From Cognaticolwellia beringensis (lineage in GTDB: Bacteria > Pseudomonadota > Gammaproteobacteria > Enterobacterales > Alteromonadaceae), in the NCBI RefSeq assembly GCF_002076895.1, contig NZ_CP020465.1, forward strand, positions 2,542,001-2,606,000: DNA of 64,000 nucleotides, written 5' to 3'. The notes beneath the pieces were generated by a model. The model ran no database searches. It saw nothing but the letters and a program-made list of their open reading frames with translations, and had not been told where the DNA came from. The position numbers were made by a program, and so were the translations under genes. Below, in pieces: positions 1 through 64,000 of the stretch. Every line of letters begins with the position of its first letter. Positions within the stretch are counted from its first letter, which is position 1.

Positions 1-318
1 GCTCTGTAAGTCACTTTGATTTTTATGATGTCATTATCCTCCTTACCTATCTTAATAGAAGGGGGGAGGTATTAGGGGTCTGTATTGTCACAGCGATTGC
101 ATCGTTCCATGATTTATATAAAAACCGTACTTTTCAAATGTTCAATTTTTATTTTTAATCCTATTTAAGCTTCCCATTCTGGACACTTTTTAAAAAGCTT
201 AATGAATATTAGGTCAATCATTTCAACTTTGCTGATTTAATATTTAAACTAAAAAGCAGCCTATAGAATACTGCTTTGTGCCAGAAGCAGGTGGTGGCAA
301 CCTTAATCTCCTGTATGC
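1..318. other. Intergenic, left edge
   Basis: No gene with coding character is seen. The stretch carries TAAGTCACTTTG at 7-18 and CTCCTTACCTATC-type sequence near 39-62, which resemble the sites repeated at 1613-1857 upstream of the ParB-like gene, so it may hold another control region of the accessory segment cut by the window edge. Confidence 0.4.
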
Positions 319-621
319 TTACTTACATTTGTATGCTTTACCAAACGCTGAGGGTGAATAACCTCCAGATATATTTGACCAAACAATATGAGTCGCACCC
401 AAATCAGATGCCTTTTCTAAAGCTTCATTTTTGGAGTTTTGCATTCCTTGGCTTGATGCGAGCCCACCCCATCCAGATGAGCCATGAACATCACCTAAAA
501 AGACACAGCCCATGATCATTGATTCATCAGCTGACTGAACTTTTAAAGCAGAATTACTTAGACTTGATGAGCATCCCAACGTAAAACAACATATTAGGAT
601 CGTGAGTATTAAGACCTTCAA
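319..621 (-). CDS. Small lipoprotein, DUF4156/YjeI-like
   Basis: A 100-residue exported protein with a hydrophobic signal segment and lipobox FTLGC, so probably anchored in a membrane as a lipoprotein. The mature part has a short Cys-Gly-containing N-terminal strand, a Gly/Ser-rich middle, an alanine-rich helix with GATHIVW, and a C-terminal KAYKC. This arrangement matches the DUF4156 family that includes E. coli YjeI, whose function is not known. An in-frame ATG lies 24 bases upstream at 645, but AAGGAG sits inside that extension and is spaced six bases from a TTG at 621, giving MKVLILTI as a normal signal start, so TTG is preferred. The gene stands alone beside the resolvase and shows no operon partner. 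Confidence 0.7.
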   Translation of the reverse strand: MKVLILTILICCFTLGCSSSLSNSALKVQSADESMIMGCVFLGDVHGSSGWGGLASSQGMQNSKNEALEKASDLGATHIVWSNISGGYSPSAFGKAYKCK

Positions 622-1004
622 TAGAAACTCCTTATAGGTAAGCATAACAATTTATACTATCGACTAATTCTTATTTATGTAGTTTTAACAAATTACCTAA
701 GATATTACTATCACTAAGTTTTTTATAATATCAAAACAAAATTAAGCAGATAAAGGTGCGCGATTCTCTCATTTTCCTGAATATGTGAGCAAACAACACC
801 TCGAGCATCTAATTAACTATTATATTTAACCTAAAGACCTTAAAAACAAGAGAAGCCTAATTAAGTCAGTACCTACTGTCAGAAACTTAGGCATATAAAT
901 TAACAGTGTTACAAACCAAAAGATCAATGTTTTTGACACTCTAGTCTCTGCATGTCACAATCTCATAAGTTAATGACACCACTAAGCAGTATAGAGAGTT
1001 ACTT
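622..1004. other. Intergenic, divergent promoter region
   Basis: AT-rich spacer between the divergent lipoprotein and resolvase genes. It must carry both promoters, but no clear -35/-10 pair, operator or terminator stands out, and no coding stretch was seen. Confidence 0.4.
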
Positions 1005-1571
1005 ATGGCATCAATTGGATTCGCAAGGGTATCTACCCAACAACAAGACCTTACTTCACAGTTAGCTGCCTTAGACGCTTATGGATGCTCTAAAGTATTT
1101 CAGGGTAAGCACTCAGGGAAAGCTGACACTAACAAGCAAGCTCTAGAAGATTTAATTGATTATGTACGTTCTGGTGATGTTGTAGTGGTTACTAAGATGG
1201 ATAGACTAGGTCGTTCTCTATCACAAGTTTTAAGTACGCTTGATAGGCTAAAAACTAAAGGTGTAACCTTGGTTGCGATAGATCAGGGAATTGATACCAC
1301 CAGAGATGATCCAATGAGCAAGGCTATGGTTCAACTCCTAGGGATGTTTGCAGAGATGGAAAGAAACTTTATTGTCTCCCGTACCACTGAAGGTAAGAAT
1401 GCCTCTGGTAACTTTGGTGGGCGTAAGCCTAAGTTAACTAAAGTTCAAATAAACGAGGTACGTAATAAGCTAACGCAAGGGATCAGCAAAGTATTATTAA
1501 GTAAGGAATATGGGGTTTCTAGGTCTACTATATTAAACGTCAGTAGAAAAAGTGAAGAGAAAGAAAAGTAA
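1005..1571 (+). CDS. Serine recombinase, resolvase/invertase family
   Basis: A 188-residue small serine recombinase. The N-terminal catalytic domain has the nucleophile motif FARVSTQQQD (Ser about residue 10), the KMDRLGRS arginine motif near residue 65, and the long E-helix MFAEMERNFIVSRTTEG around 115-130. The C-terminal 45 residues form a short helix-turn-helix ending in YGVSRSTILNVSR. Length fits the Hin/TnpR class. Such enzymes resolve cointegrates or invert DNA at short sites. It precedes a ParB-like gene and lies in the same segment as a tyrosine integrase, so a role in maintaining or rearranging a mobile element is inferred. No flanking invertible segment was identified. Confidence 0.9.
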   Translation: MASIGFARVSTQQQDLTSQLAALDAYGCSKVFQGKHSGKADTNKQALEDLIDYVRSGDVVVVTKMDRLGRSLSQVLSTLDRLKTKGVTLVAIDQGIDTTRDDPMSKAMVQLLGMFAEMERNFIVSRTTEGKNASGNFGGRKPKLTKVQINEVRNKLTQGISKVLLSKEYGVSRSTILNVSRKSEEKEK

Positions 1572-1880
1572 ATCTAAACTATCAAAACCTGTAAAATATG
1601 CTTATTAAACTATTCTTAACCAATAGAAACTCATTATTAATACTCCCTGACCATAAGAAATAAATGATATTCCTAAAGGTAAACATTAGGTATCGTTAAG
1701 TAACTCTATGGTAGCAGTGCTTGTATTATAACTAATCTGCCTTATGAATCTTTAAGGGCTTCCTTAATGTAATCTCACTGATAGTAATACTCAAGAGAAT
1801 AATCATCATAGCAGTATCGTTAAGTCACTTTGTTTATCTCCCTTACCATTAGAAACTATAACTAAAGGATAAATAACAAA
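1572..1880. promoter_or_regulatory. Repeat-rich control region before ParB-like gene
   Basis: Three related 20-bp sequences in the same direction lie at 1613-1632, 1643-1662 and 1838-1857; the last reads CTCCCTTACCATTAGAAACT. A second motif, TATCGTTAAGT[A/C]ACT, occurs at 1691-1705 and 1815-1829. The 1838 copy ends 24 bases before the ParB-like start. A related copy lies upstream of the integrase on the other strand at 4543-4560, also with a nearby TATCG. The arrangement is iteron- or operator-like; the binding protein is unknown but the ParB-like protein or the resolvase are candidates. Confidence 0.5.
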
Positions 1881-3095
1881 ATGACTAAAGTTCTATTAAA
1901 CACAATTAACCTACAAGCACCAACTCAATTACGTGAAACTAAAGAGTCACAACTACACATTGAAGACCTAGCGTACTCATATATTGATACAGGTGAATTC
2001 ACTGAGTTACCTTGGGTAGGTCGTATCAACGGTGGTGATGTATTAGTACCTATTGATGGGTTCCATCGTTTACATGCTGTTGAGTGGTTGGCTTCAGACG
2101 AATACCAAGCATTACCAGATGCACCTTCAGTGGCACACCTTGACCTTACTCAGGTCGAAGTACGTATAACAACCTTTGCGACAATGACTGAAGCTATCAT
2201 AGCTGCTGCAGGTGTTAACTCGACTCACGGCATGAAACGTAAGAATGGTGACATTGGTAATGCTATTAAAGCAATACTTGAAGTTGAGCCTATGATGTTT
2301 ATGCACAATCCATACAAGCTTAACAAAGACGCTATTATGGCTGCTGTTAGGTGCAGTACAAGCCATTACTCTAGAGAGACCGCACAGATACGCAGAAACC
2401 TTGAAGGTCAGCGTGATCTTGATATTCAGCGTATGTTAGAAGAGGGTAAGTCACAGCGTGACATTGCAGGTTGTACTGGCTGTACTCAGTCAACAGTGGC
2501 ACGTATATCGAAGGAGCTACAGAAAGGGGCTGACTCTGTAGAGATGCACCATGTTGAATCCGACAATGATGAATCTGATGATGGTGAAGAAACACCTACA
2601 GTATTCACTCATATGACTTCAGTGACACCTGTAGAAGATCCGTGGGCTGACGCAGGTGGCTCAAATGAGCCAATTTCCCAAATGAGCCACTTAGAAACCT
2701 CAAGTGAGTCAAATGACCCAATGGTTCAAATGACTCAGTCAGATGAAACCTCAGGTGGCTCAAATGAGCCAATGTCCCAAATGAGCCACTTAGAAACCTC
2801 AAGTGTCCAAAAAGAGCCAATGTCCTTTTCTGGACAGTCAGGAACTTCTAATGACCAAAGTGTCCAGAAAAGCCCAATGAGCAAAACTGGACAGTCAGAA
2901 ACCTCAAGTGAGTCAAAAGAGCCAATGTCCCAAATGACTCAGTCAGAAACTTCTAATGACCAAACTAGCTCAAACGAGTCAATGGCTGTAATGGGATTAA
3001 AAAGTAACATAACAGATCATGATTTAATGAAATTTGCTGACGGCCTGTCCTCCTCACAGAAAAGGCTTCTATTAGAGTATCTTGGAGACTTTTAA
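1881..3095 (+). CDS. ParB-like DNA-binding protein with repetitive tail
   Basis: A 404-residue protein. Residues about 1-115 resemble a ParB/sulfiredoxin-type domain, with the GFHRLHAVEW motif (residues about 59-68) corresponding to the family's GxxR signature. Residues 115-215 are helical and include a helix-turn-helix-like segment, KSQRDIAGCTGCTQSTVARI. Residues about 225-370 are acidic then Ser/Met/Gln/Glu-rich and built of imperfect repeats of the type SNEPMSQMSHLETSS; the last 40 residues return to ordinary sequence. Start is supported by AAAGGAT upstream. Proteins of this kind are found on plasmids and integrative elements, where they control replication, partition or transcription. Its exact role here is not clear, and no ParA is adjacent. 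Confidence 0.65.
   Translation: MTKVLLNTINLQAPTQLRETKESQLHIEDLAYSYIDTGEFTELPWVGRINGGDVLVPIDGFHRLHAVEWLASDEYQALPDAPSVAHLDLTQVEVRITTFATMTEAIIAAAGVNSTHGMKRKNGDIGNAIKAILEVEPMMFMHNPYKLNKDAIMAAVRCSTSHYSRETAQIRRNLEGQRDLDIQRMLEEGKSQRDIAGCTGCTQSTVARISKELQKGADSVEMHHVESDNDESDDGEETPTVFTHMTSVTPVEDPWADAGGSNEPISQMSHLETSSESNDPMVQMTQSDETSGGSNEPMSQMSHLETSSVQKEPMSFSGQSGTSNDQSVQKSPMSKTGQSETSSESKEPMSQMTQSETSNDQTSSNESMAVMGLKSNITDHDLMKFADGLSSSQKRLLLEYLGDF
2654..2805 (+). repeat. In-gene direct repeat, 99-bp period
   Basis: Within the ParB-like gene, 2654-2706 and 2753-2805 are two 53-bp copies with one mismatch, spaced 99 bp (33 codons) apart. Shorter degenerate copies continue to about 2960. Each copy contains the near-palindrome GGCTCAAATGAGCC. 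The downstream copies swap in GTGTCCA/TGGACA words. Confidence 0.85.
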
Positions 3096-3143
3096 ATAAA
3101 TAGGTTATGACGAATTGCATTAATTATTCGTAACCCCAGAAAA

Positions 3144-3199
3144 CGATAAAATACCCAATGGCTATGTAATGATTTATTACAGCATTGGGTTTTTTATCG
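3144..3199. terminator. Rho-independent terminator, bidirectional
   Basis: ACCCAATG at 3153-3160 pairs with CATTGGGT at 3183-3190 and is followed by a T run; outer arms CGATAAAA (3144-3151) and TTTTATCG (3192-3199) extend the stem and provide the A/T tracts for both directions. It closes the ParB-like gene and, on the minus strand, lies 85 bases past the integrase stop. Confidence 0.8.
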
Positions 3200-3284
3200 C
3201 TTTTATTTGGTTTCTTCAAATGCCAGTGATCACACTGAATGAATTCAAGGTGAAAATTAATTATTACAGTTTATAAATGAATAA

Positions 3285-4487
3285 TTAAAGAAGCCATTCT
3301 ATTTCTATCTGGTCTGCTGTTTTGTTAACAGTTTTAGCTAAACGTTTTACATCATGTCTAGCATAATGACCAAAGCTCATTGTGGTTCCAGTTTTATGTC
3401 CTACTACGTGAGCCACATCAAACTCATTAAGCGAAGCTCTCTCGCTAGCTGTGATAAAGTGATTTCTTAATGAATGAAAAGAGCGTGTTGAATCCTCCGT
3501 AATTTCAGAAACTTTAAATCTAGAAAATACTCTTCCTGCAGCTTTAGTATCTAAGTTAAGTGGTAATTGAATGTCATCAACCTGAGGTGGAACTGGTATA
3601 ATACGTACTGCACTTTCTGTTTTCCCTTTGCGGATAACTAAGCACTTTATATCTTCAATAATTTCTACATCAGCTGTGCAAAGCTCGCTTAATCTAGCTC
3701 CAGTAAATAATCCAAGTCTAGCTAAGTCTCTAACAGAAGCAGGACATTCGTTAAGGATATGTTGCAACTGTGTCTTGCTAAATAGCTGTTTAGGCTTAGA
3801 CCCCTGACCTCTGTATTGACTTAAGTCATGATCACAAAAAGGACTCGTTTTAATCATGATTTCTCCCATTTGATAAGCATGAGTCCAAATAGATCTTAAC
3901 CGTGAAAGGTGAGCCACAATCGTTCCATGAGCGAACTCACAGCCTAGATGTTGAATGTATTCGACAACCTGTCGTTTGTTTAATTCCTTTAAAGGTATAT
4001 CGTCAATTGATAAGTAAATTAGAAATCTATTTAGACTGTTCTTTATTTTTGAGCTTGTGTCATGACTCATATTTGCTTTATGAGATAACAAACTATTAAG
4101 GCTTTCTTTAATTGTGATAGTAAACTGGTGGTCTACATTGCCATACACCTCTTGTCTATATGCAGCCTTGGCTATAGGGTTACGAGGTAAAACGTCATCA
4201 TAGTCTAGTGAGCATTCTTTATCTTTTAATGCGCCTGCATATGGGCGTAACTCTTCTAAATAGATCTTGAACTCAATACGTTCAGAGCTATAAGTACGCT
4301 GAAGTAGACCCGCAATCTCACCATTTATTTTATCTCGATGTAATCTCGCTTGCCTAATAGAACATGTACCTAAGCTTTTTGTTATGTGAGATTTACCTTG
4401 ATAACTACTTTGTAATGCTTTTGGTACTCTTCTGTTGTAAACCCATGTGTCGTGATGTTTTTTGAGGTACTGGTTATTAATGCTCAT
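3285..4487 (-). CDS. Tyrosine recombinase/integrase
   Basis: A 400-residue phage-type integrase. The N-terminal 45 residues (WVYNRRVPKALQSSY) match the arm-binding head found in DUF6538-type integrases, followed by a SAM-like core-binding domain at about 155-235. The catalytic domain shows the family residues: Arg in FTGARLSEL, HxxR as HSLRNHF, and His/Tyr in VVGHKTGTTMSFGHYARHD. AAGGAT six bases upstream supports the ATG. It is the strongest sign that 0.3-4.6 kb is an integrated element. The gene points away from the putative right edge; no matching att repeats were found in the window, so the element's left end may be outside it. Confidence 0.92.
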   Translation of the reverse strand: MSINNQYLKKHHDTWVYNRRVPKALQSSYQGKSHITKSLGTCSIRQARLHRDKINGEIAGLLQRTYSSERIEFKIYLEELRPYAGALKDKECSLDYDDVLPRNPIAKAAYRQEVYGNVDHQFTITIKESLNSLLSHKANMSHDTSSKIKNSLNRFLIYLSIDDIPLKELNKRQVVEYIQHLGCEFAHGTIVAHLSRLRSIWTHAYQMGEIMIKTSPFCDHDLSQYRGQGSKPKQLFSKTQLQHILNECPASVRDLARLGLFTGARLSELCTADVEIIEDIKCLVIRKGKTESAVRIIPVPPQVDDIQLPLNLDTKAAGRVFSRFKVSEITEDSTRSFHSLRNHFITASERASLNEFDVAHVVGHKTGTTMSFGHYARHDVKRLAKTVNKTADQIEIEWLL

Positions 4488-4542
4488 TATTTATCCTTAT
4501 GTGATTTGTGGTACGGAATGTGTCACGTTTTGTTGCTTACAT

Positions 4543-4560
4543 CCCTCTAATGGTAAGGGA
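4543..4560 (-). promoter_or_regulatory. Shared control site upstream of integrase
   Basis: On the minus strand TCCCTTACCATTAGA matches 15 bases of the site at 1840-1854 upstream of the ParB-like gene, and TATCG lies just upstream (4566-4570) as it does there. Both genes also share an AAGGATAAATA ribosome-binding region. This suggests one regulator acts on both genes. Confidence 0.5.
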
Positions 4561-4618
4561 CACAGCGATACATAAGGATTCTGGGTACTTTGATGTAATT
4601 TATGCTTGATTAAATTGC

Positions 4619-4686
4619 CGCTAACGTCGTTGTTTATTCGCTCGTATAGAAAATACTATGCGTCGCTCTAAACGCCTTGTTAGTGA
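4619..4686 (-). other. attC-like imperfect hairpin
   Basis: Read on the minus strand the segment starts CTAACAAGGCGTTTAGAGCG and ends with CGACGTTAG; terminal CTAAC/GTTAG are complementary, GTTTA/TAAAC follow inside, and an inner stem CGCATAG/CTATACG (one G-T pair) has a short AT-rich loop. Integron recombination sites have this terminal CTAAC/GTTAG layout and an AACAA-GCGTTTA-like left arm. The orientation would place the minus-strand membrane gene at 4931-5374 in the usual cassette position. The seven-base core sites are not fully canonical and no intI is present, so this is tentative. Confidence 0.3.
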
Positions 4687-4733
4687 AAATTTACTCGGCG
4701 CATAAATAGCATTGCTGTTTATAGCTCAACATT

Positions 4734-4768
4734 AAAAAAGCCCGAATAGCAATATTCGGGCTTTTTTA
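4734..4768. terminator. Rho-independent terminator, bidirectional
   Basis: AAAAAAGCCCGAAT pairs with ATTCGGGCTTTTTT around a six-base loop. It serves the minus-strand membrane protein gene upstream of it. A close sequence copy sits at 7218-7246. Confidence 0.85.
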
Positions 4769-4930
4769 TTGGCAATAAATTAATATTCACTTTCGAAGTT
4801 AGTTAGATAGCAGTTATTACAGGTTGGATTAACTGAGTTTTTTATCAGCTGTTTAAAATTTTTGATTTTATGTTTAAGCTAACAGCATCAGCAAGCTAAT
4901 TAGCTGTGGTAGCTTGGCCTATTAGTCGTG

Positions 4931-5374
4931 TTATAATTCAGTGGTTGTGCAAGCTTCAATTGTCGGCCAGTTCCATGCATACCAAACAATCGCTACTGAA
5001 ATTAAAACCTCTATTGCGGTTAAAAATAGGTAAAACACCCAAGTTTCTGTCAAATTAGTTGCAATAAGCATAATGATATAAAGCGTGCTCAGTATTATAT
5101 TCAGCCAACGATTGATTTTAGGCTTAACCACTAAGGTAAAAAATATCATCACACTGGGTATTGCCATCAATAAAGCCACGGCAAAAAACTGTAATTGTGT
5201 TTCAGTTGTCGCCTTAACTTCCATCGCTTTTGCTAATATGCCAGGTACATAAATCTGTATATAGTCGCCATAGACATAACAAAACATAACCGCTATCCAA
5301 AGCGCCGAAATTTTCAATTTGACGTTTATTTGAAAGTCTTCAAAAACTGTTTCTGTACTATTTATAGAACTCAT
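4931..5374 (-). CDS. Four-helix inner-membrane protein, DUF6326-like
   Basis: A 147-residue protein with four predicted membrane helices (about residues 22-42, 66-90, 95-115 and 118-140) and no obvious catalytic motif. It resembles the uncharacterised DUF6326 family, some members of which are seen near transporters. An ATG at 5386 is possible, but GGAG within that extension is correctly spaced from the ATG at 5374, so the shorter form is taken. It is a single gene divergent from the AraC-type regulator, which could control it. It could be a gene cassette if the downstream attC-like element is real. Function unknown. Confidence 0.65.
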   Translation of the reverse strand: MSSINSTETVFEDFQINVKLKISALWIAVMFCYVYGDYIQIYVPGILAKAMEVKATTETQLQFFAVALLMAIPSVMIFFTLVVKPKINRWLNIILSTLYIIMLIATNLTETWVFYLFLTAIEVLISVAIVWYAWNWPTIEACTTTEL

Positions 5375-5656
5375 TTGTAACTCCATTTCTCAATATGTTA
5401 TGGCACTGTCGAACAGGCAAAAGTGTTAGTTAAAAGTATTAGTGAAGGACAATACCAAGGTTTTTATTAATACTTCCTCAATGACAAGATAACTAAGCGG
5501 CGTTATTGCAACTTGTCCTTGATTGATTAAATAATAGGTTTTATAAGAGCTTATGTCGTCCGAGACTAGAAGCGCGGACACTTTTTTAGGTGTATTTGTA
5601 GATAATGAGGTAGAATTAAACGCTTAAATATTCAAGTGTGTAAAAAGGTATTAAAT

Positions 5657-6853
5657 TTGACAGACCCTGTCGTAATGATTATCAGCATGGTTATGCTAGG
5701 ACAGATATTATTAAGCGTTCCTATTCTTCTGAGCCGAGCAATGAAGTCTGTAATTTTTTTACCTTTAGCAATATTCTTACTTGCCAATAGCACTATTGCA
5801 CTGGTGCCAATTGTTAATGCTCAATTTCCTGACTTGAGTCAACTGTATAGTGCGATAGTTTTTCCTACTCTTTTTTTGTTGTGTCCCTGCTTATGGTTTT
5901 ATATTGAAGGGATCACCGCTGAAAAACCTTGGAAGCTAAACAAAAAGCAAACCCTCCATTTTGTTTTGTTCTGGCCTGCTCTTATTGTTGGTGTAATGAT
6001 CATGTTTTTACCAAAAGACATGTATACAGATATATTTATTAACGATATTGATGTGGTTGCCCCTTTAGCTATCGTCACCGCTATAGGTTTATTGGTTATG
6101 ATGATGCTCTGGCTTGGTCAATGTGTATATATCGCTTTTCGTATTATTTACCGTTTGGTTGATTATCGAAAACAGTTGAAAAATGTGTTCTCTAATCATG
6201 ACGATAAATCACTTAACTGGATGAACTGGCTACTATTCATTGCTATTAGTACTTGGTTGTTTTCTTTGGTTACGGTGTTTTCTTCAAACCTATTTGATAA
6301 TTTCTTATTTAATATAAGAACTGATAGTTTGCTGTCACTGCTGTTGGTATGGAGCTTGGCTCACTTTGGCTTGCAGCAAAAACCAGTTTTTACTGACTAT
6401 AGTGAAAGTGAAAGCGTCGATATTGCTGCTCAAAATACAGAAGCTCCAAAGAATGAGGACGTTACTGTCAGAAGTCCTCCAATGAAGTATCAACGTTCAG
6501 CGCTAGATAATGAGCAATCCAATCGTATTGCAGATAAAATTAATAACATTATGAGCAAAGAGACGTTATATTTAGATTCAAATCTGTCACTGCAAAAACT
6601 CGCTAACCATTTAGCTATCTCGCCTAATTATATCTCACAAACACTGAATGAAACGCTATGCACAAACTTTTTTGATTTCATCAATAAGTGGCGCATTGAA
6701 GCAGCGAAGCCGAAAATATTAGCTAATAAAGACTCAGTACTTACCATCGCACTTGAAGTTGGATTTAACGCGAGATCTTCTTTTTATAAAGCCTTTAAAC
6801 AAGAAACAGGGCAAACCCCAAGTGAGTTTCGTAAGCAAGATAGTTCACATTGA
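5657..6853 (+). CDS. AraC-family regulator with N-terminal membrane domain
   Basis: About 398 residues. The first 240 contain seven predicted membrane helices, then a charged linker (residues about 245-290), then a C-terminal AraC/XylS DNA-binding domain with both helix-turn-helix units (LSLQKLANHLAISPNYISQ and VLTIALEVGFNARSSFYKAF) and the family ending QTPSEFR. This 7TM-HTH_18 design is common in Alteromonadales and Bacteroidetes and is thought to sense a signal at the membrane. The frame opens at a GTG at 5636 without a ribosome site; AAAAAGG spaced to the TTG at 5657 makes that more likely, with ATG a few codons later as another option. Its target is unknown; the adjacent divergent membrane gene and the ABC pair are candidates. 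Confidence 0.8.
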   Translation: MTDPVVMIISMVMLGQILLSVPILLSRAMKSVIFLPLAIFLLANSTIALVPIVNAQFPDLSQLYSAIVFPTLFLLCPCLWFYIEGITAEKPWKLNKKQTLHFVLFWPALIVGVMIMFLPKDMYTDIFINDIDVVAPLAIVTAIGLLVMMMLWLGQCVYIAFRIIYRLVDYRKQLKNVFSNHDDKSLNWMNWLLFIAISTWLFSLVTVFSSNLFDNFLFNIRTDSLLSLLLVWSLAHFGLQQKPVFTDYSESESVDIAAQNTEAPKNEDVTVRSPPMKYQRSALDNEQSNRIADKINNIMSKETLYLDSNLSLQKLANHLAISPNYISQTLNETLCTNFFDFINKWRIEAAKPKILANKDSVLTIALEVGFNARSSFYKAFKQETGQTPSEFRKQDSSH

Positions 6854-7129
6854 AAATCACTAATTAGGCGCACTCGTTAACTTATAGAGCTTAACGAGTA
6901 CTTCTGATAAGAGTAACTGAATATTCCGGCAATGGAAAAGCTGTTTTATTGAAGAGTGACTGATATATAAGTGATGTAAGTCAATTAGATAAGGGAAAGC
7001 TGGCATCAATTTCAATATAAAACGCTCCTAAATTTTATTATTTTGTTGGAATTCTAACGGTTATTTTAAGTGCTTGAAAGTTAAGGGTATATAGTGGAGT
7101 TTCAGTAATACTTCCCATTATACTATTTT

Positions 7130-7174
7130 AATAAAAACAAGTAGATAAGCTCTGTATGGGCAGTATGATGCAAT
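7130..7174 (+). repeat. 45-bp dispersed repeat, copy 1
   Basis: Begins AATAAAAACAAGTAGATAAG and matches 10505-10549 at 43 of 45 positions. Both copies are followed within about 75 bases by a hairpin and then a terminator, as would be expected of paralogous small RNA genes or of a mobile non-coding repeat. Confidence 0.85.
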
Positions 7175-7217
7175 AGAGTCTTAACTCTAAAGCCTACAGT
7201 TCAATTCATTTAAACGA

Positions 7218-7246
7218 AAGCCCGAATAGCAATGTTCGGGCTTTGT
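7218..7246. terminator. Rho-independent terminator
   Basis: AAAGCCCGAAT/ATTCGGGCTTT hairpin, nearly identical to that at 4734-4768 including the loop. It lies 270 bases past the ABC permease stop on the minus strand and follows the 45-bp repeat on the plus strand, so it may end either transcript. Confidence 0.8.
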
Positions 7247-7518
7247 TATTAGCTATTTATGAATATATAATAACAGTTTTGATATGTATTAATTGTGAAC
7301 AAAGCGAAAGCTATCTTCCAGTCAAACCTATTACATGCTTCACAGCTTATTCCCGCCGTTCGTAAATTTCCTATAAGGGGCTGTTATTGACTTATCCTAC
7401 ATTAGTCGTTACATGAAAAATTCTCGCTTATCGCGTAAAGAAAAGTTAATTCATCAAACAATTCAATGTATCTACTACAAGCAAAGAGATCTACAACTAA
7501 CCCTACTATATACATAGA

Positions 7519-9051
7519 TTAATGAATGCTTTTAGTACTAATCGTTAACATTAGTAAGCTTATTGAAATAACTACAAAATAATAAGGAACGCCTGCCTGC
7601 CAACTTGCTTGGCTATTAACACCAAAAAAATCGACATATAGTGCTGTTTGAATGGGTCCTATGTACCAAAGTGCAGGATAAAGCACTTCAAACATCCGTT
7701 TTGTTCCAGTAAACGTACCACAAAAATAGGCAAGTGAGACTGTAAATGAAATGGCGATAATCAATTGGATGAGTAATAACCATTCAGCACTTCCAGCAAA
7801 ACGGATGACGCCTCCCATACTTACTAAGGCTACTAATATCCATGCCGCACAATAGCAGGCCAAGCTTTGTAAAATAGATGATTGTTTACTGTAGGTGACC
7901 AACTCTAGCGTATTAGATTGTTTTTCTAATTGCCCTAGTTGAGAAATCACCAAAACACACCATAACCACGAAATAGGTAAAACAAGGCTAATAAGCAATT
8001 TTTGACTGATAAACAACTGAATGATATTTAACACCAACAAACCAATAAACCAATACATTGAGTGACCTTTGAGTATTAATTTTAACTCTAATCGTAATAA
8101 GCGAGTAAAGGCAAAGTGCTTGGTTAATGCAATAAAAAAAGTATCAAGTAGGCCCCCCACTCGAGTTTGTAAGGTGAAACTCAACCATGAAGACGGTTTA
8201 TTTTCAGGTATTGAATTTTTGCTAAAACGGTCAAAAAATATAAACGCTAATGCTAAACAACTAAGACAAATAAAAAGTAAAGGCAGGGCACCCCATAGGC
8301 TGGTTATTGTCGGCTCTATTCCTTGCCAAACAAAAGTGTTTATTTCATTTGCTTCATTACTAATACTTACCCCTATATTCGTATCGCCTTGCTGTAATGG
8401 AAAGCGCTCAGCAACTTCTCCCTCTATATGGTCGAGTAATGCGCCGATGCCAGAAACGCTTTCAATGGTTTGAACAATGGAACCAATCCATAAGAAAAAG
8501 TAAACGACGTTGCCTAATCCGCCTCTAAGCCACTTAATAGACTCAAACATTATCGCGATAGCAGCAATAGCTAATAGCATTGGCAATACTAAAACGACCT
8601 GTGGCCATGCTAAAGCCCAAAGATCTATTTGATAACTTTCACCATAATAAAGCTGAATCACAATACTACTCAATAGCATAACCAGCACAATAGAAACCAA
8701 AATCAATACACTCGTGCACCATTTAGCTAACAAGAAAGACAATTTACTAATAGGCGTAGCTGCGATGAGTTCTGCCGTCATTGATTGTCGGTCTAATTCA
8801 AGCGCATTTTTGACCAAATAAAAACAGATAATAGGTAAAAACAACACGTTCAACATCGCTAGGCATATACCAAGCCAAGCGCTATTGTAGATACCGCGAT
8901 AACCATTAATCACTAGTGTTTGATAATGGGCATCAGGGGAAGGGAAAAAAAGTAATGTTAGTACCGACATCGCCAGAAGTGTTACTACAAAACTTTGTTG
9001 GCGGGTTCGTTGTTTGAAATCAGCAGTAATGCATTGCCATACTTGATTCAT
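7519..9051 (-). CDS. ABC-2 type transporter permease
   Basis: A 510-residue membrane protein with about twelve hydrophobic segments and a large polar insertion near residues 205-245, matching ABC-2 permeases in which two six-helix halves are fused. The N-terminal MNQVWQCITADFKQRTRQQSF is the typical amphipathic entry helix. Its ATG overlaps the stop codon of the ATPase gene by one base (TAATG), so the two are translationally coupled and form one exporter. Substrate cannot be told from sequence; related pairs export drugs, lipids or copper-linked factors (NosFY-like). No accessory periplasmic gene is next to it. Confidence 0.8.
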   Translation of the reverse strand: MNQVWQCITADFKQRTRQQSFVVTLLAMSVLTLLFFPSPDAHYQTLVINGYRGIYNSAWLGICLAMLNVLFLPIICFYLVKNALELDRQSMTAELIAATPISKLSFLLAKWCTSVLILVSIVLVMLLSSIVIQLYYGESYQIDLWALAWPQVVLVLPMLLAIAAIAIMFESIKWLRGGLGNVVYFFLWIGSIVQTIESVSGIGALLDHIEGEVAERFPLQQGDTNIGVSISNEANEINTFVWQGIEPTITSLWGALPLLFICLSCLALAFIFFDRFSKNSIPENKPSSWLSFTLQTRVGGLLDTFFIALTKHFAFTRLLRLELKLILKGHSMYWFIGLLVLNIIQLFISQKLLISLVLPISWLWCVLVISQLGQLEKQSNTLELVTYSKQSSILQSLACYCAAWILVALVSMGGVIRFAGSAEWLLLIQLIIAISFTVSLAYFCGTFTGTKRMFEVLYPALWYIGPIQTALYVDFFGVNSQASWQAGVPYYFVVISISLLMLTISTKSIH

Positions 9052-9956
9052 TAACTTGCCCTCGCATAGCCAGTTTGAGCTTGTCGGTTGCTGGTAAAAT
9101 AAAGGTAAGCATCTTCTAATGACGGTGCTCGTGAAATGGCTCTTGCATCAGGGCAGAAGTCAGCAACAATATTTAGTTCAACCTTCGATTCTTTACGCAC
9201 ACTATGGCTTACAATAAATTCATGCTGAATATGTTTAAGTTCACTTAAATTGGCCGTTAGTTGCCAACATTTATTGGCGACTTTATGGAGAAGTGTACTG
9301 GGGGACTCTGATTGAATTAATTGCCCCGAGTGCATAATCGCAATACGATCTGCAATTGATTCAACATCCGCCACGATATGCGTAGAGAAAATAATACAAC
9401 GTTCACCTGCCAACTCGGATAATAATTGGCGAAAACTAGCACGCTCATGTGGATCGAGACCAACGGTGGGTTCATCAATAATCAGCAACTTAGGATCATT
9501 AAGTAATGCCTGTGCAATCCCAATACGCTGTTTCATACCGCCAGAATAGCCTTTTAATGGCATATTCGAAGCGTGCGTTAGATTGAGTTTATGAAGTAAC
9601 GCTTCAATTGTGTGATTTGTTTTAGCTTTATCTAATCCTTTTAAGCTCGCGATGTATTGCAAAAACTCGATGCCTGATAACTGATCATATACGCCAAAAT
9701 ATTGTGGCAAGTAACCCAACTCTTTCCTCAATATTTGAGGGGACTTAATAATATCTTGCCCCTGCCAGAAAATATTCCCTTGGCTTGGTTTAGTAATCGT
9801 TGCAATAATTCGCATCATGCTAGATTTTCCTGCGCCATTTGGACCTAACAACCCCAAAATCCCCGGCTCAACTTGTAGCGACAGTGATTTGATTGCAAAC
9901 TTAGTATTTTTTCCACTCTGGTATTTATGGCTAAGTGATTGAATATCCAATAACAT
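9051..9956 (-). CDS. ABC transporter ATP-binding protein
   Basis: A 301-residue ATPase with all nucleotide-binding motifs: Walker A GPNGAGKSS (about residue 40), Q-loop LPQYFG, signature YSGGMKQR, Walker B LLIIDEPTVGLDP and switch His in FSTHIV. The C-terminal 80 residues are the regulatory extension usual in CcmA/NatA-type subunits. An upstream TTG at 9977 keeps the frame open, but AAGGGA six bases before the ATG at 9956 fixes the start there. Energises the permease encoded immediately downstream. Confidence 0.92.
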   Translation of the reverse strand: MLLDIQSLSHKYQSGKNTKFAIKSLSLQVEPGILGLLGPNGAGKSSMMRIIATITKPSQGNIFWQGQDIIKSPQILRKELGYLPQYFGVYDQLSGIEFLQYIASLKGLDKAKTNHTIEALLHKLNLTHASNMPLKGYSGGMKQRIGIAQALLNDPKLLIIDEPTVGLDPHERASFRQLLSELAGERCIIFSTHIVADVESIADRIAIMHSGQLIQSESPSTLLHKVANKCWQLTANLSELKHIQHEFIVSHSVRKESKVELNIVADFCPDARAISRAPSLEDAYLYFTSNRQAQTGYARAS

Positions 9957-10504
9957 TGTACTTCCCTTATAAATCAAGACTCAATTACTGAGCAAAAATA
10001 GCGCCACAAATAACTCATTTAAATTCAACAATTTAATACTGTCGCAACTTAAGCAATAAAAATAAATGGTGAATTCAACTAACTATTGGTGAAATAAGAC
10101 CAAGTTATGAACAAAATAATATTCATTTTTCATAGTAATCAATTAAGTCCGTAGTTAACTAAACTGCCCAAACTGACACCTTAAGAAAAAGAGTAAAGGC
10201 GATGTAGTAAGTCATGTTGTTGCCGTTTTAAATGTCCATTTTTTAGGAAGAATGAATACGGTGCAAGAAACTAAAGCGCACTGAATGGTCATCTCAAGAC
10301 AACTTTTTGACCGGCAGCAATGTGAGATTAACGGACTATTTATTTGGAAAAATATACTTCTTAGCTAGAACTGCTTAGAAACCGGATAAAACGTTATTGA
10401 CACTAAATAAACTAGTAAAGTTGTTACAATTAAGACGGTTATCTTGGTTTCGAGGTGGCAGGGTATAAAGTAGGGTGCCACTTGTTTTTCCATGCAACTA
10501 ATTC

Positions 10505-10549
10505 AATAAAAACAAGTAGATAAGATCTGTATGGGCAGTATGATGTAAT
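10505..10549 (+). repeat. 45-bp dispersed repeat, copy 2
   Basis: Second copy of the element at 7130-7174, differing at two positions. It runs directly into the left arm of a 16-bp inverted repeat. Confidence 0.85.
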
Positions 10550-10595
10550 TGCAAGCTTATACATAGCTGTTCATAGCATTGTATAAGCTTGCAAT
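10548..10595. repeat. Perfect 16-bp inverted repeat
   Basis: ATTGCAAGCTTATACA at 10548-10563 and its exact complement at 10580-10595, separated by 16 bases. As RNA this would be a long stem; it lies 14 bases before the terminator at 10609. Confidence 0.9.
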
Positions 10596-10608
10596 GTATA
10601 AACACTGA

Positions 10609-10638
10609 AAGCCCTAAACCATATGGTTTAGGGCTTTT
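10609..10638. terminator. Rho-independent terminator
   Basis: AAGCCCTAAACCAT pairs with ATGGTTTAGGGCTT and is followed by TTT. It ends whatever transcript reads through the 45-bp repeat and inverted repeat. Confidence 0.85.
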
Positions 10639-10904
10639 TAATAGATGTGTTGTTTGCAGATATTTCATAAAAACATCCTGAAATTCAAAAGAAGTAAGGG
10701 GGAGATCTAATGGTGTCGTTAGATTCGGATTCTAAATATTTCTCCATAATCATTTACTTCACGTGTATCAAGCTCAATAGTTGCAGGTTTTTTATAAGTT
10801 ACTGATAATTAGGTGAATTTATTTACTTGTTCTAACTCTATGGTGAGGTTTTCATTCAATGCCTATATACAATGAATTCTACCCTCAAATCACATATTGC
10901 TAGT

Positions 10905-11019
10905 AAGGTTGAGAGGTTATCACGCGCTTAGCCACCAAAATTAAAGTGTAAGCGAGCCTGACAATATAACCTCATCAACTTTACCCGTAGAACAATGCAA
11001 TTGACTAACGGGTATTTTT
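10905..11019 (+). ncRNA. Candidate structured small RNA
   Basis: GAGGTTAT (10913-10920) pairs exactly with ATAACCTC (10966-10973). Nested inside are CGCTTA (10925-10930) and TAAGCG (10949-10954). This two-level stem is followed at once by ACCCGT...ACGGGTATTTTTT (10982-11019), a typical intrinsic terminator. No plus-strand gene lies downstream (pac is on the other strand), so a riboswitch is unlikely and a free-standing small RNA fits better. The promoter is not obvious; TATATA near 10864 is a weak candidate. Confidence 0.4.
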
Positions 11020-11128
11020 TATCCTTCCATCAAGCAAAGATAGGGCGATTATTTTCTCGTTAAATTTATTGATTTTTCAATCACAGCTGAAATAACTATG
11101 ATCTTTTCAATTTATTATAAAGATAAAA

Positions 11129-13528
11129 TCATTTAACGACTTCTAATATCGTTACAGACTGTGCCTGTCGTAAGACATCTTCTTTGTAAAACCACATCCG
11201 CTTTTTACCAAAGTTTTGATACATATCGAGTTGATCATACATATGTGGTGATGGAGTACCATCAGGGGCTATAAAGCCACTTTGACCAGGGGGAGCAACT
11301 TCGAACCCTTCAATTCGATCAGTATGAAATACTGTCATATTGTTTTCTGTGCCACGATTCTGCTCTATGGGTAAAGTTGCAGTAATAATTTCATTATTCT
11401 GCGGAATACCCATGAAGTTTTTGTAGTCAAAAGGTCTTGGGTAAAGTGCTAATCGCCATTGGTTAAAATCCAAGCCATATTCTTTGGTTAACTGTGCATA
11501 GGTTTTTTCTATCACTTGCTTAACAATGCTATGTGGTGATTCACCATTGAGTAGATCAACTTTAGTTTTACCCAATAATGCTTCATATGATGCCTTCAAG
11601 CCGCTAGATAAGTTCATCCCCGAATTAGTCGGTTTGTCGATACTTGGATAGCCAGTACCTTTAAAAAAAGCAAAACTGTCACCAAGATCATCATTCAGTA
11701 CTTGATGGATCAAATTTTTGCTAAATTCTTGTATAAACAAATACTGTGGTTGATCATAGTAACCATCTTTGTTTTCATCAGTCGTGTCACGATCCCAAGC
11801 TTGTAACCATGTATTGATTTTATCAAGTTCATGGGTTTTGTTTTTTTGCACTGCTTCATTTATTAATGGCAGCATAAATTTAGCGACTAAATCACCGTAA
11901 GAGCTCTGCTGAATCAAGTCCCACGCTTCTTGAGGTGTGAACTTTTCTTTACTCGCTAATGCGTCTTGCAGGTAATCTACACGGTCAGCACTTGACCACG
12001 AATACCAAAATAAATCTGGATTTAATACGCCATGTGCTGGTTTATTGTTCCAGTTGGCAATAAAATGTGCTTCCGGGTTCATTGCCGATGGATTGTGAGA
12101 AAAGTCTTGTATGCCTAACCAATCCATTGAACCATCACCGTTAGCAGGTAAGCGATTGTCATGATGGGCTTGTCTTTGAGGGTAGTGACCCGTAAATGAG
12201 TAACCAATATTTCCCGCTCTATCGGCATAGTACCAATTAATACTGAGTGAGTGGTCATCAGCGTAATTGATCCATTCGTCATAATCACTGGCTGTTGCTT
12301 GATATAGCCACGCTAATAAAGATTTAACTTCACTACCGTCCCATGTCCGCTTTTTACTTACTGCAACTAAATTTTCACGATCGTAGGCAACTACTTGGCC
12401 ATGTACAGAGCGAAAAAATTCCTGTTCATGAGTAGGAGCATCTTTCACTTTTATATTTTCGGTGCGTGACTCTAGCGCCTGAAATTCGCCATTGTATAAA
12501 TAAGAGCGAGGGTCTGAAGGATTAAGCTCAAGCGTATACATATCAACAATATCGCCGGCTCCCCATGTCGCTCCCCAGCCAATATCAGCATTATGTCCAA
12601 ATAAGATTACTGGATAAGCAAATGGTGTGTTACCCACTAAATCGAAACCTGCTCCGTGCAGACCAACCGAATAAGTATAGGCAGGATCAAACCAGCCAAA
12701 TTGTGGTCCGTTGACGAGTACAGCATTTGCATCTTTGGTTTTTTCTTTACCAATAACATAACAATTACTAAACCCAGATATAGGTTTTGATGACAAGCCT
12801 TGTTCTAAAATAAAGTCAGGTAATTGTGAAGCATATTGTTGATATTCTTTTATGCTATGCTCAGGAGCTACCCAGTCATTTTCGCTGATAGATGTTGAAG
12901 TGCCACTTGTAAATCTAGGGTTTAAGTCATCAAATATCGCTTTGCCTTTTTCAGCACCAAAACGGGCAATAAGGTCCTTGATAATTTTAGCATTGTCTAA
13001 TTCAGAGTTAAAATCCCCAAATCGATTCGCCATGGTGCCGACAAATATCATCACAACATCAAACGAATTCCATTGACTCGGTGTGAACTCAAAGTCGTTA
13101 AACTGTTTGGGCATTAAGGTACTGGGTTGTTTATTTATTTCTGCTATCCATGCATTCATCCCTGCAGCGTAACCAGCGAAAATCTCTTGATCTTTAGGGG
13201 ATGTTTTTGCTAGTTGAGCTTTAATTGAGGAAGGTGAATATAGTCTTCGTGCATTAATATCAAACTCCAAATACTCTGCACCTAAAATTTCAGCTACAGA
13301 ACCTTGAGTACTTCGTTTAGCCATTTCCATTTGAAATAGTCTATCTTGGGCAACACTGTATCCATAACCATAAAATAAATCGTGTGTGCTATCAGCATAA
13401 ATATGAGGTGTACCGTATTCATCACGTAGAATTTTTACGTCAACGTCTTTACTACTAATGCTTTTTGGCTTGTCTGCACAAGCTGTCAGTAAACTGGTTA
13501 ATAATAGGATATAAACAAGTGTTTTCAT
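11129..13528 (-). CDS. pac: Penicillin G acylase family amidase (lipoprotein form)
   Basis: A 799-residue Ntn-hydrolase precursor. A signal peptide ends in the lipobox LLTAC, so the enzyme is probably membrane-tethered in the periplasm. The alpha segment (YGTPHIYADS) is followed after a spacer by the autocatalytic site GFSNCYVIG (nucleophile Ser about residue 252), then VNGPQFGWFDPAYTY and GLHGAGFDLVGNTPFAYP, which closely follow the beta chain of E. coli penicillin G acylase, as does the C-terminal APPGQSGFIAPDG. Members cleave phenylacetyl amides, releasing phenylacetate. Being last in the paaK-symporter-TonB receptor unit strongly supports a role in feeding phenylacetate to the paa pathway; an acyl-homoserine-lactone acylase is the main alternative. 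Last of five minus-strand genes. Confidence 0.85.
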   Translation of the reverse strand: MKTLVYILLLTSLLTACADKPKSISSKDVDVKILRDEYGTPHIYADSTHDLFYGYGYSVAQDRLFQMEMAKRSTQGSVAEILGAEYLEFDINARRLYSPSSIKAQLAKTSPKDQEIFAGYAAGMNAWIAEINKQPSTLMPKQFNDFEFTPSQWNSFDVVMIFVGTMANRFGDFNSELDNAKIIKDLIARFGAEKGKAIFDDLNPRFTSGTSTSISENDWVAPEHSIKEYQQYASQLPDFILEQGLSSKPISGFSNCYVIGKEKTKDANAVLVNGPQFGWFDPAYTYSVGLHGAGFDLVGNTPFAYPVILFGHNADIGWGATWGAGDIVDMYTLELNPSDPRSYLYNGEFQALESRTENIKVKDAPTHEQEFFRSVHGQVVAYDRENLVAVSKKRTWDGSEVKSLLAWLYQATASDYDEWINYADDHSLSINWYYADRAGNIGYSFTGHYPQRQAHHDNRLPANGDGSMDWLGIQDFSHNPSAMNPEAHFIANWNNKPAHGVLNPDLFWYSWSSADRVDYLQDALASKEKFTPQEAWDLIQQSSYGDLVAKFMLPLINEAVQKNKTHELDKINTWLQAWDRDTTDENKDGYYDQPQYLFIQEFSKNLIHQVLNDDLGDSFAFFKGTGYPSIDKPTNSGMNLSSGLKASYEALLGKTKVDLLNGESPHSIVKQVIEKTYAQLTKEYGLDFNQWRLALYPRPFDYKNFMGIPQNNEIITATLPIEQNRGTENNMTVFHTDRIEGFEVAPPGQSGFIAPDGTPSPHMYDQLDMYQNFGKKRMWFYKEDVLRQAQSVTILEVVK

Positions 13529-13544
13529 TATAATATGGCCTTAA

Positions 13545-13572
13545 AAATAGAAAAGAGAGGTTCCCCTCTCTT
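13545..13572 (-). terminator. Internal terminator/attenuator before pac
   Basis: AAGAGAGG (13553-13560) pairs with CCTCTCTT (13565-13572), followed on the minus strand by TTTCTATTTTT. It sits in the 64-bp gap between the TonB receptor and pac, so pac may receive only read-through transcription. Confidence 0.7.
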
Positions 13573-13592
13573 AAAGTTTGCTTAAGAATAAA

Positions 13593-15872
13593 CTACCAAA
13601 CGCGATAAGTAGCGGTTACACCAATAGTACGAGGAGCACCCCATACACCGATAACTCCAGGTCCAATTACATAGGAATGAGCGATGTAGTCTTCATCTGC
13701 TAGGTTTTTCACCCATAATGCTATTTCTAAATCTTCATCTTTTGAAACCCAACCAATTCTTAAATCGATTAAATCATGTTCATCAATAATCACGCGGTCA
13801 TCTAAGTAATCGCGGCTTTGTTCGTCAACATGGGAATATTGAAGACGAACATCAAACTCACCCACTTCCGTTGGATGAAAATAGTTAGCTACAAGGCTGT
13901 AAGAATTTTCTGGAGCGGCTGTCAATGGTCTGCCAGAAATGTCATTTGCACCACTGTTAGTTACAATAATAAGATCATTAACTTCAGTATCTAAATATGC
14001 ATAGTTACCGCTGAATGATAAGTTATCAGTAGCTATCCACTGGAAGTCAACCTCAAGGCCTTGAATATCAGCTGTACCTAGATTGTCGGTAATAAACGCA
14101 CCAAATTCAGAGCCAGCAACTGGACCGAAACGTACTACTTGTAAATCTTTGTAATCTGTTTTGAAGGCAGTTGCATTGAAACGTAAGGTGTCATCCAATA
14201 AGTCGCCTTTGTAGCCTAGTTCAAAGTTAGTTGCTGTTTCTGGATCAACAGACACTGAAGCCGCTGTTTTAACACCTTGAGAGCCACCAAACCCACCACT
14301 TTTAAAACCCCTAGAGATAGTAGCGAATACCATGCTACTGCTATCAAGTTTATATTGTAGTGATGCCATTGGAGAGAAGTCACTCCAGGTTTCTTCAGGT
14401 GTAACTGTGAATGACTCTGCAACAATGTTTACGCTGCCGCCAATGCCGCCATCACATGCAAAGAAGTTTTCAAACTCTGTACCTGCTCTATCGCCACCAC
14501 AATCTACCGCAGTAGCTAAGTAGTCTTTTTTGTCTTTAGTATATCGAGCACCTAAAGTAACGGTTGTTTTGTCGTTAATTTCAAAGTTACCTTGGCCATA
14601 AACGGCATAACTGGTTGCAGCGTTGTCAGATAATGTGTACTCATTACCTATTCGTGCTTGTGTACCTACGTCTTGTATTTTAAAGCCATCATAAGTACCT
14701 GCTTTAGTGATCCAAAACTCTTCTGAACGACTGGTGTCTTCAGTGAAGTAGAATGCGCCTACGGTGTAGTTAAAGTTATCACCAATGTTTGAAACCCAGC
14801 GAAATTCTTGTGAAAAACTATCAATATCTTCGTGAATCTCATCAACTAACTCATCCCAAGGTAAACCGATAGCACCAAGGCCAGTACCAATGGCGGCCAT
14901 AGCCCAGTCAGACTCTGCGCTTCTTGAAGCTGTGATTGTTGTAAAGTTACCTGAGTCAAACTGGAACTCACCTGAAAGGCTGATGCCTGATGCTTCACGT
15001 TTGGCATATCCGTCGTATGGAGAAGCACTTTGACGTGCTTTTGTTACACCATTTGCCGCGGCAATATCAACAACAGGTGCGTTATTTGCAATAGGGGATC
15101 TACCCATATCAGCGCGGTCATCTTTCATGTAGTCAGCCGACAATGTCCACTCACCATTATCCGTATAATAGACTAACTGCCCACGTACAGAGTTTGTATC
15201 TTCATCTTGTAGTTTTGTTCCTAAGACAACATTATCTACAAAACCGTCATTTTGGCGATGTGTATAAGATAATTTACCTGATACATTATCGGTAATTGGA
15301 CCAGAGATATAACCGGCATAACGCAATATACCTTCATTACCCACGGTAGCGCTTAATTTTGCGGTAACATCATCAGTTGGCTTTTTGGTAATAACGCTAA
15401 TAACACCACCAATTGAGTTACGGCCAAATAACGTACCTTGAGGGCCTTTTAATACTTCAATACGCTCTAAATCAAACATATCAAAATTGATTGCCGCGCC
15501 TCGACCAATATATACGCCGTCGAGAAAAAGACCTACAGAGTTATCAATACCCGCGCCATCATCAGCCGAATTGATTCCGCGCATAGATAATAATGCTTGC
15601 CCTGGAGCAAATTCAGAGTAAGAAAAACCAGGTACAGATAATGCAATTTCAGATGCATCGTTAATATCCGCTTTCTCTAATTCTGCGCCACTAATTGCGG
15701 AAACAGAAATAGGAACATCTTGAATACTTTGTGTTCTGTGTTGTGAGGTAACTTGGATAACTTCTAGTTTTCCGTCTTTTTCTGGCTTTTCTTGCTCCTG
15801 ACTTAACGCAAGTGATGAGTTAAGTAATAAGGGCGAAAGTAAGCATGCGTATGTTAGCTTGTTGAGTTTCAT
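13593..15872 (-). CDS. TonB-dependent outer-membrane receptor
   Basis: A 759-residue receptor with a signal peptide (cleaved about residue 24, LALSQE), a TonB-box-like EVIQVTSQ, a plug domain at about 45-160 (DVPISVSAISG, SMRGINSADD, LDGVYIGRGA, RIEVLKGPQGTLFGRN) and a beta-barrel ending in ATYRVW, with a terminal aromatic residue. This is the subfamily of broad small-molecule receptors common in Alteromonadales and Sphingomonads. Its position between the symporter and penicillin acylase genes suggests that it takes up phenylacetylated amides or related aromatic acids. No FecIR-like signalling extension is present. Confidence 0.9.
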   Translation of the reverse strand: MKLNKLTYACLLSPLLLNSSLALSQEQEKPEKDGKLEVIQVTSQHRTQSIQDVPISVSAISGAELEKADINDASEIALSVPGFSYSEFAPGQALLSMRGINSADDGAGIDNSVGLFLDGVYIGRGAAINFDMFDLERIEVLKGPQGTLFGRNSIGGVISVITKKPTDDVTAKLSATVGNEGILRYAGYISGPITDNVSGKLSYTHRQNDGFVDNVVLGTKLQDEDTNSVRGQLVYYTDNGEWTLSADYMKDDRADMGRSPIANNAPVVDIAAANGVTKARQSASPYDGYAKREASGISLSGEFQFDSGNFTTITASRSAESDWAMAAIGTGLGAIGLPWDELVDEIHEDIDSFSQEFRWVSNIGDNFNYTVGAFYFTEDTSRSEEFWITKAGTYDGFKIQDVGTQARIGNEYTLSDNAATSYAVYGQGNFEINDKTTVTLGARYTKDKKDYLATAVDCGGDRAGTEFENFFACDGGIGGSVNIVAESFTVTPEETWSDFSPMASLQYKLDSSSMVFATISRGFKSGGFGGSQGVKTAASVSVDPETATNFELGYKGDLLDDTLRFNATAFKTDYKDLQVVRFGPVAGSEFGAFITDNLGTADIQGLEVDFQWIATDNLSFSGNYAYLDTEVNDLIIVTNSGANDISGRPLTAAPENSYSLVANYFHPTEVGEFDVRLQYSHVDEQSRDYLDDRVIIDEHDLIDLRIGWVSKDEDLEIALWVKNLADEDYIAHSYVIGPGVIGVWGAPRTIGVTATYRVW

Positions 15873-15932
15873 GTGCTTTACCTGTTTTTAGAGTGTTGTA
15901 AAAATTGAATTAAAGTAGCAGCAATTATTATT

Positions 15933-17558
15933 TTAATGATCACTTGCTGCGCTTACATCGGTGGCTAATTCAGATGCAATAAGTTGCGCATCGAATTTTG
16001 AACGATCTTGTTCAGCAGCTGCACTTTTATCTAGTTTAGAAACGATAAACATAGTTATAAAGGCGGCTACCATTGTGAATAGAGCAGGGTAGTCGTACGG
16101 AAAAATTGCTGATTCAGCACCGATAATACTGACCCATACTTTAGGGCCAAGAATTATTAATGTGACTGAGCTAATAAAGCCCACAATGCCACCCACGACG
16201 GCCCCTCGGGTGGTAAAACCACGCCAAAACATTGCTAACAAAAGAATTGGGAAATTAACCGAGGCTGCTATTACCAAAGGCATTACAGCGATAAAAGCGA
16301 CATTTTGTTTTTGAAAAAGGATACTGACACCCATGCCAATTAAACAAAATGAAACTGCTGCAATTCGAGTGAGTTTTAATTCTTTCTCTGGCTCTGGCTT
16401 ACCCTTACAAATAAGTTCAGCGTAAACGTCATGGGCCACAGTTGCAGAGCCTGCAACAATTAAACCAGCGACTACTGCCAAAATGGTAGCGAAGGCGACC
16501 GCAGACATAAAGCCCATGAGTACATCACCACCAAGGACTTTTGCTAGGTGAATAGCAACCATATTTGTGCCGCCAATAAGTTGGCCATCAACAAAAAACT
16601 CTGGATTGGTTGAAACTAGTATTATTGCGGCAAAGCCAATAAGAATGATCATGCCATAGAAATAGCCCATGATGCCTGAGGCATATAAAACTGACTTTCT
16701 GGCCGTTTGCATATCAGGAACAGTGAAAATACGCATTAAAATGTGTGGTAAACCTAATAGCCCACACATCATAGTAATCGCGATGGTTATTGCTTGTATT
16801 GGGTCGGTAAAGAAACTTCCAGGTTGCACGATTAGATCGCCTCTTGGATGTACCTTTACGGCTTCGGAAAATAAACTATTAATGTCGAATTTCAATATAA
16901 CTAATAAAAGAATACACATTAACGTAGCGCCAAGTACGAGCAATACAGCTTTAACTATTTGCACCCATGTTGTTGCTAACATGCCACCTACTGTGACATA
17001 TACCATGACTAAAATGCCTATAAACAGCACAGCTACTTCGTATGAAAGTCCAAACAATAGCTCAATTAACTTACCTGCTCCCACTAACTGGGCTACGAGG
17101 TAAAAGATGATTACGGTGATAGAACCCACTGTGGCAATAGCTCTAATTGGTCGTTGTTGTAGTCGGTAAGAAACCACATCGGTGAAAGTAAAGCGGCCTA
17201 AGTTTCTAACTCGTTCAGAGATTATAAATAGCATCAGTGGCCAACCAGCCAATGCGCCAACAGCTAATATAAGACCGTCAAAACCCGCGGTATAAATGAG
17301 TCCTGTGATACCTAAAAACGATGCTGCTGACATAAAGTCGCCAGCTATTGCGGTACCGTTTTGTCCAGCAGTGATCTGCCCGCCTGCGGTATAGAATGCT
17401 GTACTAGAAGTTGTTCGCTTTGAAGCCCAGTAGCTAACACCTAGGGTAAATAGCACAAATAATACGAATGTTGTAATAGAGGCTGGGTTGATACCTCCAT
17501 CTACCGCTAAAACTTGATTCGAATATATAAAAGTTATAATCGCTATTAAGAATTTCAC
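15933..17558 (-). CDS. Sodium/solute symporter, ActP/PaaL-like
   Basis: A 541-residue SSS-family transporter with about thirteen membrane helices. The N-terminal GVSYWASKRTTSSTAFYTAGG and GTAIAGDFMSAASFLGI are hallmarks of the ActP group, which imports acetate and other short monocarboxylates; the Pseudomonas phenylacetate permease PaaL also belongs to the SSS family. Its start overlaps the DUF485 gene by four bases and it is in one unit with paaK, so phenylacetate import is the inferred role. Acetate transport cannot be excluded on sequence alone. Confidence 0.85.
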   Translation of the reverse strand: MKFLIAIITFIYSNQVLAVDGGINPASITTFVLFVLFTLGVSYWASKRTTSSTAFYTAGGQITAGQNGTAIAGDFMSAASFLGITGLIYTAGFDGLILAVGALAGWPLMLFIISERVRNLGRFTFTDVVSYRLQQRPIRAIATVGSITVIIFYLVAQLVGAGKLIELLFGLSYEVAVLFIGILVMVYVTVGGMLATTWVQIVKAVLLVLGATLMCILLLVILKFDINSLFSEAVKVHPRGDLIVQPGSFFTDPIQAITIAITMMCGLLGLPHILMRIFTVPDMQTARKSVLYASGIMGYFYGMIILIGFAAIILVSTNPEFFVDGQLIGGTNMVAIHLAKVLGGDVLMGFMSAVAFATILAVVAGLIVAGSATVAHDVYAELICKGKPEPEKELKLTRIAAVSFCLIGMGVSILFQKQNVAFIAVMPLVIAASVNFPILLLAMFWRGFTTRGAVVGGIVGFISSVTLIILGPKVWVSIIGAESAIFPYDYPALFTMVAAFITMFIVSKLDKSAAAEQDRSKFDAQLIASELATDVSAASDH

Positions 17559-17863
17559 AGTGATAGCTCCTTTCTTGCTTTCTTCTGTAATACATCTAAA
17601 TACCGTTCGCTGACAGTGGTATAAACATATTGAAGTATCACCATAGTGATAAGCACTAGAACTGTTGCAGGAATACCAATGGGTATTGAACTATCTGCAG
17701 AAATAGGTGATGCAAACCAATCTTGGTACAGCACCATGCCACCAATGAAAAATGAATAACTTAAAAGTAAAAGTAAAGTCATCGTAATTCGCACTCTCCT
17801 GCGTGCTCTTAATAACGCTTGGAAACTGGATGATTGTAAAATTTCTGCAGTTGAATGAGGCAT
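17555..17863 (-). CDS. DUF485 membrane protein (YjcH-like)
   Basis: A 102-residue protein with two membrane helices (about residues 27-50 and 58-85) and a basic loop RARRRVRIT before the first. DUF485 proteins almost always precede an SSS symporter, as yjcH does actP in E. coli, and are thought to be its partner. Here it overlaps the symporter gene by four bases and follows paaK after seven. Confidence 0.88.
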   Translation of the reverse strand: MPHSTAEILQSSSFQALLRARRRVRITMTLLLLLSYSFFIGGMVLYQDWFASPISADSSIPIGIPATVLVLITMVILQYVYTTVSERYLDVLQKKARKELSL

Positions 17864-17870
17864 AAGTATC

Positions 17871-19166
17871 CTATTTGTTTCTATTATCTAGAACGCGTTG
17901 TGCTTTGCCTTCAGAGCGATCGATGCTGTGTGGAGGGGTAATAACGACTGAAGAAGAAATACCAACATAAGTTTTAATTTGTGTCAGTAATGTTTTTTCT
18001 AATCCGCGTTGTACTTCATGTGAAATAGCCTTAGTACTTTCAACATAAATAGTAACGCTATCTAAATTTCCCTGTTTTGTTAATTCGATTTGATAATGTG
18101 GTGCAAGACCATCCACTTTACATATCAACTCTTCAATTTGACTTGGAAAAACGTTCACGCCTCGAATGATCATCATGTCATCACTGCGGCCATTAATTTT
18201 ATCCATTCGGCGCATAACTCTACTTGTACCTGGCAGGAGTCGAGTTAAATCACGGGTACGATAACGGATAACTGGCATCGCTTCTTTTGTTAAGCTGGTA
18301 AATACTAATTCACCTTCTTCACCATCTTCCAATACTTCGCCTGTTACAGGGTCGATAATTTCAGGATAAAAATGGTCTTCCCAAATCGTGAGACCATCTT
18401 TTGTTTCGATACATTCTTGTGCAACACCTGGTCCCATGACTTCTGATAAACCGTAGATATCAACAGCATCGATGCCCAGAGAGCTCTCCATTTGGTGACG
18501 CATTGCTTCTGTCCATGGCTCTGCTCCGAAAATACCTGTACGCAGATTTAATTTACTCATATCTACTTTTTGACGGACGAGTTCGTCGGCAATGTTTAGC
18601 ATATAAGAAGGCGTAACCATGATGATGTCAGGATTAAAATCTTGAATAAGTTGCACTTGTTTTGCAGTTTGTCCGCCACTCATAGGCACAACAGTACAGC
18701 CTAAGCGTTCGGCACCATAATGTGCGCCCATACCACCAGTAAATAGACCATATCCATATGAAATATGCACAATATCCTTAGGTCGTCCGCCTGCAGCATA
18801 AATTGAGCGGGCAACGATATCTGCCCAAGTGTCTATATCTTTTTGAGAATAACCTACAACAGTTGGTTTACCGGTTGTGCCACTTGATGCATGTAAACGA
18901 ACAATATCTTCATTAGGAAGCGAGAACATGCCAAATGGATAGTTATCGCGAAGATCAGCTTTAGTTGTAAAAGGAAATTTACTTAGATCTGATAAGTCTA
19001 CTAAATCATCTGGATGAACACCTGCTTCATCGAACTTACGCTTATATACAGGAGAGTGAGTATAAACATGGTTTAAGGTTTTCTTTAAACGCTTCAATTG
19101 CAGTGCAATTAACTCATCTTTACTGGCGTTCTCAATCGCGTGAAGGCCTATTTTACTTCCGGTCAT
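17871..19166 (-). CDS. paaK: Phenylacetate-CoA ligase
   Basis: A 431-residue AMP-forming ligase that makes phenylacetyl-CoA, the entry step of the aerobic hybrid pathway. The ATP-binding loop HASSGTTGKPTVVGYS (about residue 90), the YGLSEVMGPGVAQEC segment and the C-terminal RSDDMMIIRGVNVFPSQIE are diagnostic of PaaK. Length is close to E. coli PaaK. The frame is open to 19193, but AAGGA eight bases before the ATG at 19166 favours that start. First gene of the minus-strand unit and divergent from paaZ. Confidence 0.95.
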   Translation of the reverse strand: MTGSKIGLHAIENASKDELIALQLKRLKKTLNHVYTHSPVYKRKFDEAGVHPDDLVDLSDLSKFPFTTKADLRDNYPFGMFSLPNEDIVRLHASSGTTGKPTVVGYSQKDIDTWADIVARSIYAAGGRPKDIVHISYGYGLFTGGMGAHYGAERLGCTVVPMSGGQTAKQVQLIQDFNPDIIMVTPSYMLNIADELVRQKVDMSKLNLRTGIFGAEPWTEAMRHQMESSLGIDAVDIYGLSEVMGPGVAQECIETKDGLTIWEDHFYPEIIDPVTGEVLEDGEEGELVFTSLTKEAMPVIRYRTRDLTRLLPGTSRVMRRMDKINGRSDDMMIIRGVNVFPSQIEELICKVDGLAPHYQIELTKQGNLDSVTIYVESTKAISHEVQRGLEKTLLTQIKTYVGISSSVVITPPHSIDRSEGKAQRVLDNRNK

Positions 19167-19368
19167 GTTTGTTTTGTCCTTGTCGTGTATCATTTACTTT
19201 TGAATTAAGTGTTTGTTTTTGTGGTTTTAATTTAAATAACTTGTTTGTTATGATTCATTTTATTGATATATATAACCATTTGTGTATTATATTTGCAATG
19301 ATTATTTAAGCACAGTTTAAATTTATAAGATGTTTCTTGTAAGTTAATTTATTTGATAGGTGGAATGT
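19167..19368. promoter_or_regulatory. Divergent paaK/paaZ promoter region
   Basis: A 202-bp AT-rich spacer that must carry promoters for both the uptake/ligase unit and paaZ. It contains TTGTTATGATTCATT near 19241 and several TTGTTT runs; a PaaX-type site is expected here but none was recognised with confidence. GATAGGTGGA before 19369 is the paaZ ribosome site. Confidence 0.5.
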
Positions 19369-21411
19369 ATGAAAACGAGCAGTTATGTATATGGGCAATG
19401 GTTTGATGGTCAAGGAAACACTGTTGAAGTCAAGAGTTCATTAACCGGTGAAGTTATCAGCCTTGTGGATAGTAGTGGGATGGATTTTTCTGAGGTGGTT
19501 GGATACGCTAAACGTGTTGGTGGTAAGAAGTTACGTGAGATGACAGTACATGAGCGTGCAGAAGCTTTAAAAGCGTTAGGACTTTATTTATTAGAAAATA
19601 AAGCTAAATACTATCAAGTATCACATCAATCAGGAGCCACTAAAGCTGACAGCTGGGTTGATATCGAGGGTGGTATAGGCACCATGTTAAGTTATTCTAG
19701 CTTGGCCCGTCGAGAATTGCCCAATGAAACTTTTATTGTTGAAGGCGATATTGAAGTCTTATCAAAGCATGGTAGTTTTGTTGGTCAACACATATTAACC
19801 TCTAAACCTGGCGTATCTGTTCACATAAATGCATTTAACTTCCCTTGTTGGGGCATGCTGGAAAAAATAGCCCCAAGTTTACTCGCAGGTGTCCCTGTTA
19901 TTGTTAAGCCTGCGACAGCAACAGCTTATGTTACTTATGCAATGGTTCGAGATATTATTGCTTCAGGTTTACTCCCTGAAGGAGCTTTACAGCTTATATC
20001 AGGTAGAACGGGAGATTTATTGGACCATCTTGATGAGCAAGACGTTGTCACCTTCACTGGCTCTGCTGTAACGGGACAAATGCTCAAAGGACATCCAAAT
20101 ATAGCCGCAAACAATATTCCGTTTAACATGGAAGCTGATTCATTAAACTGCTCTATTTTAGGCGAAAGCGTAGAAAAAGATGATCCTGAGTTTGACTTAT
20201 TTATAAAAGAAGTTGTTCGTGAAATGACCGTTAAAGCAGGCCAAAAGTGTACTGCCATCAGACGGACTATTGTGCCGGCAAGTAAAATTGATATGGTTCA
20301 AGCTGCACTTATTGCAAGGTTAGAAAAAGTTACGTTAGGTGACCCGAGTGTAGAAGGAGTTCGAATGGGTTCGCTCGTAGGTACAGATCAACGCGAAGAT
20401 GTTAGTCAACAAGTTGCCAAACTTTTAAAAACTTGTGACCTAGTTTTTGGTGGCAATGACGCCGAATTTGAAGTGATTAGCGCTAAACCAGACGCTTTTT
20501 ACCCTCCAACCTTATTAAGATGCAACACGCCACTAACCGATAACTCACCACATGAAATTGAAGCTTTCGGTCCTGTTACTACTCTTATGCCTTACAACTC
20601 GTTAGAAGAAGCCATTGCCATTGCTAAACTTGGCAAAGGTAGCTTAGTGGGGTCAGTAATAAGTTACGACAATGATGAAATAAAGCAACTGGTACTTAAT
20701 GCTGCTTCTTATCACGGTCGTATGCTCGTGCTTAATAGAGACTGTGCTAAAGAATCAACCGGTCATGGCTCACCATTAGCCGTATTAGTGCATGGTGGAC
20801 CTGGCCGAGCGGGTGGCGGGGAAGAGTTAGGTGGTTTACGTGCTATTAAACATTATATGCAGCGAACCGCTATTCAAGGCTCTCCTACAACACTAATGGC
20901 GATAACAAATGAATATGTTAAAGGAGCACAAACTGTTTCTTTTGATAAACATCCATTTAGAAAATATTTTGATGAACTTATGATTGGTGAAAGCTTAACC
21001 ACTCATCGACGTACAGTTACTGAAGCCGATATTGTTAATTTTGGTTGTTTATCAGGTGACCATTTTTATGCTCATTTTGATGAAACCGCTGTAGAAGACT
21101 CATTTTTTGGTAAGCGCGTAGCACATGGCTATTTTTTAATATCAGCTGCTGCAGGTATGTTTGTTGACCCAGGTAAAGGTCCTGTCATCGCAAACTATGG
21201 GTTAGAGAATCTACGTTTTATTGAACCTGTAGGCATTGGCGATACTATTCAAGTAAAACTAACGGCTAAACGTAAAATCAAAAAAGCTAAGCGACCAGAT
21301 GATAAAACGGCAACGGGTGTCGTGGTATGGAATGTTGAAATTTACAATCAACATGAAGAAATGGTTGCACTATACGACATCATGACGCTTGTTGAACGTC
21401 ATGATGATTAG
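19369..21411 (+). CDS. paaZ: Oxepin-CoA hydrolase/semialdehyde dehydrogenase
   Basis: A 680-residue fusion, equal in length to E. coli PaaZ (681). Residues 1-520 are an aldehyde dehydrogenase with catalytic Cys in KAGQKCTAIRR and general-base Glu in NMEADSLNC. Residues 535-680 are a MaoC-type hydratase with DIVNFGCLSGDHFYAHFD and VAHGYF. The enzyme opens the oxepin-CoA ring and oxidises the resulting aldehyde. ATG at 19369 is chosen over a GTG at 19360 because the GGTGGA ribosome site overlaps the latter. Convergent with paaY, with only two bases between the stops. Confidence 0.95.
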   Translation: MKTSSYVYGQWFDGQGNTVEVKSSLTGEVISLVDSSGMDFSEVVGYAKRVGGKKLREMTVHERAEALKALGLYLLENKAKYYQVSHQSGATKADSWVDIEGGIGTMLSYSSLARRELPNETFIVEGDIEVLSKHGSFVGQHILTSKPGVSVHINAFNFPCWGMLEKIAPSLLAGVPVIVKPATATAYVTYAMVRDIIASGLLPEGALQLISGRTGDLLDHLDEQDVVTFTGSAVTGQMLKGHPNIAANNIPFNMEADSLNCSILGESVEKDDPEFDLFIKEVVREMTVKAGQKCTAIRRTIVPASKIDMVQAALIARLEKVTLGDPSVEGVRMGSLVGTDQREDVSQQVAKLLKTCDLVFGGNDAEFEVISAKPDAFYPPTLLRCNTPLTDNSPHEIEAFGPVTTLMPYNSLEEAIAIAKLGKGSLVGSVISYDNDEIKQLVLNAASYHGRMLVLNRDCAKESTGHGSPLAVLVHGGPGRAGGGEELGGLRAIKHYMQRTAIQGSPTTLMAITNEYVKGAQTVSFDKHPFRKYFDELMIGESLTTHRRTVTEADIVNFGCLSGDHFYAHFDETAVEDSFFGKRVAHGYFLISAAAGMFVDPGKGPVIANYGLENLRFIEPVGIGDTIQVKLTAKRKIKKAKRPDDKTATGVVVWNVEIYNQHEEMVALYDIMTLVERHDD

Positions 21412-21413
21412 CG

Positions 21414-22007
21414 CTAATTTTTAGTTTTAGGTGAATGAGTACTCTGAATGAAACGAGGGCGTTGGTCTTGAACGGTTGTCAAGGCTTCGACTTCTTGAAG
21501 GCTGCTATGACAGCGAGTCGACAAGTGTTGATATTCCTGCGTGCCGTTGGTTTTCCATTCAACTTCTTTATCGCTCAACGTGCGCTTGATGGCCGCGGGT
21601 GTACCGGCTATCAAGCTTCTTGGTGGGCAAGTGAAATTGCCTTTAACGAACGAACAAGCGGCGACCAAGCTATCAGCACCAATGATAGCTTTATCCATGA
21701 TGACGCTATTCATACCGACAAGTGCATTGCGGCCAATAGTACAACCGTGCAAAACAGCGCCATGACCAATATGACCATCTTCTTCAACGATGCAATCTTG
21801 GTTAGGGAAGCTATGTGCAACGCAGTTATCTTGAATATTAGCGCCCTTGTGCATAACTATTCGGCCAAAGTCTCCGCGCAAAGAAGCGCCAGGACCTACA
21901 TAACAGTTAGCACCAATAATAACATCGCCTATCAATGTAGCGGTTGGATGAACAAATGCAGTGGGATCAACCACAGGATGAAGATCTTCAATAGCGTATA
22001 TAGGCAT
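21414..22007 (-). CDS. paaY: Hexapeptide-repeat thioesterase-like protein PaaY
   Basis: A 197-residue left-handed beta-helix protein of the gamma-carbonic-anhydrase superfamily, matching PaaY length (196). Repeats such as HPTATLIGDVIIGANCYVGP and metal-ligand histidines in NCVAHSF and GHIGHGAVLHG are visible. PaaY hydrolyses dead-end CoA adducts formed when the ring-opened intermediate cyclises. AAGGGA seven bases before the ATG at 22007 decides the start against an upstream frame extension. Divergent from paaG with a 59-bp spacer. Confidence 0.92.
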   Translation of the reverse strand: MPIYAIEDLHPVVDPTAFVHPTATLIGDVIIGANCYVGPGASLRGDFGRIVMHKGANIQDNCVAHSFPNQDCIVEEDGHIGHGAVLHGCTIGRNALVGMNSVIMDKAIIGADSLVAACSFVKGNFTCPPRSLIAGTPAAIKRTLSDKEVEWKTNGTQEYQHLSTRCHSSLQEVEALTTVQDQRPRFIQSTHSPKTKN

Positions 22008-22066
22008 ACTTTCCCTTTTTAAATAAATTACTTGTCGCTGAATGGGCAATTAGATTAAGGACTTTT

Positions 22067-22858
22067 ATGAAATTTTCAACCATTAAATTTACCCAGCAAG
22101 ATGGCTATGCAACTTTAACGCTTAACCGACCTGATTCATTAAATAGTTTTAACCAAGCTATGCATCAGGAGGTTAGAGCCGCGATTAAGCGTACTCGTGA
22201 AGATGAAAGTATACGCTGTTTGCTAATTACCGGCTCAGGGCGTGGTTTTTGTGCAGGTCAAGATCTCAGTGACCGTGAAGTATCTGACCCTTCACAAGCT
22301 GTTGACCTTGGCGAGTCAGTTGAAAAAAATTATAACCCATTAATTCGTGCAATTATGGGCTTAGAAAAGCCTGTGATATGTGCGGTAAATGGAGTAGCTG
22401 CAGGTGCTGGAGCTAGTATCGCTTTGGCTTGTGATATTGTATTAGCAGCTAAGTCAGCTAGCTTTATTCAAGCTTTTAGTAAAATAGGTTTAGTGCCAGA
22501 TTCTGGTGGCACTTTCAATTTACCTCGCGCCCTTGGCTTACCTCGAGCGAAAGCACTTGCCTTACTTGGCAGTAAAATCAGCGCTGAGCAGGCTGAAAAA
22601 TGGGGATTAATTTGGCAATCGGTCGAAGATGATAAATTACAAGAAGAAGCGCTTTTACTTGCCCAGCATTTCGCTACTCAGCCAACCTTAGGTCTTGGAA
22701 AAATAAAGCTACTCCTTAATGAATCTTTTAATAACCCTTTGCACCATCAACTTGAATTAGAAAAGGGGGCGATGCAAATGCTTGGTCAAACAGAGGATTA
22801 CCAAGAAGGTGTCTCTGCGTTTATGGAAAAGCGTAAACCTGAATTCAAAGGTAAATAA
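22067..22858 (+). CDS. paaG: 1,2-epoxyphenylacetyl-CoA isomerase
   Basis: A 263-residue crotonase-fold enzyme aligned along its length with E. coli PaaG: GRGFCAGQDLSDR oxyanion-hole segment, PVICAVNGVAAGAGAS, and KIGLVPDSGGTFNLPRALG. It isomerises the ring epoxide to oxepin-CoA and later acts on double-bond position during beta-oxidation. First of a tight paaG-paaI-paaJ run; two bases separate it from paaI. Confidence 0.95.
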   Translation: MKFSTIKFTQQDGYATLTLNRPDSLNSFNQAMHQEVRAAIKRTREDESIRCLLITGSGRGFCAGQDLSDREVSDPSQAVDLGESVEKNYNPLIRAIMGLEKPVICAVNGVAAGAGASIALACDIVLAAKSASFIQAFSKIGLVPDSGGTFNLPRALGLPRAKALALLGSKISAEQAEKWGLIWQSVEDDKLQEEALLLAQHFATQPTLGLGKIKLLLNESFNNPLHHQLELEKGAMQMLGQTEDYQEGVSAFMEKRKPEFKGK

Positions 22859-22860
22859 AT

Positions 22861-23304
22861 ATGCAAGCTTCAGAACTCGCTAATGCCTGTGCACAACACA
22901 TGCATGCAAATGATAGGTTATCTCAATCCTTAAATATGGAAATTAAACAAGTGGGTGAGGGGAGTGCTGTCGTGACAATGACGGTTAACGAAACAATGGT
23001 TAACGGCCACCAAACTTGTCACGGAGGCATGATTTTTAGCCTAGCCGATTCAGCTTTTGCTTTTGCTTGCAATTCTCAAAATAAAGCGGCAGTTGCAGCA
23101 AACTGCACTATCGACTTTCTTCGACCTGCAATGCTAGCAGATGTACTTACCGCAACTGCAACGGTGCAATATCAAGGACGAAGAACAGGAATATATCAAA
23201 CATTAATTGTTAATCAGCATGACAAGCTCATCGCTATTTTTAAAGGTAATTCAGCACGCTTGGGTAGTGCTGTACTTCAGTCATCATCAGAGGAAATAAT
23301 ATGA
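22861..23304 (+). CDS. paaI: Hydroxyphenylacetyl-CoA thioesterase PaaI
   Basis: A 147-residue hotdog-fold thioesterase with the PaaI active-site segment NGHQTCHGGMIFSLADSAFA (catalytic Asp about residue 58). It rescues CoA from misformed hydroxylated phenylacetyl-CoA. It overlaps paaJ by four bases (ATGA), so the two are translationally coupled. Confidence 0.94.
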   Translation: MQASELANACAQHMHANDRLSQSLNMEIKQVGEGSAVVTMTVNETMVNGHQTCHGGMIFSLADSAFAFACNSQNKAAVAANCTIDFLRPAMLADVLTATATVQYQGRRTGIYQTLIVNQHDKLIAIFKGNSARLGSAVLQSSSEEII

Positions 23305-24503
23305 AAATCGCATATATTTGTGACGCTATTCGAACACCATTTGGCCGTTACGGAGGGGCGCTCTCATCAATTCGAGCCGATGATCTTGGCGCTATCCCGC
23401 TTAGAGAACTCATGAAGCGTAATCCCCAAGTCGCATGGGGAGACGTTGATGATGTGTATTATGGCTGTGCAAATCAAGCTGGTGAAGATAATAGAAATGT
23501 GGCACGAATGAGTGCCTTGTTAGCGGGGTTGCCTGAGACTGTTCCGGGGACAACGATTAACCGTTTGTGTGGATCAGGTATGGATGCCATAGGCACAGCA
23601 GCAAGAGCTATCATTAGTGGCCAAAACGAGCTTGCAATTGCCGGTGGCGTTGAATCTATGTCACGTGCACCTTTCGTTATGGGTAAAGCCGATTCTGCAT
23701 TCTCAAGAAAGGCTGAGATATTTGACACCACCATAGGTTGGCGCTTTGTAAACAAGCAGATGAAAGCGGAATACGGTGTTGACTCTATGCCTGAAACTGC
23801 GGAAAACGTAGCAGAGCATTTTAATATTAGCCGCGAAGATCAAGATGCTTTTGCACTGCGAAGCCAGCAGAAAGCAGCCCACGCGCAAGCTAGTGGTCGT
23901 TTCGATCGAGAAATTGTCCCCGTTATCATCAAGCAACGAAAAAAAGATGACGTCATTTTCGACCGTGATGAACATCTACGTGAAACTACAATTGAAGCTT
24001 TAGCCAAACTAGGTACACCATTTAGGGAAGGCGGTAGTGTTACTGCAGGTAATGCCTCCGGTGTAAATGATGGTGCTGTCGGCCTGTTGTTAGCGAGTGA
24101 AAGTGCTGCTGCTAAATATGGCCTTACGCCAATGGCAAAAGTGGTAGGAATGGCATGCGCAGGTTTAGCCCCTAACATTATGGGCTTTGGCCCCGCACCT
24201 GCAACGAAAAAAGTGTTACAGCAAACAGGTTTGACACTTGAGCAAATGGATGTGATTGAATTGAATGAGGCTTTTGCTTCACAAGGCCTAGCGGTGTTAA
24301 GAGATTTAGGTTTGGATGACGATGCAGCACAAGTAAATCCAAACGGTGGCGCCATTGCGCTTGGTCATCCTTTAGGTGCAAGTGGCGCACGTTTAGTTAT
24401 GAGTGCAGTGCATGAACTTCAGATTAAAAAGGGTCGCTATGCGCTTTGCACTATGTGCATTGGTGTTGGTCAAGGCATCGCAATGATCATTGAGAGAGTA
24501 TAA
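23301..24503 (+). CDS. paaJ: 3-oxoadipyl-CoA/3-oxo-dehydrosuberyl-CoA thiolase
   Basis: A 400-residue thiolase with nucleophile Cys in TINRLCGSGMDA (about residue 90), the NEAFASQ and GHPLGASGARL motifs, and C-terminal CTMCIGVGQG with the second catalytic Cys. PcaF and PaaJ are close relatives; context in the paa run makes PaaJ the right call. It catalyses two thiolysis steps of the lower pathway. Confidence 0.94.
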   Translation: MKIAYICDAIRTPFGRYGGALSSIRADDLGAIPLRELMKRNPQVAWGDVDDVYYGCANQAGEDNRNVARMSALLAGLPETVPGTTINRLCGSGMDAIGTAARAIISGQNELAIAGGVESMSRAPFVMGKADSAFSRKAEIFDTTIGWRFVNKQMKAEYGVDSMPETAENVAEHFNISREDQDAFALRSQQKAAHAQASGRFDREIVPVIIKQRKKDDVIFDRDEHLRETTIEALAKLGTPFREGGSVTAGNASGVNDGAVGLLLASESAAAKYGLTPMAKVVGMACAGLAPNIMGFGPAPATKKVLQQTGLTLEQMDVIELNEAFASQGLAVLRDLGLDDDAAQVNPNGGAIALGHPLGASGARLVMSAVHELQIKKGRYALCTMCIGVGQGIAMIIERV

Positions 24504-24644
24504 ATAAAACATCTACCTAAAGTGTTACATGTTAAATGGAATATGAAAATTAATGTAACATTTTAATTGATTTAGTCATTATGATACATTATATTTGATT
24601 GTGTGGTTCAAGGTGTAACATTTAAGTAAGTATAAGAGGTTTGT
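24504..24644. promoter_or_regulatory. paaA promoter region with TGTWACA sites
   Basis: Three copies of the palindromic heptamer TGTWACA lie at about 24523-24529, 24554-24560 and 24614-24620, the last two in the larger shared form GTAACATTT; a near copy, TGATACA, is at 24582-24588. The last lies about 25 bases from the paaA start. Their clustering only in this 141-bp gap suggests an operator array for paaABCDE; PaaX, encoded downstream, is a candidate binder although the sequence is not the classical E. coli PaaX box. Confidence 0.5.
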
Positions 24645-25595
24645 ATGAACAGTTCATTAAGTGACTTAGAACAAGCATTTCAAGCAAAGATTGACGCTGA
24701 ACAAAAAATCGAGCCAAAAGATTGGATGCCTGCAAAATATCGCAGCAATTTGGTACGCCAAGTATCTCAGCATGGGCATTCTGAAGTCATTGGTATGCAA
24801 CCAGAAGGAAACTGGATAACGCGAGCACCAAGCTTGCGCAGAAAAGCGGTATTACTTGCTAAAGTGCAAGATGAAGCAGGCCATGGGTTATATCTTTATT
24901 CGGCAACAGAAACACTTGGTACTTCTCGCGCCGAGTTAATCGAGGCGTTACAAACCGGCAAAGCTAAATATGCATCAATATTTAATTACCCAACTCAAAC
25001 ATGGGGCGATATAGGTGCTATCGGTTGGTTAGTGGACGGTGCTGCGATTTGCAATCAAGTATCACTCCAAAGAACCTCTTATGGTCCTTATGCACGCAGC
25101 ATGATCCGTATTTGTAAGGAAGAAAGTTTTCACCAACGCCAGGGCTATCAAATAATGATTGAATTGGCTAAAGGGACACCTGCGCAAAAAGCGATGGCTC
25201 AAGACTCTCTTAATCGTTTTTATTGGCCTTCATTAATGATGTTTGGACCACACGATTCTGACTCTGCACATTCTGCGCAGTCGATGAAGTGGAAAATAAA
25301 ACGTGAAACTAACGACGATTTACGTCAAAAATTTATAGATCAAACCGTTCCACAGATTGAGTATTTAGGCCTTGAACACCCAGATAAAGACTTAAAATGG
25401 AATGAAGAGCGCGGACATTACGATAATGGTGAAATTGATTGGGAAGAATTTACTAGTGTTATTAATGGCAACGGCCATTGTAACCGCCAACGTATAAGTC
25501 ACCATGTCGCAGCGCATGAGGAAGGTAGTTGGGTGCGTGAAGCACAAAACGCTTATAACAAAAAAATGAAAGCCCGACGTGCAAGCGCGGCCTAG
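24645..25595 (+). CDS. paaA: Phenylacetyl-CoA epoxidase, catalytic subunit
   Basis: A 316-residue diiron oxygenase subunit. Iron-ligand segments are visible: [14 protein letters not shown] (about residue 75) and [13 protein letters not shown] (about residue 162). With PaaC it forms the core that inserts one oxygen atom into the ring of phenylacetyl-CoA. First of paaABCDE, with AGAGG as ribosome site. Confidence 0.96.
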
Positions 25596-25604
25596 GATAA
25601 TCAA

Positions 25605-25892
25605 ATGAGTTTAGAAAATTTAGAATTGTTTGAAGTTTTTGTGCGTTCAAGTCGTGGACTTGATCATAAACATGTAGGCAGTCTGCATGCGGAAGATCAC
25701 GCACATGCTGTTGACTATGCACGCGACTGTTATACCAGACGTAGTGAGGGTGTAAGTATTTGGGTGGTAAAGTCGAGTGATATTTCTTCTTCACAAGAAG
25801 ATGATGCACCAGAGTTCTTCGATCCTTCAGACGACAAGCCTTATAGGCATGCCACTTATTATCCACTTCCAAAAGAAATCGACAACATGTAA
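25605..25892 (+). CDS. paaB: Phenylacetyl-CoA epoxidase, bridging subunit
   Basis: A 95-residue protein with the PaaB features: ELFEVFVRSSRGLDHKHVGS at the N-terminus, then ADHAHAVDYARDCYTRR-like helix and an acidic tail. It holds PaaAC heterodimers together. Nine bases after paaA. Confidence 0.95.
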   Translation: MSLENLELFEVFVRSSRGLDHKHVGSLHAEDHAHAVDYARDCYTRRSEGVSIWVVKSSDISSSQEDDAPEFFDPSDDKPYRHATYYPLPKEIDNM

Positions 25893-25895
25893 CCA

Positions 25896-26669
25896 ATGGG
25901 CATTGAGATGGCAGAACTAAAAGATAAAATTCAACAATACGCGACTCGCTTAGGCGATGATAGCCTTGTCCTAGGGCATCGTATTTCAGAGTGGACAAGT
26001 CATGGTCCTTTTCTAGAGGAAGACATTGCACTTGGCAACGTAGCGCTAGACTATGTAGGGCGCGCAAGAATGTTTTATAGCTACGCTGCAGAACTTGCTG
26101 GTGAAGGAAAAACTGAAGATGATTTTGCGTATCTACGTGATGAAAGAGAATTTCAGAATTATTTGATCAACGAACTCCCTCGTGGTGATTTCGCCTTTAC
26201 GATTGTGAGACAGTTGTTTGTGGATGTTTATTTTAATTACTATCTTACAGAATTAAAAAAATCTAAAGATCCTGAGTTAGCCGCAATCGCGACTAAATCT
26301 CTTAAGGAGACGCGCTATCACCTTCGCAGAAGCCGAGATTGGACGATACGCTTAGGTATTGGTACTGAAGAAAGTAAAACCAGAATGACTAAAGCGCTTA
26401 ACGATTTGTGGGGATATACACATGAACTATTTGAGCCAGACGAACTCGAGATTGAGTTAATTGAACTAGGCATCGCTGTTGATATGCGTGAACTCAAAGC
26501 AAACTGGTTAAGTGATATAAAAGCCATAGTCAAAGAGGCAGAACTTGAAATACCTGATGCTGAGTGGGCTGTTCGTGGTGGTCGCGAGGGTTTTCATACC
26601 GAACACCTAAGTATGTTACTGACCATTATGCAAAGTGTGCACAGAGCAAACCCTGGTGCAAATTGGTAA
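25896..26669 (+). CDS. paaC: Phenylacetyl-CoA epoxidase, structural subunit
   Basis: A 257-residue ferritin-like partner of PaaA. Segments DDSLVLGHRISEWTSHGPFLEE and ETRYHLRRSRDW fit PaaC, which keeps the fold but not a working iron centre. An ATG twelve bases further in (25908) is also possible; neither has a strong ribosome site, and translation is probably coupled to paaB, which ends four bases upstream. Confidence 0.95.
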   Translation: MGIEMAELKDKIQQYATRLGDDSLVLGHRISEWTSHGPFLEEDIALGNVALDYVGRARMFYSYAAELAGEGKTEDDFAYLRDEREFQNYLINELPRGDFAFTIVRQLFVDVYFNYYLTELKKSKDPELAAIATKSLKETRYHLRRSRDWTIRLGIGTEESKTRMTKALNDLWGYTHELFEPDELEIELIELGIAVDMRELKANWLSDIKAIVKEAELEIPDAEWAVRGGREGFHTEHLSMLLTIMQSVHRANPGANW

Positions 26670-26671
26670 CT

Positions 26672-27214
26672 ATGAATATAATTCCGAGTATCTCGCCGGC
26701 GTTGCATGACAAAATTCAGCGACGAAATCATTCTAATTATGTCGAAATTTGGACATTACTCGATGCTGTCTGCGACCCAGAAATTCCAGTATTGTCTATT
26801 TGGGATATTGGCATATTGCAAGATATTGAATATGTTGAGGGTAAATATAAAATCATTATAACGCCTACATATTCAGGTTGCCCTGCAGTTGATGCGATAA
26901 AGGAAGATATCGCTAAACAGCTAGAAGATAACAAAATACTTAATTATGAGATTAAGACCCGGTTGTCGCCTGCTTGGACAACTGATTGCATGACACTAGA
27001 AGGCAATAACAAACTGCGTGAATATGGCATTGCACCTCCAGTAGATGTGCCCAATGGTTGTGCTCTACATGTTACGCCAACCGAGAATGTACTTTGTCCT
27101 CATTGCCGCTCTAGAAATACGACTATTATCAGTGAATTTGGTTCAACTTCGTGTAAAGCCTTATTCAAATGTAATGATTGCTACGAGCCATTTGATTTTT
27201 TCAAATGTATCTAA
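26672..27214 (+). CDS. paaD: Epoxidase iron-sulfur maturation protein PaaD
   Basis: A 180-residue protein: N-terminal MIP18/DUF59 domain (AVCDPEIPVLSIWDIGIL, then TPTYSGCPAV with a conserved Cys) and a C-terminal Cys-rich part (CPHCRSRN, CKALFKCNDCYEPF). PaaD is needed for epoxidase activity and is thought to help insert Fe-S or diiron centres. The long open frame reaches back into paaC; ATG at 26672, two bases after the paaC stop, is taken. Confidence 0.93.
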   Translation: MNIIPSISPALHDKIQRRNHSNYVEIWTLLDAVCDPEIPVLSIWDIGILQDIEYVEGKYKIIITPTYSGCPAVDAIKEDIAKQLEDNKILNYEIKTRLSPAWTTDCMTLEGNNKLREYGIAPPVDVPNGCALHVTPTENVLCPHCRSRNTTIISEFGSTSCKALFKCNDCYEPFDFFKCI

Positions 27215-27233
27215 TTTATTATCAGGACTTATT

Positions 27234-28331
27234 ATGTCAGATACCCGTTTCTACCCTTTAACAATAAGCGCTGTAACACCCGAAACCGAAACCGCTATAT
27301 GCATTAGTTTTAATGTGCCAGCTGAACTTAAAGAAACCTTTGCATTCACTCAGGGGCAGTTTTTAACCCTCAGTGCTATTATCGATGGTAAAGAAGTACG
27401 TAGAGCTTATTCAATATGTTCTGGAGTCGATGATGGTGCTTTAAAGGTCGGTATCAAGCGTGTTGATGGCGGTGTCTTTTCTAACTATGCTAACGATAAT
27501 TTTAAACCGGGTACTCAAGTAAACGTACTGCCGCCACAGGGATCATTTTTTACCCAGCTAAATAGTGATAATCAAAAACGCTATATGTGCTTAGCGGTTG
27601 GAAGTGGCATAACCCCAATTTTGTCGATCACTAAATCTATTCTATCTAGGGAGCCGAAAAGCTTTGTAACTCTATTGTACGGAAATCGTCAAACTTCACA
27701 GATGATGTTCAAAGAAGAGTTAAGTTTCCTTAAGAATCACTATCTCGAACGCTTACAGTTGATACACATTATGAGCATGGAAGACCAAGGCACTGATTTA
27801 CTTGCGGGCCGCATCGATAATAAGAAGGGCTATAAGCTACAAAAGTCAGGATTAATTAATATTAAAAATACTGACGATGTATTTATTTGTGGGCCAGAGT
27901 CGATGATGTCAGAGGTCTCACATGGCTTCAGACAAGAGGGCTTATCAGACGATAGTATTCATTACGAGCTCTTTGGAAGTTCTGCTGATGATGCCCAAGA
28001 AGCATTGAAAAAAGCGAAAGCTCGTCGAGAAAAATTCGGTGATGATAAAGCCAGTAAAATAAGTCTTCGTGCCGATGGACGGATGATTACATTTCCATTA
28101 TCGACGGTCGGTGAAAATATTTTAGATGCCGGTATGCGTAATGGTATAGAGCTACCGTATTCCTGTAAAGCAGGTGTGTGTTCGACATGTAAAGCTAAAT
28201 TGGTAAAAGGCACCGTAGATATGGATATTAGTCACGGTTTAGAACCTCACGAGATTGAAGCTGGATATATTCTCACTTGTCAGTCACACCCAACGTCAGA
28301 TGAGGTTGAGGTGGATTTTGATAAGAGATAA
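27234..28331 (+). CDS. paaE: Phenylacetyl-CoA epoxidase reductase
   Basis: A 365-residue reductase passing electrons from NADPH to PaaAC: FAD domain (RAYSICSGVDDG), NAD-binding domain (GSGITPILSI) and a C-terminal plant-type [2Fe-2S] domain (LPYSCKAGVCSTCKAK ... CQS). ATCAGGA before ATG 27234 fixes the start; the frame open to 27045 is spurious overlap with paaD. Confidence 0.95.
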   Translation: MSDTRFYPLTISAVTPETETAICISFNVPAELKETFAFTQGQFLTLSAIIDGKEVRRAYSICSGVDDGALKVGIKRVDGGVFSNYANDNFKPGTQVNVLPPQGSFFTQLNSDNQKRYMCLAVGSGITPILSITKSILSREPKSFVTLLYGNRQTSQMMFKEELSFLKNHYLERLQLIHIMSMEDQGTDLLAGRIDNKKGYKLQKSGLINIKNTDDVFICGPESMMSEVSHGFRQEGLSDDSIHYELFGSSADDAQEALKKAKARREKFGDDKASKISLRADGRMITFPLSTVGENILDAGMRNGIELPYSCKAGVCSTCKAKLVKGTVDMDISHGLEPHEIEAGYILTCQSHPTSDEVEVDFDKR

Positions 28332-28370
28332 ACTGAAGGTCACTTTACCTATCAAGAATAAAAAAACGTA

Positions 28371-29300
28371 ATGAAAGTTTTAACACAATCGTCTTTGAAA
28401 GAAGAACTCGTTGCTAAACTGCATCGACATAATGTCAGTTGCACGTCTATGATCGTAACTTTGTTTGGTGATGTTGTATCGCAACATGGAGAGTGGATTT
28501 GGTTAGGAAGTATTATCGATGCGCTTGGACACGTTGGTTTTACTGAACGTTCGGTGAGAACATCTGCTTTTAGACTGGTTCAAAATGATTGGTTAATTAC
28601 AAAGAAAATTGGCCGGAAAAGCTATTATCGTTTAACTGAGCATGGTCGTAGCCATTATGCCAGAGCAGAACGACGAATATATCATCGTCATCAAGCTAAT
28701 TGGGACACCCAATGGATTTTGGTGTTAAATGTTTCTATTCCAGAAGATAAAATTGAAGACTTTAGAAAAAGTATCCGTTGGTTAGGCTTTAATATTTTGT
28801 CTCCTGGACTATTTGCTCATCCGTCTCCTGACCGCCGTTCGTTAGATGAAATGTTGATAGAAAATAAACTCATGGCTGATGTTGTGGTTTTTAAAGCGCA
28901 ATCAGATGATGTTTACTCTAAGAAAAATCTAAAAAGGTTAATCACAGAAAAGTGGGAAATCGACGTGCTTGAGCAAATGTATCAGAGTTTTTTAGACAGC
29001 TTCAGAGATTTTTCTATGCAATTAGATCTAACTGAGTTAACTGACGAAGAGTGCTTTGCTTATAGATTGGCCATACTTCATGAATTTAGACGAGTACAAT
29101 TAAAGGATCCTGATTTACCATCTGAACTTCTTCCTATCGGTTGGGTTGGGTTTGAATCTCAGGATCTACTGCAAAGAGTATATCGACATTTGATACCAGG
29201 CTCTTTGTCATTTATTGAAAAACAATTATTTAATGCGCATGGTGAGATGCCCTCACCATCATCTAACTTTTACCAGCGCTTTAAAGCGCTTAGTAATTAA
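28371..29300 (+). CDS. paaX: Phenylacetate-pathway repressor PaaX
   Basis: A 309-residue regulator matching PaaX length. The N-terminal winged helix (SMIVTLFGDVVSQHGEWIW, GFTERSVRTSAFRLVQNDWL) is followed by the PaaX-type dimer/ligand region. PaaX represses paa genes and is released by phenylacetyl-CoA. It sits inside the operon it is expected to control. Confidence 0.93.
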   Translation: MKVLTQSSLKEELVAKLHRHNVSCTSMIVTLFGDVVSQHGEWIWLGSIIDALGHVGFTERSVRTSAFRLVQNDWLITKKIGRKSYYRLTEHGRSHYARAERRIYHRHQANWDTQWILVLNVSIPEDKIEDFRKSIRWLGFNILSPGLFAHPSPDRRSLDEMLIENKLMADVVVFKAQSDDVYSKKNLKRLITEKWEIDVLEQMYQSFLDSFRDFSMQLDLTELTDEECFAYRLAILHEFRRVQLKDPDLPSELLPIGWVGFESQDLLQRVYRHLIPGSLSFIEKQLFNAHGEMPSPSSNFYQRFKALSN

Positions 29301-29311
29301 AGGACCCTATA

Positions 29312-29626
29312 ATGCTTCGTGTAGCTGTGATGTATCCCAATACAATTGACGCTGATTTTGATTTTGATTATTTCCAATATGATCATTTGCCACTGGTGAA
29401 AAAGGCTTATCAAGCACACGGATTAGTTAACCTTGAATTCGATATTGCTGTTTCTACCACAGGAGATAACAAAGCACCTTATCTCGCAATAGCTTATTTA
29501 TCTTTTAAAGATATGGCAGCTTTTATGGCCGCGATGAAAGCTGAGGGGAAAATGGTCAATGCAGATGTCAAAAACTACACCAGTATTAAGCCTACTATTC
29601 AAATCAGTAAATCTGCCACCTGCTAA
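29312..29626 (+). CDS. EthD-family small protein
   Basis: A 104-residue ferredoxin-like alpha/beta barrel protein with the EthD pattern: early MYPN, FDYFQYDHLPLVKKA (the D-x-Y...H-P-L motif) and a C-terminal strand KPTIQIS. EthD was named from ETBE degradation, and family members are found beside many catabolic operons without a settled function. It lies 11 bases after paaX and 14 before the FadJ-like gene, so it is co-transcribed with paa. Confidence 0.8.
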   Translation: MLRVAVMYPNTIDADFDFDYFQYDHLPLVKKAYQAHGLVNLEFDIAVSTTGDNKAPYLAIAYLSFKDMAAFMAAMKAEGKMVNADVKNYTSIKPTIQISKSATC

Positions 29627-29640
29627 AAACGGAATTCATC

Positions 29641-31695
29641 ATGTCTAATATCGTATCAGTTGTATCGCAAAATGAAGTTGCCGTTATTACCATTAATAAT
29701 CCTCCTGTAAATGCTTTGTCTGCAGAAGTTCGCTCCGGGTTGCTAGATGCGTTAACTCAAGCGCAAGCCGATAAAAGTATTTTTGCAATCGTGATTCAGT
29801 GCGAAGGTCGCACGTTTATTGCAGGTGCAGACATTAAAGAATTTGGCCAAACACCCAAATTGCCACATTTACCCGATGTTGTTTTAGCCATTGCTAACTC
29901 TAGCGTTCCAATTATTGCTGCTCTGCATGGCTCTGTGCTTGGTGGCGGATTTGAAATTGCACTTGCTTGCCAATACCGTGTGGGTTTAAAAGGGACTACG
30001 TTGGGGCTGCCTGAGGTTAATCTTGGTCTTATTCCTGGCGCTGGCGGCACTCAATTGCTTCCTCGAGTGCTTGGTTTATCAAAAGCGATGAATATGATCA
30101 TAACGGGTAAGTCTATTAAGCTTCCAGATACTGCCGATAATGCTTTAGTTCATGCAGTGACAGATAGTGATGTATTAGCATGTGCGCTTGAATTTTCTCA
30201 CACATTTGTAAAGTCTATCGGTGGACAAAAGCTTAACAATAAAATTGTTGAGCAAGATGATGCAGAAGATATAAAACAGCATGCGTTGAAAAACTTAGTG
30301 AGCAAACGTAAAGGCCAAACAGCACCATTAAAAGCACTTGAAGCTATCATGTATACTACCCAATACTCTCTTGAAGAAGGTATGAAAAAATCAAGAAAGT
30401 TATTTTTAGAGTGCCGAGATTCGCCACAATCTGCAGCAATGCGCTATGCTTTTTTTGCAGAAAAGAAAGCACAAAAACCCAAGCTACCATCTATTTCAGC
30501 GCCATTAAAAAATATAGAAAAAGTTACCGTTATTGGGGCTGGAACTATGGGCGCAGGTATCGCCATGTGTCTATTAGCATCAGGGATAAGTGTTTATTTA
30601 TTAGAAATTAATGCTGAAAATTTAGAACGTGGTATGTCTTATATTAAAAAGACCCTTGCCTCTTCGGTTAGAAAAGGCAGAATAAGTGAACAGCAAGTCG
30701 CCGATCAATTGGCTCATTTAACTGCTACAACTGAGTATTCAACCATCGCAGATTCACACTTAGTGATAGAAGCTGCGTTTGAAAGTATGGTGGTTAAACA
30801 AGATATTTTTGCTAAATTAGAAGCAACAGTTTCAACAGAATGTATTTTAGCAAGTAATACCTCTTACCTCGATATTGATGAAATTGCTTCTGTTGTGACG
30901 CATAAATCCCGAGTTATTGGGCTTCATTTTTTTAGTCCTGCTCACATCATGAAGTTACTTGAAATTGTAAAAACCAAACATACCGATACCAATGTTATTT
31001 CGAGTTGTATGGCGTTTGCCAAAACTATCAAAAAGCAAGCCGCATTGGTGGGCATGTGTTACGGATTTGTTGGTAATCGTATGTATGCAAGCTACGGTAG
31101 AGAAGCAAACTTCTTATTATTAGAGGGTTGCTCTCCAGAGCAGATAGACAAAGCATTAGTTGATTTTGGAATGGCCATGGGCCCACTTGCAGTAAATGAT
31201 ATGTCTGGTATCGATATTGGTTACAAAGCACGAAAAGAGAACCCAAATTTAAGTGTTGATCCTGCTTATTTTTTGGCAGCTAATCTCTTGGTAGATTCAG
31301 GTCGTTTAGGACAAAAAACAGGCTCTGGATTTTACGCTTATGATGAAAAATTAAATCGTACATCAGATCCTATTGTGATGGATATTTTTAAGAACGCCGC
31401 ACAAAAATTAAATATTGTTCCTCAAAGTTATACCAGTGAAGAAATCAGTGAACGTCTGGTATTAGCATTAATTAATGAGGGCGCAAATATCTTACAAGAA
31501 AGTATCGCAGAGAACGCTGAAGTAATAGATACCATATGGCTAAATGGTTATGGTTTTCCAAGATATTATGGTGGACCGATGTTTTACGCTCAGCAATTAG
31601 GTTGGAAGTATGTGAAAGAAAAATTGCTAGCATTACACCAGCAAACAGGTAAAGATTGGTGGAAACCGTCGACTTATATTGATTCTTTGCTTTAG
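29641..31695 (+). CDS. FadJ-like enoyl-CoA hydratase/3-hydroxyacyl-CoA dehydrogenase
   Basis: A 684-residue bifunctional beta-oxidation protein: hydratase domain at 1-190 (GRTFIAGADIKEF, GGGFEIALAC, GLIPGAGGTQLLPR), NAD-binding dehydrogenase domain from about 298 (VIGAGTMGAGIAMCLL) and two C-terminal helical domains (GFVGNRMYASYGREA). In this cluster no separate paaF or paaH is seen, so this fusion likely does both jobs: hydration of dehydroadipyl-CoA and oxidation of 3-hydroxyadipyl-CoA. Last gene of the paa run, followed by a terminator-like hairpin. Confidence 0.88.
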   Translation: MSNIVSVVSQNEVAVITINNPPVNALSAEVRSGLLDALTQAQADKSIFAIVIQCEGRTFIAGADIKEFGQTPKLPHLPDVVLAIANSSVPIIAALHGSVLGGGFEIALACQYRVGLKGTTLGLPEVNLGLIPGAGGTQLLPRVLGLSKAMNMIITGKSIKLPDTADNALVHAVTDSDVLACALEFSHTFVKSIGGQKLNNKIVEQDDAEDIKQHALKNLVSKRKGQTAPLKALEAIMYTTQYSLEEGMKKSRKLFLECRDSPQSAAMRYAFFAEKKAQKPKLPSISAPLKNIEKVTVIGAGTMGAGIAMCLLASGISVYLLEINAENLERGMSYIKKTLASSVRKGRISEQQVADQLAHLTATTEYSTIADSHLVIEAAFESMVVKQDIFAKLEATVSTECILASNTSYLDIDEIASVVTHKSRVIGLHFFSPAHIMKLLEIVKTKHTDTNVISSCMAFAKTIKKQAALVGMCYGFVGNRMYASYGREANFLLLEGCSPEQIDKALVDFGMAMGPLAVNDMSGIDIGYKARKENPNLSVDPAYFLAANLLVDSGRLGQKTGSGFYAYDEKLNRTSDPIVMDIFKNAAQKLNIVPQSYTSEEISERLVLALINEGANILQESIAENAEVIDTIWLNGYGFPRYYGGPMFYAQQLGWKYVKEKLLALHQQTGKDWWKPSTYIDSLL

Positions 31696-32148
31696 AGCTA
31701 TTCTAGTCACCTAACACGAGATAACAAATTCACTTTTATAGGGAATAATAGCCAGTTCCACGCTCAGGATTTTTGTTGAAGCACTGGCTATTTTCGAGAA
31801 TGTAGCCCCATTGTTTATTTTTAAAAACCGGATTGTAAATTAAACCAACGATTAATTATCAGTTAAATAAAGTATGTTTTTCATCAACATATAAGCGGAT
31901 TGGTTTTTAGTTTTTAGTTTTAGCGAACAGTCGTGAACTGATATTGTTCAGTTATAGAATTGACCTAATCATTCTATTGATTAGGTCAGAATGAGAGCTT
32001 TGCAGGTATTTCAACGAGCTTTCCCCGGTAACTGGTTAGAAAGGTGCTCAAGCGAACTATTATTTCCGAATATTTTTAATCGATAGTCTAGTAATGACGA
32101 TATCTTCAGCTTAAATTTTTTTAAATCAAAGGCTGCGAAATACCAATG
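31696..32148. other. Intergenic with hairpins
   Basis: Contains the hairpin at 31747-31792, a short AACTGA/TCAGTT stem near 31936, and a perfect 10-bp stem GACCTAATCA/TGATTAGGTC at 31962-31987 with a six-base loop and no T-tract. No coding sequence seen. Confidence 0.5.
31747..31792 (+). terminator. Terminator-like hairpin after paa operon
   Basis: AATAGCCAGT pairs exactly with ACTGGCTATT across 26 bases; the T-tract is short (TTTTC). It is placed 52 bases after the last stop. Confidence 0.55.
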
Positions 32149-33312
32149 CTACACCCAACCTTTTTGTCTAAATGCCAATAAGGTTTCTGTGAATATTTTC
32201 ATTTCATCTGGCGTACCTAAAGATATGCGGTTCCAACGATCATCATTCGTCATCTTTCTGCCGACAAGAATGTTATTTCGTCGCATATTAGATTGGTAGT
32301 CGGCTAAGGGCTGACCTATTCTATGTAACACAAAATTGGTGTCGCTTGGTATATGGGCTAATTCTAATTTATTTAAAGTGTCGATAAGCAGCGTTTTAGA
32401 TATCTGATTGTTATTAATGCTCTTTTGATAAAACTCTTTGTCGTCTAGCGCAGCCGAGGCGGCCGCTAAACCAGCAGCATTTAAGTTAAAGCCAGAAGCA
32501 AAAGGCTTTATTTTACTGGCTGTTTTTTTAGTCGCAATACCATAACCTATGCGCATTCCTGCCATGCCATGAACTTTAGAAAACGTTCGACTAATCACCA
32601 CATTATCGCGACCTTGCTTAATCAACTCTAAACCGCTTTTATAGCGAGGATTGGTTTGCGCATAATCAAAATAGGCTTCATCGAGCAAAAATAAGTGGGT
32701 ATCAGGCGCGTTGTTTATCCATTCAAATAATACGCTGAAATCGACAATGTTCCCGGTCGGATTGTTAGGGTTGCAAATATTGATCAATACGGGACCAGTT
32801 TGCGCGTTTGCCTGTTTTTTCATCGCGGCAATATTCATTTCAAAGTCTTGCCCCACAGGCACTTGTATTATATTCAAGTTTTCAGCTTCGCAATATCTTT
32901 TGAGGTCGCCGAATGTAGGTATAGGCTCAATCATACTGGCGCTTTGTTGTGCAGAATAGGTAGCAATAGCTTGCAATACTTCGGTGGACCCATTACCAAA
33001 AATCAACTGCTGTGGATCAACTTTATGATGCGCTGCTAGTTTAACTTTAAATTCTTCAAAGGATTGGTCGGCATAACGATTGCCATATAATTCGATAGCG
33101 TGCTTAGCCGCTAATAATGCTTTAGGAGACATGCCAAATGAATTTTCATTAAAATGTAGCATAAGATTAGCGGCGTTTTGACGAAAAGGTAATATAGGAT
33201 GGCTGTTAGCAAAGGCGAACTGAGAATTGGCTGCCAAGCCTACCCAGGCAGCGCCTAAACCCAATTGTTGAATGAATTTTCTTCTCGAAGTATGCATGGC
33301 TAAGTCGTTCAT
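32149..33312 (-). CDS. HisC-like aminotransferase with Tat signal
   Basis: A 387-residue class I/II aminotransferase resembling histidinol-phosphate aminotransferases, with PLP-lysine segment ISRTFSKVHGMAGMRIGYG, CNPNNPTGN and LDEAYFDY. Unusually it begins with a twin-arginine export signal, TSRRKFIQQLGLGAAWVGL, followed by AFA, so a folded holoenzyme is predicted to go to the periplasm. Such Tat-HisC proteins recur in Alteromonadales, but the substrate is not known. GGAGAT supports the ATG. It probably shares no operon with the paa genes, which run the other way. Confidence 0.8.
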   Translation of the reverse strand: MNDLAMHTSRRKFIQQLGLGAAWVGLAANSQFAFANSHPILPFRQNAANLMLHFNENSFGMSPKALLAAKHAIELYGNRYADQSFEEFKVKLAAHHKVDPQQLIFGNGSTEVLQAIATYSAQQSASMIEPIPTFGDLKRYCEAENLNIIQVPVGQDFEMNIAAMKKQANAQTGPVLINICNPNNPTGNIVDFSVLFEWINNAPDTHLFLLDEAYFDYAQTNPRYKSGLELIKQGRDNVVISRTFSKVHGMAGMRIGYGIATKKTASKIKPFASGFNLNAAGLAAASAALDDKEFYQKSINNNQISKTLLIDTLNKLELAHIPSDTNFVLHRIGQPLADYQSNMRRNNILVGRKMTNDDRWNRISLGTPDEMKIFTETLLAFRQKGWV

Positions 33313-33381
33313 TATTTATCTCCATATTTTTAATTACACTACTCGTTTTGCCTATGTAGATTAAATATCGAGCAGCGTATT

Positions 33382-33780
33382 TTACCTGTTAAATTCTGCT
33401 AAAGCTTGCATGGCGAGTGTTGACTTATCTGCTTGAACAAAAATATGATCATGATAAAAAGCGGCAATGACATTAGCACTTATACCTTTTTCAGTTAGCT
33501 TTGTGGCAATTGCAGCTGTTAAGCCAACAGCTTCAAGGCTTGAATGTATTGTTAAAGTTATGCCTTTGAATATTGCTTCATAGGCTAAACCCTCTTTATC
33601 AGCAATATCTTGCTTTATTAATAGCGTTAACCCTTCAAACTCAAGGTAAGCCGCTAAAGGAAATAGCTCAGCATGATCACCATACTTTGCATCTTTAAAT
33701 GTACAAAAAACATATTCACCATCAAGCAGCTTAGGTTCCATTGATGCTAGTAGTGTATTAATATTTTTTTCGCCTGACAT
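33382..33780 (-). CDS. ACT-domain protein (DUF2241-like)
   Basis: A 132-residue cytosolic protein of two ACT-like halves: LLASMEPKLLDGEYVFCTF at the start, and GLTAAIATKLTEKGISANVIAAFYHDHIFV, which is the typical second ACT repeat. Family members are presumed small-molecule (amino acid) sensors of unassigned role. It lies 69 bases upstream of the aminotransferase on the same strand and could be co-transcribed. Confidence 0.8.
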   Translation of the reverse strand: MSGEKNINTLLASMEPKLLDGEYVFCTFKDAKYGDHAELFPLAAYLEFEGLTLLIKQDIADKEGLAYEAIFKGITLTIHSSLEAVGLTAAIATKLTEKGISANVIAAFYHDHIFVQADKSTLAMQALAEFNR

Positions 33781-34049
33781 AGTTTTAACCTTTTTGTAAT
33801 TAATAATGAATGTTCTATTATTTGCTGATCAGTGCTTTACTTAATAAGTACGGGTACGCGAACGTAATGTATTAAGGCATCTTAAATTAACTCTACATCT
33901 ACACACGATAGAGAATCAATAAACAAATAGAATTACTCTTCTGATTATTCCCTTAATCTTTAGAAATGAAAATATTATTACTCGTAGTTAAACGATAATT
34001 ATTACTTCCACGACTAGCTTCATTTTTATAGTAACTTTTACTACCCTTT

Positions 34050-34526
34050 TTAAGGCTGTTTTTTATTCCACTCATTCCACGACAGCGTTCTACCGGGGTA
34101 TGCACGTTGTTTAAATGGCCATTGGGCCTTTAGCCATTGTTCAACACTGTTGTAAAGCTCATTATCTAAGTGAAGTTCATTATCTTTTACCCATAAATAA
34201 ACTTCACAGTCGTAATCAATCGCTTTGGTTGGGTAGATATATACACAGCCAATGTAGTTATCTTTGTTTGGACTAAATACGGCATAAGCAAAAGCTTCTC
34301 TGGCTGAAAACTCATTTTCATGCTGAATTAATTCCATGGTATTAAATTCAAGGGTCATGTTTTCTTCAGGCCATGTATCGTGTTCAAAAAACACTTGTCT
34401 TAAGCGTTCCTTACTTGACATCACCGCCTCATAATCAATTGCGGTGAACTCTGGTTTTAAAATTTTAAAATAAAATTGATTGTTTGATAAAGGTGCAGGA
34501 ATTTTAAAGTTAATATCTACAAGCAT
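34050..34526 (-). CDS. GNAT-like hypothetical protein
   Basis: A 158-residue protein with weak resemblance to GNAT acetyltransferases: TWPEENMTLEFNTMELIQH, AYAVFSPNKDNYIGCVYIYP (beta4-like strand) and a C-terminal WLKAQWPFKQRAYPGR. A clear acetyl-CoA Q/R-x-x-G-x-G/A loop is missing, so enzymatic activity is doubtful. Stands alone. Confidence 0.55.
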   Translation of the reverse strand: MLVDINFKIPAPLSNNQFYFKILKPEFTAIDYEAVMSSKERLRQVFFEHDTWPEENMTLEFNTMELIQHENEFSAREAFAYAVFSPNKDNYIGCVYIYPTKAIDYDCEVYLWVKDNELHLDNELYNSVEQWLKAQWPFKQRAYPGRTLSWNEWNKKQP

Positions 34527-35224
34527 GTGCTTATGCCTAAACGGTGATTTGTTGTCATCATATAGTTAATTTAAGTGAGGTTTCTACTCTGCTGACATTA
34601 CATATGCCATAAAGGCCGATAACCAACCAAAAAACTCGATGATAAAAGCTGATAAGTTAAAGTGAAAATAGAATGATATTAAAACGAGTAGTGCGCCTAT
34701 GGCGTTAATGACGCTGTAAGCTTAAGTATTACTTACGCCTTTAGCTCTTAAACATACCTTAATCAACAAAGTATCGCGGTATTAGCTGCGAAACGCCAAC
34801 CTTAATAAGTGAGTAATATACTGTCATTATTGGCGCTTATTGTATAGATAAGGGCTTTTACAATGGCGTATTTCTCGATTTAAATTATAAAAACTAACGC
34901 AGCATTGTGTTATGGCCATTCCGGTTTTTTTAACGAAGATATTGAATAATAAAACTGACAAAATTTTCATGAAATCATACTGAAAGTGTTTGCAATTAAA
35001 CACTTATACATATTGTCAAAGGCAGCTGTTAGAGCACTTTTATTTTCCTAAACAGTGCCTAATGACAGGAAAAAAACACCTCAAAAGTTGGATACTTTAT
35101 CGTTTAGTCCATATTGACGATGAGAGATAGTGCCTGTTATGAAAATCTGATGTTAAGTAATAAAAGAAGCTAGAGTGCTTTAATCAGCACGATACATGCG
35201 CTAACTCTATACAGGATAATTACC
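34527..35224. other. Intergenic upstream of the HsaA-like gene
   Basis: About 700 bp of AT-rich DNA. The only clear signal is the operator-like site at 35103-35122, about 100 bases from the HsaA-like start, followed by the ribosome site ACAGGA. Confidence 0.5.
35103..35122. promoter_or_regulatory. Operator-like dyad site 1
   Basis: TTTAGTC-CATATT-GACGATG fits the shared pattern CATCGTC-N6-GACGATG with a perfect right half. It lies upstream of the HsaA-like monooxygenase. Confidence 0.55.
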
Positions 35225-36445
35225 ATGAGTGTTCACTATAAAATTGATATTACAGGTATATCTGATGACTTTCTTACACCAGAAGCCACTCGTTTAATTG
35301 AATCGGCAGAGAAGTTGGTTCCTAATTTGCTAGAGCGAGCCCATGCTACAGATGCTGCAGGTAAAGTACCTGATGAAACCATAAAAGAGATGATCGAAGC
35401 TGGCTTATTTAGGGTCTTACAACCTAAGCGTTGGGGTGGCTATGAGCTTGACCCACGAGTTTTTTATATTATACAAATGACGTTAGCACAAGGCTGTATG
35501 TCTACGGCTTGGATCTATGGTGTTATTGGTGTTCATAACTGGCAAATAGGCCTTTTCGATGAAAAAGCACAAGTTGAAGTGCTGGCTGAAAACCCTGAAA
35601 TATTGATTGCCTCTACATATATGCCAGTGGGTAAAGCGGAAAAAGTTGACGGCGGATATAATTTCACTGGTCGATGGGGTTTTTCAAGCGGTGTTGAACA
35701 CTGTGAATGGATTTTCTTAGGCGGATTAGTACCAAAAACACCGGGTAGTAAAGAGCTTGAACATAGAACGTTCTTATTGCCTAAATCTGATTATACCGTT
35801 GTTAAAAATTGGGATGTTCATGGTCTTCGTGGCACTGGTAGTCACGATATTGTCGTTGAAGGGGCATTTGTTCCTGATTATCGTACACACCAAACCAATG
35901 ATTACAGTGATGAAGCCTGTAAAGGCCGTGCTATCAATGATAACTGGTTATATCGAATTCCATTTGTACAAATCTTTCAACGCGCAGTTTCTACCGCAGG
36001 TATTGGTGCGCTTGATGGGGCAATTACAGAGTTTCGTAAACGTTCTGCTGAGCATGTTGGTAAACATGGTGGTAAAACAGCAGAAGATGTCAATGCTCAA
36101 ATGGCGGTCACTGAAGCTATGATGACCAGTGACCATTTAAAGCTGGTATTGTTTAGAAATTTTGCTGAAGTGGTTAAACATACCAAGAATGGCGAAATGA
36201 TGCCGGTTAATGATCGCTTGTTACAACGTGCACAGTCAGCTGCTGTGCCTAAGCAGGTTGCTGAGAGAATTAACGAAATTCTACGAGCTTGTGCAGGCGC
36301 TGGTTTATATCGAAGTAACCCTATTGAAAGAGCCTTTCGTGATATCCATCAATCACGAGGTCATATAGCGAATAATACTGATGCTTACATTCGTGCACAC
36401 GGTACCGTCATGTTAGGTTTACCAAACACAGATCCTTTTGTTTAA
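35225..36445 (+). CDS. HsaA-like flavin-dependent monooxygenase
   Basis: A 406-residue protein with the acyl-CoA-dehydrogenase fold used by group D flavin monooxygenases. It follows Mycobacterium HsaA (3-HSA hydroxylase of steroid ring degradation) throughout: LLQPKRWGGYELDP-type segment, STAWIYGVIGVHNWQIGLFD, GRWGFSSGVEHCEWIFLGG, GLRGTGSHDIVVEGAFVP and the ending GLPNTDPFV. HsaA uses FMNH2 from a separate reductase to hydroxylate a phenolic ring. Here the next gene is an Fe-S reductase rather than an HsaB-type flavin reductase. Substrate is inferred, not shown; hydroxylation of other cyclic or aromatic compounds is possible. Confidence 0.82.
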   Translation: MSVHYKIDITGISDDFLTPEATRLIESAEKLVPNLLERAHATDAAGKVPDETIKEMIEAGLFRVLQPKRWGGYELDPRVFYIIQMTLAQGCMSTAWIYGVIGVHNWQIGLFDEKAQVEVLAENPEILIASTYMPVGKAEKVDGGYNFTGRWGFSSGVEHCEWIFLGGLVPKTPGSKELEHRTFLLPKSDYTVVKNWDVHGLRGTGSHDIVVEGAFVPDYRTHQTNDYSDEACKGRAINDNWLYRIPFVQIFQRAVSTAGIGALDGAITEFRKRSAEHVGKHGGKTAEDVNAQMAVTEAMMTSDHLKLVLFRNFAEVVKHTKNGEMMPVNDRLLQRAQSAAVPKQVAERINEILRACAGAGLYRSNPIERAFRDIHQSRGHIANNTDAYIRAHGTVMLGLPNTDPFV

Positions 36446-36459
36446 GCTAAGGAGTCGCT

Positions 36460-37530
36460 ATGTCTCGTTACCATAATTTAACCGTTGCTGAAGTCATACA
36501 AGAAACCGCAGATGCGAATTCTATATTGTTTGATATTCCAGCAACGTTAACCGAGCAATTTACATATCAGCCAGGGCAATTTATAACCCTTAAGCTCCCT
36601 TATGAAGGTGAGACTATAATGCGCTGTTACTCAATGTCTAGCACTCCGAGCCAGGATGATGGTTTGCGTGTTACGGTCAAGCGAGTTGATGGTGGGCGCG
36701 GTTCTAACTGGATTTGCGATAATTTAATTGCAGGTAGCGAGCTTGAAGTCATGCGACCTGCTGGACTTTTTGTACCAAAAGATTTAGCTGAAGATCATCT
36801 GCTCTGTGCCGGTGGTAGTGGTGTTACACCCGTAATGTCAATTTTGCGTCATGTATTGGTGAATGGCACAGGTAAAGTGCGGGTAATCTACGCGAATCGT
36901 GATGAAGCGTCGGTAATATTTAAGCAAACATTTAAAGCATTATCAGCAGAATATCCTGATCGCCTTGAAGTGATTCACCTTTTAGATTCATTACAAGGCA
37001 TTCCGGCACTTTCACTGTTAACTTCCTTAGCTGATGGTATGCAACAAGGTCGTGCCTTTATCTGTGGTCCTGGCCCCTTTATGGACGCGATGGAAATAGC
37101 AGTGAAAGCGGCTAAATTTCCAAGTAGTCGTATTCATATTGAGCGTTTCTCTAGTACCGTGCCAAAAGCTGTTTCAGCACCTGCAGAGACTAGTTCACCA
37201 AAAAAAGCGAGTCAAAAAGAGAACGTTGAATCAACGATTGATGATTCAGAAATGCCTGCAGCTACCGTGCAGCTTGAGCTTGATGGTGAGCATTATGTTA
37301 TTCCATGTGAGCCAGGGCAAACCGTACTTGATGCGGCTGAAAACATTGGTATTGAATTACCATATTCCTGCCGTGAAGGGATGTGCGCATCATGTATGTG
37401 CGAGATTGTTGAAGGTAAAGTCAAACTCAACAATAACGATGTACTTGATGAAAAAGACTTGGCGAATAACTTCATATTAAGCTGCCAAGCTATACCACTC
37501 ACCTCTGAGGTGAAGATCAAATATACCTAA
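36460..37530 (+). CDS. KshB-like NAD(P)H:[2Fe-2S] reductase
   Basis: A 356-residue reductase: FAD domain (MRCYSMSSTPSQDDG), nucleotide domain (GGSGVTPVMSIL), an alanine/lysine-rich linker at about 228-260, and a C-terminal [2Fe-2S] domain (LPYSCREGMCASCMCEI ... SCQA). The C-terminal segment closely follows KshB, the reductase of 3-ketosteroid 9-alpha-hydroxylase, and less closely the PaaE at 27234. Its natural partner KshA is not in the window; it may serve the HsaA-like enzyme 14 bases upstream or a KshA elsewhere. Confidence 0.82.
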   Translation: MSRYHNLTVAEVIQETADANSILFDIPATLTEQFTYQPGQFITLKLPYEGETIMRCYSMSSTPSQDDGLRVTVKRVDGGRGSNWICDNLIAGSELEVMRPAGLFVPKDLAEDHLLCAGGSGVTPVMSILRHVLVNGTGKVRVIYANRDEASVIFKQTFKALSAEYPDRLEVIHLLDSLQGIPALSLLTSLADGMQQGRAFICGPGPFMDAMEIAVKAAKFPSSRIHIERFSSTVPKAVSAPAETSSPKKASQKENVESTIDDSEMPAATVQLELDGEHYVIPCEPGQTVLDAAENIGIELPYSCREGMCASCMCEIVEGKVKLNNNDVLDEKDLANNFILSCQAIPLTSEVKIKYT

Positions 37531-37603
37531 ATTACGCATCGTGCGTTACAACATATTCTAAATGTGCAGCAAAGGCTGCGTTTTACTGACATAAGAGGTT
37601 TTC

Positions 37604-38374
37604 ATGCAATCACGTTTTCAAGATAAAGTTGCTTTTATTACTGGCGGCGGCAGTGGCATAGGCGCAGCAACCGCTCAGCGTTTAGCTGAAGAAGGTGCCA
37701 AGGTTATTATTTGTGGTCGTCGTTTAGCGCCATTAGATGAAGTTGTTGCTGGCATTCGCGAGCAGGGCGGTAAGGCTCAGGCTATGCAGGTTGATGTTAG
37801 TGACGAACAAGCTTTTGTCAATGCGCTTGAGCAAACAGCCAAGGAGCATGGCGGCTTAGACATTTTGGTCAATAATGCGATGGCGTTTTCATACGGCTCA
37901 ATAGATACTATGACCACTGAAGATTGGCACAGTAACTTCGCAACGTCGGTAGATGGAACTTTTTGGGGGACACGAACGGCCATGAAACTGATGAAAGCAA
38001 AAGGTGGCTCTATTGTGAATATTTCCTCTATTTGTGGTGATTTAGGCACGCCGATGATGTCGGGTTATAGCGCCTCTAAAGCTGCAGTAGTTAATTTTTC
38101 ACGCGCGGCAGCTGCTGAAGGCGCAGCAGATAATATTCGAGTTAATGTTGTTGTTCCCGCGGTTGTAGAAACACCTGCTACCGCAGGCATGCTGAGTGAT
38201 GATGCTATGCTGAAAAATACCAACAGACTTATTCCGATGGGCAGAGTTGGGCGCAGTGATGAACTTGCCAGTGCTATCGCATTTTTAGCCAGCGATGATG
38301 CGTCATATATTACAGGTGCTAGTTTACCGGTTGATGGTGGCCGTGCGGCTGTGCTTATTACGGCTTTGGATTAA
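37604..38374 (+). CDS. Short-chain dehydrogenase/reductase
   Basis: A 256-residue classical SDR: nucleotide loop TGGGSGIGAA, NNAMA (variant of NNAG), catalytic Ser in NISSICGD and YSASK. The C-terminal GASLPVDGG is standard. Alcohol/ketone oxidoreductase, probably of the same cyclic substrate as its neighbours; exact chemistry cannot be read from sequence. It follows the reductase after 73 bp and precedes the OYE gene closely. Confidence 0.88.
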   Translation: MQSRFQDKVAFITGGGSGIGAATAQRLAEEGAKVIICGRRLAPLDEVVAGIREQGGKAQAMQVDVSDEQAFVNALEQTAKEHGGLDILVNNAMAFSYGSIDTMTTEDWHSNFATSVDGTFWGTRTAMKLMKAKGGSIVNISSICGDLGTPMMSGYSASKAAVVNFSRAAAAEGAADNIRVNVVVPAVVETPATAGMLSDDAMLKNTNRLIPMGRVGRSDELASAIAFLASDDASYITGASLPVDGGRAAVLITALD

Positions 38375-38383
38375 GGAATGACA

Positions 38384-39454
38384 ATGACTACCATTAATTC
38401 TTTGCTAACAACAGGTAAGCTTGGTGATATAGAAATAGCGAACCGAGTGGTTATGGCACCTATGACGCGTAATCGTGCGGATGCGGATGGCACCCCCAAT
38501 AATTTAATGCGCGATTATTATAGTCAACGAGCCAGTGCTGGTTTAATTGTTGCTGAAGGCACTTGGCCAGTAGCAACGGGACAAGCCTACAATCGCCAAC
38601 CCGGTATTGAAACGCCAAAACAAATTCAAGCATGGCGGGAGATTACCGATGCCGTGCACGAAAAAGGCGGTAAAATCGTCTTACAAATCATGCATGCGGG
38701 ACGTATTGGATCTCATCACATCAAAGGAAACTCTGTACCTACAGTGGCTCCTTCCGCGATTAAAGCGCGCGGTGAAGTTTATACTGATAGTGCAGGGATG
38801 CAACCTTATGACATGCCCACTGAACTTAGCACAGAGCAAGTATGGCAAGTGATTGATGAACATCGCCAAGCAGCAGCGAATGCTTTAGAAGCGGGTTTTG
38901 ATGGCGTAGAACTACATTGTACTAGTGGTTACTTACCTATGCAGTTTTTATGTTCAGATTCGAATCAACGTAATGACGAATTTGGTGGCAGTGTACAAGC
39001 TCGAGCAAAGTTTGCTGCGGAGTGTTTACGTGCGATGGCTTCAGTCTATGGTGCTGGTTGTGTTGGTTTAAGAATGAACCCAGGGAATCGTTTTAATGAC
39101 ACCAACGACGAGTTTCCAGAACAAAGCCATGTGGCATTACTCAATGCTATTGCTGATTTAGATTTAGCCTATTTACACATGATGCAAGCACCAATAGAGA
39201 CGATAGATGCGTTTAAAATTGGCCGAGAGTCATTTAAAGGTGCACTGATAATTAATGACGGATTTAATCCAGAATCAGCGGCACAGGCGATAGAAAGTGG
39301 CCAAGCTGAAGCGGTATCTTTTGCTCGGCATTATGTTGCCAACCCAGATCTTGTTAAGCGCATCGTTGCAGACTTGCCGTTGACTAAATTTGATCGAAAA
39401 ACACTTTATACTCCAGGTGCAGCTGGCTACAGTGACTATTCAAAAGCAGAGTGA
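38384..39454 (+). CDS. Old yellow enzyme-type alkene reductase
   Basis: A 356-residue FMN ene-reductase of the NemA/OPR group: APMTRNRADADGTPN, YYSQRASAGLIVAEGT, QIMHAGRIGSH, and GVELHCTSGYLPMQFLCSDSNQRNDEFGG, where the usual HGANGYL is HCTSGYL. These enzymes reduce activated C=C bonds; in the present context reduction of a ring enone is plausible. ATG at 38384 is preferred over 38378 because AAGG is then correctly spaced. Ends the 35.2-39.5 kb run. Confidence 0.86.
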   Translation: MTTINSLLTTGKLGDIEIANRVVMAPMTRNRADADGTPNNLMRDYYSQRASAGLIVAEGTWPVATGQAYNRQPGIETPKQIQAWREITDAVHEKGGKIVLQIMHAGRIGSHHIKGNSVPTVAPSAIKARGEVYTDSAGMQPYDMPTELSTEQVWQVIDEHRQAAANALEAGFDGVELHCTSGYLPMQFLCSDSNQRNDEFGGSVQARAKFAAECLRAMASVYGAGCVGLRMNPGNRFNDTNDEFPEQSHVALLNAIADLDLAYLHMMQAPIETIDAFKIGRESFKGALIINDGFNPESAAQAIESGQAEAVSFARHYVANPDLVKRIVADLPLTKFDRKTLYTPGAAGYSDYSKAE

Positions 39455-39740
39455 TTTATTAACATACCAGTGGCATAAAAAGTGCTGCTGGTGTAAATAC
39501 AGAATATATACCTAATAATGGGCTATTAATAACGATAAAGGTAAGTTTAAACAGCGCTGATAAATATTCTTGATAGCCTTTAAAATATTTGATTGACTGT
39601 TTGTAAAGGTCGAAATAAAATTAATTGAGTCAGCATTGCTTGAAACATTATAAAGCAGACTAGATATATAATATTTAAATGTGTATTGTTGTTTTATCGT
39701 AAATCTTTAATTTATAAACTAATAATTATAGGTCGAATAC

Positions 39741-40901
39741 ATGGCACATATAGATTTAGAGCTGGAAAAATATAATGAATTAATAAATTCATTATATGAA
39801 GCAGCCAAAGATAGCAGTACCGAAGAATGGCGTGAGCCGCTGAAATTATTGCAAGTGTTGTTCAAAGCAAATTATGTCACTTTGATTTTAAAACTCCCCG
39901 AAGAAGAAGATCTAGGCTTAATGATAGCCGTTGGTGGACATCTTGAAGACGAGCATAGTATTCAATACCTGCCTTATCAGCACAATCTTACCCCGTTTTC
40001 TGATCAGCCTGTCGATACCGTATTAACCGTCGGTGATTTTATGTTTGATGCCGAATGGCAGAAAAACTCTTATCGTCAACATTGGTGTGCATGTAATGAT
40101 GTTTACCATGTCATGATGATTGATATCAGCACACCAGACGTAGGTAACCTAAGATTCAGGGTCACCCGTTCAGAATCTCAAGAAGATTTTTCTGAGTCTG
40201 ATAAAGCATTAGCTAAACTGCTCATTCCACATTTCAGACGGGCAATTTCGACATTTTTACAGCTCCACAGCAGCGCTTCCCTAGGTTTACTATACTCTCG
40301 TGCCATTGGCCGATTGTCTATCGCGACCATTACCATTGATGAACATGGCCGAGCACTAGATACAAATTTATTTGCTCAAGAAACTCTTGAAGTTGGTGAT
40401 GGACTTAAAATTACAGCTGGAAAACTTACCGCACATTCTCAAAGTGATAACCGTGAACTCAAACGTCTTATTAAGTTAGCTTTCGCCCAAGCTGGGGAAA
40501 AACAAACAACGCCTGAAGCGATGTCAATTTCTCGGCCATCGGGTGAGATTTCGCTCGGTGTCGTGATCGAAGTCATACCGTCATTAAGCTGGGCTGACGG
40601 TAAAGGACAGAAAAAAGCGGTAGTCTATATTCGCGATTCCGTTGGAAAATCGACCACGAGCATAGAGATATCGAAAAAACTCTTTGATTTAACACCCGCT
40701 GAAACCGCCTTATCATTGCAGTTAACCAATGGTTTATCGTTAGAAGAAGCAGCAGAAGCGCTCAATATTCGTCGTAATACCGCTAGGGCACACCTTCGCT
40801 CTATATTTTCTAAAACAGGTGTTCGACGACAAACAGAGTTAGTACGTTTGTTCCTAAATAGTGTTGCTGCATTAGGCTATGATGATCGTAATGAGTCATA
40901 G
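39741..40901 (+). CDS. LuxR-family regulator with PAS-like sensor region
   Basis: A 386-residue regulator. Residues 1-190 form a mixed alpha/beta sensor region, about 195-300 look PAS-like (ATITIDEHGRALDTN), and 320-380 are a GerE/LuxR helix-turn-helix (LTPAETALSLQLTNGLSLEEAA, NTARAHLRSIFSKTGVRRQTEL). Similar regulators accompany steroid genes (TeiR in Comamonas is LuxR-type). It is the only regulator gene in the 35-64 kb catabolic region, so it is the leading candidate to bind the shared dyad sites. Confidence 0.85.
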   Translation: MAHIDLELEKYNELINSLYEAAKDSSTEEWREPLKLLQVLFKANYVTLILKLPEEEDLGLMIAVGGHLEDEHSIQYLPYQHNLTPFSDQPVDTVLTVGDFMFDAEWQKNSYRQHWCACNDVYHVMMIDISTPDVGNLRFRVTRSESQEDFSESDKALAKLLIPHFRRAISTFLQLHSSASLGLLYSRAIGRLSIATITIDEHGRALDTNLFAQETLEVGDGLKITAGKLTAHSQSDNRELKRLIKLAFAQAGEKQTTPEAMSISRPSGEISLGVVIEVIPSLSWADGKGQKKAVVYIRDSVGKSTTSIEISKKLFDLTPAETALSLQLTNGLSLEEAAEALNIRRNTARAHLRSIFSKTGVRRQTELVRLFLNSVAALGYDDRNES

Positions 40902-40925
40902 TAAACATGGTTGATTATAATTAAT

Positions 40926-40963
40926 ACGTCTCAGGCATAGCATTTGAGACGTGATGATTTTTT
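40926..40963 (+). terminator. Rho-independent terminator after LuxR gene
   Basis: ACGTCTCA pairs with TGAGACGT, followed after five bases by a TTTTTT run. Confidence 0.75.
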
Positions 40964-41076
40964 CTTCTTCTTTTGTCATGCTCTCAATAGTCCATACGCA
41001 CTATGAATTTATAGCGATTAAAAACTACCTTTAAAGCTTAGAGCTATTTAATAACCTAACTTTAAAGGGATTGTGT

Positions 41077-42264
41077 ATGCGCGTTGCTTATCAAAATTCA
41101 TTAGCGCTGATACTAGCAGCGAGTTTTGCCTCTACCATTGGTGGCTTGCCTTTTAATTCACTACCCATTCTTTTGGGGGCTTTAGCTGATACTTTTGCTT
41201 TGAAGCCGCAGGAAATTGGCATACTGGGTTCAGTTTGTTTTGCAGGCTATTTGGTTGGTACCTTATCGTCGGTATTAATCATTAATCGTTTTTGTTGGCG
41301 TAAATTAACAGTCCTCTGTGCTTTGGCTTCATGCTGTTTATTGCTGCTGTCTGCTTTATCTGATGCTAATTGGCAGATGTTCCTGTGGGCGTTAATCGGA
41401 TTTTTTGCAGCATTAATGACTTGTTTGGGTTTAAGGATTATCGGCCAAACGTTAAATAAAGAGCGAGCACTAGGTATACGTCAAGGCATCGAGCTTGGGG
41501 TAACATCCATAGTATTATTTTTTTTACCTGCCTTTATTATCAGCCAGTTTGGTTACGTAGGGGTTGCATTAAGTTTATGTATTATAATATTTTTATTAAG
41601 TTTGAGTGTGTTTTGGTTACCAAAAAACACTCATCTATCAACTGAAAATAAAAGTATAAAATCACAATTGGATATCCCATTATCAGCTTGGTTAGCGTTG
41701 TTGGTATTCTTAATTTTTGCAACGGGTAATATCGCTTTATGGGCGTTTTTGGAACGTATTGGTAACAGTATTGAGTTAGAGTCTGCGCAGCTAGGTATTG
41801 TATTTGCGGTACTTAAGTTACTTGGTGGTGGAGCCGCGCTCTCAGTAGCACTTGTGGGAAACAAATTAGGGCTACGAAAGCCTTATATTATAGTTCTTAG
41901 TGTATTAACACTCGGACTTTATTTCATTTGGACTTCACTTACTAGCGGGTCTAATCAGTTTGTATTTTTTGCGATGGGGGCATGGGTGTGGGAAGTTGCC
42001 TTTACTTGGGGCTGCGTGTTTCAAACCGCAGCTGTGGCCAGATTAGATCAAAAAGGGAGTGCAATTATGCTTATTCCTGCTGCCTTTGGTGTTAGTGCTA
42101 TGGCAGGTCCAGCGCTAGGAGGTTGGTTAGCTTCTTTTGGCTATCAGCAAGTTTTATTACTCGCTTTTGCGACAAGTATTGTCGCGGTAATTTGTTATAT
42201 CGGGCCGTTAGCTGTTAAACAGCGACAAGTAACTAAAGAAGGACTTGCTGATAACATTAATTGA
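41077..42264 (+). CDS. MFS transporter
   Basis: A 395-residue major facilitator with twelve predicted helices and a central polar loop near residues 185-200. The A-motif between helices 2 and 3 is degenerate. The open frame begins at a TTG (41071), but AAAGGGA is spaced six bases from the ATG at 41077. Placed between the regulator and the beta-oxidation genes, it may import the substrate or export an intermediate. Family members are too diverse to name the substrate. Confidence 0.8.
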   Translation: MRVAYQNSLALILAASFASTIGGLPFNSLPILLGALADTFALKPQEIGILGSVCFAGYLVGTLSSVLIINRFCWRKLTVLCALASCCLLLLSALSDANWQMFLWALIGFFAALMTCLGLRIIGQTLNKERALGIRQGIELGVTSIVLFFLPAFIISQFGYVGVALSLCIIIFLLSLSVFWLPKNTHLSTENKSIKSQLDIPLSAWLALLVFLIFATGNIALWAFLERIGNSIELESAQLGIVFAVLKLLGGGAALSVALVGNKLGLRKPYIIVLSVLTLGLYFIWTSLTSGSNQFVFFAMGAWVWEVAFTWGCVFQTAAVARLDQKGSAIMLIPAAFGVSAMAGPALGGWLASFGYQQVLLLAFATSIVAVICYIGPLAVKQRQVTKEGLADNIN

Positions 42265-42294
42265 TGCAATTGCGGTTATCAGCATTTATTACAG

Positions 42295-42326
42295 ACAAAA
42301 AATAGCCAGTATGTATGATACTGGCT
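42295..42326 (-). terminator. Rho-independent terminator
   Basis: AGCCAGTAT (42304-42312) and ATACTGGCT (42318-42326) with an A-run at 42296-42302, i.e. T-run on the minus strand. Ends the crotonase gene and separates it from the convergent MFS gene. Confidence 0.8.
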
Positions 42327-42365
42327 AAGCATTAGTTAGGAAATGGTATTAGTAAGGGCTAAATA

Positions 42366-43151
42366 TTATTTACCTTTAAATTCAGCATGACGTTTTTCTA
42401 TGAAGGCCGTCATGCCTTCACGTTGATCTTGTGAAGCAAATAATATCGCGTTTGCCTTACGTTCAAGCGCCATTGCACTCGCAAGCGGAGCGTCCATTCC
42501 GGCCAAAATAACTTCTTTAATTTGCTCGGCTGCCAACGGCGGCATTCGTGCGATACGGCGACAATTAGCCAATGCAGTTTTATATACATCATCATCTTCG
42601 CATAGTTCACTCACAAGCCCACCAACCCAAGCGTCGTAAGCCGTAATAGGCTTACCTGTTAGTGCCATTTGCATCGCTTTAGCTTTGCCGACAGCGCGAA
42701 CTAAACGTTGAGTTCCTCCAATGCCTGGCATAATACCAATGGATATTTCCGGTTGGCAAAAACTGGCACCCGTACCGGCGATAATAATATCGGCCAACAT
42801 TGCAAGCTCGCAACCACCGCCATAAGCATAGCCAGAAACAGCTGCAACAACGGGTTTAGGGCATTGTTCAATGGGCGCCCACAAACGCTCAGTGTGACGC
42901 TGATAAATTTCTATCGGGTCTGCATCTATTAAGCCTTTTATGTCACCACCCGCAGCAAAAACTTTATCGCCACCGGTCAGCAAAATACAGCGCACTTCGT
43001 TATTGTCTGCTAGCTCGGTAAAATATTTTGATAATAATGTTTGCAGTTCTAAGCTTAAAGCATTGGTCGCGAGCGGACGGTTTAACCTTAACTCAGCCAC
43101 TCCATTTTCAGGAAAGCTCAATATAACGCTTGGCTCGTTTACATCTGTCAT
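42366..43151 (-). CDS. Enoyl-CoA hydratase/isomerase
   Basis: A 261-residue crotonase: GGDKVFAAGGDIKGL and YAYGGGCELAML oxyanion-hole segments, EISIGIMPGIGGTQRLVRAVG with catalytic Glu, and the ending EKRHAEFKGK. Likely hydrates a ring- or side-chain-derived enoyl-CoA. The frame opens at GTG 43154, but GGAG spaced to ATG 43151 is better. Divergent from the SDR operon, sharing a spacer that holds a dyad site. Confidence 0.88.
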   Translation of the reverse strand: MTDVNEPSVILSFPENGVAELRLNRPLATNALSLELQTLLSKYFTELADNNEVRCILLTGGDKVFAAGGDIKGLIDADPIEIYQRHTERLWAPIEQCPKPVVAAVSGYAYGGGCELAMLADIIIAGTGASFCQPEISIGIMPGIGGTQRLVRAVGKAKAMQMALTGKPITAYDAWVGGLVSELCEDDDVYKTALANCRRIARMPPLAAEQIKEVILAGMDAPLASAMALERKANAILFASQDQREGMTAFIEKRHAEFKGK

Positions 43152-43235
43152 CACTTACTCCAAACACTAGATTAGTTCATCTAGCACGTTAAAAATTTAA
43201 TATAGTGCATTGTCACTTTTAGAACCTTACGCGAG

Positions 43236-43255
43236 CATCGTCCATTTAGACGAAG
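43236..43255. promoter_or_regulatory. Operator-like dyad site 2
   Basis: CATCGTC-CATTTA-GACGAAG, matching CATCGTC-N6-GACGATG in 13 of 14 arm positions. Lies between the divergent crotonase and SDR genes. Confidence 0.6.
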
Positions 43256-43319
43256 CTGTAAACCTAAAACACTAGGTAAACTGTTTTCATGGAATTAATT
43301 TTAAATACAAGGCTGAGCA

Positions 43320-44105
43320 ATGCACCCGAGTGACAAATATAAAGATAAGGTTGTACTCATAACCGGAGGCACTAAAGGCATAGGCCTTGGAATCGCTAAC
43401 GGATTTTTATCGGCAGGCGCCGAAGTAGTTGTTTGTGGTCGTCAAGCTGTTGAAGCGCTACCGCAGGTAACTGTTGAAGGTGAGGTGAAAAAAGCCCACT
43501 TTATTCAAGCTGACGTAAAAGATATAGAAAGTACGGCGGCTATGTTTGCGGCCATTGTTGAAAAATATGGCCGGTTAGACGTATTAATTAATAATGCCGG
43601 CGGCAGCCCATTTGCCTTAGCAGATAAAGCTTCACCACGTTTCCACGAAGCAATATTGAAATTAAACCTGATTGCACCATTAAATGTCGCTCAACAAGCA
43701 AATGAAATCATGCAAGCGAATAATGGTGGCAGTATTATTTTTATCTCCAGCATAAGCGCCATGCGTGCTTCTCCTGGTACTGCAGCTTACGGCGCAGCTA
43801 AAGCAGGGGTGTTGTCATTAGTAAAATCTCTTGCGGTTGAATGGGCACCTAAGGTTCGAACTATGGCCGTCAGCCCTGGCTTAGTAAAAACTGAAAATTC
43901 TCATCTTCATTATGGCGATGACGCGGGAATCGCGGCGGTTAGTGCGACTATTCCTGCAGGTCGAATGGCAGATCCAGAAGATATTGCTAACGCCTGTATC
44001 TTTTTAGCATCACCGGAAGCAAGTTATGCAAGCGGTTGTAATTTACTGATTAATGGCGGTGGTGAAATGCCCGCTTTTCTCAATGCTAGCGAAGAAAATA
44101 AATAG
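43320..44105 (+). CDS. Short-chain dehydrogenase/reductase
   Basis: A 261-residue SDR with TGGTKGIGLG, NNAGGSPF, catalytic Ser in FISSISAM and YGAAK, and LLINGGGEMP at the end. Possibly a 3-hydroxyacyl-CoA or hydroxysteroid dehydrogenase working with the beta-oxidation genes that follow. First of an eight-gene plus-strand unit reaching 51395. Confidence 0.87.
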   Translation: MHPSDKYKDKVVLITGGTKGIGLGIANGFLSAGAEVVVCGRQAVEALPQVTVEGEVKKAHFIQADVKDIESTAAMFAAIVEKYGRLDVLINNAGGSPFALADKASPRFHEAILKLNLIAPLNVAQQANEIMQANNGGSIIFISSISAMRASPGTAAYGAAKAGVLSLVKSLAVEWAPKVRTMAVSPGLVKTENSHLHYGDDAGIAAVSATIPAGRMADPEDIANACIFLASPEASYASGCNLLINGGGEMPAFLNASEENK

Positions 44106-44157
44106 TTATTTACTTTCAAATTATAGAATTTATCTTGATAAATGTAGGAGACGAACA

Positions 44158-45144
44158 TTGGCTAAATATGAATGGTTATCCGAAATAGAAGCGATGGTAG
44201 GGCGACAATATGGTCGTATCTACGCGTGGGACAAAATTAATGAGGCCATGGTTCGACAATGGTGTGAAATCATGGGTGTTGATAATCCGTTATACACGGA
44301 TGCTGAATACGCAGCAACAACTGAGCATGGACAGTTAGTTGCGCCACCCGCCATGTTGCAAGGCTGGTGTTTAGCCGGCTATGGCGATGAAATTCTCGCA
44401 CCAGGTTCAACAACAGAAAACCCTTATGAAGTGCTAAAAGTCATCGAAAATCATGGTTATCCAGCCGTAGTCGCGGTTAACTCAAACCTTACGTTCGATC
44501 GTTACATTAATATGGGTGAGAAACTATATTACACGACAGTATTAGATAGCATCAGTGAAGAAAAAACCACCGCGCTTGGCACGGGCTTTTTCGTCACCTT
44601 AAAAATGACTTATTTCTCAGAGCAGGCTGATGGCCAAGATGATGAAAAAGTCGGTGACATGATGTTCCGCGTGATTAAATTCAAACCGGCGAAACAACCT
44701 GAAAAGCCAGCCGCTAAAAAAGAAGCAGCAGTGAGAAAACGACCTAAACCGGGTATCAGTGATGATAACCGTTTCTTTTGGGAAGGTTTTGAAGCTAATG
44801 AATTACGTATTCAAGAATGTAATAGCTGTAAAAAGCTACAACATCCACCAGCACCTGTTTGTATGCATTGTCATTCTTTCGACTTGGGCTACAAAGTTGC
44901 CAGTGGTAAAGGTGAATTGTATTCATTTGTGGTTATGCATTACCCGCACGTTGCCCCATTTGATAGTCCAAATCCGATCGGCCTTATTGAGCTTGAAGAA
45001 GGTGTTCGTATTCCTGCCGGTCTCATAGGACTTGAAGAAGGTGTAGCACCAAAAATTGGCCAAAAGGTACAAGTGGAATACCACACTTTTGATGGTGAGC
45101 TGACCTTGCCACAATTTAGACTTGTGTCACCTGAGGAGTCGTAA
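44158..45144 (+). CDS. MaoC-DUF35 fusion, ChsH2-like
   Basis: A 328-residue fusion. Residues 1-180 are a hotdog MaoC-like domain (WCEIMGVDNPLYTDAEY, GQLVAPPAML); after a Lys/Ala/Pro linker, residues 215-328 are a DUF35 domain with zinc ribbon CNSCKKLQHPPAPVCMHCHS and an OB-fold. This architecture is that of ChsH2 of M. tuberculosis, which pairs with ChsH1 for hydration and carries Ltp2 through its DUF35 part in steroid side-chain cleavage. The start is a TTG at 44158, seven bases after GGAG; the longer frame overlaps the previous gene. Its stop overlaps the next ATG by one base. Confidence 0.82.
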   Translation: MAKYEWLSEIEAMVGRQYGRIYAWDKINEAMVRQWCEIMGVDNPLYTDAEYAATTEHGQLVAPPAMLQGWCLAGYGDEILAPGSTTENPYEVLKVIENHGYPAVVAVNSNLTFDRYINMGEKLYYTTVLDSISEEKTTALGTGFFVTLKMTYFSEQADGQDDEKVGDMMFRVIKFKPAKQPEKPAAKKEAAVRKRPKPGISDDNRFFWEGFEANELRIQECNSCKKLQHPPAPVCMHCHSFDLGYKVASGKGELYSFVVMHYPHVAPFDSPNPIGLIELEEGVRIPAGLIGLEEGVAPKIGQKVQVEYHTFDGELTLPQFRLVSPEES

Positions 45145-46277
45145 TGGATTTCAAACTAACAGAAGAACAAACCGCCATTGCAGATATGGCTAAAAGTCTC
45201 TTTACCGATACTTGTACAGACGAATTTATGCGTGCCTACGACGATGCGGGTCAAGGCACTATGTCTGACTTATGGCAAGCTTGTATTGAAACGGGTCTGC
45301 AGGGGGTAATTATCCCAGAAGCACAAGGGGGGATCGATCTTGGTATGACTGAATTGAGTTTGGTCTTACAAGCCCAAGGTGGCGCATTAGGCCAAGTGCC
45401 ATTATGGCGACATCAGGTAACTGCAACAGCAGTTGCTAAATTTGGCCACGGCGACTTTGAGTCAGTTGCACAAGCCGCCGCAGAAGGGACAAACTTGTTA
45501 ACTTTAGCTTTTAATTTGGTAAATACCCACAGTGAAGCTAACGTTGCGGTAGAAAAAAATGATGGAGAACTAAAGCTTAACGGCCTAGTTCAGTCGGTTG
45601 CTGTCGCTGGCTTAGCTGATTATATTTTACTACCACTCACCTTAGATAACGAAGCTCGTTGGGCCTTAATCGCAAGCACTACGTCAGGTTTATCGTTAAC
45701 AAAAGGGCAAATGACCCACGGTGAAGAAGTTGCAGATGTCCACTTAAATGATGTTGTTATTAACGAGTCTGCTTTGCTTAACAGCTTGGCTAATCGCTGG
45801 TTAGTACCGAGAATATTAGCCTCATTAGCTTCATTACAACTGGGTGTTAGTGCCGAGCATATTAGCAAAACAGTTGAGTATATTAGCGAACGTAAACAGT
45901 TTGGTCGCGCTATAGGCAGCTTTCAAGCAGTGCAAATGGCTATGGCTGATACCAAAATATCACTTGAGGCATTACGCAGCAGTGTATGGCAATTGTGTTT
46001 CCGCCTCGATAACGACTTAGGTTGCGAGCACGAAGCGTTAGCAACGGCATGGCAGGCATGTGAAGCTGGTCATATCATTGGCCATAAAGCACAGCATGTT
46101 CATGGCGGTTTTGGTGTCGATATTAGCTATATCATATACAGATACCTTTATTGGAGTCGTGCAATTAGCCTTAATTTGGGCGGCAGTCCCGCATTATTAG
46201 CAAAACTTGGTGATGCTTTATCTGAAAACGATAAGCTTGGCTGGAAATATGACCTGGATGAAAACTATGCAAACTAA
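45144..46277 (+). CDS. Acyl-CoA dehydrogenase (ChsE-type subunit)
   Basis: A 377-residue acyl-CoA dehydrogenase fold protein: RKQFGRAIGSFQAVQMAMAD and HVHGGFGVDISYIIYRYLYWSR. It is shorter and more divergent than the 47902 protein; steroid ACADs such as ChsE1-ChsE2 are alpha2beta2 enzymes made of one catalytic and one non-catalytic chain, and this may be one such partner. The usual catalytic Glu position near residue 245 is not obvious. Confidence 0.82.
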   Translation: MDFKLTEEQTAIADMAKSLFTDTCTDEFMRAYDDAGQGTMSDLWQACIETGLQGVIIPEAQGGIDLGMTELSLVLQAQGGALGQVPLWRHQVTATAVAKFGHGDFESVAQAAAEGTNLLTLAFNLVNTHSEANVAVEKNDGELKLNGLVQSVAVAGLADYILLPLTLDNEARWALIASTTSGLSLTKGQMTHGEEVADVHLNDVVINESALLNSLANRWLVPRILASLASLQLGVSAEHISKTVEYISERKQFGRAIGSFQAVQMAMADTKISLEALRSSVWQLCFRLDNDLGCEHEALATAWQACEAGHIIGHKAQHVHGGFGVDISYIIYRYLYWSRAISLNLGGSPALLAKLGDALSENDKLGWKYDLDENYAN

Positions 46278-46698
46278 AAACGTGCAAAATAAAACCATGC
46301 AATTCAATGACGTTAAGGTTGGCGATAAGCTGCCTGAGCAAGCTATTGCAATTACCGTAGCATTAATTTCTAACGGTGCTTTAGCAACCCGTGACTTTTT
46401 TCCGGGACATCATGATAAAGATGCAGCGATAGAGCTAGGCTCTCCTCATATTTTTATGAATATATTAACCACTAATGGCTTAGTTCAAGCTTTTGTTGAG
46501 CGATGGAGTGGCCCCGAAAGTGTGTTTAAAAATATCGACATTAAATTGGGTATGCCTAATTACCCAGGTGACACCATGACCTTTATGGGCGAAGTCACAG
46601 CAACCGATCCGCAAAACCGTACTGTTGAAGTAGGTTTAGCGGGCAAGAATCAATACGGTATGCATGTCACTGGCACCGTGCAATTGGTATTACCATAA
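46258..46698 (+). CDS. Small MaoC-like hydratase, ChsH1-like
   Basis: A hotdog protein of about 146 residues: FNDVKVGDKLPEQAIAITV, HHDKDAAIELGSPHIFMNILT, NIDIKLGMPNYPGDTMTFMG. Matches the small MaoC partner (ChsH1) that supplies the second half of the hydratase site. It overlaps the upstream gene; ATGs at 46258, 46267 and 46297 are all possible, none with a strong ribosome site, so coupling to upstream translation is likely. Confidence 0.78.
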   Translation: MKTMQTKNVQNKTMQFNDVKVGDKLPEQAIAITVALISNGALATRDFFPGHHDKDAAIELGSPHIFMNILTTNGLVQAFVERWSGPESVFKNIDIKLGMPNYPGDTMTFMGEVTATDPQNRTVEVGLAGKNQYGMHVTGTVQLVLP

Positions 46699-46715
46699 AA
46701 CTTAGGAGAGACAAG

Positions 46716-47891
46716 ATGAATGAGTCAATTAGCGGCAAAGCTGCCATTGCAGGTCTAGGTGTCACCGAGTTTTCTAAAAACTCTGGTCGTACAGAATTAC
46801 GTTTAGCGATGGAAGCAACGATCGCAGCATTAAAAGATGCGGGTATAGATCCAAGCGAAGTCGACGGTTTTAGCAGTTATTCTGTTGATAAAGTGCCGGA
46901 ATATGAAATTGCCCGTTTACTCGGTTGTAAGGAAGTTAAATTTTTCTCACAAGTTCCTCATGGCGGCGGTGCTGCGTGTGGACCTATCATGCATGCAGCG
47001 ATGGCTGTGGCAAGTGGTGTGGCAAAAACAGTCGTAGTATATCGTGCGATGAACGAACGCTCTTGGTATCGTTTTGGTACCGGTGATTACGGTTTTGCAG
47101 ATTCACCATTTTTTGAAAACACAAATTATGGCTATTACATGCCACATGGTTTCCATACGCCTGCAAGTTGGGTCGGCATGTTCGCTCAACGTTATATGCA
47201 TGAGTACGGCGCAACCTCAGAAGATTTTGGTCGAGTAGCGGTTGCCTCTCGCGACTTTGCAGCGACAAATCCAGCTGCCTTCTTTTATGAAAAGCCGATT
47301 ACTTTAGCCGATCATCAAGCCTCGAAGTGGATTTGTGAGCCATTGCATTTACTGGATTGTTGTCAAGAGTCTGATGGTGCAGTTGCTATGGTTATCACTA
47401 GTGTTGAACACGCTAAAACGTTAAAGCAAAAACCAGTCATCATTAAAGCGGGTGCACAAGGTATTGCTGAAGGTCAGCAAATTATGACCTCATATTATCG
47501 TGAAGACATTACCGGTTTACCTGAGATGGATGTCGTTGCCAAAGAGTTGTACGCGCAATCAGGATTAGGTCCTGATGACTTTCAAACTGCCATTATTTAT
47601 GATCATTTTACCCCGTTTGTGTTACCACAACTTGAAGCGTTTGGTTTTGCAGAGCGCGGTAAAGCAAAAGATTTTATTCGTGCTGGTCATCATGAGCGAG
47701 GTGGTAAATTGCCTATTAATACGCACGGTGGACAACTAGGTGAAGCTTATATCCATGGTATGAATGGTGTCGCAGAAGCGGTTAGACAAGTACGTGGTAC
47801 TTCAGTTAATCAGGTTGACGATGTAGAAAACGTACTCGTTACTGCAGGCACTGGTGTTCCAACCAGTGGCTTGATTTTAGGCACAGAATAA
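46716..47891 (+). CDS. Thiolase-fold lipid-transfer protein, Ltp2-like
   Basis: A 391-residue thiolase-superfamily protein of the SCP-x/Ltp type: GLGVTEFSKNSGRTELRLAM at the start, PHGGGAACGPIMHAAMAVAS in the nucleophile region, and NTHGGQLGEAYIHGMNG in place of GHPxGxxG. Ltp2 acts as a retro-aldolase releasing propionyl-CoA from a C22 steroid-CoA, docked on the DUF35 domain of ChsH2. The presence of both ChsH-like partners in the same unit supports this over an ordinary thiolase. Confidence 0.82.
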   Translation: MNESISGKAAIAGLGVTEFSKNSGRTELRLAMEATIAALKDAGIDPSEVDGFSSYSVDKVPEYEIARLLGCKEVKFFSQVPHGGGAACGPIMHAAMAVASGVAKTVVVYRAMNERSWYRFGTGDYGFADSPFFENTNYGYYMPHGFHTPASWVGMFAQRYMHEYGATSEDFGRVAVASRDFAATNPAAFFYEKPITLADHQASKWICEPLHLLDCCQESDGAVAMVITSVEHAKTLKQKPVIIKAGAQGIAEGQQIMTSYYREDITGLPEMDVVAKELYAQSGLGPDDFQTAIIYDHFTPFVLPQLEAFGFAERGKAKDFIRAGHHERGGKLPINTHGGQLGEAYIHGMNGVAEAVRQVRGTSVNQVDDVENVLVTAGTGVPTSGLILGTE

Positions 47892-47901
47892 GGAATGCAC
47901 A

Positions 47902-49071
47902 ATGTTCATTGATTTAACACCAGAGCAAAGGGCGCTACGTCTAGAGGTTCGTGACTATTTTTCTCAGTTAATGACCCCTGAGTTACGTCAAAAACTCAGA
48001 GGCAAAGAAGGCGGCGATAATTTCCGTAACGTTGTTCGCCAAATGGGTAAAGACGGCTGGTTAGCCGTCGGTTGGCCAAAAGAGCATGGTGGCCAAGGTT
48101 ATCAAGCCACTGAACAGCTGATATTTTTTGAAGAAGCCAATATTGCTGGCGCACCATTGCCATTCGTTACTATCAGTACCGTTGGCCCCGCGTTAATGGA
48201 ATATGGCACTGATTTACAAAAAGAAAAGTTTTTACCTGGTATTGCTAATGGTGAAATTCATTTTGCTATTGGCTATTCAGAACCTGATGCAGGTTCTGAT
48301 TTAGCGACCCTAAAAACTAAAGCTACACTGGAAGGTGACAACTTTCTTGTCAACGGTAATAAGCTGTGGACTTCTGGTGCTGAATCGGCTGATTACATTT
48401 GGCTTGCAGCACGTACGGATCAAGAATTAGCGCGTCATAAGGGCGTTTCTATTATGATCTTAGATACAAAAAGTGAAGGTTTTAGTAGCACGGTAATCCC
48501 GACTTGTTCAAATCCAACTGCAGCGACTTATTACGACAATGTTAAAGTGCCAAAAGAAATGCTTGTGGGTGAATTGAATGGCGGCTGGAGACTTATCACT
48601 TCGCAGCTAAATCATGAGCGTTTGGGCTTAGGCTCTTGGTCAGACAAAGTTGTTGGTTTGTACCGTCGTATATACCTTTGGGCGAATACGCCTGATGAGC
48701 AAGGAAAACGTGCAACTGACAACCCTTGGGTACGCTCAGCGCTTGCAGAATGTTATGCCAAGCTTGAAGCTATGCGTTTGATTAACTTTCGTATTGCCGC
48801 CGATCTAGAAAACGGTCATATGGACATTGCCCTCGCTTCTGTAACCAAAGTGTATGGTTCTGAGTCATCCATTGAAATTCTGCGTAAGCTTATTGATATT
48901 GTTGGTGTCAATGGCATGGTTCGAGAAGACTCAGCTGCATCATTTTTAATGGGTGAGCTCGAGTATGAAGTGCGTGCATCGGTAACACTGACCTTTGGTG
49001 GTGGAACCAATGAAATACAACGTGAACTTATTGCTCAGTTTGGTATCGGCATGCCACGTGCTGTGCGTTAA
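47902..49071 (+). CDS. Acyl-CoA dehydrogenase
   Basis: A 389-residue enzyme with a full ACAD pattern: FAIGYSEPDAGSDLATLKT, LWTSGAESADYIWLAART, and the C-terminal FGGGTNEIQRELIAQFGIGMP. The strong FAD-binding segments suggest it is the catalytic subunit of a heterotetramer, possibly with the 45144 product. Ten bases after the Ltp2-like gene. Confidence 0.86.
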   Translation: MFIDLTPEQRALRLEVRDYFSQLMTPELRQKLRGKEGGDNFRNVVRQMGKDGWLAVGWPKEHGGQGYQATEQLIFFEEANIAGAPLPFVTISTVGPALMEYGTDLQKEKFLPGIANGEIHFAIGYSEPDAGSDLATLKTKATLEGDNFLVNGNKLWTSGAESADYIWLAARTDQELARHKGVSIMILDTKSEGFSSTVIPTCSNPTAATYYDNVKVPKEMLVGELNGGWRLITSQLNHERLGLGSWSDKVVGLYRRIYLWANTPDEQGKRATDNPWVRSALAECYAKLEAMRLINFRIAADLENGHMDIALASVTKVYGSESSIEILRKLIDIVGVNGMVREDSAASFLMGELEYEVRASVTLTFGGGTNEIQRELIAQFGIGMPRAVR

Positions 49072-49083
49072 TAGGAGATATCA

Positions 49084-50283
49084 ATGAGTGATTTAGATGG
49101 CTTTCGACAAGAAGTTCGCACTTGGCTAGAGGCGAATTGCCCAATATCTTTGCGCACGCCTACTCCTGATGGAGAACTCATTTGGGGCGGTAGTGACGTT
49201 AACTTTACTTTTGACGACCAACGTTTATGGTTTGATCGCATGCGCGATAAAAATTGGTTTTGTCCAACCTGGTCAACAGAATATGGTGGTGGCGGCTTAA
49301 GCTCGAAAGAAAATAGCGTGTTAGAAAGTGAAATGCGCCGACTAAAATGTCGTCCGCCACAAATTAACTTAGGTATCTGGATGCTAGGTCCTGTGCTTTT
49401 AGCACATGCTAGCGAACGGCAAAAACAACAGTTTCTTCAGCCGATGACGCGTGGAGAAGTTCGCTGGTGTCAGGGCTTTAGTGAGCCTAATGCAGGATCT
49501 GATCTTGCCAGTATTCGGACTAGTGCGGTCGACATGGGCGATCATTACCTGGTAAATGGTAGTAAAATTTGGACCTCATACGGCGATAAGTCGGACTGGA
49601 TGTACGCCTTAGTTCGAACTGATCCAAAAGCGCCAAAGCATCAAGGCATTAGTTTATTACTGTTAGATATGCACAGCGAAGGTGTAAAAGCTGCACCGAT
49701 TGATTTAATCAGCGGTAAGTCTTCGTTTTGTGAAGTTTTTTTCGATAATGTTCGAGTGCCAAAAGAGAATCTCATTGGCGAAATCAACGATGGTTGGAAG
49801 CTTGCAAAAGAATTGCTGCAACATGAGCGTAGCGCCATGTCTAAGTTTGGTGAGTTTCAATTGCCAACTCATTTTGATTTAATGTCGTTAATTAATGATT
49901 ATATGCCTGAGCCTCGTTGTAAAAGCGAAGCCGCATTATTTGATAAAGCTGTTACCGCTGAAATGGAAGAACGAGCTTATAATTTGACGGTGCAGCGTTT
50001 AGGGCATGAAATGCAAGCGGGACAAAACTGCTTTGCCTTAATGTCGATAATGAAGCTGGTGCACACAGAACAAGAAAAAACTAAATTTGAATTATTACTT
50101 GATGCCATGGGATATCGTGCATTGGGCTGGGAAGATAATAACTTCACTGAGCAAGAACAGGCGATTAACCGTTCATGGCTAAATAGCTTCTCTCAAACCA
50201 TTGCCGGTGGCTCTTCTGAAGTTCAGTTGAATGTAATAGCGAAACGAATATTACAACTACCTGAAAATAAAGGAACAAGTTGA
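49084..50283 (+). CDS. Acyl-CoA dehydrogenase
   Basis: A 399-residue ACAD: WCQGFSEPNAGSDLASIRT, IWTSYGDKSDWMYALVRTD, and GGSSEVQLNVIAKRILQLP. Probably pairs with the 50283 product, whose start overlaps its stop (TGATG). Resembles FadE26/FadE34-type steroid ACADs in length and layout, though the precise substrate is unknown. Confidence 0.86.
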   Translation: MSDLDGFRQEVRTWLEANCPISLRTPTPDGELIWGGSDVNFTFDDQRLWFDRMRDKNWFCPTWSTEYGGGGLSSKENSVLESEMRRLKCRPPQINLGIWMLGPVLLAHASERQKQQFLQPMTRGEVRWCQGFSEPNAGSDLASIRTSAVDMGDHYLVNGSKIWTSYGDKSDWMYALVRTDPKAPKHQGISLLLLDMHSEGVKAAPIDLISGKSSFCEVFFDNVRVPKENLIGEINDGWKLAKELLQHERSAMSKFGEFQLPTHFDLMSLINDYMPEPRCKSEAALFDKAVTAEMEERAYNLTVQRLGHEMQAGQNCFALMSIMKLVHTEQEKTKFELLLDAMGYRALGWEDNNFTEQEQAINRSWLNSFSQTIAGGSSEVQLNVIAKRILQLPENKGTS

Positions 50284-51395
50284 TGAGTATGGTATATAGC
50301 GAAGACGATCGCATGTTGGCCGATACGGCCGAAGAGTTTCTCGCCGCACAAAGTCCGGTGTCAGCACAAAGGGCCTTACGAGATAGTGCTGCACCGCTTA
50401 ACTATGATCCAAAAATTTGGCAAAAAATGATGGAATTAGGTTGGGGCGCTATTACTTTTCCTGAAGAATTAGGCGGTTTAGACTTTGGCTATAAAGGACT
50501 TGGCGCGGTATTTGAAGCAACTGGTAAGCACCTTACCGCTGCTCCAATGCTCTCGTCCGTCGTGCTTTGTGGTTCGTTGTTACAACAGTTAGCAAATAAA
50601 GAACAACAAACATGGCTAACGGATATTATCAGCGGAGAAAAGCGGTTAGCGTTAGCCGTTGATGAGCAGGCAAGGCATCAACCAGAGAGGATTGATACCT
50701 CTGTAACCAATGATGGTGGTGGCTATATTCTCAATGGGAAGAAGGCCATGGTTATTGACGGCGTTAGCCCTGATGGCTGGATTGTCTCGGCAAAACATCA
50801 AGATGGCTGTAGTTTATTTATTGTGCCTTATAGCGAGCAAGTTAAGGTCAAACGTATTAAATTGATTGATTCTCGTAACTATGCTGAACTGAGCTTTCAT
50901 GACTTGAAACTACCGGCTGAGGCTTTATTAGGCTCCGCTGGAGGCAGTGCTAAGGCGTTAGACCGTGCCTTAGATTTAGGTCGATTATGTTTGTGCAGTG
51001 AAATGCTAGGTGCTGCTAAATTATTGTTTAACATGACCATTGAATACCTAAAAGTGCGTGAACAATTTGGCGTAAAAATAGGTACATTTCAAGCGCTACA
51101 ACATCGTGCAGCAAGATGTTTTGTTGAATTAGAGTTAGCTCAGTCTTGTGTTATATCGGCGCTTTCAATTGCGGATAACCCTGAAGAAAATATAGCCTCT
51201 AGTGTCAGTTTAGCGAAATGGAAACTGTCAAAAGTTGCGGATCTTATCAGTGGTGAAGCGATTCAAATGCATGGTGGTATAGGTGTCACCGATGAGTTAG
51301 ATATTGGTTTATACCTAAAGCGTATCCGCGTAGCTCAGATATGCTTTGGTGATGCTGACTTTCACCAGGCTCGATTTTCATCGCTATTGGCTTGA
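50283..51395 (+). CDS. Acyl-CoA dehydrogenase (partner subunit)
   Basis: A 370-residue ACAD-fold protein: WGAITFPEELGGLDFGY, REQFGVKIGTFQALQHRAAR, and MHGGIGVTDELDIGLYLKRI. The middle FAD-binding loops are poorly conserved, as in non-catalytic partner chains. A TTG one codon upstream (50280) could also start. Last gene of the unit. Confidence 0.84.
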   Translation: MSMVYSEDDRMLADTAEEFLAAQSPVSAQRALRDSAAPLNYDPKIWQKMMELGWGAITFPEELGGLDFGYKGLGAVFEATGKHLTAAPMLSSVVLCGSLLQQLANKEQQTWLTDIISGEKRLALAVDEQARHQPERIDTSVTNDGGGYILNGKKAMVIDGVSPDGWIVSAKHQDGCSLFIVPYSEQVKVKRIKLIDSRNYAELSFHDLKLPAEALLGSAGGSAKALDRALDLGRLCLCSEMLGAAKLLFNMTIEYLKVREQFGVKIGTFQALQHRAARCFVELELAQSCVISALSIADNPEENIASSVSLAKWKLSKVADLISGEAIQMHGGIGVTDELDIGLYLKRIRVAQICFGDADFHQARFSSLLA

Positions 51396-51453
51396 TGATT
51401 TAACCTTTCACTATCACACTAGGCGTATTAGGCTAGTTTACGGTATGACCTTC

Positions 51454-51483
51454 AAAAAAAGGGCGCCAATACTATTGGCGCCC
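51454..51483 (-). terminator. Rho-independent terminator
   Basis: GGGCGCCAAT/ATTGGCGCCC stem with three-base loop, followed on the minus strand by TTTTTTT. It lies eight bases past the stop of the small basic protein gene; it may also end the plus-strand ACAD unit. Confidence 0.85.
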
Positions 51484-51491
51484 TGTATCAC

Positions 51492-51602
51492 TTAACCTTT
51501 TCGCTTTCTAGGTTTTACAACTTCGTTAGTAGTTGATGCTTTTTTTAATTTACGTTTTTCTTTTAACGTTAACACTGATTTTTTCTTTTCACTTTTAGAC
51601 AT
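51492..51602 (-). CDS. Small Lys-rich protein, 36 aa
   Basis: Reads MSKSEKKKSVLTLKEKRKLK then KASTTNEVVKPRKRKG; about 40% Lys/Arg. An AGGTGA ribosome site lies seven bases before the ATG and a strong terminator follows the stop, so it looks like a complete single-gene transcript. The composition suggests binding to RNA, ribosome or DNA, but no family was recognised. Confidence 0.65.
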   Translation of the reverse strand: MSKSEKKKSVLTLKEKRKLKKASTTNEVVKPRKRKG

Positions 51603-51847
51603 GTTATCACCTAACAATAAATAATCGATTAATTGTGTGTTTTACCGGGTAAACCGAAATTCTCTGTATTTTTTCATAAACTACATTGCGCTAATAACTG
51701 AATATATTGTGAATAAGTTATTTCTAGACAAGTCTAGACTAAAAAATTTAGCGTTAATATTGCATCATTTATTTAGCACTTCAGGCTAAATAAATAGAGG
51801 CTATAAATAATAAATTTTTAGTTGCGTTTAGTTATCTTTAGTTATGT

Positions 51848-51917
51848 TCTGTAAAAACAGATGGGCGCAGAGAAACGCCCGTTTAAGCGGGGAATTTTAG
51901 GGCGAAGCTCCCTAAAA
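51848..51917. repeat. Triple hairpin, REP-like
   Basis: Three stems in a row: TCTGT/ACAGA (51848-51861), GGGCG/CGCCC (51863-51880), and TTTTAGGG/CCCTAAAA (51895-51917). The GC-rich middle stands out from AT-rich surroundings. Typical of an intergenic palindromic repeat; a structured RNA is the alternative. Confidence 0.5.
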
Positions 51918-52208
51918 ATAAAATATAATAAAGTACTGATATAGGTGTTTTCATATCGACCAATATAGCAGCTTAAATAATAACTTCAAGCTTATCTGAG
52001 AGGGTTTAATGAAATAAAAAAAACACTCAACAAATACTAAGGTTTCTTTAAATAATACCGTCAGTAAATTGAGTGTAAACCACTAAAATATATCTATAAA
52101 AAAGCAACTAGATTGCTTCCTTTATTCGTCAATAAGTGTGGAGATATTTATTAAGTTCATAGTAAATTTTAGTCCCAGACTTAAAGTTGATGATTATAAA
52201 ATTAATAG

Positions 52209-53306
52209 CTAATTATCACCTATATATTCGGTCATGATTTTTTCAATTTTCTGCTCTTCTGAAAGCGTCAATAAAATTAAATTTATTTCATTTATTAGCT
52301 CGCTGTCGTTTCTAAACGCGAAACCATAGCCTTGCTTGTAATATTCAGCATTAGGAATATGAATATTTTCTGCTTTATGTTTGTTTTTATAAAACAACAA
52401 TTGTGGGCGGTCAAATACCACGGCATCTACGTCTTTATTTTTTAGCTTTTCCATAGCATCAGTTAGCGTGCTCACTAATACCGTTTTGCCTTGATGCTCA
52501 TCAATAAAACCAACGGCTGGCGAGCCCATTTTTGTTGCAATTTTTTTACCTGGAAACTGCTCTACTTGGGTGATTGTGGAGCTACTAAAGCCTGATAGGG
52601 TTAGAGTGCTGGCAATACCTGCAATCATCGACGTTGCGAATATTAACGAGATAATCATCCAGCAGCCGGCTACAACTCGACCTTTTAAACTTACTGGCGC
52701 CATATCGCCATAGCCTGTGGTGCTCATAGTGACAATAGCTAACCACATACCATTGGCGATACCTTTTTTTGGATCGGCTGGGAACTGTTCAGGTGAATGT
52801 TTACGCTCAGCCAGCCAAAATAACAGCCCGACTGATGCCAACAAAGATAAAAATATACAAATTGCGATTAACAACTGCATGCTAAAAAAAGGTTTTATTT
52901 TACCCCAAAAACTGGCGTTTTCATCACGAGAGGCAATGGTAAGACTAGATTGATAGTAAGGTTGGGAGAAACGAAAGTCTTTGACTCGTTCAGAGGTAAT
53001 ACTAATGGGTCCCGCCAGTAAATCAACTTGACCTTGCTTTAAAGCATTAAGCGCTTTATCAACTGAATCAAAATATTTATATTGGTATGTCCAATTTTTT
53101 TGTTTAGCAATTTTCTCCCAAATTGAAAGTGAGATACCTTCTAATGATTTACTGTCTGGATTGTATATAACAAATGGCTTGTCACCTGCAACAGCAACCG
53201 TTAGCGCGGTAATTTCAGCCTCTTTTTGAGCATACACAGAAAAAGACAAAGCAGCCATCAGGCTAAAAACGCACATTAGTCGTGAATAAAATTTATTTTT
53301 AAGCAT
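52209..53306 (-). CDS. GluR0-like ligand-gated K+ channel
   Basis: A 365-residue protein combining a signal peptide (to about residue 26, VYAQ), a periplasmic solute-binding domain split in two (FVIYNPDSKSLEGISLSIWE; QVDLLAGPISITSERVKDF; and after the pore GKKIATKMGSPAVGF to the end), and between them two membrane helices flanking a pore loop with the K+ selectivity filter TMSTTGYGDMAP (about residues 190-200). This is the layout of prokaryotic ionotropic glutamate receptors such as Synechocystis GluR0. Ligand is probably an amino acid. Monocistronic. Confidence 0.87.
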   Translation of the reverse strand: MLKNKFYSRLMCVFSLMAALSFSVYAQKEAEITALTVAVAGDKPFVIYNPDSKSLEGISLSIWEKIAKQKNWTYQYKYFDSVDKALNALKQGQVDLLAGPISITSERVKDFRFSQPYYQSSLTIASRDENASFWGKIKPFFSMQLLIAICIFLSLLASVGLLFWLAERKHSPEQFPADPKKGIANGMWLAIVTMSTTGYGDMAPVSLKGRVVAGCWMIISLIFATSMIAGIASTLTLSGFSSSTITQVEQFPGKKIATKMGSPAVGFIDEHQGKTVLVSTLTDAMEKLKNKDVDAVVFDRPQLLFYKNKHKAENIHIPNAEYYKQGYGFAFRNDSELINEINLILLTLSEEQKIEKIMTEYIGDN

Positions 53307-53979
53307 AAAAACTCTTTATACAGTTTGATGTCAGTAAGTTAAGGATACACAAATTTAGAAGCTAAGTGGATGTTTAAATGTGTGAAAATAAATTTTTTAG
53401 TCAGAACAAATACTAATATAAGTCATTTACTTTATTAAACATTCTCAGTGTATTTTCTTTTGCCAATTTCATGGATGAAATTTATCCATGCAGAGAAAAA
53501 TATTCAATAAATAACATAATAGTTGGCTATTTTAACCGCTTTAAATGAGCAAATAATGAGTATATTGGCTTTACTTACCGTTAATCAATCTAGTCTCAAT
53601 AAATAATGATTTTCGCACTTAATTAACAGCCGGAGAAATAAAAACCTCTGCTCATCATATTGTGAACTATATTGGTAACAATGCTTTTTTAACCGTGAAG
53701 AAAACGCTGTGTTGAATGGTTAGCTTAAAGTGTACGGTTTTGCTATTTAAATTTTGTTCCCTCAATATAATTATCTTAATATTTCAAAACCATAATATTT
53801 TTATCCAGGCACCAAAACGCTATTTCCCAATCGCTAGTTTTAATATAAAGCTATCTAATTAAGCGCTAGACAAGGTTTAAAAGCTTATGAATGATACAGA
53901 AAAGAACAGGCTCAATACTTTCTGTAGGCATTGATCTAAGTATGCTCAGATGAAATATGCAAAAGTAACAGGAGGTCCA
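53307..53979. other. Intergenic
   Basis: AT-rich, with one perfect small palindrome CATGGAT/ATCCATG near 53470-53490 and no convincing coding sequence. Ends with the strong ribosome site GGAGGT (53971-53976) of the next gene. Confidence 0.45.
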
Positions 53980-54258
53980 ATGAATAAATATAGATGTCCC
54001 TATTGTGATCAGCAATCGGTTAGTTTGCTGAGAAAATTAATTTTAAGCCCTATCGTTAGTTATGACTGCTCTGCATGTTATGAGCCTATTTCTGTGCCGT
54101 TTAAGTCAACATTGTTAGTGGTGCCTTCACTTTTAATTTTATTCTTTGGCGCCAATTACTTCAGTCTTAGGGGCGTTCTAACTATGTTGACATTAAGTTT
54201 AATTTTAACTGCTTACTTACATGTCAAATTTGTTCCTTTAACCAAAGCTAAGCTGTAA
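53980..54258 (+). CDS. Zinc-ribbon membrane protein
   Basis: A 92-residue protein: N-terminal zinc ribbon with CPYCDQQ and CSACYEP, followed by two membrane helices (about residues 42-60 and 62-80) and a short basic tail. ATG 53980 is fixed by GGAGGT; the open frame to 53950 is unlikely. Similar small proteins are common in marine gammaproteobacteria without known function. A GTGC-type hairpin ACGTGC/GCACGT at 54269-54302 may end transcription. Confidence 0.7.
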   Translation: MNKYRCPYCDQQSVSLLRKLILSPIVSYDCSACYEPISVPFKSTLLVVPSLLILFFGANYFSLRGVLTMLTLSLILTAYLHVKFVPLTKAKL

Positions 54259-54755
54259 TTCACCTATCACGTGCCAGCAAAGGTGTCGTGAAGCTAGCAC
54301 GTTATTTGGCAATTGAATAAGGTATAGTCGGTAAATTTTGAGTAATTAAATAATTATTATCCAACGGCTTTGGTGTTACATTATTGCTTGCTATATTAGG
54401 TTAAGAGCGCTAAGAAATTAAAGTGTTGTGTATAACTTTATTATGACGTTATAAGGATTTAACTATTTATTTCGCAGCGATTAAAAATAGATGAATAAAC
54501 TACAGATTATTAACCATTTACTTGGCGTTTATTAACGTCTTATGGCTCATTCAGGTGGTTCACCTAAATACAATTAGCTGGTCGACATACTGGAAAAGAA
54601 ACTCCTAAAAGTGTCGCAATGGAGTATTTTGATCCTAGAGTAAAAGATAACGTGGAATTAACAAGAACAGATGATTTTTCGCTACTTTCTACATTTTAGT
54701 CAACAATTCTTGTCTGTTACACGGGTGCAGACCAATACAGGATTATTATTCACCG
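54259..54755. other. Intergenic with possible gene remnant
   Basis: The stretch 54575-54699 reads in one frame as GRHTGKETPKSVAMEY then FDPRVKDNVELTRTDD, ending at a stop, with no start and stops just upstream. It may be the tail of a decayed gene. The rest is non-coding to the eye. Confidence 0.3.
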
Positions 54756-55550
54756 ATGAAATTAAAAATTAATGTTATTGATGCCTTTGCAGAAGCGACT
54801 TTTAAAGGTAACCCTGCTGCGGTAATTATCACCGAACAGTGGCTTCCTAGAGAACTGATGCAAGCTATTGCCATAGAGAACAACCTTTCTGAAACGGCAT
54901 TTGTGAAAAAAATTGCTCAACAGCATTATGAAATTCGATGGTTTTCACCGATAACTGAAATTGACTTTTGTGGACATGCCACGTTAGCCGCTTCTTTTGT
55001 TATCTTTGCCCAAGAAAATTCCAGTATTAAAGAAATTAATTTCTTTGCCAAAGCCGTCGGCGATTTAACGGTGGTAGAAAAAAGTAATGGCTATATTCAA
55101 ATGAGCTTTCCAAATAAACTACCTGAAATAGTTCAAGATATTCCTGCTGCTTTACTCAATGGCTTATCGATAACACCAGCACATGTTTTATTGAATAACC
55201 AAGCATATTTTGCTGTCTACGAACACGAAAACGAGGTACTGAACGTTGAGCAAAACAGTGAGTTAATAAAGCAACTTGCCCCTTATGATGTTGTGGTGAC
55301 GGCCCCAGCAAGTGAATATGACTTTATATCTCGTTATTTTTGGCCTGCAAACGGTGGAGAGGAAGACCCAGTAACGGGCTCTATTCACGCAGGATTAGCA
55401 CCGTATTGGGCTGAAAAACTCAATAAACATGAACTTGTTGCTTACCAAGCTTCTAAACGAGGTGGTAAATTAATGTGCTGTGTTGAAGGTGATAAGGTGT
55501 ATATTTCTGGCAAAGCTATTCAGTATCTAGCAGGTACAATACAGGTTTAG
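54756..55550 (+). CDS. PhzF-family isomerase/epimerase
   Basis: A 264-residue PhzC/PhzF protein: VIDAFAEATFKGNPAAVII at the start, NNLSETAFVKK with the catalytic Glu (about residue 47), WFSPITEIDFCGHATLA, and EEDPVTGSIHAGLAPYW. Members isomerise small cyclic acids; most non-phenazine homologues have no known substrate. No phenazine genes are near. Convergent with avtA. Confidence 0.88.
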   Translation: MKLKINVIDAFAEATFKGNPAAVIITEQWLPRELMQAIAIENNLSETAFVKKIAQQHYEIRWFSPITEIDFCGHATLAASFVIFAQENSSIKEINFFAKAVGDLTVVEKSNGYIQMSFPNKLPEIVQDIPAALLNGLSITPAHVLLNNQAYFAVYEHENEVLNVEQNSELIKQLAPYDVVVTAPASEYDFISRYFWPANGGEEDPVTGSIHAGLAPYWAEKLNKHELVAYQASKRGGKLMCCVEGDKVYISGKAIQYLAGTIQV

Positions 55551-55775
55551 TTGCCTATACCGGCTTTATTGCTTTAGTTATATTAGTAGTGTTTTTTGTC
55601 TTAGCTCAGTCGAGAGCCCATATATATTGCGTTTCTATTAGAGCTGGCCGGCACTACATTTTGGTTTGTTAACACTAGGCGACTATGTCGTCGTTTAGCA
55701 TGCACCCGTCGGTTTAATGAGCTGATATTTAGTGTTTGAATGCGCTTTAATGCTAGCGCATTCATTTTGATTGAT

Positions 55776-57044
55776 TTAAGACTCACTCATAATCAGCTTT
55801 ATGGTCTCTAAACCTTTTCGTAAGCTGCTTTCATCAGTGGCGTAGTTGATGCGAATACACTCATGTTTATGTGCCCAGTTGTCTTCAATACCAATGAAAA
55901 AGTTGTGCCCAGGAATAATATAAACGTCTTTTTCTTTCAAACGTTGATACAGTGTTTCCGCACTTATTTTGGCATCTTTAAACCACAGCCACATAAAAAA
56001 TGCGCCTTCTACCTTGTGCAAGTAAACTGGCATATCAGCAAAAACTTCGTTGAAAAGAGCAATCGCCGTGTACGATTTATCACGGTAATAAGGCTTAACG
56101 ACATTTCTACACAGTTTGAGTAACTCTTTATCTTTTATCATTCGCGTCAGCAACGTTGGACCTAAGCTGTTAGGTGTTAAAATCATGCTGCCGTTGATAC
56201 GACCAAGGGCTTGTACAATATCTTTATTGGCGATGACAATACCGGTGCGTAAGCCGGCTAAACCTAATTTTGATAAAGACATACACAAAATAATATTAGA
56301 ATGCCAAGTCAGGGTAGCATCGGTGTAAATGCAGCCAGGAAAAGGGTGTCCATAGGCGTTGTCGACAATGAGTGGAATGTTATATTGCTGGGCTAGGGTA
56401 TCGAGTTGCTTTAACTCTTGGTCGGTGATGACGTTGCCTGTTGGGTTTGTTGGCCTTGATACACAAATTGCACCAATTGAGTGATCTGATTTTAATTTTT
56501 CAGCTACGGCGGCAAAATTAACCACATACTTGAACTGTTTTGATTGGTTTTCAGTGTCTAAAATCTCTATATCAGGTTTAATGGCGATAAACATATCTTC
56601 CGACAAACCTTGATCAGCATAACCGACATACTCAGGAGCTAAAGGAAAAAGAATTTTCTTATGGCTACCATCAGGCATTTCACCCGCAAATAAATTGAAC
56701 AAGACAAAGAAATTCGCTTGGCTACCGTTGCTTAAGGAAATGTTGTTTTCATCGATATCCCAAGCGTAATTCTCATTGAGTTTGTTTGCCAGTACGACGC
56801 GAAACTCCTCGTTGCCTTGAGGGTGATCGTAAAGCCCAATAACCTTATCAACTTGTGCACTGCTAACAAGTTGCTGTAACTCGTTAACAAACACTTCATT
56901 TACCTCGGGAATAACCGCAGGGTTACCACCACCAAGCATAATTATATCAGGGTTCTTGCTATTTTTTGCGTTACCCAAATCTTCCATAAGTTGGCTGATA
57001 CCATTAGGGCGTGTAAATTTAGAGCCGAATTTTGTTAAGTTCAT
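55776..57044 (-). CDS. avtA: Valine-pyruvate aminotransferase
   Basis: A 422-residue PLP enzyme that parallels E. coli AvtA (417) from end to end: FTRPNGISQLMEDL, IMLGGGNPAVIPE, LSNGSQANFFVLFNLFAG, CVSRPTNPTGNVITD, IVDNAYGHPFPG, PLP-lysine in CMSLSKLGLAGLRTG, and VPGHNFF-type IIPGHNFFIG. Makes alanine-valine interconversion through pyruvate. Monocistronic. Confidence 0.93.
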   Translation of the reverse strand: MNLTKFGSKFTRPNGISQLMEDLGNAKNSKNPDIIMLGGGNPAVIPEVNEVFVNELQQLVSSAQVDKVIGLYDHPQGNEEFRVVLANKLNENYAWDIDENNISLSNGSQANFFVLFNLFAGEMPDGSHKKILFPLAPEYVGYADQGLSEDMFIAIKPDIEILDTENQSKQFKYVVNFAAVAEKLKSDHSIGAICVSRPTNPTGNVITDQELKQLDTLAQQYNIPLIVDNAYGHPFPGCIYTDATLTWHSNIILCMSLSKLGLAGLRTGIVIANKDIVQALGRINGSMILTPNSLGPTLLTRMIKDKELLKLCRNVVKPYYRDKSYTAIALFNEVFADMPVYLHKVEGAFFMWLWFKDAKISAETLYQRLKEKDVYIIPGHNFFIGIEDNWAHKHECIRINYATDESSLRKGLETIKLIMSES

Positions 57045-57291
57045 AATACTGACAAGATTGAATGATAATAGGACTTAATTATATCTGAAATAAATTGAAA
57101 CTGCTTGGGCAAAAAAGCTAATATTGGCCAAGGAACTTCGCTCGATGTATGGTGTAGTAACCAGGTGGTTTAATTGTGTTCAGATTAATAAAATCTGCAG
57201 TATTGTCACCATAATTTATTCAAGTTTTATTGTTGCAAAATATATGAACTTTCAGTTTACCCGTTAATTTTTATCAAGGTTATAAAAGAAA

Positions 57292-57855
57292 ATGATCGAT
57301 ACTCAAGCTATTAACAAAATGCAAAGTACGTTAGTAGGCGGACAGCCTGTGTGGTTATTCGGTTATGGTTCACTTATTTATAAAGTCGACTTTGATTATT
57401 TAGCTTGCAAACCGGCCCGAATAGCTAATTGGACTCGCCGTTTTTGGCAGGGCTCTCATGATCATCGTGGTACACCTGAAGCGCCGGGTCGCGTGGCTAC
57501 TTTAGTTGAGGAGCCTAATGCTAGTTGTATCGGCATGGCGTATAAGGTGAGTCCCGAGGTTTTTGAGCATCTTGATCACCGTGAAAAAAATGGTTATTTA
57601 CGCCTGACAACGCAACTGCATTTTTCAGATGGTAGCGAAGCTGAAGGCCTGGTATATATTGCAACAGAAGATAATGTTGCTTTTTTAGGACCAGCAAGTG
57701 AAGCCGATATTGCTAAACATATCGCGAATTCGAAAGGACCAAGCGGCCCCAATGATGAATATTTACTCGAGTTAGCTAAAGCCTTGCGCGAACTGAACGC
57801 ACAAGATGACCATGTTTTTACTATTGAACAGCATTTGCTTGCTTTGTCGTCTTAA
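57292..57855 (+). CDS. ChaC-like gamma-glutamylcyclotransferase
   Basis: A 187-residue protein with the cyclotransferase loop LFGYGSLIYK (about residue 24), R-rich FWQGSHDHRGTPEAPGRVATL, and catalytic Glu in LDHREKNGY. ChaC enzymes degrade glutathione to 5-oxoproline and Cys-Gly. Single gene followed by a terminator. Confidence 0.88.
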   Translation: MIDTQAINKMQSTLVGGQPVWLFGYGSLIYKVDFDYLACKPARIANWTRRFWQGSHDHRGTPEAPGRVATLVEEPNASCIGMAYKVSPEVFEHLDHREKNGYLRLTTQLHFSDGSEAEGLVYIATEDNVAFLGPASEADIAKHIANSKGPSGPNDEYLLELAKALRELNAQDDHVFTIEQHLLALSS

Positions 57856-57928
57856 ACAGGAGCTAAATCACTGAGCCTGCCGTTACCGTCATTGTAAAGA
57901 CCAGTTAAATTTAGGAATTTAAACTGAT

Positions 57929-57965
57929 AAAGGGATCTAGTAACACTAAACCCCTTTTATTTTTA
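57929..57965 (+). terminator. Rho-independent terminator
   Basis: AAAGGG (57929-57934) pairs with CCCTTT (57952-57957), followed by TTTTATTTTT. Confidence 0.65.
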
Positions 57966-58032
57966 ACTGTGAAAGCTAGTAGTCAATTAATCAACTTGGT
58001 ATCAGTTACTTTTATAAGTCTACGCGCACGAA

Positions 58033-60153
58033 TTAGCACTCTAAACCCGCTCGGTAACCAGAGTTCAACGCGCCTTCTATGTAGTTCACTTCATTGCTAT
58101 CACCAATAACTTTGACATTCAGGCCAGCGGCAATTAAAGCGTTTGCCAAGCTCCTGTCTGCAGCAATACCCGTTGCCATTATTACCGTATCCGCCGAGGT
58201 GCTTTGTGCTTCTTCGTTGACTTGATAGTGCACTGCTTGTTCATCAATGTTTGTTACTTGTGCTTCTTTGATTAAGTCTACACCTAAATCTTTTAGATGA
58301 TCTAGCACGCGCCAACGTCTCACAATACTCAGTTCAATACCTAAATCTCGACTTGCTTCTAGCACAGTGACTTCACGGCCACGTTCAGCTAAAAATTCTG
58401 CTAATTCTAAGCCGACTAAGCCACCGCCAACGATAGTGACGCGTTTTCCTAGCGGCATCCATAGATGTGATAATCGTTGAAGGGTACTTATTTGCTTAGT
58501 TAAACCCAGTAAATTACCTGTACCCACCATTAAACGTTGCACGGGTCCAAGTTGCGCGCGTGTGCTCGGGCTGACTTCACCGGTTAGCAGTTGTCGTAAT
58601 TGCTCGCCAGACCAAACATGGCTCAACGAAGCACCTTCAATATCAGGCATCTCTCTACTTGCGCCTGTGGCCACAAATACTTCATCTGCGTTCATTGACT
58701 GAAGTAATTCAGCTGTGGCTATTGTGTTCAGTTTTACCTCAACTTTAGCTTGTGCCAACTCTTGGAGTTGATAATCGAGCAACTTGCCATTTTCTGGATA
58801 AGCAAGGGCGGCAAAAAATAAAGTGCCGCCTAAGCGTTTACTGCGTTCTAACAAGGTAACCTGATGGCCTCGTTGACTTGCTGTTACTGCCGCTTCTATA
58901 CCTGATGGACCGCCACCAATAATGACAATATGTTTGGCTTTATCGGTCATGATGACTTTTAATTCAAACTCTTTACCTGTTCTTGGATTCGCGGCACATT
59001 TAACGCGCTGATTAATAAATACTTGGCTAACGCAAACATAACAGTAAATACATGGACGGATATTGACTTCGCGATCAGCCATGAGCTTATTAGGCAGTTC
59101 GGGATCGGCCAATAACTTGCGGCCCATGGCAACAAAGTCACATTTGCCAGTAGCAATGGCGTCATTAGCAACATCGGGTTCGAGCCTGCCAACGGCAATT
59201 ACCGGAATGGAGACCGCTTTGCTTACTGCTTCGGCCCAGTCTAGGAAACCAGCGGGTTGGTGAACTAAAGGCGCTTGGGTAAAATCAGAGCCGCGAGTTA
59301 AATTAGCGTAGGCTGAAACACTGACGGCATTAAGGCCCGCTTTTTCTACCATTTGAGAGACTGCAATACAGTCGTCAATGGTAATACCACCTTCAGCATT
59401 AATCTCTTGTGCATCAAGGCGAAGCCAAACAGGAAATTCTTGACCAACTCTTTCGCGTATAGCAGCGACAACTTCAAGTAAAAGTCTAGCGCGGTTTTCA
59501 AGGCTACCACCATACTCATCTTCACGCTTGTTGTAATAATTTGATAAGAACCCGGCCAAAATATAAGAATGAGCTGCATGTAACTCAATACCGTCAAAGC
59601 CTGCTTGTTGAGAACGCTTAGCAGCAGCGGCAAACCATTCAACCATTTGCGCGATATCGGCCTTATCCATGACTCTAATTTTTATTGGCTTGTCTTGTGC
59701 TGGTCGAACAAAAGTACTTAACTCTTTGTTAGTTATCGCTTGCATGATGTCATTTTTCGGCGGAGCAGGTGGCATTGAGGGTACCCAAAGCTCACGGCCT
59801 TCTGCGAGGTCACGTACCGCGGTTTTACCGGCATGTTGTAGTTGCACGGAAATTTTTGCACCATGGGCATGTACTCTGTCGGTCAATGCTTTTAACCCAG
59901 GAATAAACTCGTCTTTTGATATGCCTACCTGATACGGCTCAGCAGTACCTGCTGGAAATGCAATCGCGATTGAGCCCATAGTGATCAGGCCAACGCCTCC
60001 CTTTGCTCGCGCTTCATAAAAAGCTTGAATTCGCTCACTACAATGGCCATCTTCATCGGCAAGATTTGAGCCCATCGGAGCCATAATAATTCGGTTACGT
60101 AGCGTGAGCCCGCCAATCTTTCCTGGCTTAAGTAAATGCTGATAATCTGACAT
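58033..60153 (-). CDS. FMN/FAD/[4Fe-4S] enoate reductase, BaiCD/FadH-like
   Basis: A 706-residue multidomain enzyme. Residues 1-370 are an OYE-type barrel (APMGSNLADEDGHCSER, GIELHAAHSYILAGFLS, NKREDEYGGSLENRARLL); Cys ligands CIYCYVC...VKCAANP at about 345-370 bind Fe-S; the rest is a FAD/NAD module (IIGGGPSGIEAAV, VTIVGGGLVGLELAEFLAERG). 2,4-dienoyl-CoA reductase FadH and the bile-acid enone reductases BaiCD/BaiH share this plan. In context with HsaD-, BaiE- and CoA-ligase-like neighbours it may reduce a dienoyl-CoA or steroid enone. Follows the hydrolase gene after 50 bp. Confidence 0.85.
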   Translation of the reverse strand: MSDYQHLLKPGKIGGLTLRNRIIMAPMGSNLADEDGHCSERIQAFYEARAKGGVGLITMGSIAIAFPAGTAEPYQVGISKDEFIPGLKALTDRVHAHGAKISVQLQHAGKTAVRDLAEGRELWVPSMPPAPPKNDIMQAITNKELSTFVRPAQDKPIKIRVMDKADIAQMVEWFAAAAKRSQQAGFDGIELHAAHSYILAGFLSNYYNKREDEYGGSLENRARLLLEVVAAIRERVGQEFPVWLRLDAQEINAEGGITIDDCIAVSQMVEKAGLNAVSVSAYANLTRGSDFTQAPLVHQPAGFLDWAEAVSKAVSIPVIAVGRLEPDVANDAIATGKCDFVAMGRKLLADPELPNKLMADREVNIRPCIYCYVCVSQVFINQRVKCAANPRTGKEFELKVIMTDKAKHIVIIGGGPSGIEAAVTASQRGHQVTLLERSKRLGGTLFFAALAYPENGKLLDYQLQELAQAKVEVKLNTIATAELLQSMNADEVFVATGASREMPDIEGASLSHVWSGEQLRQLLTGEVSPSTRAQLGPVQRLMVGTGNLLGLTKQISTLQRLSHLWMPLGKRVTIVGGGLVGLELAEFLAERGREVTVLEASRDLGIELSIVRRWRVLDHLKDLGVDLIKEAQVTNIDEQAVHYQVNEEAQSTSADTVIMATGIAADRSLANALIAAGLNVKVIGDSNEVNYIEGALNSGYRAGLEC

Positions 60154-60203
60154 AGCTTACAACCCTTTATTCTGCTTGATATATAATTGTATGATGTGCT
60201 GTT

Positions 60204-61058
60204 TTAGCCGTTTTGTAAAAAATCAAGACAACTGCTGTTAAATAATCGCAGATGTTCAACTTGCACCCAATGACCACAACGGTTGAGCATGATAAATCTG
60301 GCGGTTGGCACATTATCTAGAAATTTATGCATACCTTCATGGGGATTAAACTTGTCATTAGTGCCCCAAAAGCCTAAAACCGGGCACTGTAATTCAGCTA
60401 AGCGTTCGGTCATGTTGGGTACTAACATAGTACTAAATAAGTTCGACGGTTGGGTGACTGCAACGGCAGCGCGTTCTGCTAATATATCTTCGGAAAGGGC
60501 TGATGAGTCAAACAGTTGTAATGTCATTACTTCACGCATTTGTTCTACACCCATTGGTCCTCGGGCGAAAACTTCGACCATACGTTGAATACCTTCCATG
60601 TCAAAATAGGTTTCGCGTTCTTCAACACCACCAGGTGCCATTAAAATTAAGCGTTCAACTGTATCTGGGTAATCCAGAGCTTGACCTAAAGCAATTGCAC
60701 CACCCAAAGAGTTACCTAATAATGTTACTTTTGATAAGCTAAGGCCTGAAATTAAGCCATTTAATGCTGTAACGAAGAAGGCGAGGTCGTAGTTTACATC
60801 GTCTGGTTTGTCTGAACGGCCAAAACCGGGTAAATCAAGAATAATGTTACGATAGCCAGCTGCTGCAAACTCAGGATAATTACCTTTAAAATTACTAAAA
60901 CCACTGGCACCAGGGCCGCTACCATGCAGCCATATAACAACAGGGCCTTCACCTTCTTCAAGGTAGTGTAATGTAAGACCGCTATCTAAGGTAATAAAGT
61001 GTCCAAGTGGTAGCGGTAGATCCTGCGCTTGCTCTGGGGTGTTTTTAGATTGATTCAA
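60204..61058 (-). CDS. HsaD-like alpha/beta hydrolase (C-C bond hydrolase)
   Basis: A 284-residue alpha/beta hydrolase of the meta-cleavage-product group: WLHGSGPGASGFSNF oxyanion segment, GNSLGGAIALG with nucleophile Ser (about residue 117), Asp in FWGTNDKFNPHEG and His in NRCGHWVQVEH. HsaD, BphD and MhpC share these motifs. No extradiol dioxygenase is in the window, so its substrate supply must be encoded elsewhere, or it serves another ring-opening step. Start codon is TTG at 61058, nine bases after AGGAG. First gene of the minus-strand pair. Confidence 0.83.
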   Translation of the reverse strand: MNQSKNTPEQAQDLPLPLGHFITLDSGLTLHYLEEGEGPVVIWLHGSGPGASGFSNFKGNYPEFAAAGYRNIILDLPGFGRSDKPDDVNYDLAFFVTALNGLISGLSLSKVTLLGNSLGGAIALGQALDYPDTVERLILMAPGGVEERETYFDMEGIQRMVEVFARGPMGVEQMREVMTLQLFDSSALSEDILAERAAVAVTQPSNLFSTMLVPNMTERLAELQCPVLGFWGTNDKFNPHEGMHKFLDNVPTARFIMLNRCGHWVQVEHLRLFNSSCLDFLQNG

Positions 61059-61179
61059 AATTATTTCTCCTACTTATACCACTAGGTATTTATCTAACCA
61101 GCAAGCAGTGAAACTATCACAACCTGCGCGAATTTATATTATTTTCCAATTCGAGCTTGCGGTGTAAACGTTTAGCTAA

Positions 61180-61199
61180 CATCGTCCATTTAGACCACC
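61180..61199. promoter_or_regulatory. Operator-like dyad site 3
   Basis: CATCGTC-CATTTA-GACCACC: perfect left half of CATCGTC-N6-GACGATG and the same spacer as site 2. It lies in the divergent region between the hydrolase and SDR genes. Confidence 0.6.
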
Positions 61200-61214
61200 A
61201 TAGTGCTTTCTATA

Positions 61215-61234
61215 ATTAGTCTTGTTGGACGATG
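61215..61234. promoter_or_regulatory. Operator-like dyad site 4
   Basis: AATTAGTC-type left arm, TTGTTG spacer, GACGATG perfect right half. Centre is 35 bp from site 3. The two perfect halves also form an exact 10-bp inverted repeat ACATCGTCCA (61179-61188)/TGGACGATGT (61226-61235), which would allow co-operative or looped binding. Confidence 0.6.
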
Positions 61235-61330
61235 TCGCGTTTACGCACATATCTCAATATAGGTTAATCATTAATATTGGTAGCGCTGCAGATATTGCTC
61301 TGGACTTGCCAATGACTATAGGAAACATAC

Positions 61331-62074
61331 ATGAAACATCAAGATCAAGTTGTGTTAGTAACTGGCGCAGGGCAAGGCATGGGACAAGAGATAGTACGTC
61401 ATTTTGCTGATGCTGGTGCCAAAGTGGGCGCTGTCGATATAAATAAAGAAGCATTAACCGCCAGCGTAGATGAGCTTAATGGCTCGGTCAACGGTGAAGT
61501 TATTGCCATTACCGCTAATATCGCAAAAAGTGATTCTGTGCGTGATGCAATAGCAGCTGTAGTGGAAAAATTTGGCCGTCTTGATGTCATTATTAATGTC
61601 GCGGGTGTTGGGTCATTTGATACTTTTATTGATACCCCTGATGAACATTGGGATAAGGTGATTGCAGTTAACTTAACGGGTACTTTCTTGTGCTGTCGCG
61701 AAGCCGCTAAAGTGATGACAAAACAAGGTTCTGGTAGCATTATCAATGTATCTAGTACCGCCGCTTTAACAGGTGAAGGCCCAAGCCATTATTGTGCATC
61801 TAAAGCAGGTGTTATGGGCTTAACCCGTAGCATTTCTCGTGAACTTGCGGCGAGTGGAATTCGTGTAAATACCATTATTCCTGGTCCAACAAATACGCCT
61901 ATGATGGCTGATGTTCCAGATGAATGGACACAAAAAATGATTGCAGATATACCACTTGGCCGTATGGGTGAAAGTGAAGATATCGCCAAAGTAGCCAGCT
62001 TTTTAGCTTGTGATGACTCTGGCTTTATTACCGGACAAAATATCGCTGTTAATGGTGGCATGGCCTTTATTTAA
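61331..62074 (+). CDS. Short-chain dehydrogenase/reductase
   Basis: A 247-residue classical SDR: TGAGQGMGQE, NVAGVGSF (variant NNAG), catalytic Ser in NVSSTAAL and YCASK, and GQNIAVNGG at the end. Similar in type to 7-alpha-hydroxysteroid and 3-oxoacyl-ACP dehydrogenases. First gene of the plus-strand unit with the SnoaL and ligase genes. Confidence 0.87.
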   Translation: MKHQDQVVLVTGAGQGMGQEIVRHFADAGAKVGAVDINKEALTASVDELNGSVNGEVIAITANIAKSDSVRDAIAAVVEKFGRLDVIINVAGVGSFDTFIDTPDEHWDKVIAVNLTGTFLCCREAAKVMTKQGSGSIINVSSTAALTGEGPSHYCASKAGVMGLTRSISRELAASGIRVNTIIPGPTNTPMMADVPDEWTQKMIADIPLGRMGESEDIAKVASFLACDDSGFITGQNIAVNGGMAFI

Positions 62075-62084
62075 GGAAGTAACA

Positions 62085-62723
62085 ATGAGTAAATCAACTT
62101 CAATGAGCCTTGAACAGCGTATTGATAGATTAGAATCTATTGAAGCAATTCGTCAGTTGGCCGGTAAATACTCCTTATCATTAGATATGCGAGATATTGA
62201 CGCCCATGTGGGTTTATTTGCCCCTGATGTCCGTGTTGGAGGTGGCAAAACTGGACGTGCGCATTTAAAAGCATGGGTCGATTCAACCTTACGAGATCAG
62301 TTCACGGGTACCTCGCATCATCTCGGACAACATATTATTGAAATGGTTGATGAAGATCATGCCATTGGTGTTGTTTACTCTAAAAATGAACATGAAACAG
62401 GCCCCGAATGGGTGCTAATGCAAATGTTGTATTGGGATGATTATGAGCGAGTTGATGGTGTTTGGTATTTCCGCCGTCGCTTGCCTTGTTATTGGTATGC
62501 CAGTGATATTAATGCTGCGCCGATTGGTGATATGAAAATGCGCTGGCCGGGTCGCGAACCTTACACTGGTACTTTTCATGATTTATTCCCATCATGGCAG
62601 GCATTTTGGCAGAACAGACCTAACGCAGATGAATTACCAGAAGTTGCCGCTCCTGCACCACTTGAGCACTTTCTTCGAACTATGCGTGGTGACACGCCAG
62701 CGCCTAGAATTCGCGTTCGATGA
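62085..62723 (+). CDS. SnoaL-like protein, BaiE-like
   Basis: A 212-residue NTF2/SnoaL-fold protein. The N-terminal LEQRIDRLESIEAIRQLAGKY, then SLDMRDIDAHVGLFAPDVRV resembles the beginning of bile-acid 7-alpha-dehydratase BaiE, but the chain is about 45 residues longer and ends in a proline/arginine-rich tail. Members act as small dehydratases or isomerases on polycyclic substrates. AAGGAAG seven bases upstream supports the ATG. A role in dehydrating a hydroxylated steroid-like intermediate is inferred. Confidence 0.72.
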   Translation: MSKSTSMSLEQRIDRLESIEAIRQLAGKYSLSLDMRDIDAHVGLFAPDVRVGGGKTGRAHLKAWVDSTLRDQFTGTSHHLGQHIIEMVDEDHAIGVVYSKNEHETGPEWVLMQMLYWDDYERVDGVWYFRRRLPCYWYASDINAAPIGDMKMRWPGREPYTGTFHDLFPSWQAFWQNRPNADELPEVAAPAPLEHFLRTMRGDTPAPRIRVR

Positions 62724-62746
62724 TATAGAAAATAGGAGTATACACC

Positions 62747-64000
62747 TTGGATAATACCACAATCCCCTATGCAGGTAGTCTTGATAACGCACCCGTATCA
62801 AGAGCCGCAAGTCAAGAAAAAATGGACGCACGTGCTATTGCATCTCGTTCAGTTAGTCCCTCGCAAAAATACAGTATTGCAGATCGCTTAGAAGAAAAAG
62901 CGCACAGCCAAGGTGATGCTCCTTTCTTGGTTTACCAAGGAAAAACCTTTAGTTATGGCGAAGTTAATGCTCAGGCCAATAAATTTGCCAAAGCTATACA
63001 AGCCCGTGGATTAATGGAAGGTGACTCATGTGCCATGGCATTTGAAAACCGTCCTGAATTTTTCTTTACTTGGTTTGCTTTAACCAAATTAGGTGTCGTG
63101 GTGGCATTTATCAACTCACAAGTACAAGGTAATGTGCTAGTACATGCCATTAACACTACCGGCAGTGATGTGGTTATTGTTGGTGAAGAATGTATTGAGC
63201 GTTTTATTGAAACACCAGAGCTAGTAAACAAAAAAATATGGTTAGTGGCTGATGCTGAATTAACCGAAAAGCCACCCTTGCCTAGCTGGATTGATAATAC
63301 TTTTGACGCTGATGTCGCAGCCCAAAATGGCGAAAGCTGTTCAATGGCTCGTGGCGCAACCGATGGTGAAACACCGACATTACTGATTTTTACATCGGGC
63401 ACAACTGGGCTGCCTAAGGCGGCTATTTATAGTCATATGCGCTGGTTAACTTCTGGTGATGTTATGGTTGAAACAGTTTCAGTTACCCCAGATGATGTAT
63501 TTTATTGTTGCCTGCCGTTATATCACGGTGCAGCAGCTACCTCGGTTACTTCAACAGCGCTTGCTGCAGGGGCAAGTATCGTTGTTAGACGTAAATTTAG
63601 TGTCAGAAACTTTTGGCCTGATATTCAAAAATATAACATCACCATATGCCAATACATTGGTGAAATTTGTCGTTACTTATTAAATTATGCTGAAGCGACC
63701 GATAACAAGCCTAAAGATCATAAATTACGTTGCATGTTAGGTGCTGGCTTAACAGAAACTAGCTGGCGTCGTTGGATTGAATATTTCGGAGAAATGGATA
63801 TTCTTGAAGGTTGGGGCTCTACTGAAGCGAATACCAACCTACTCAACTTAGATAACCATATTGGCTCTTGTGGCCGAGTACCTCGTTGGGATAGAACCAA
63901 CTTTAAACTGGTGAAATTCGACACAGAAACCGAAACGCATGTCAAAGACGAAAAAGGCCATTATATTTTATGTCAGCCGGGCGAAGTAGGCGAAGGCCTA
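62747..64000 (+). CDS. Acyl-CoA synthetase, FATP/BaiB-like (cut by window end)
   Basis: The frame runs 418 codons to the window edge without a stop. It begins at a TTG eight bases after TAGGAG and has an AMP-binding domain: TFSYGEVNAQANKFAKAIQA, AMAFENRPEFFFTWFALTKLG, the P-loop LLIFTSGTTGLPKAA (about residue 213), LPLYHGAAAT and EGWGSTEANTN. The order and motif styles are those of very-long-chain/bile-acid CoA ligases (FATP, FadD6/FadD17 group). It presumably activates the acid side chain before beta-oxidation. The hinge and C-terminal domain lie outside the window. Confidence 0.85.
   Translation, partial: MDNTTIPYAGSLDNAPVSRAASQEKMDARAIASRSVSPSQKYSIADRLEEKAHSQGDAPFLVYQGKTFSYGEVNAQANKFAKAIQARGLMEGDSCAMAFENRPEFFFTWFALTKLGVVVAFINSQVQGNVLVHAINTTGSDVVIVGEECIERFIETPELVNKKIWLVADAELTEKPPLPSWIDNTFDADVAAQNGESCSMARGATDGETPTLLIFTSGTTGLPKAAIYSHMRWLTSGDVMVETVSVTPDDVFYCCLPLYHGAAATSVTSTALAAGASIVVRRKFSVRNFWPDIQKYNITICQYIGEICRYLLNYAEATDNKPKDHKLRCMLGAGLTETSWRRWIEYFGEMDILEGWGSTEANTNLLNLDNHIGSCGRVPRWDRTNFKLVKFDTETETHVKDEKGHYILCQPGEVGEGL

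Follow-up and report, generated by a model that had tools for sequence, protein, structure and literature searches.

A conserved 20-bp box ahead of steroid-degradation genes is a probable operator of a TeiR/TesR-like LuxR-type activator

A 20-bp box precedes steroid-catabolic genes in a 64,000-nucleotide stretch of Cognaticolwellia beringensis DNA (contig NZ_CP020465.1, positions 2,542,001 to 2,606,000; hereafter the window), and we establish here its motif, its polarity, its spacing to a -10-like element, its conservation, and its co-distribution with the gene of a LuxR-type regulator (39741, named after its start in the window). Judged from sequence, the boxes are very probably operators ("TeiR boxes") of this TeiR/TesR-like protein, which is predicted to bind them and to act as a class II activator. 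Because the box lies ahead of steroid-degradation genes in many distant bacteria, it offers an entry point for understanding how their expression is switched on.

The original prediction described four sites, each carrying one perfect half of a CATCGTC-N6-GACGATG dyad, and both their coordinates and their halves were confirmed (Table 1). One 7-base half is perfect in each site, and the other departs from the CATCGTC/GACGATG half by 3, 1, 3, and 3 mismatches in sites 1–4, respectively. The sites were said to lie in gaps expected to hold promoters, and all four are intergenic. When up to three mismatches were allowed, the dyad matched the window 8 times versus 1.1 expected (0 of 100 shuffles reached 8), with the four previously unreported matches all located inside ORFs. 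Sites 2 and 3 do share a core, which spans 16 bases (CATCGTCCATTTAGAC); the core quoted earlier as 13 bases (GTCCATTTAGAC) has 12 letters. The length of 20 bp also stands, but the cross-species consensus is polar, nnTAGTCC-N4-GGACGATG, rather than a perfect dyad. Box 2, which serves a divergent region, has a stronger polarity toward the hydratase than toward the SDR. A weak box that the original prediction lacked lies past the LuxR-type gene and ahead of the MFS gene, and relatives have a similar site soon downstream of their LuxR-type gene (e.g., at 11281, 11160, and 11291 in loci L059, L061, and L065). A scan with the refined matrix (see below) found no box upstream of the regulator's own gene in this genome, and a box is aimed at the regulator gene itself in only 1 of 83 loci.

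Table 1. Boxes and associated genes in the window (window coordinates).
Feature	Position	Strand	Remarks
Box 1	35103..35122	+	TTTAGTCCATATTGACGATG; 102 nt upstream of HsaA-like gene
HsaA-like flavin monooxygenase	35225..36445	+	NF045629 at 359 bits, below cut-off of 450; leads block with ferredoxin reductase (36460), SDR (37604), and OYE (38378) downstream
LuxR-type regulator, TeiR/TesR-like	39741..40901	+	386 aa; C-terminal GerE HTH; proposed box reader
Weak box	40986..41005	+	AATAGTCCATACGCACTATG; refined matrix score 12
MFS transporter	41071..42264	+	PF07690; 3' of weak box
Enoyl-CoA hydratase	42366..43154	-	NF006007 above cut-off
Box 2	43236..43255	-	Divergent region, enoyl-CoA hydratase/SDR
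SDR	43320..44105	+	Heads block that reaches 51395 and includes ChsH2-like, acyl-CoA dehydrogenase, and thiolase-like genes
OYE-type reductase	58033..60153		Follows HsaD/BphD-like hydrolase
HsaD/BphD-like hydrolase	60204..61058	-	NF045632 and TIGR03343, both below cut-off
Box 3	61180..61199	-	Invariant half faces HsaD-like gene
Box 4	61215..61234	+	Invariant half faces SDR gene
SDR	61331..62074	+	3' of box 4; profile searches

Across the 4.66-Mb genome, the core CATCGTCMANNNRGAC, itself derived from the reported sites, has six exact matches, namely the four reported boxes and two more, all within 2577107–2621502 and all six at most 45 kb from one steroid (9,10-seco) cluster. Allowing one mismatch raises the count to 21, which is not above that of a reversed control pattern (23), and 5 of the 15 one-mismatch matches fall at 2577–2660 kb (binomial p = 5e-6). 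The genome-wide signal is thus carried by the exact matches and their clustering, not by the one-mismatch count. The first whole-genome pattern, CATCGTCNATNTNGACNAN with 3 mismatches, was too loose (522 matches versus 792 for its control) and was abandoned; a refined scan gave 13 sites, including the weak window site at 40986. The original prediction had proposed such a full-genome scan, and its view of a regulon motif that links steroid-type catabolic blocks is supported, the motif being concentrated at steroid genes genome-wide.

We employed a matrix built from 11 sites of this genome only to search 80 loci around homologues of the LuxR-type gene. A box was found in 76 of the 80 loci. One scan of the 80 loci gave 366 matches (mean 78 and maximum 155 in 30 permuted controls). 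At scores of at least 14, 182 of 280 matches are noncoding and 98 are scored as coding, where noncoding DNA makes up 13.6% of the sequence, as called by a crude ORF caller that probably reports false ORFs in GC-rich genomes; 40 controls average 7 matches at this score. Only 6 of 322 sites fell inside aligned parts of homologues in a check with 24 query proteins only. The boxes are aimed at homologues of HsaA in 52 of the 53 loci holding one, of the enoyl-CoA hydratase in 17 of 17, of the box 2 SDR in 12 of 14, and of the box 4 SDR in 30 of 45. Among the 41 other genomes whose regulator homologue is at least 38% identical, 40 have a box upstream of HsaC, and none was found at the HsaC promoter of Endozoicomonas. 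The original prediction had staked itself on the sites persisting in those relatives in which the genes are retained, and they do. The locus counts, the set scoring at least 14, the consensus, and the HsaC-promoter result all use sites picked with the 11-site matrix; the refined matrix, which underlies the 13 genome sites, the counts of boxes aimed at homologues, the check with 24 query proteins, and the locus scans for the -10 spacing, was trained on 143 sites and then re-finds those sites in the same loci.

These 143 non-redundant sites, from which the consensus was drawn, were obtained by taking matches with scores of at least 15, coding or not, dropping those near locus ends or with two halves equally close to GACGATG (240 remaining), and thinning the rest. 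A -10-like element (nAnnnT) lies 19–21 nt past the box in 96% of them versus 13% elsewhere, and the flanks vary while the box is retained across classes. Because of this spacing, the box centre would lie near -42.5, like that of the lux box. The lux box is a 20-bp dyad read by a GerE-type HTH; in class II activation it is centred at about -42.5 and covers the -35 region. The TeiR box resembles it in the dyad length, in the type of HTH, and, as estimated from the -10 element, in the position of its centre. The two differ in that the lux box sequence is unrelated, and in that Pfam finds no AHL-binding domain in the 39741 protein.

The box and the regulator gene also occur together. All 10 family genomes that carry the LuxR-type gene contain the pattern TAGTCY-N5-GACGATG, versus 15 of the 236 that lack this gene (p = 2e-11), and only 1 of these 15 has two copies. 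All 50 genomes with relatives of the regulator contain the pattern, with 4–18 copies each (443 copies versus 7 for the reversed pattern). Genome G610 and a B. arboris record have variants only and no exact match. In one genome (G159), the regulator gene (352 kb) is far from the main box cluster (3.097–3.125 Mb), and it has a box of its own at a distance of 2.7 kb.

The 39741 gene sits in or beside the 9,10-seco steroid cluster, surrounded by a KshA_C-domain gene and HsaA/B/C/D-like genes. Its product matches PF00196 at 25.5 bits (cut-off 23.5), and a structural model of moderate to low confidence displays five C-terminal helices with the HTH at about residues 305–373. Pfam at E ≤ 0.001 gives two C-terminal HTH families only, with no autoinducer-binding domain. 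The best 120 of 1594 homologues are about 58–94% identical, the named ones being beta- and gammaproteobacteria; no Comamonas name appears among the 120 matches listed in each of three homologue searches, many of which are nameless. The HTH is nearly invariant in 21 aligned sequences, over the same range as the box. No 19-residue window reaches a hydropathy of 1.6 (maximum 1.23, with 88 such windows in the MFS control), indicating no membrane-like segment, a result compatible with peripheral membrane attachment.

The original prediction named the 39741 product as the reader of the sites, which fits the tests run, and from these we infer direct binding by the LuxR-type protein, dimerisation, activation, and a ligand. 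A dimer of the C-terminal HTH would occupy the 20-bp polar dyad over the place of the -35 element and would recruit RNA polymerase, by class II activation, to promoters whose -10 lacks a -35 at the proper spacing. The N-terminal part of the protein may sense the trigger, either a steroid or a catabolite formed early in its breakdown. A single regulon could in this way turn on ring opening (KshA, HsaA, HsaB, HsaC, and HsaD) together with transporters and the enzymes for the side chain and rings C/D. Such a regulon is directly testable, with promoters predictable base by base and steroid genes callable by their operator, and the box might find use in steroid biosensors.

TeiR/TesR of Comamonas testosteroni, likewise of LuxR type and encoded within a steroid megacluster, is described in passages of PMC6678751 and PMC13101464 as a positive regulator of steroid genes and there and in PMC8700777 as required for their induction. 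P. stutzeri Chol1 has two TeiR-like genes, and a mutant deleted for one of them is delayed in degrading cholate (unpublished data recounted in PMC8399759). C. testosteroni TeiR is reported in PMC6678751 to be a polarly located membrane protein that has kinase activity, and kinase-dependent signalling also appears in PMC8399759, whereas the 39741 protein shows no membrane-like segment. According to a report repeated in a 2019 paper (PMC6895838), tesR-like genes are confined to C. testosteroni; the box and the breadth of its distribution suggest a regulator and operator shared across many genera. The TesR-dependent clusters named in PMC6895838 (tesB to tesR, tesA1 to tesG, and tesA2 to ORF18) are predicted to be preceded by boxes as well. 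Our literature search, which covered search listings and passages of PMC6678751, PMC8700777, PMC12239570, PMC13101464, PMC8399759, PMC6895838, and PMC4810484, found no printed TeiR/TesR operator and no match to the six exact site strings. The EdcR operator of the proteobacterium Caenibius tardaugens is comparable in that it too is a palindrome located at steroid (estrogen) promoters, but EdcR is a repressor whose proposed operator, TnnCnnTACnAnTnGTAnnGnnA, overlaps the -10 (passages of PMC8700777) and is unrelated in sequence to the TeiR box. We lean toward the view that aerobic steroid catabolism across Proteobacteria (gamma, beta, and an alpha trace) has an ancient switch in common, made up of one operator, 19–21 nt before the -10, and one family of LuxR-type activators, that the activator is a soluble one-component class II protein and not a membrane kinase, and that the box alone may suffice to locate unannotated steroid genes and steroid transporters in genomes.

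Could the box belong to another factor (of TetR, AraC, LysR, or MarR type) that always accompanies the steroid genes and represses them, with the LuxR-type gene a mere neighbour? Dyads of about 20 bp are typical of TetR-type repressors too, so the size of the box would fit one, and a binder could be encoded outside the cluster. KstR/KstR2 operators of Actinobacteria precede steroid genes of the same pathway, as the boxes do. These regulators, which govern actinobacterial steroid genes, are TetR-type repressors of another phylum (a passage of PMC6678751), whereas here a LuxR-type protein is paired with an activator-type position: a box end 19–21 nt ahead of the -10, at the -35 place, is more in keeping with a class II activator than with a repressor. 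The cluster does contain an AraC-type gene (2627730–2628686), but just 8 of the 50 box-bearing genomes have an orthologue of it, and this candidate was set aside. No other HTH family was found in the 22 remaining window ORFs that are at least 150 aa long (35.2–62.7 kb) or, besides AraC, in the 43 scanned of the 45 ORFs that are at least 90 aa long at 2604.7–2659.5 kb; a TetR-type repressor is absent from all 23 window ORFs of at least 150 aa in that stretch and from the same 43 ORFs beyond the window. We consider another binder unlikely.

That the sites represent a promoter element, or common ancestry of duplicated promoters, and not a regulator's operator is very improbable. The -10-like element at a fixed distance and the 16 bases common to sites 2 and 3 would agree with such an origin, but the flanks diverge while the box persists across classes, and the pattern is almost absent from the 236 regulator-less family genomes, where a general element would not be. 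A chance likeness among AT-rich intergenic sequences chosen by eye has a negligible probability: the four sites were a post hoc selection, half-sites often occur singly, and the one-mismatch core is no commoner than its reverse, yet the shuffled, permuted, and reversed controls are exceeded by wide margins and the exact genome matches all cluster, which refutes it. Operators of the LuxR-type activator remain our preferred reading.

Pathway and regulator themselves co-occur almost perfectly: KshA is found in 9 of 246 family genomes, all with the regulator, and an HsaC homologue in 35 of 35 regulator-bearing genomes tested. Co-distribution alone therefore cannot separate the regulator from the pathway. 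TeiR-positive Pseudomonas were considered as pathway-less genomes and rejected; their best KshA match is 31–34% identical in 22 of 25 and missing in 3, and HsaC is present at 69–73% in all 25, so they cannot make this separation either. Novosphingobium pNL2 and Sphingobium TomMM7A, intended as controls with the pathway and without the regulator, are weak ones. Neither has an exact pattern match in the whole record or a box upstream of HsaC, and the refined matrix finds one match in each within the 41 kb examined (16.8 in pNL2 and 14.6 in TomMM7A). TomMM7A encodes a regulator homologue of 29.5% identity; pNL2 is not among the 20 regulator-homologue matches listed and is said in a passage of PMC12239570 to hold a LuxR-like gene. 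The regulator homologues of sphingomonad plasmids are distant. The alpha trace mentioned above is one good box upstream of KshA on a Sphingobium plasmid related to TomMM7A.

The four sites of the original prediction (window positions 35103, 43236, 61180 and 61215) are present in the sequence as described, and their 20-bp dyad, CATCGTC-N6-GACGATG, occurs eight times in the window at up to three mismatches, against 1.1 expected. We searched the whole C. beringensis genome, a single contig of 4,661,274 bases on which the window occupies 2542001–2606000, with the core CATCGTCMANNNRGAC taken from these sites. This genome-wide scan, proposed with the original prediction, placed every exact match inside the steroid cluster stretch (six matches at 2577107–2621502, comprising the four reported sites and two new ones). 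With one mismatch allowed the total was 21, not above the 23 of a reversed control, and 5 of the 15 one-mismatch matches fall at 2577–2660 kb. The species-wide form TAGTCYNNNNNGACGATG likewise occurs six times, always within 2577105–2637444, and its reversed pattern not at all. A refined matrix gave 17 matches at 14 places at scores of at least 10, compared with a mean of 3.65 and a maximum of 9 for 20 column-permuted matrices. Thirteen of these boxes lie in the steroid cluster, and one further place, 2531616, lies outside it.

The better half of the box (GACGATG or its nearest form) faces a gene at every one of the 13 boxes, which is weakly informative at most of them because those regions are divergent. 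Where only one direction is possible (2582986, 2608863, 2620386, 2621483 and 2659905), the polarity rule held in all five cases, and the divergent HsaD/SDR promoter carries two boxes, one for each gene. Gene content was read over 200 kb around the window, and the steroid cluster extends over ∼2577–2660 kb. Its steroid gene names rest on domain and genomic setting; IpdB (a candidate lacking a Pfam match) and KstD (candidates being one flavoprotein and one FAD_binding_2 protein) are our reading.

Boxes, steroid cluster genes and other features (seven-digit positions and kb refer to the genome)
Feature	Position	Remark
Box		before HsaA
Box, weak		before MFS, window 41071
Box		between enoyl-CoA hydratase and SDR
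Box		before HsaD
Box		before SDR, window 61331
Box		before HsaC
Box		before 2-hydroxyacid dehydrogenase
Box		before SDR 2621570
Box		before HsaB
Box		before aldehyde dehydrogenase
Box		before MFS gene, with KshA behind it
Box		before SDR 2655947
Box		far (411 nt) before TonB receptor
KshA	steroid cluster	KshA_C domain, E 8.7e-58
Extradiol dioxygenase	steroid cluster	HsaC-like
Flavin reductase	steroid cluster	HsaB-like
CoA-transferase	steroid cluster	IpdA-like
HMGL/DmpG-type aldolase	steroid cluster	HsaF-like
Acetaldehyde dehydrogenase	steroid cluster	HsaG-like
FAA-hydrolase-type hydratase	steroid cluster	HsaE-like
ChsH2-like proteins	steroid cluster	
Acyl-CoA dehydrogenases, thiolases, acyl-CoA ligases	steroid cluster	many
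MFS transporters, TonB receptors	steroid cluster	
AraC-type gene	2627730–2628686	L056:1730–2686
paa cluster	window 17871–31695	PaaX-like regulator at 28371
Ligand-gated ion channel	window 52209–53306	split SBP domain (PF00497, PF00060)
Resolvase and integrase-like genes	window 1005–4487	near each other

The 143 non-redundant polarised sites yield the consensus nnTAGTCC-N4-GGACGATG, and an nAnnnT hexamer begins 19–21 nt past the box in 96% of them; other windows average 13% and never exceed 24%. At offset 20 the −10 score averaged 5.0, versus at most 3.18 in 2000 rotations. As a rule, transcription starts 6–7 nt after the −10 element, and LuxR-type class II activators bind centred near −42.5. 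Given this start and the −10 spacing, the box would span ∼−52 to −33, with its centre at −42.5. Any TTGAC within the box, ∼23 nt from the −10 element, is probably too far away to serve as a normal −35.

Relatives of the 39741 protein, the LuxR-type TeiR/TesR-like regulator encoded in the window, occur in Thalassotalea, Colwellia, Aliiglaciecola, Shewanella, Marinobacterium, Amphritea, Halomonas, Pseudomonas, Thauera and Aromatoleum, among others, with identities of 57–83% in a 21-sequence alignment. In 80 named loci around regulator-like genes (the best 80 of 247), a matrix built from 11 C. beringensis sites gave 366 matches at scores of at least 10 (30 permuted dyads, mean 78, maximum 155). 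The predicted conservation was borne out, with a noncoding match of at least 14 in 76 of the 80 loci and two or more in 57. A box faces the homologue of HsaA in 52/53 loci, of enoyl-CoA hydratase in 17/17 and of KshA in 16/19; none faces OYE (0/26) or ltp2-like (0/36) homologues in the regulator loci, and in the C. beringensis cluster these genes sit within blocks. We examined up to 350 nt upstream of HsaC in 38 genomes and five named records, apart from C. beringensis. Of these, 41 encode a regulator homologue with at least 38% identity, and in 40 of them a box (score 18.1–21.8) stands 48–80 nt ahead of HsaC; 99.9% of 880 randomised sequences scored under 14.0. An Endozoicomonas is the single exception of the 41, and two sphingomonad plasmids also have no box in this interval. 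On the Sphingobium sp. TomTYG64 plasmid AP027328.1 (L198:4722–4741), the box CCTAGTCTCTTCGGACGAAG precedes an annotated 3-ketosteroid-9-alpha-monooxygenase gene by 54 nt and is followed 19 nt on by TAAAGT. Since this box is present though the nearby regulator homologue is only 31% identical, the element may reach into the alphaproteobacteria.

We searched 246 family genomes for the regulator at E ≤1e-40 and found it in 10. The box pattern is present in all 10 (6, 5, 3, 5, 5, 7, 5, 5 and 5 copies in nine, a single copy in an incomplete tenth), versus 15 of the 236 genomes without the regulator (a single copy in 14, two in the other; Fisher p 1.8e-11). In G125, a family genome with no regulator match, two pattern matches lie on contig C601, separated by 3.3 kb. 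In a second set of 50 genomes, picked from those of the 80 loci, every genome has the pattern (4–18 copies each; 443 in total versus 7 reversed). The 18 matches belong to Pseudomonas sp. NKUCC02_KPG (G280, locus L107), which has two HsaC homologues and perhaps holds two steroid clusters. A phylum sample of 398 genomes contained four others with HsaC (E ≤1e-90), each with a regulator homologue (39–64%); three have 6–8 pattern matches, and the fourth has none and a variant box before HsaC. Presence alone cannot separate the regulator from the pathway, because HsaC occurs in 35/35 regulator-bearing genomes tested.

The 39741 protein, modeled with moderate confidence (mean pLDDT 68.7, pTM 0.44), has a predicted fold of two alpha/beta regions, taken for putative sensor domains, and a C-terminal HTH; no membrane-like segment was found in it. 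In the 21-sequence alignment the HTH is nearly invariant between gamma- and betaproteobacteria, and it is well kept in more distant homologues; this near-invariance fits the constancy of the box. The protein would be a TeiR/TesR-type one-component activator, reading the box through putative binding when a steroid signal is present. By the refined matrix no box lies upstream of the regulator's own gene in C. beringensis, so there is no sign of autoregulation. The cluster's AraC-type gene has an orthologue in 8 of the 50 box-bearing genomes, and its product may control a sub-block of the cluster; no further HTH regulator was found when 22 other window ORFs (150 aa or longer) and 43 of the 45 ORFs considered outside the window were scanned.

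TesR/TeiR of C. testosteroni is the positive regulator of steroid genes, according to PMC6678751, PMC8700777 and PMC13101464. No operator for it appeared in the literature passages searched, the proposed operator of EdcR differs from the box in sequence, and six exact site strings do not occur in the literature searched. We judge the box to be a real and widely conserved putative operator, with a regulon, of a known regulator kind; operator and regulon are new as far as the literature searched shows. PMC6895838 repeats that tesR-like genes are reported only from C. testosteroni. The homologues found here across many genera, in genomes that carry steroid genes, argue against this restriction, as do the TeiR-like genes mentioned for P. 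stutzeri Chol1 in PMC8399759.

The paa cluster is an ordinary phenylacetate catabolic cluster with no refined-matrix match of at least 10. The resolvase and integrase-like genes are perhaps a mobile element remnant, and the ion channel resembles a prokaryotic ionotropic glutamate receptor.
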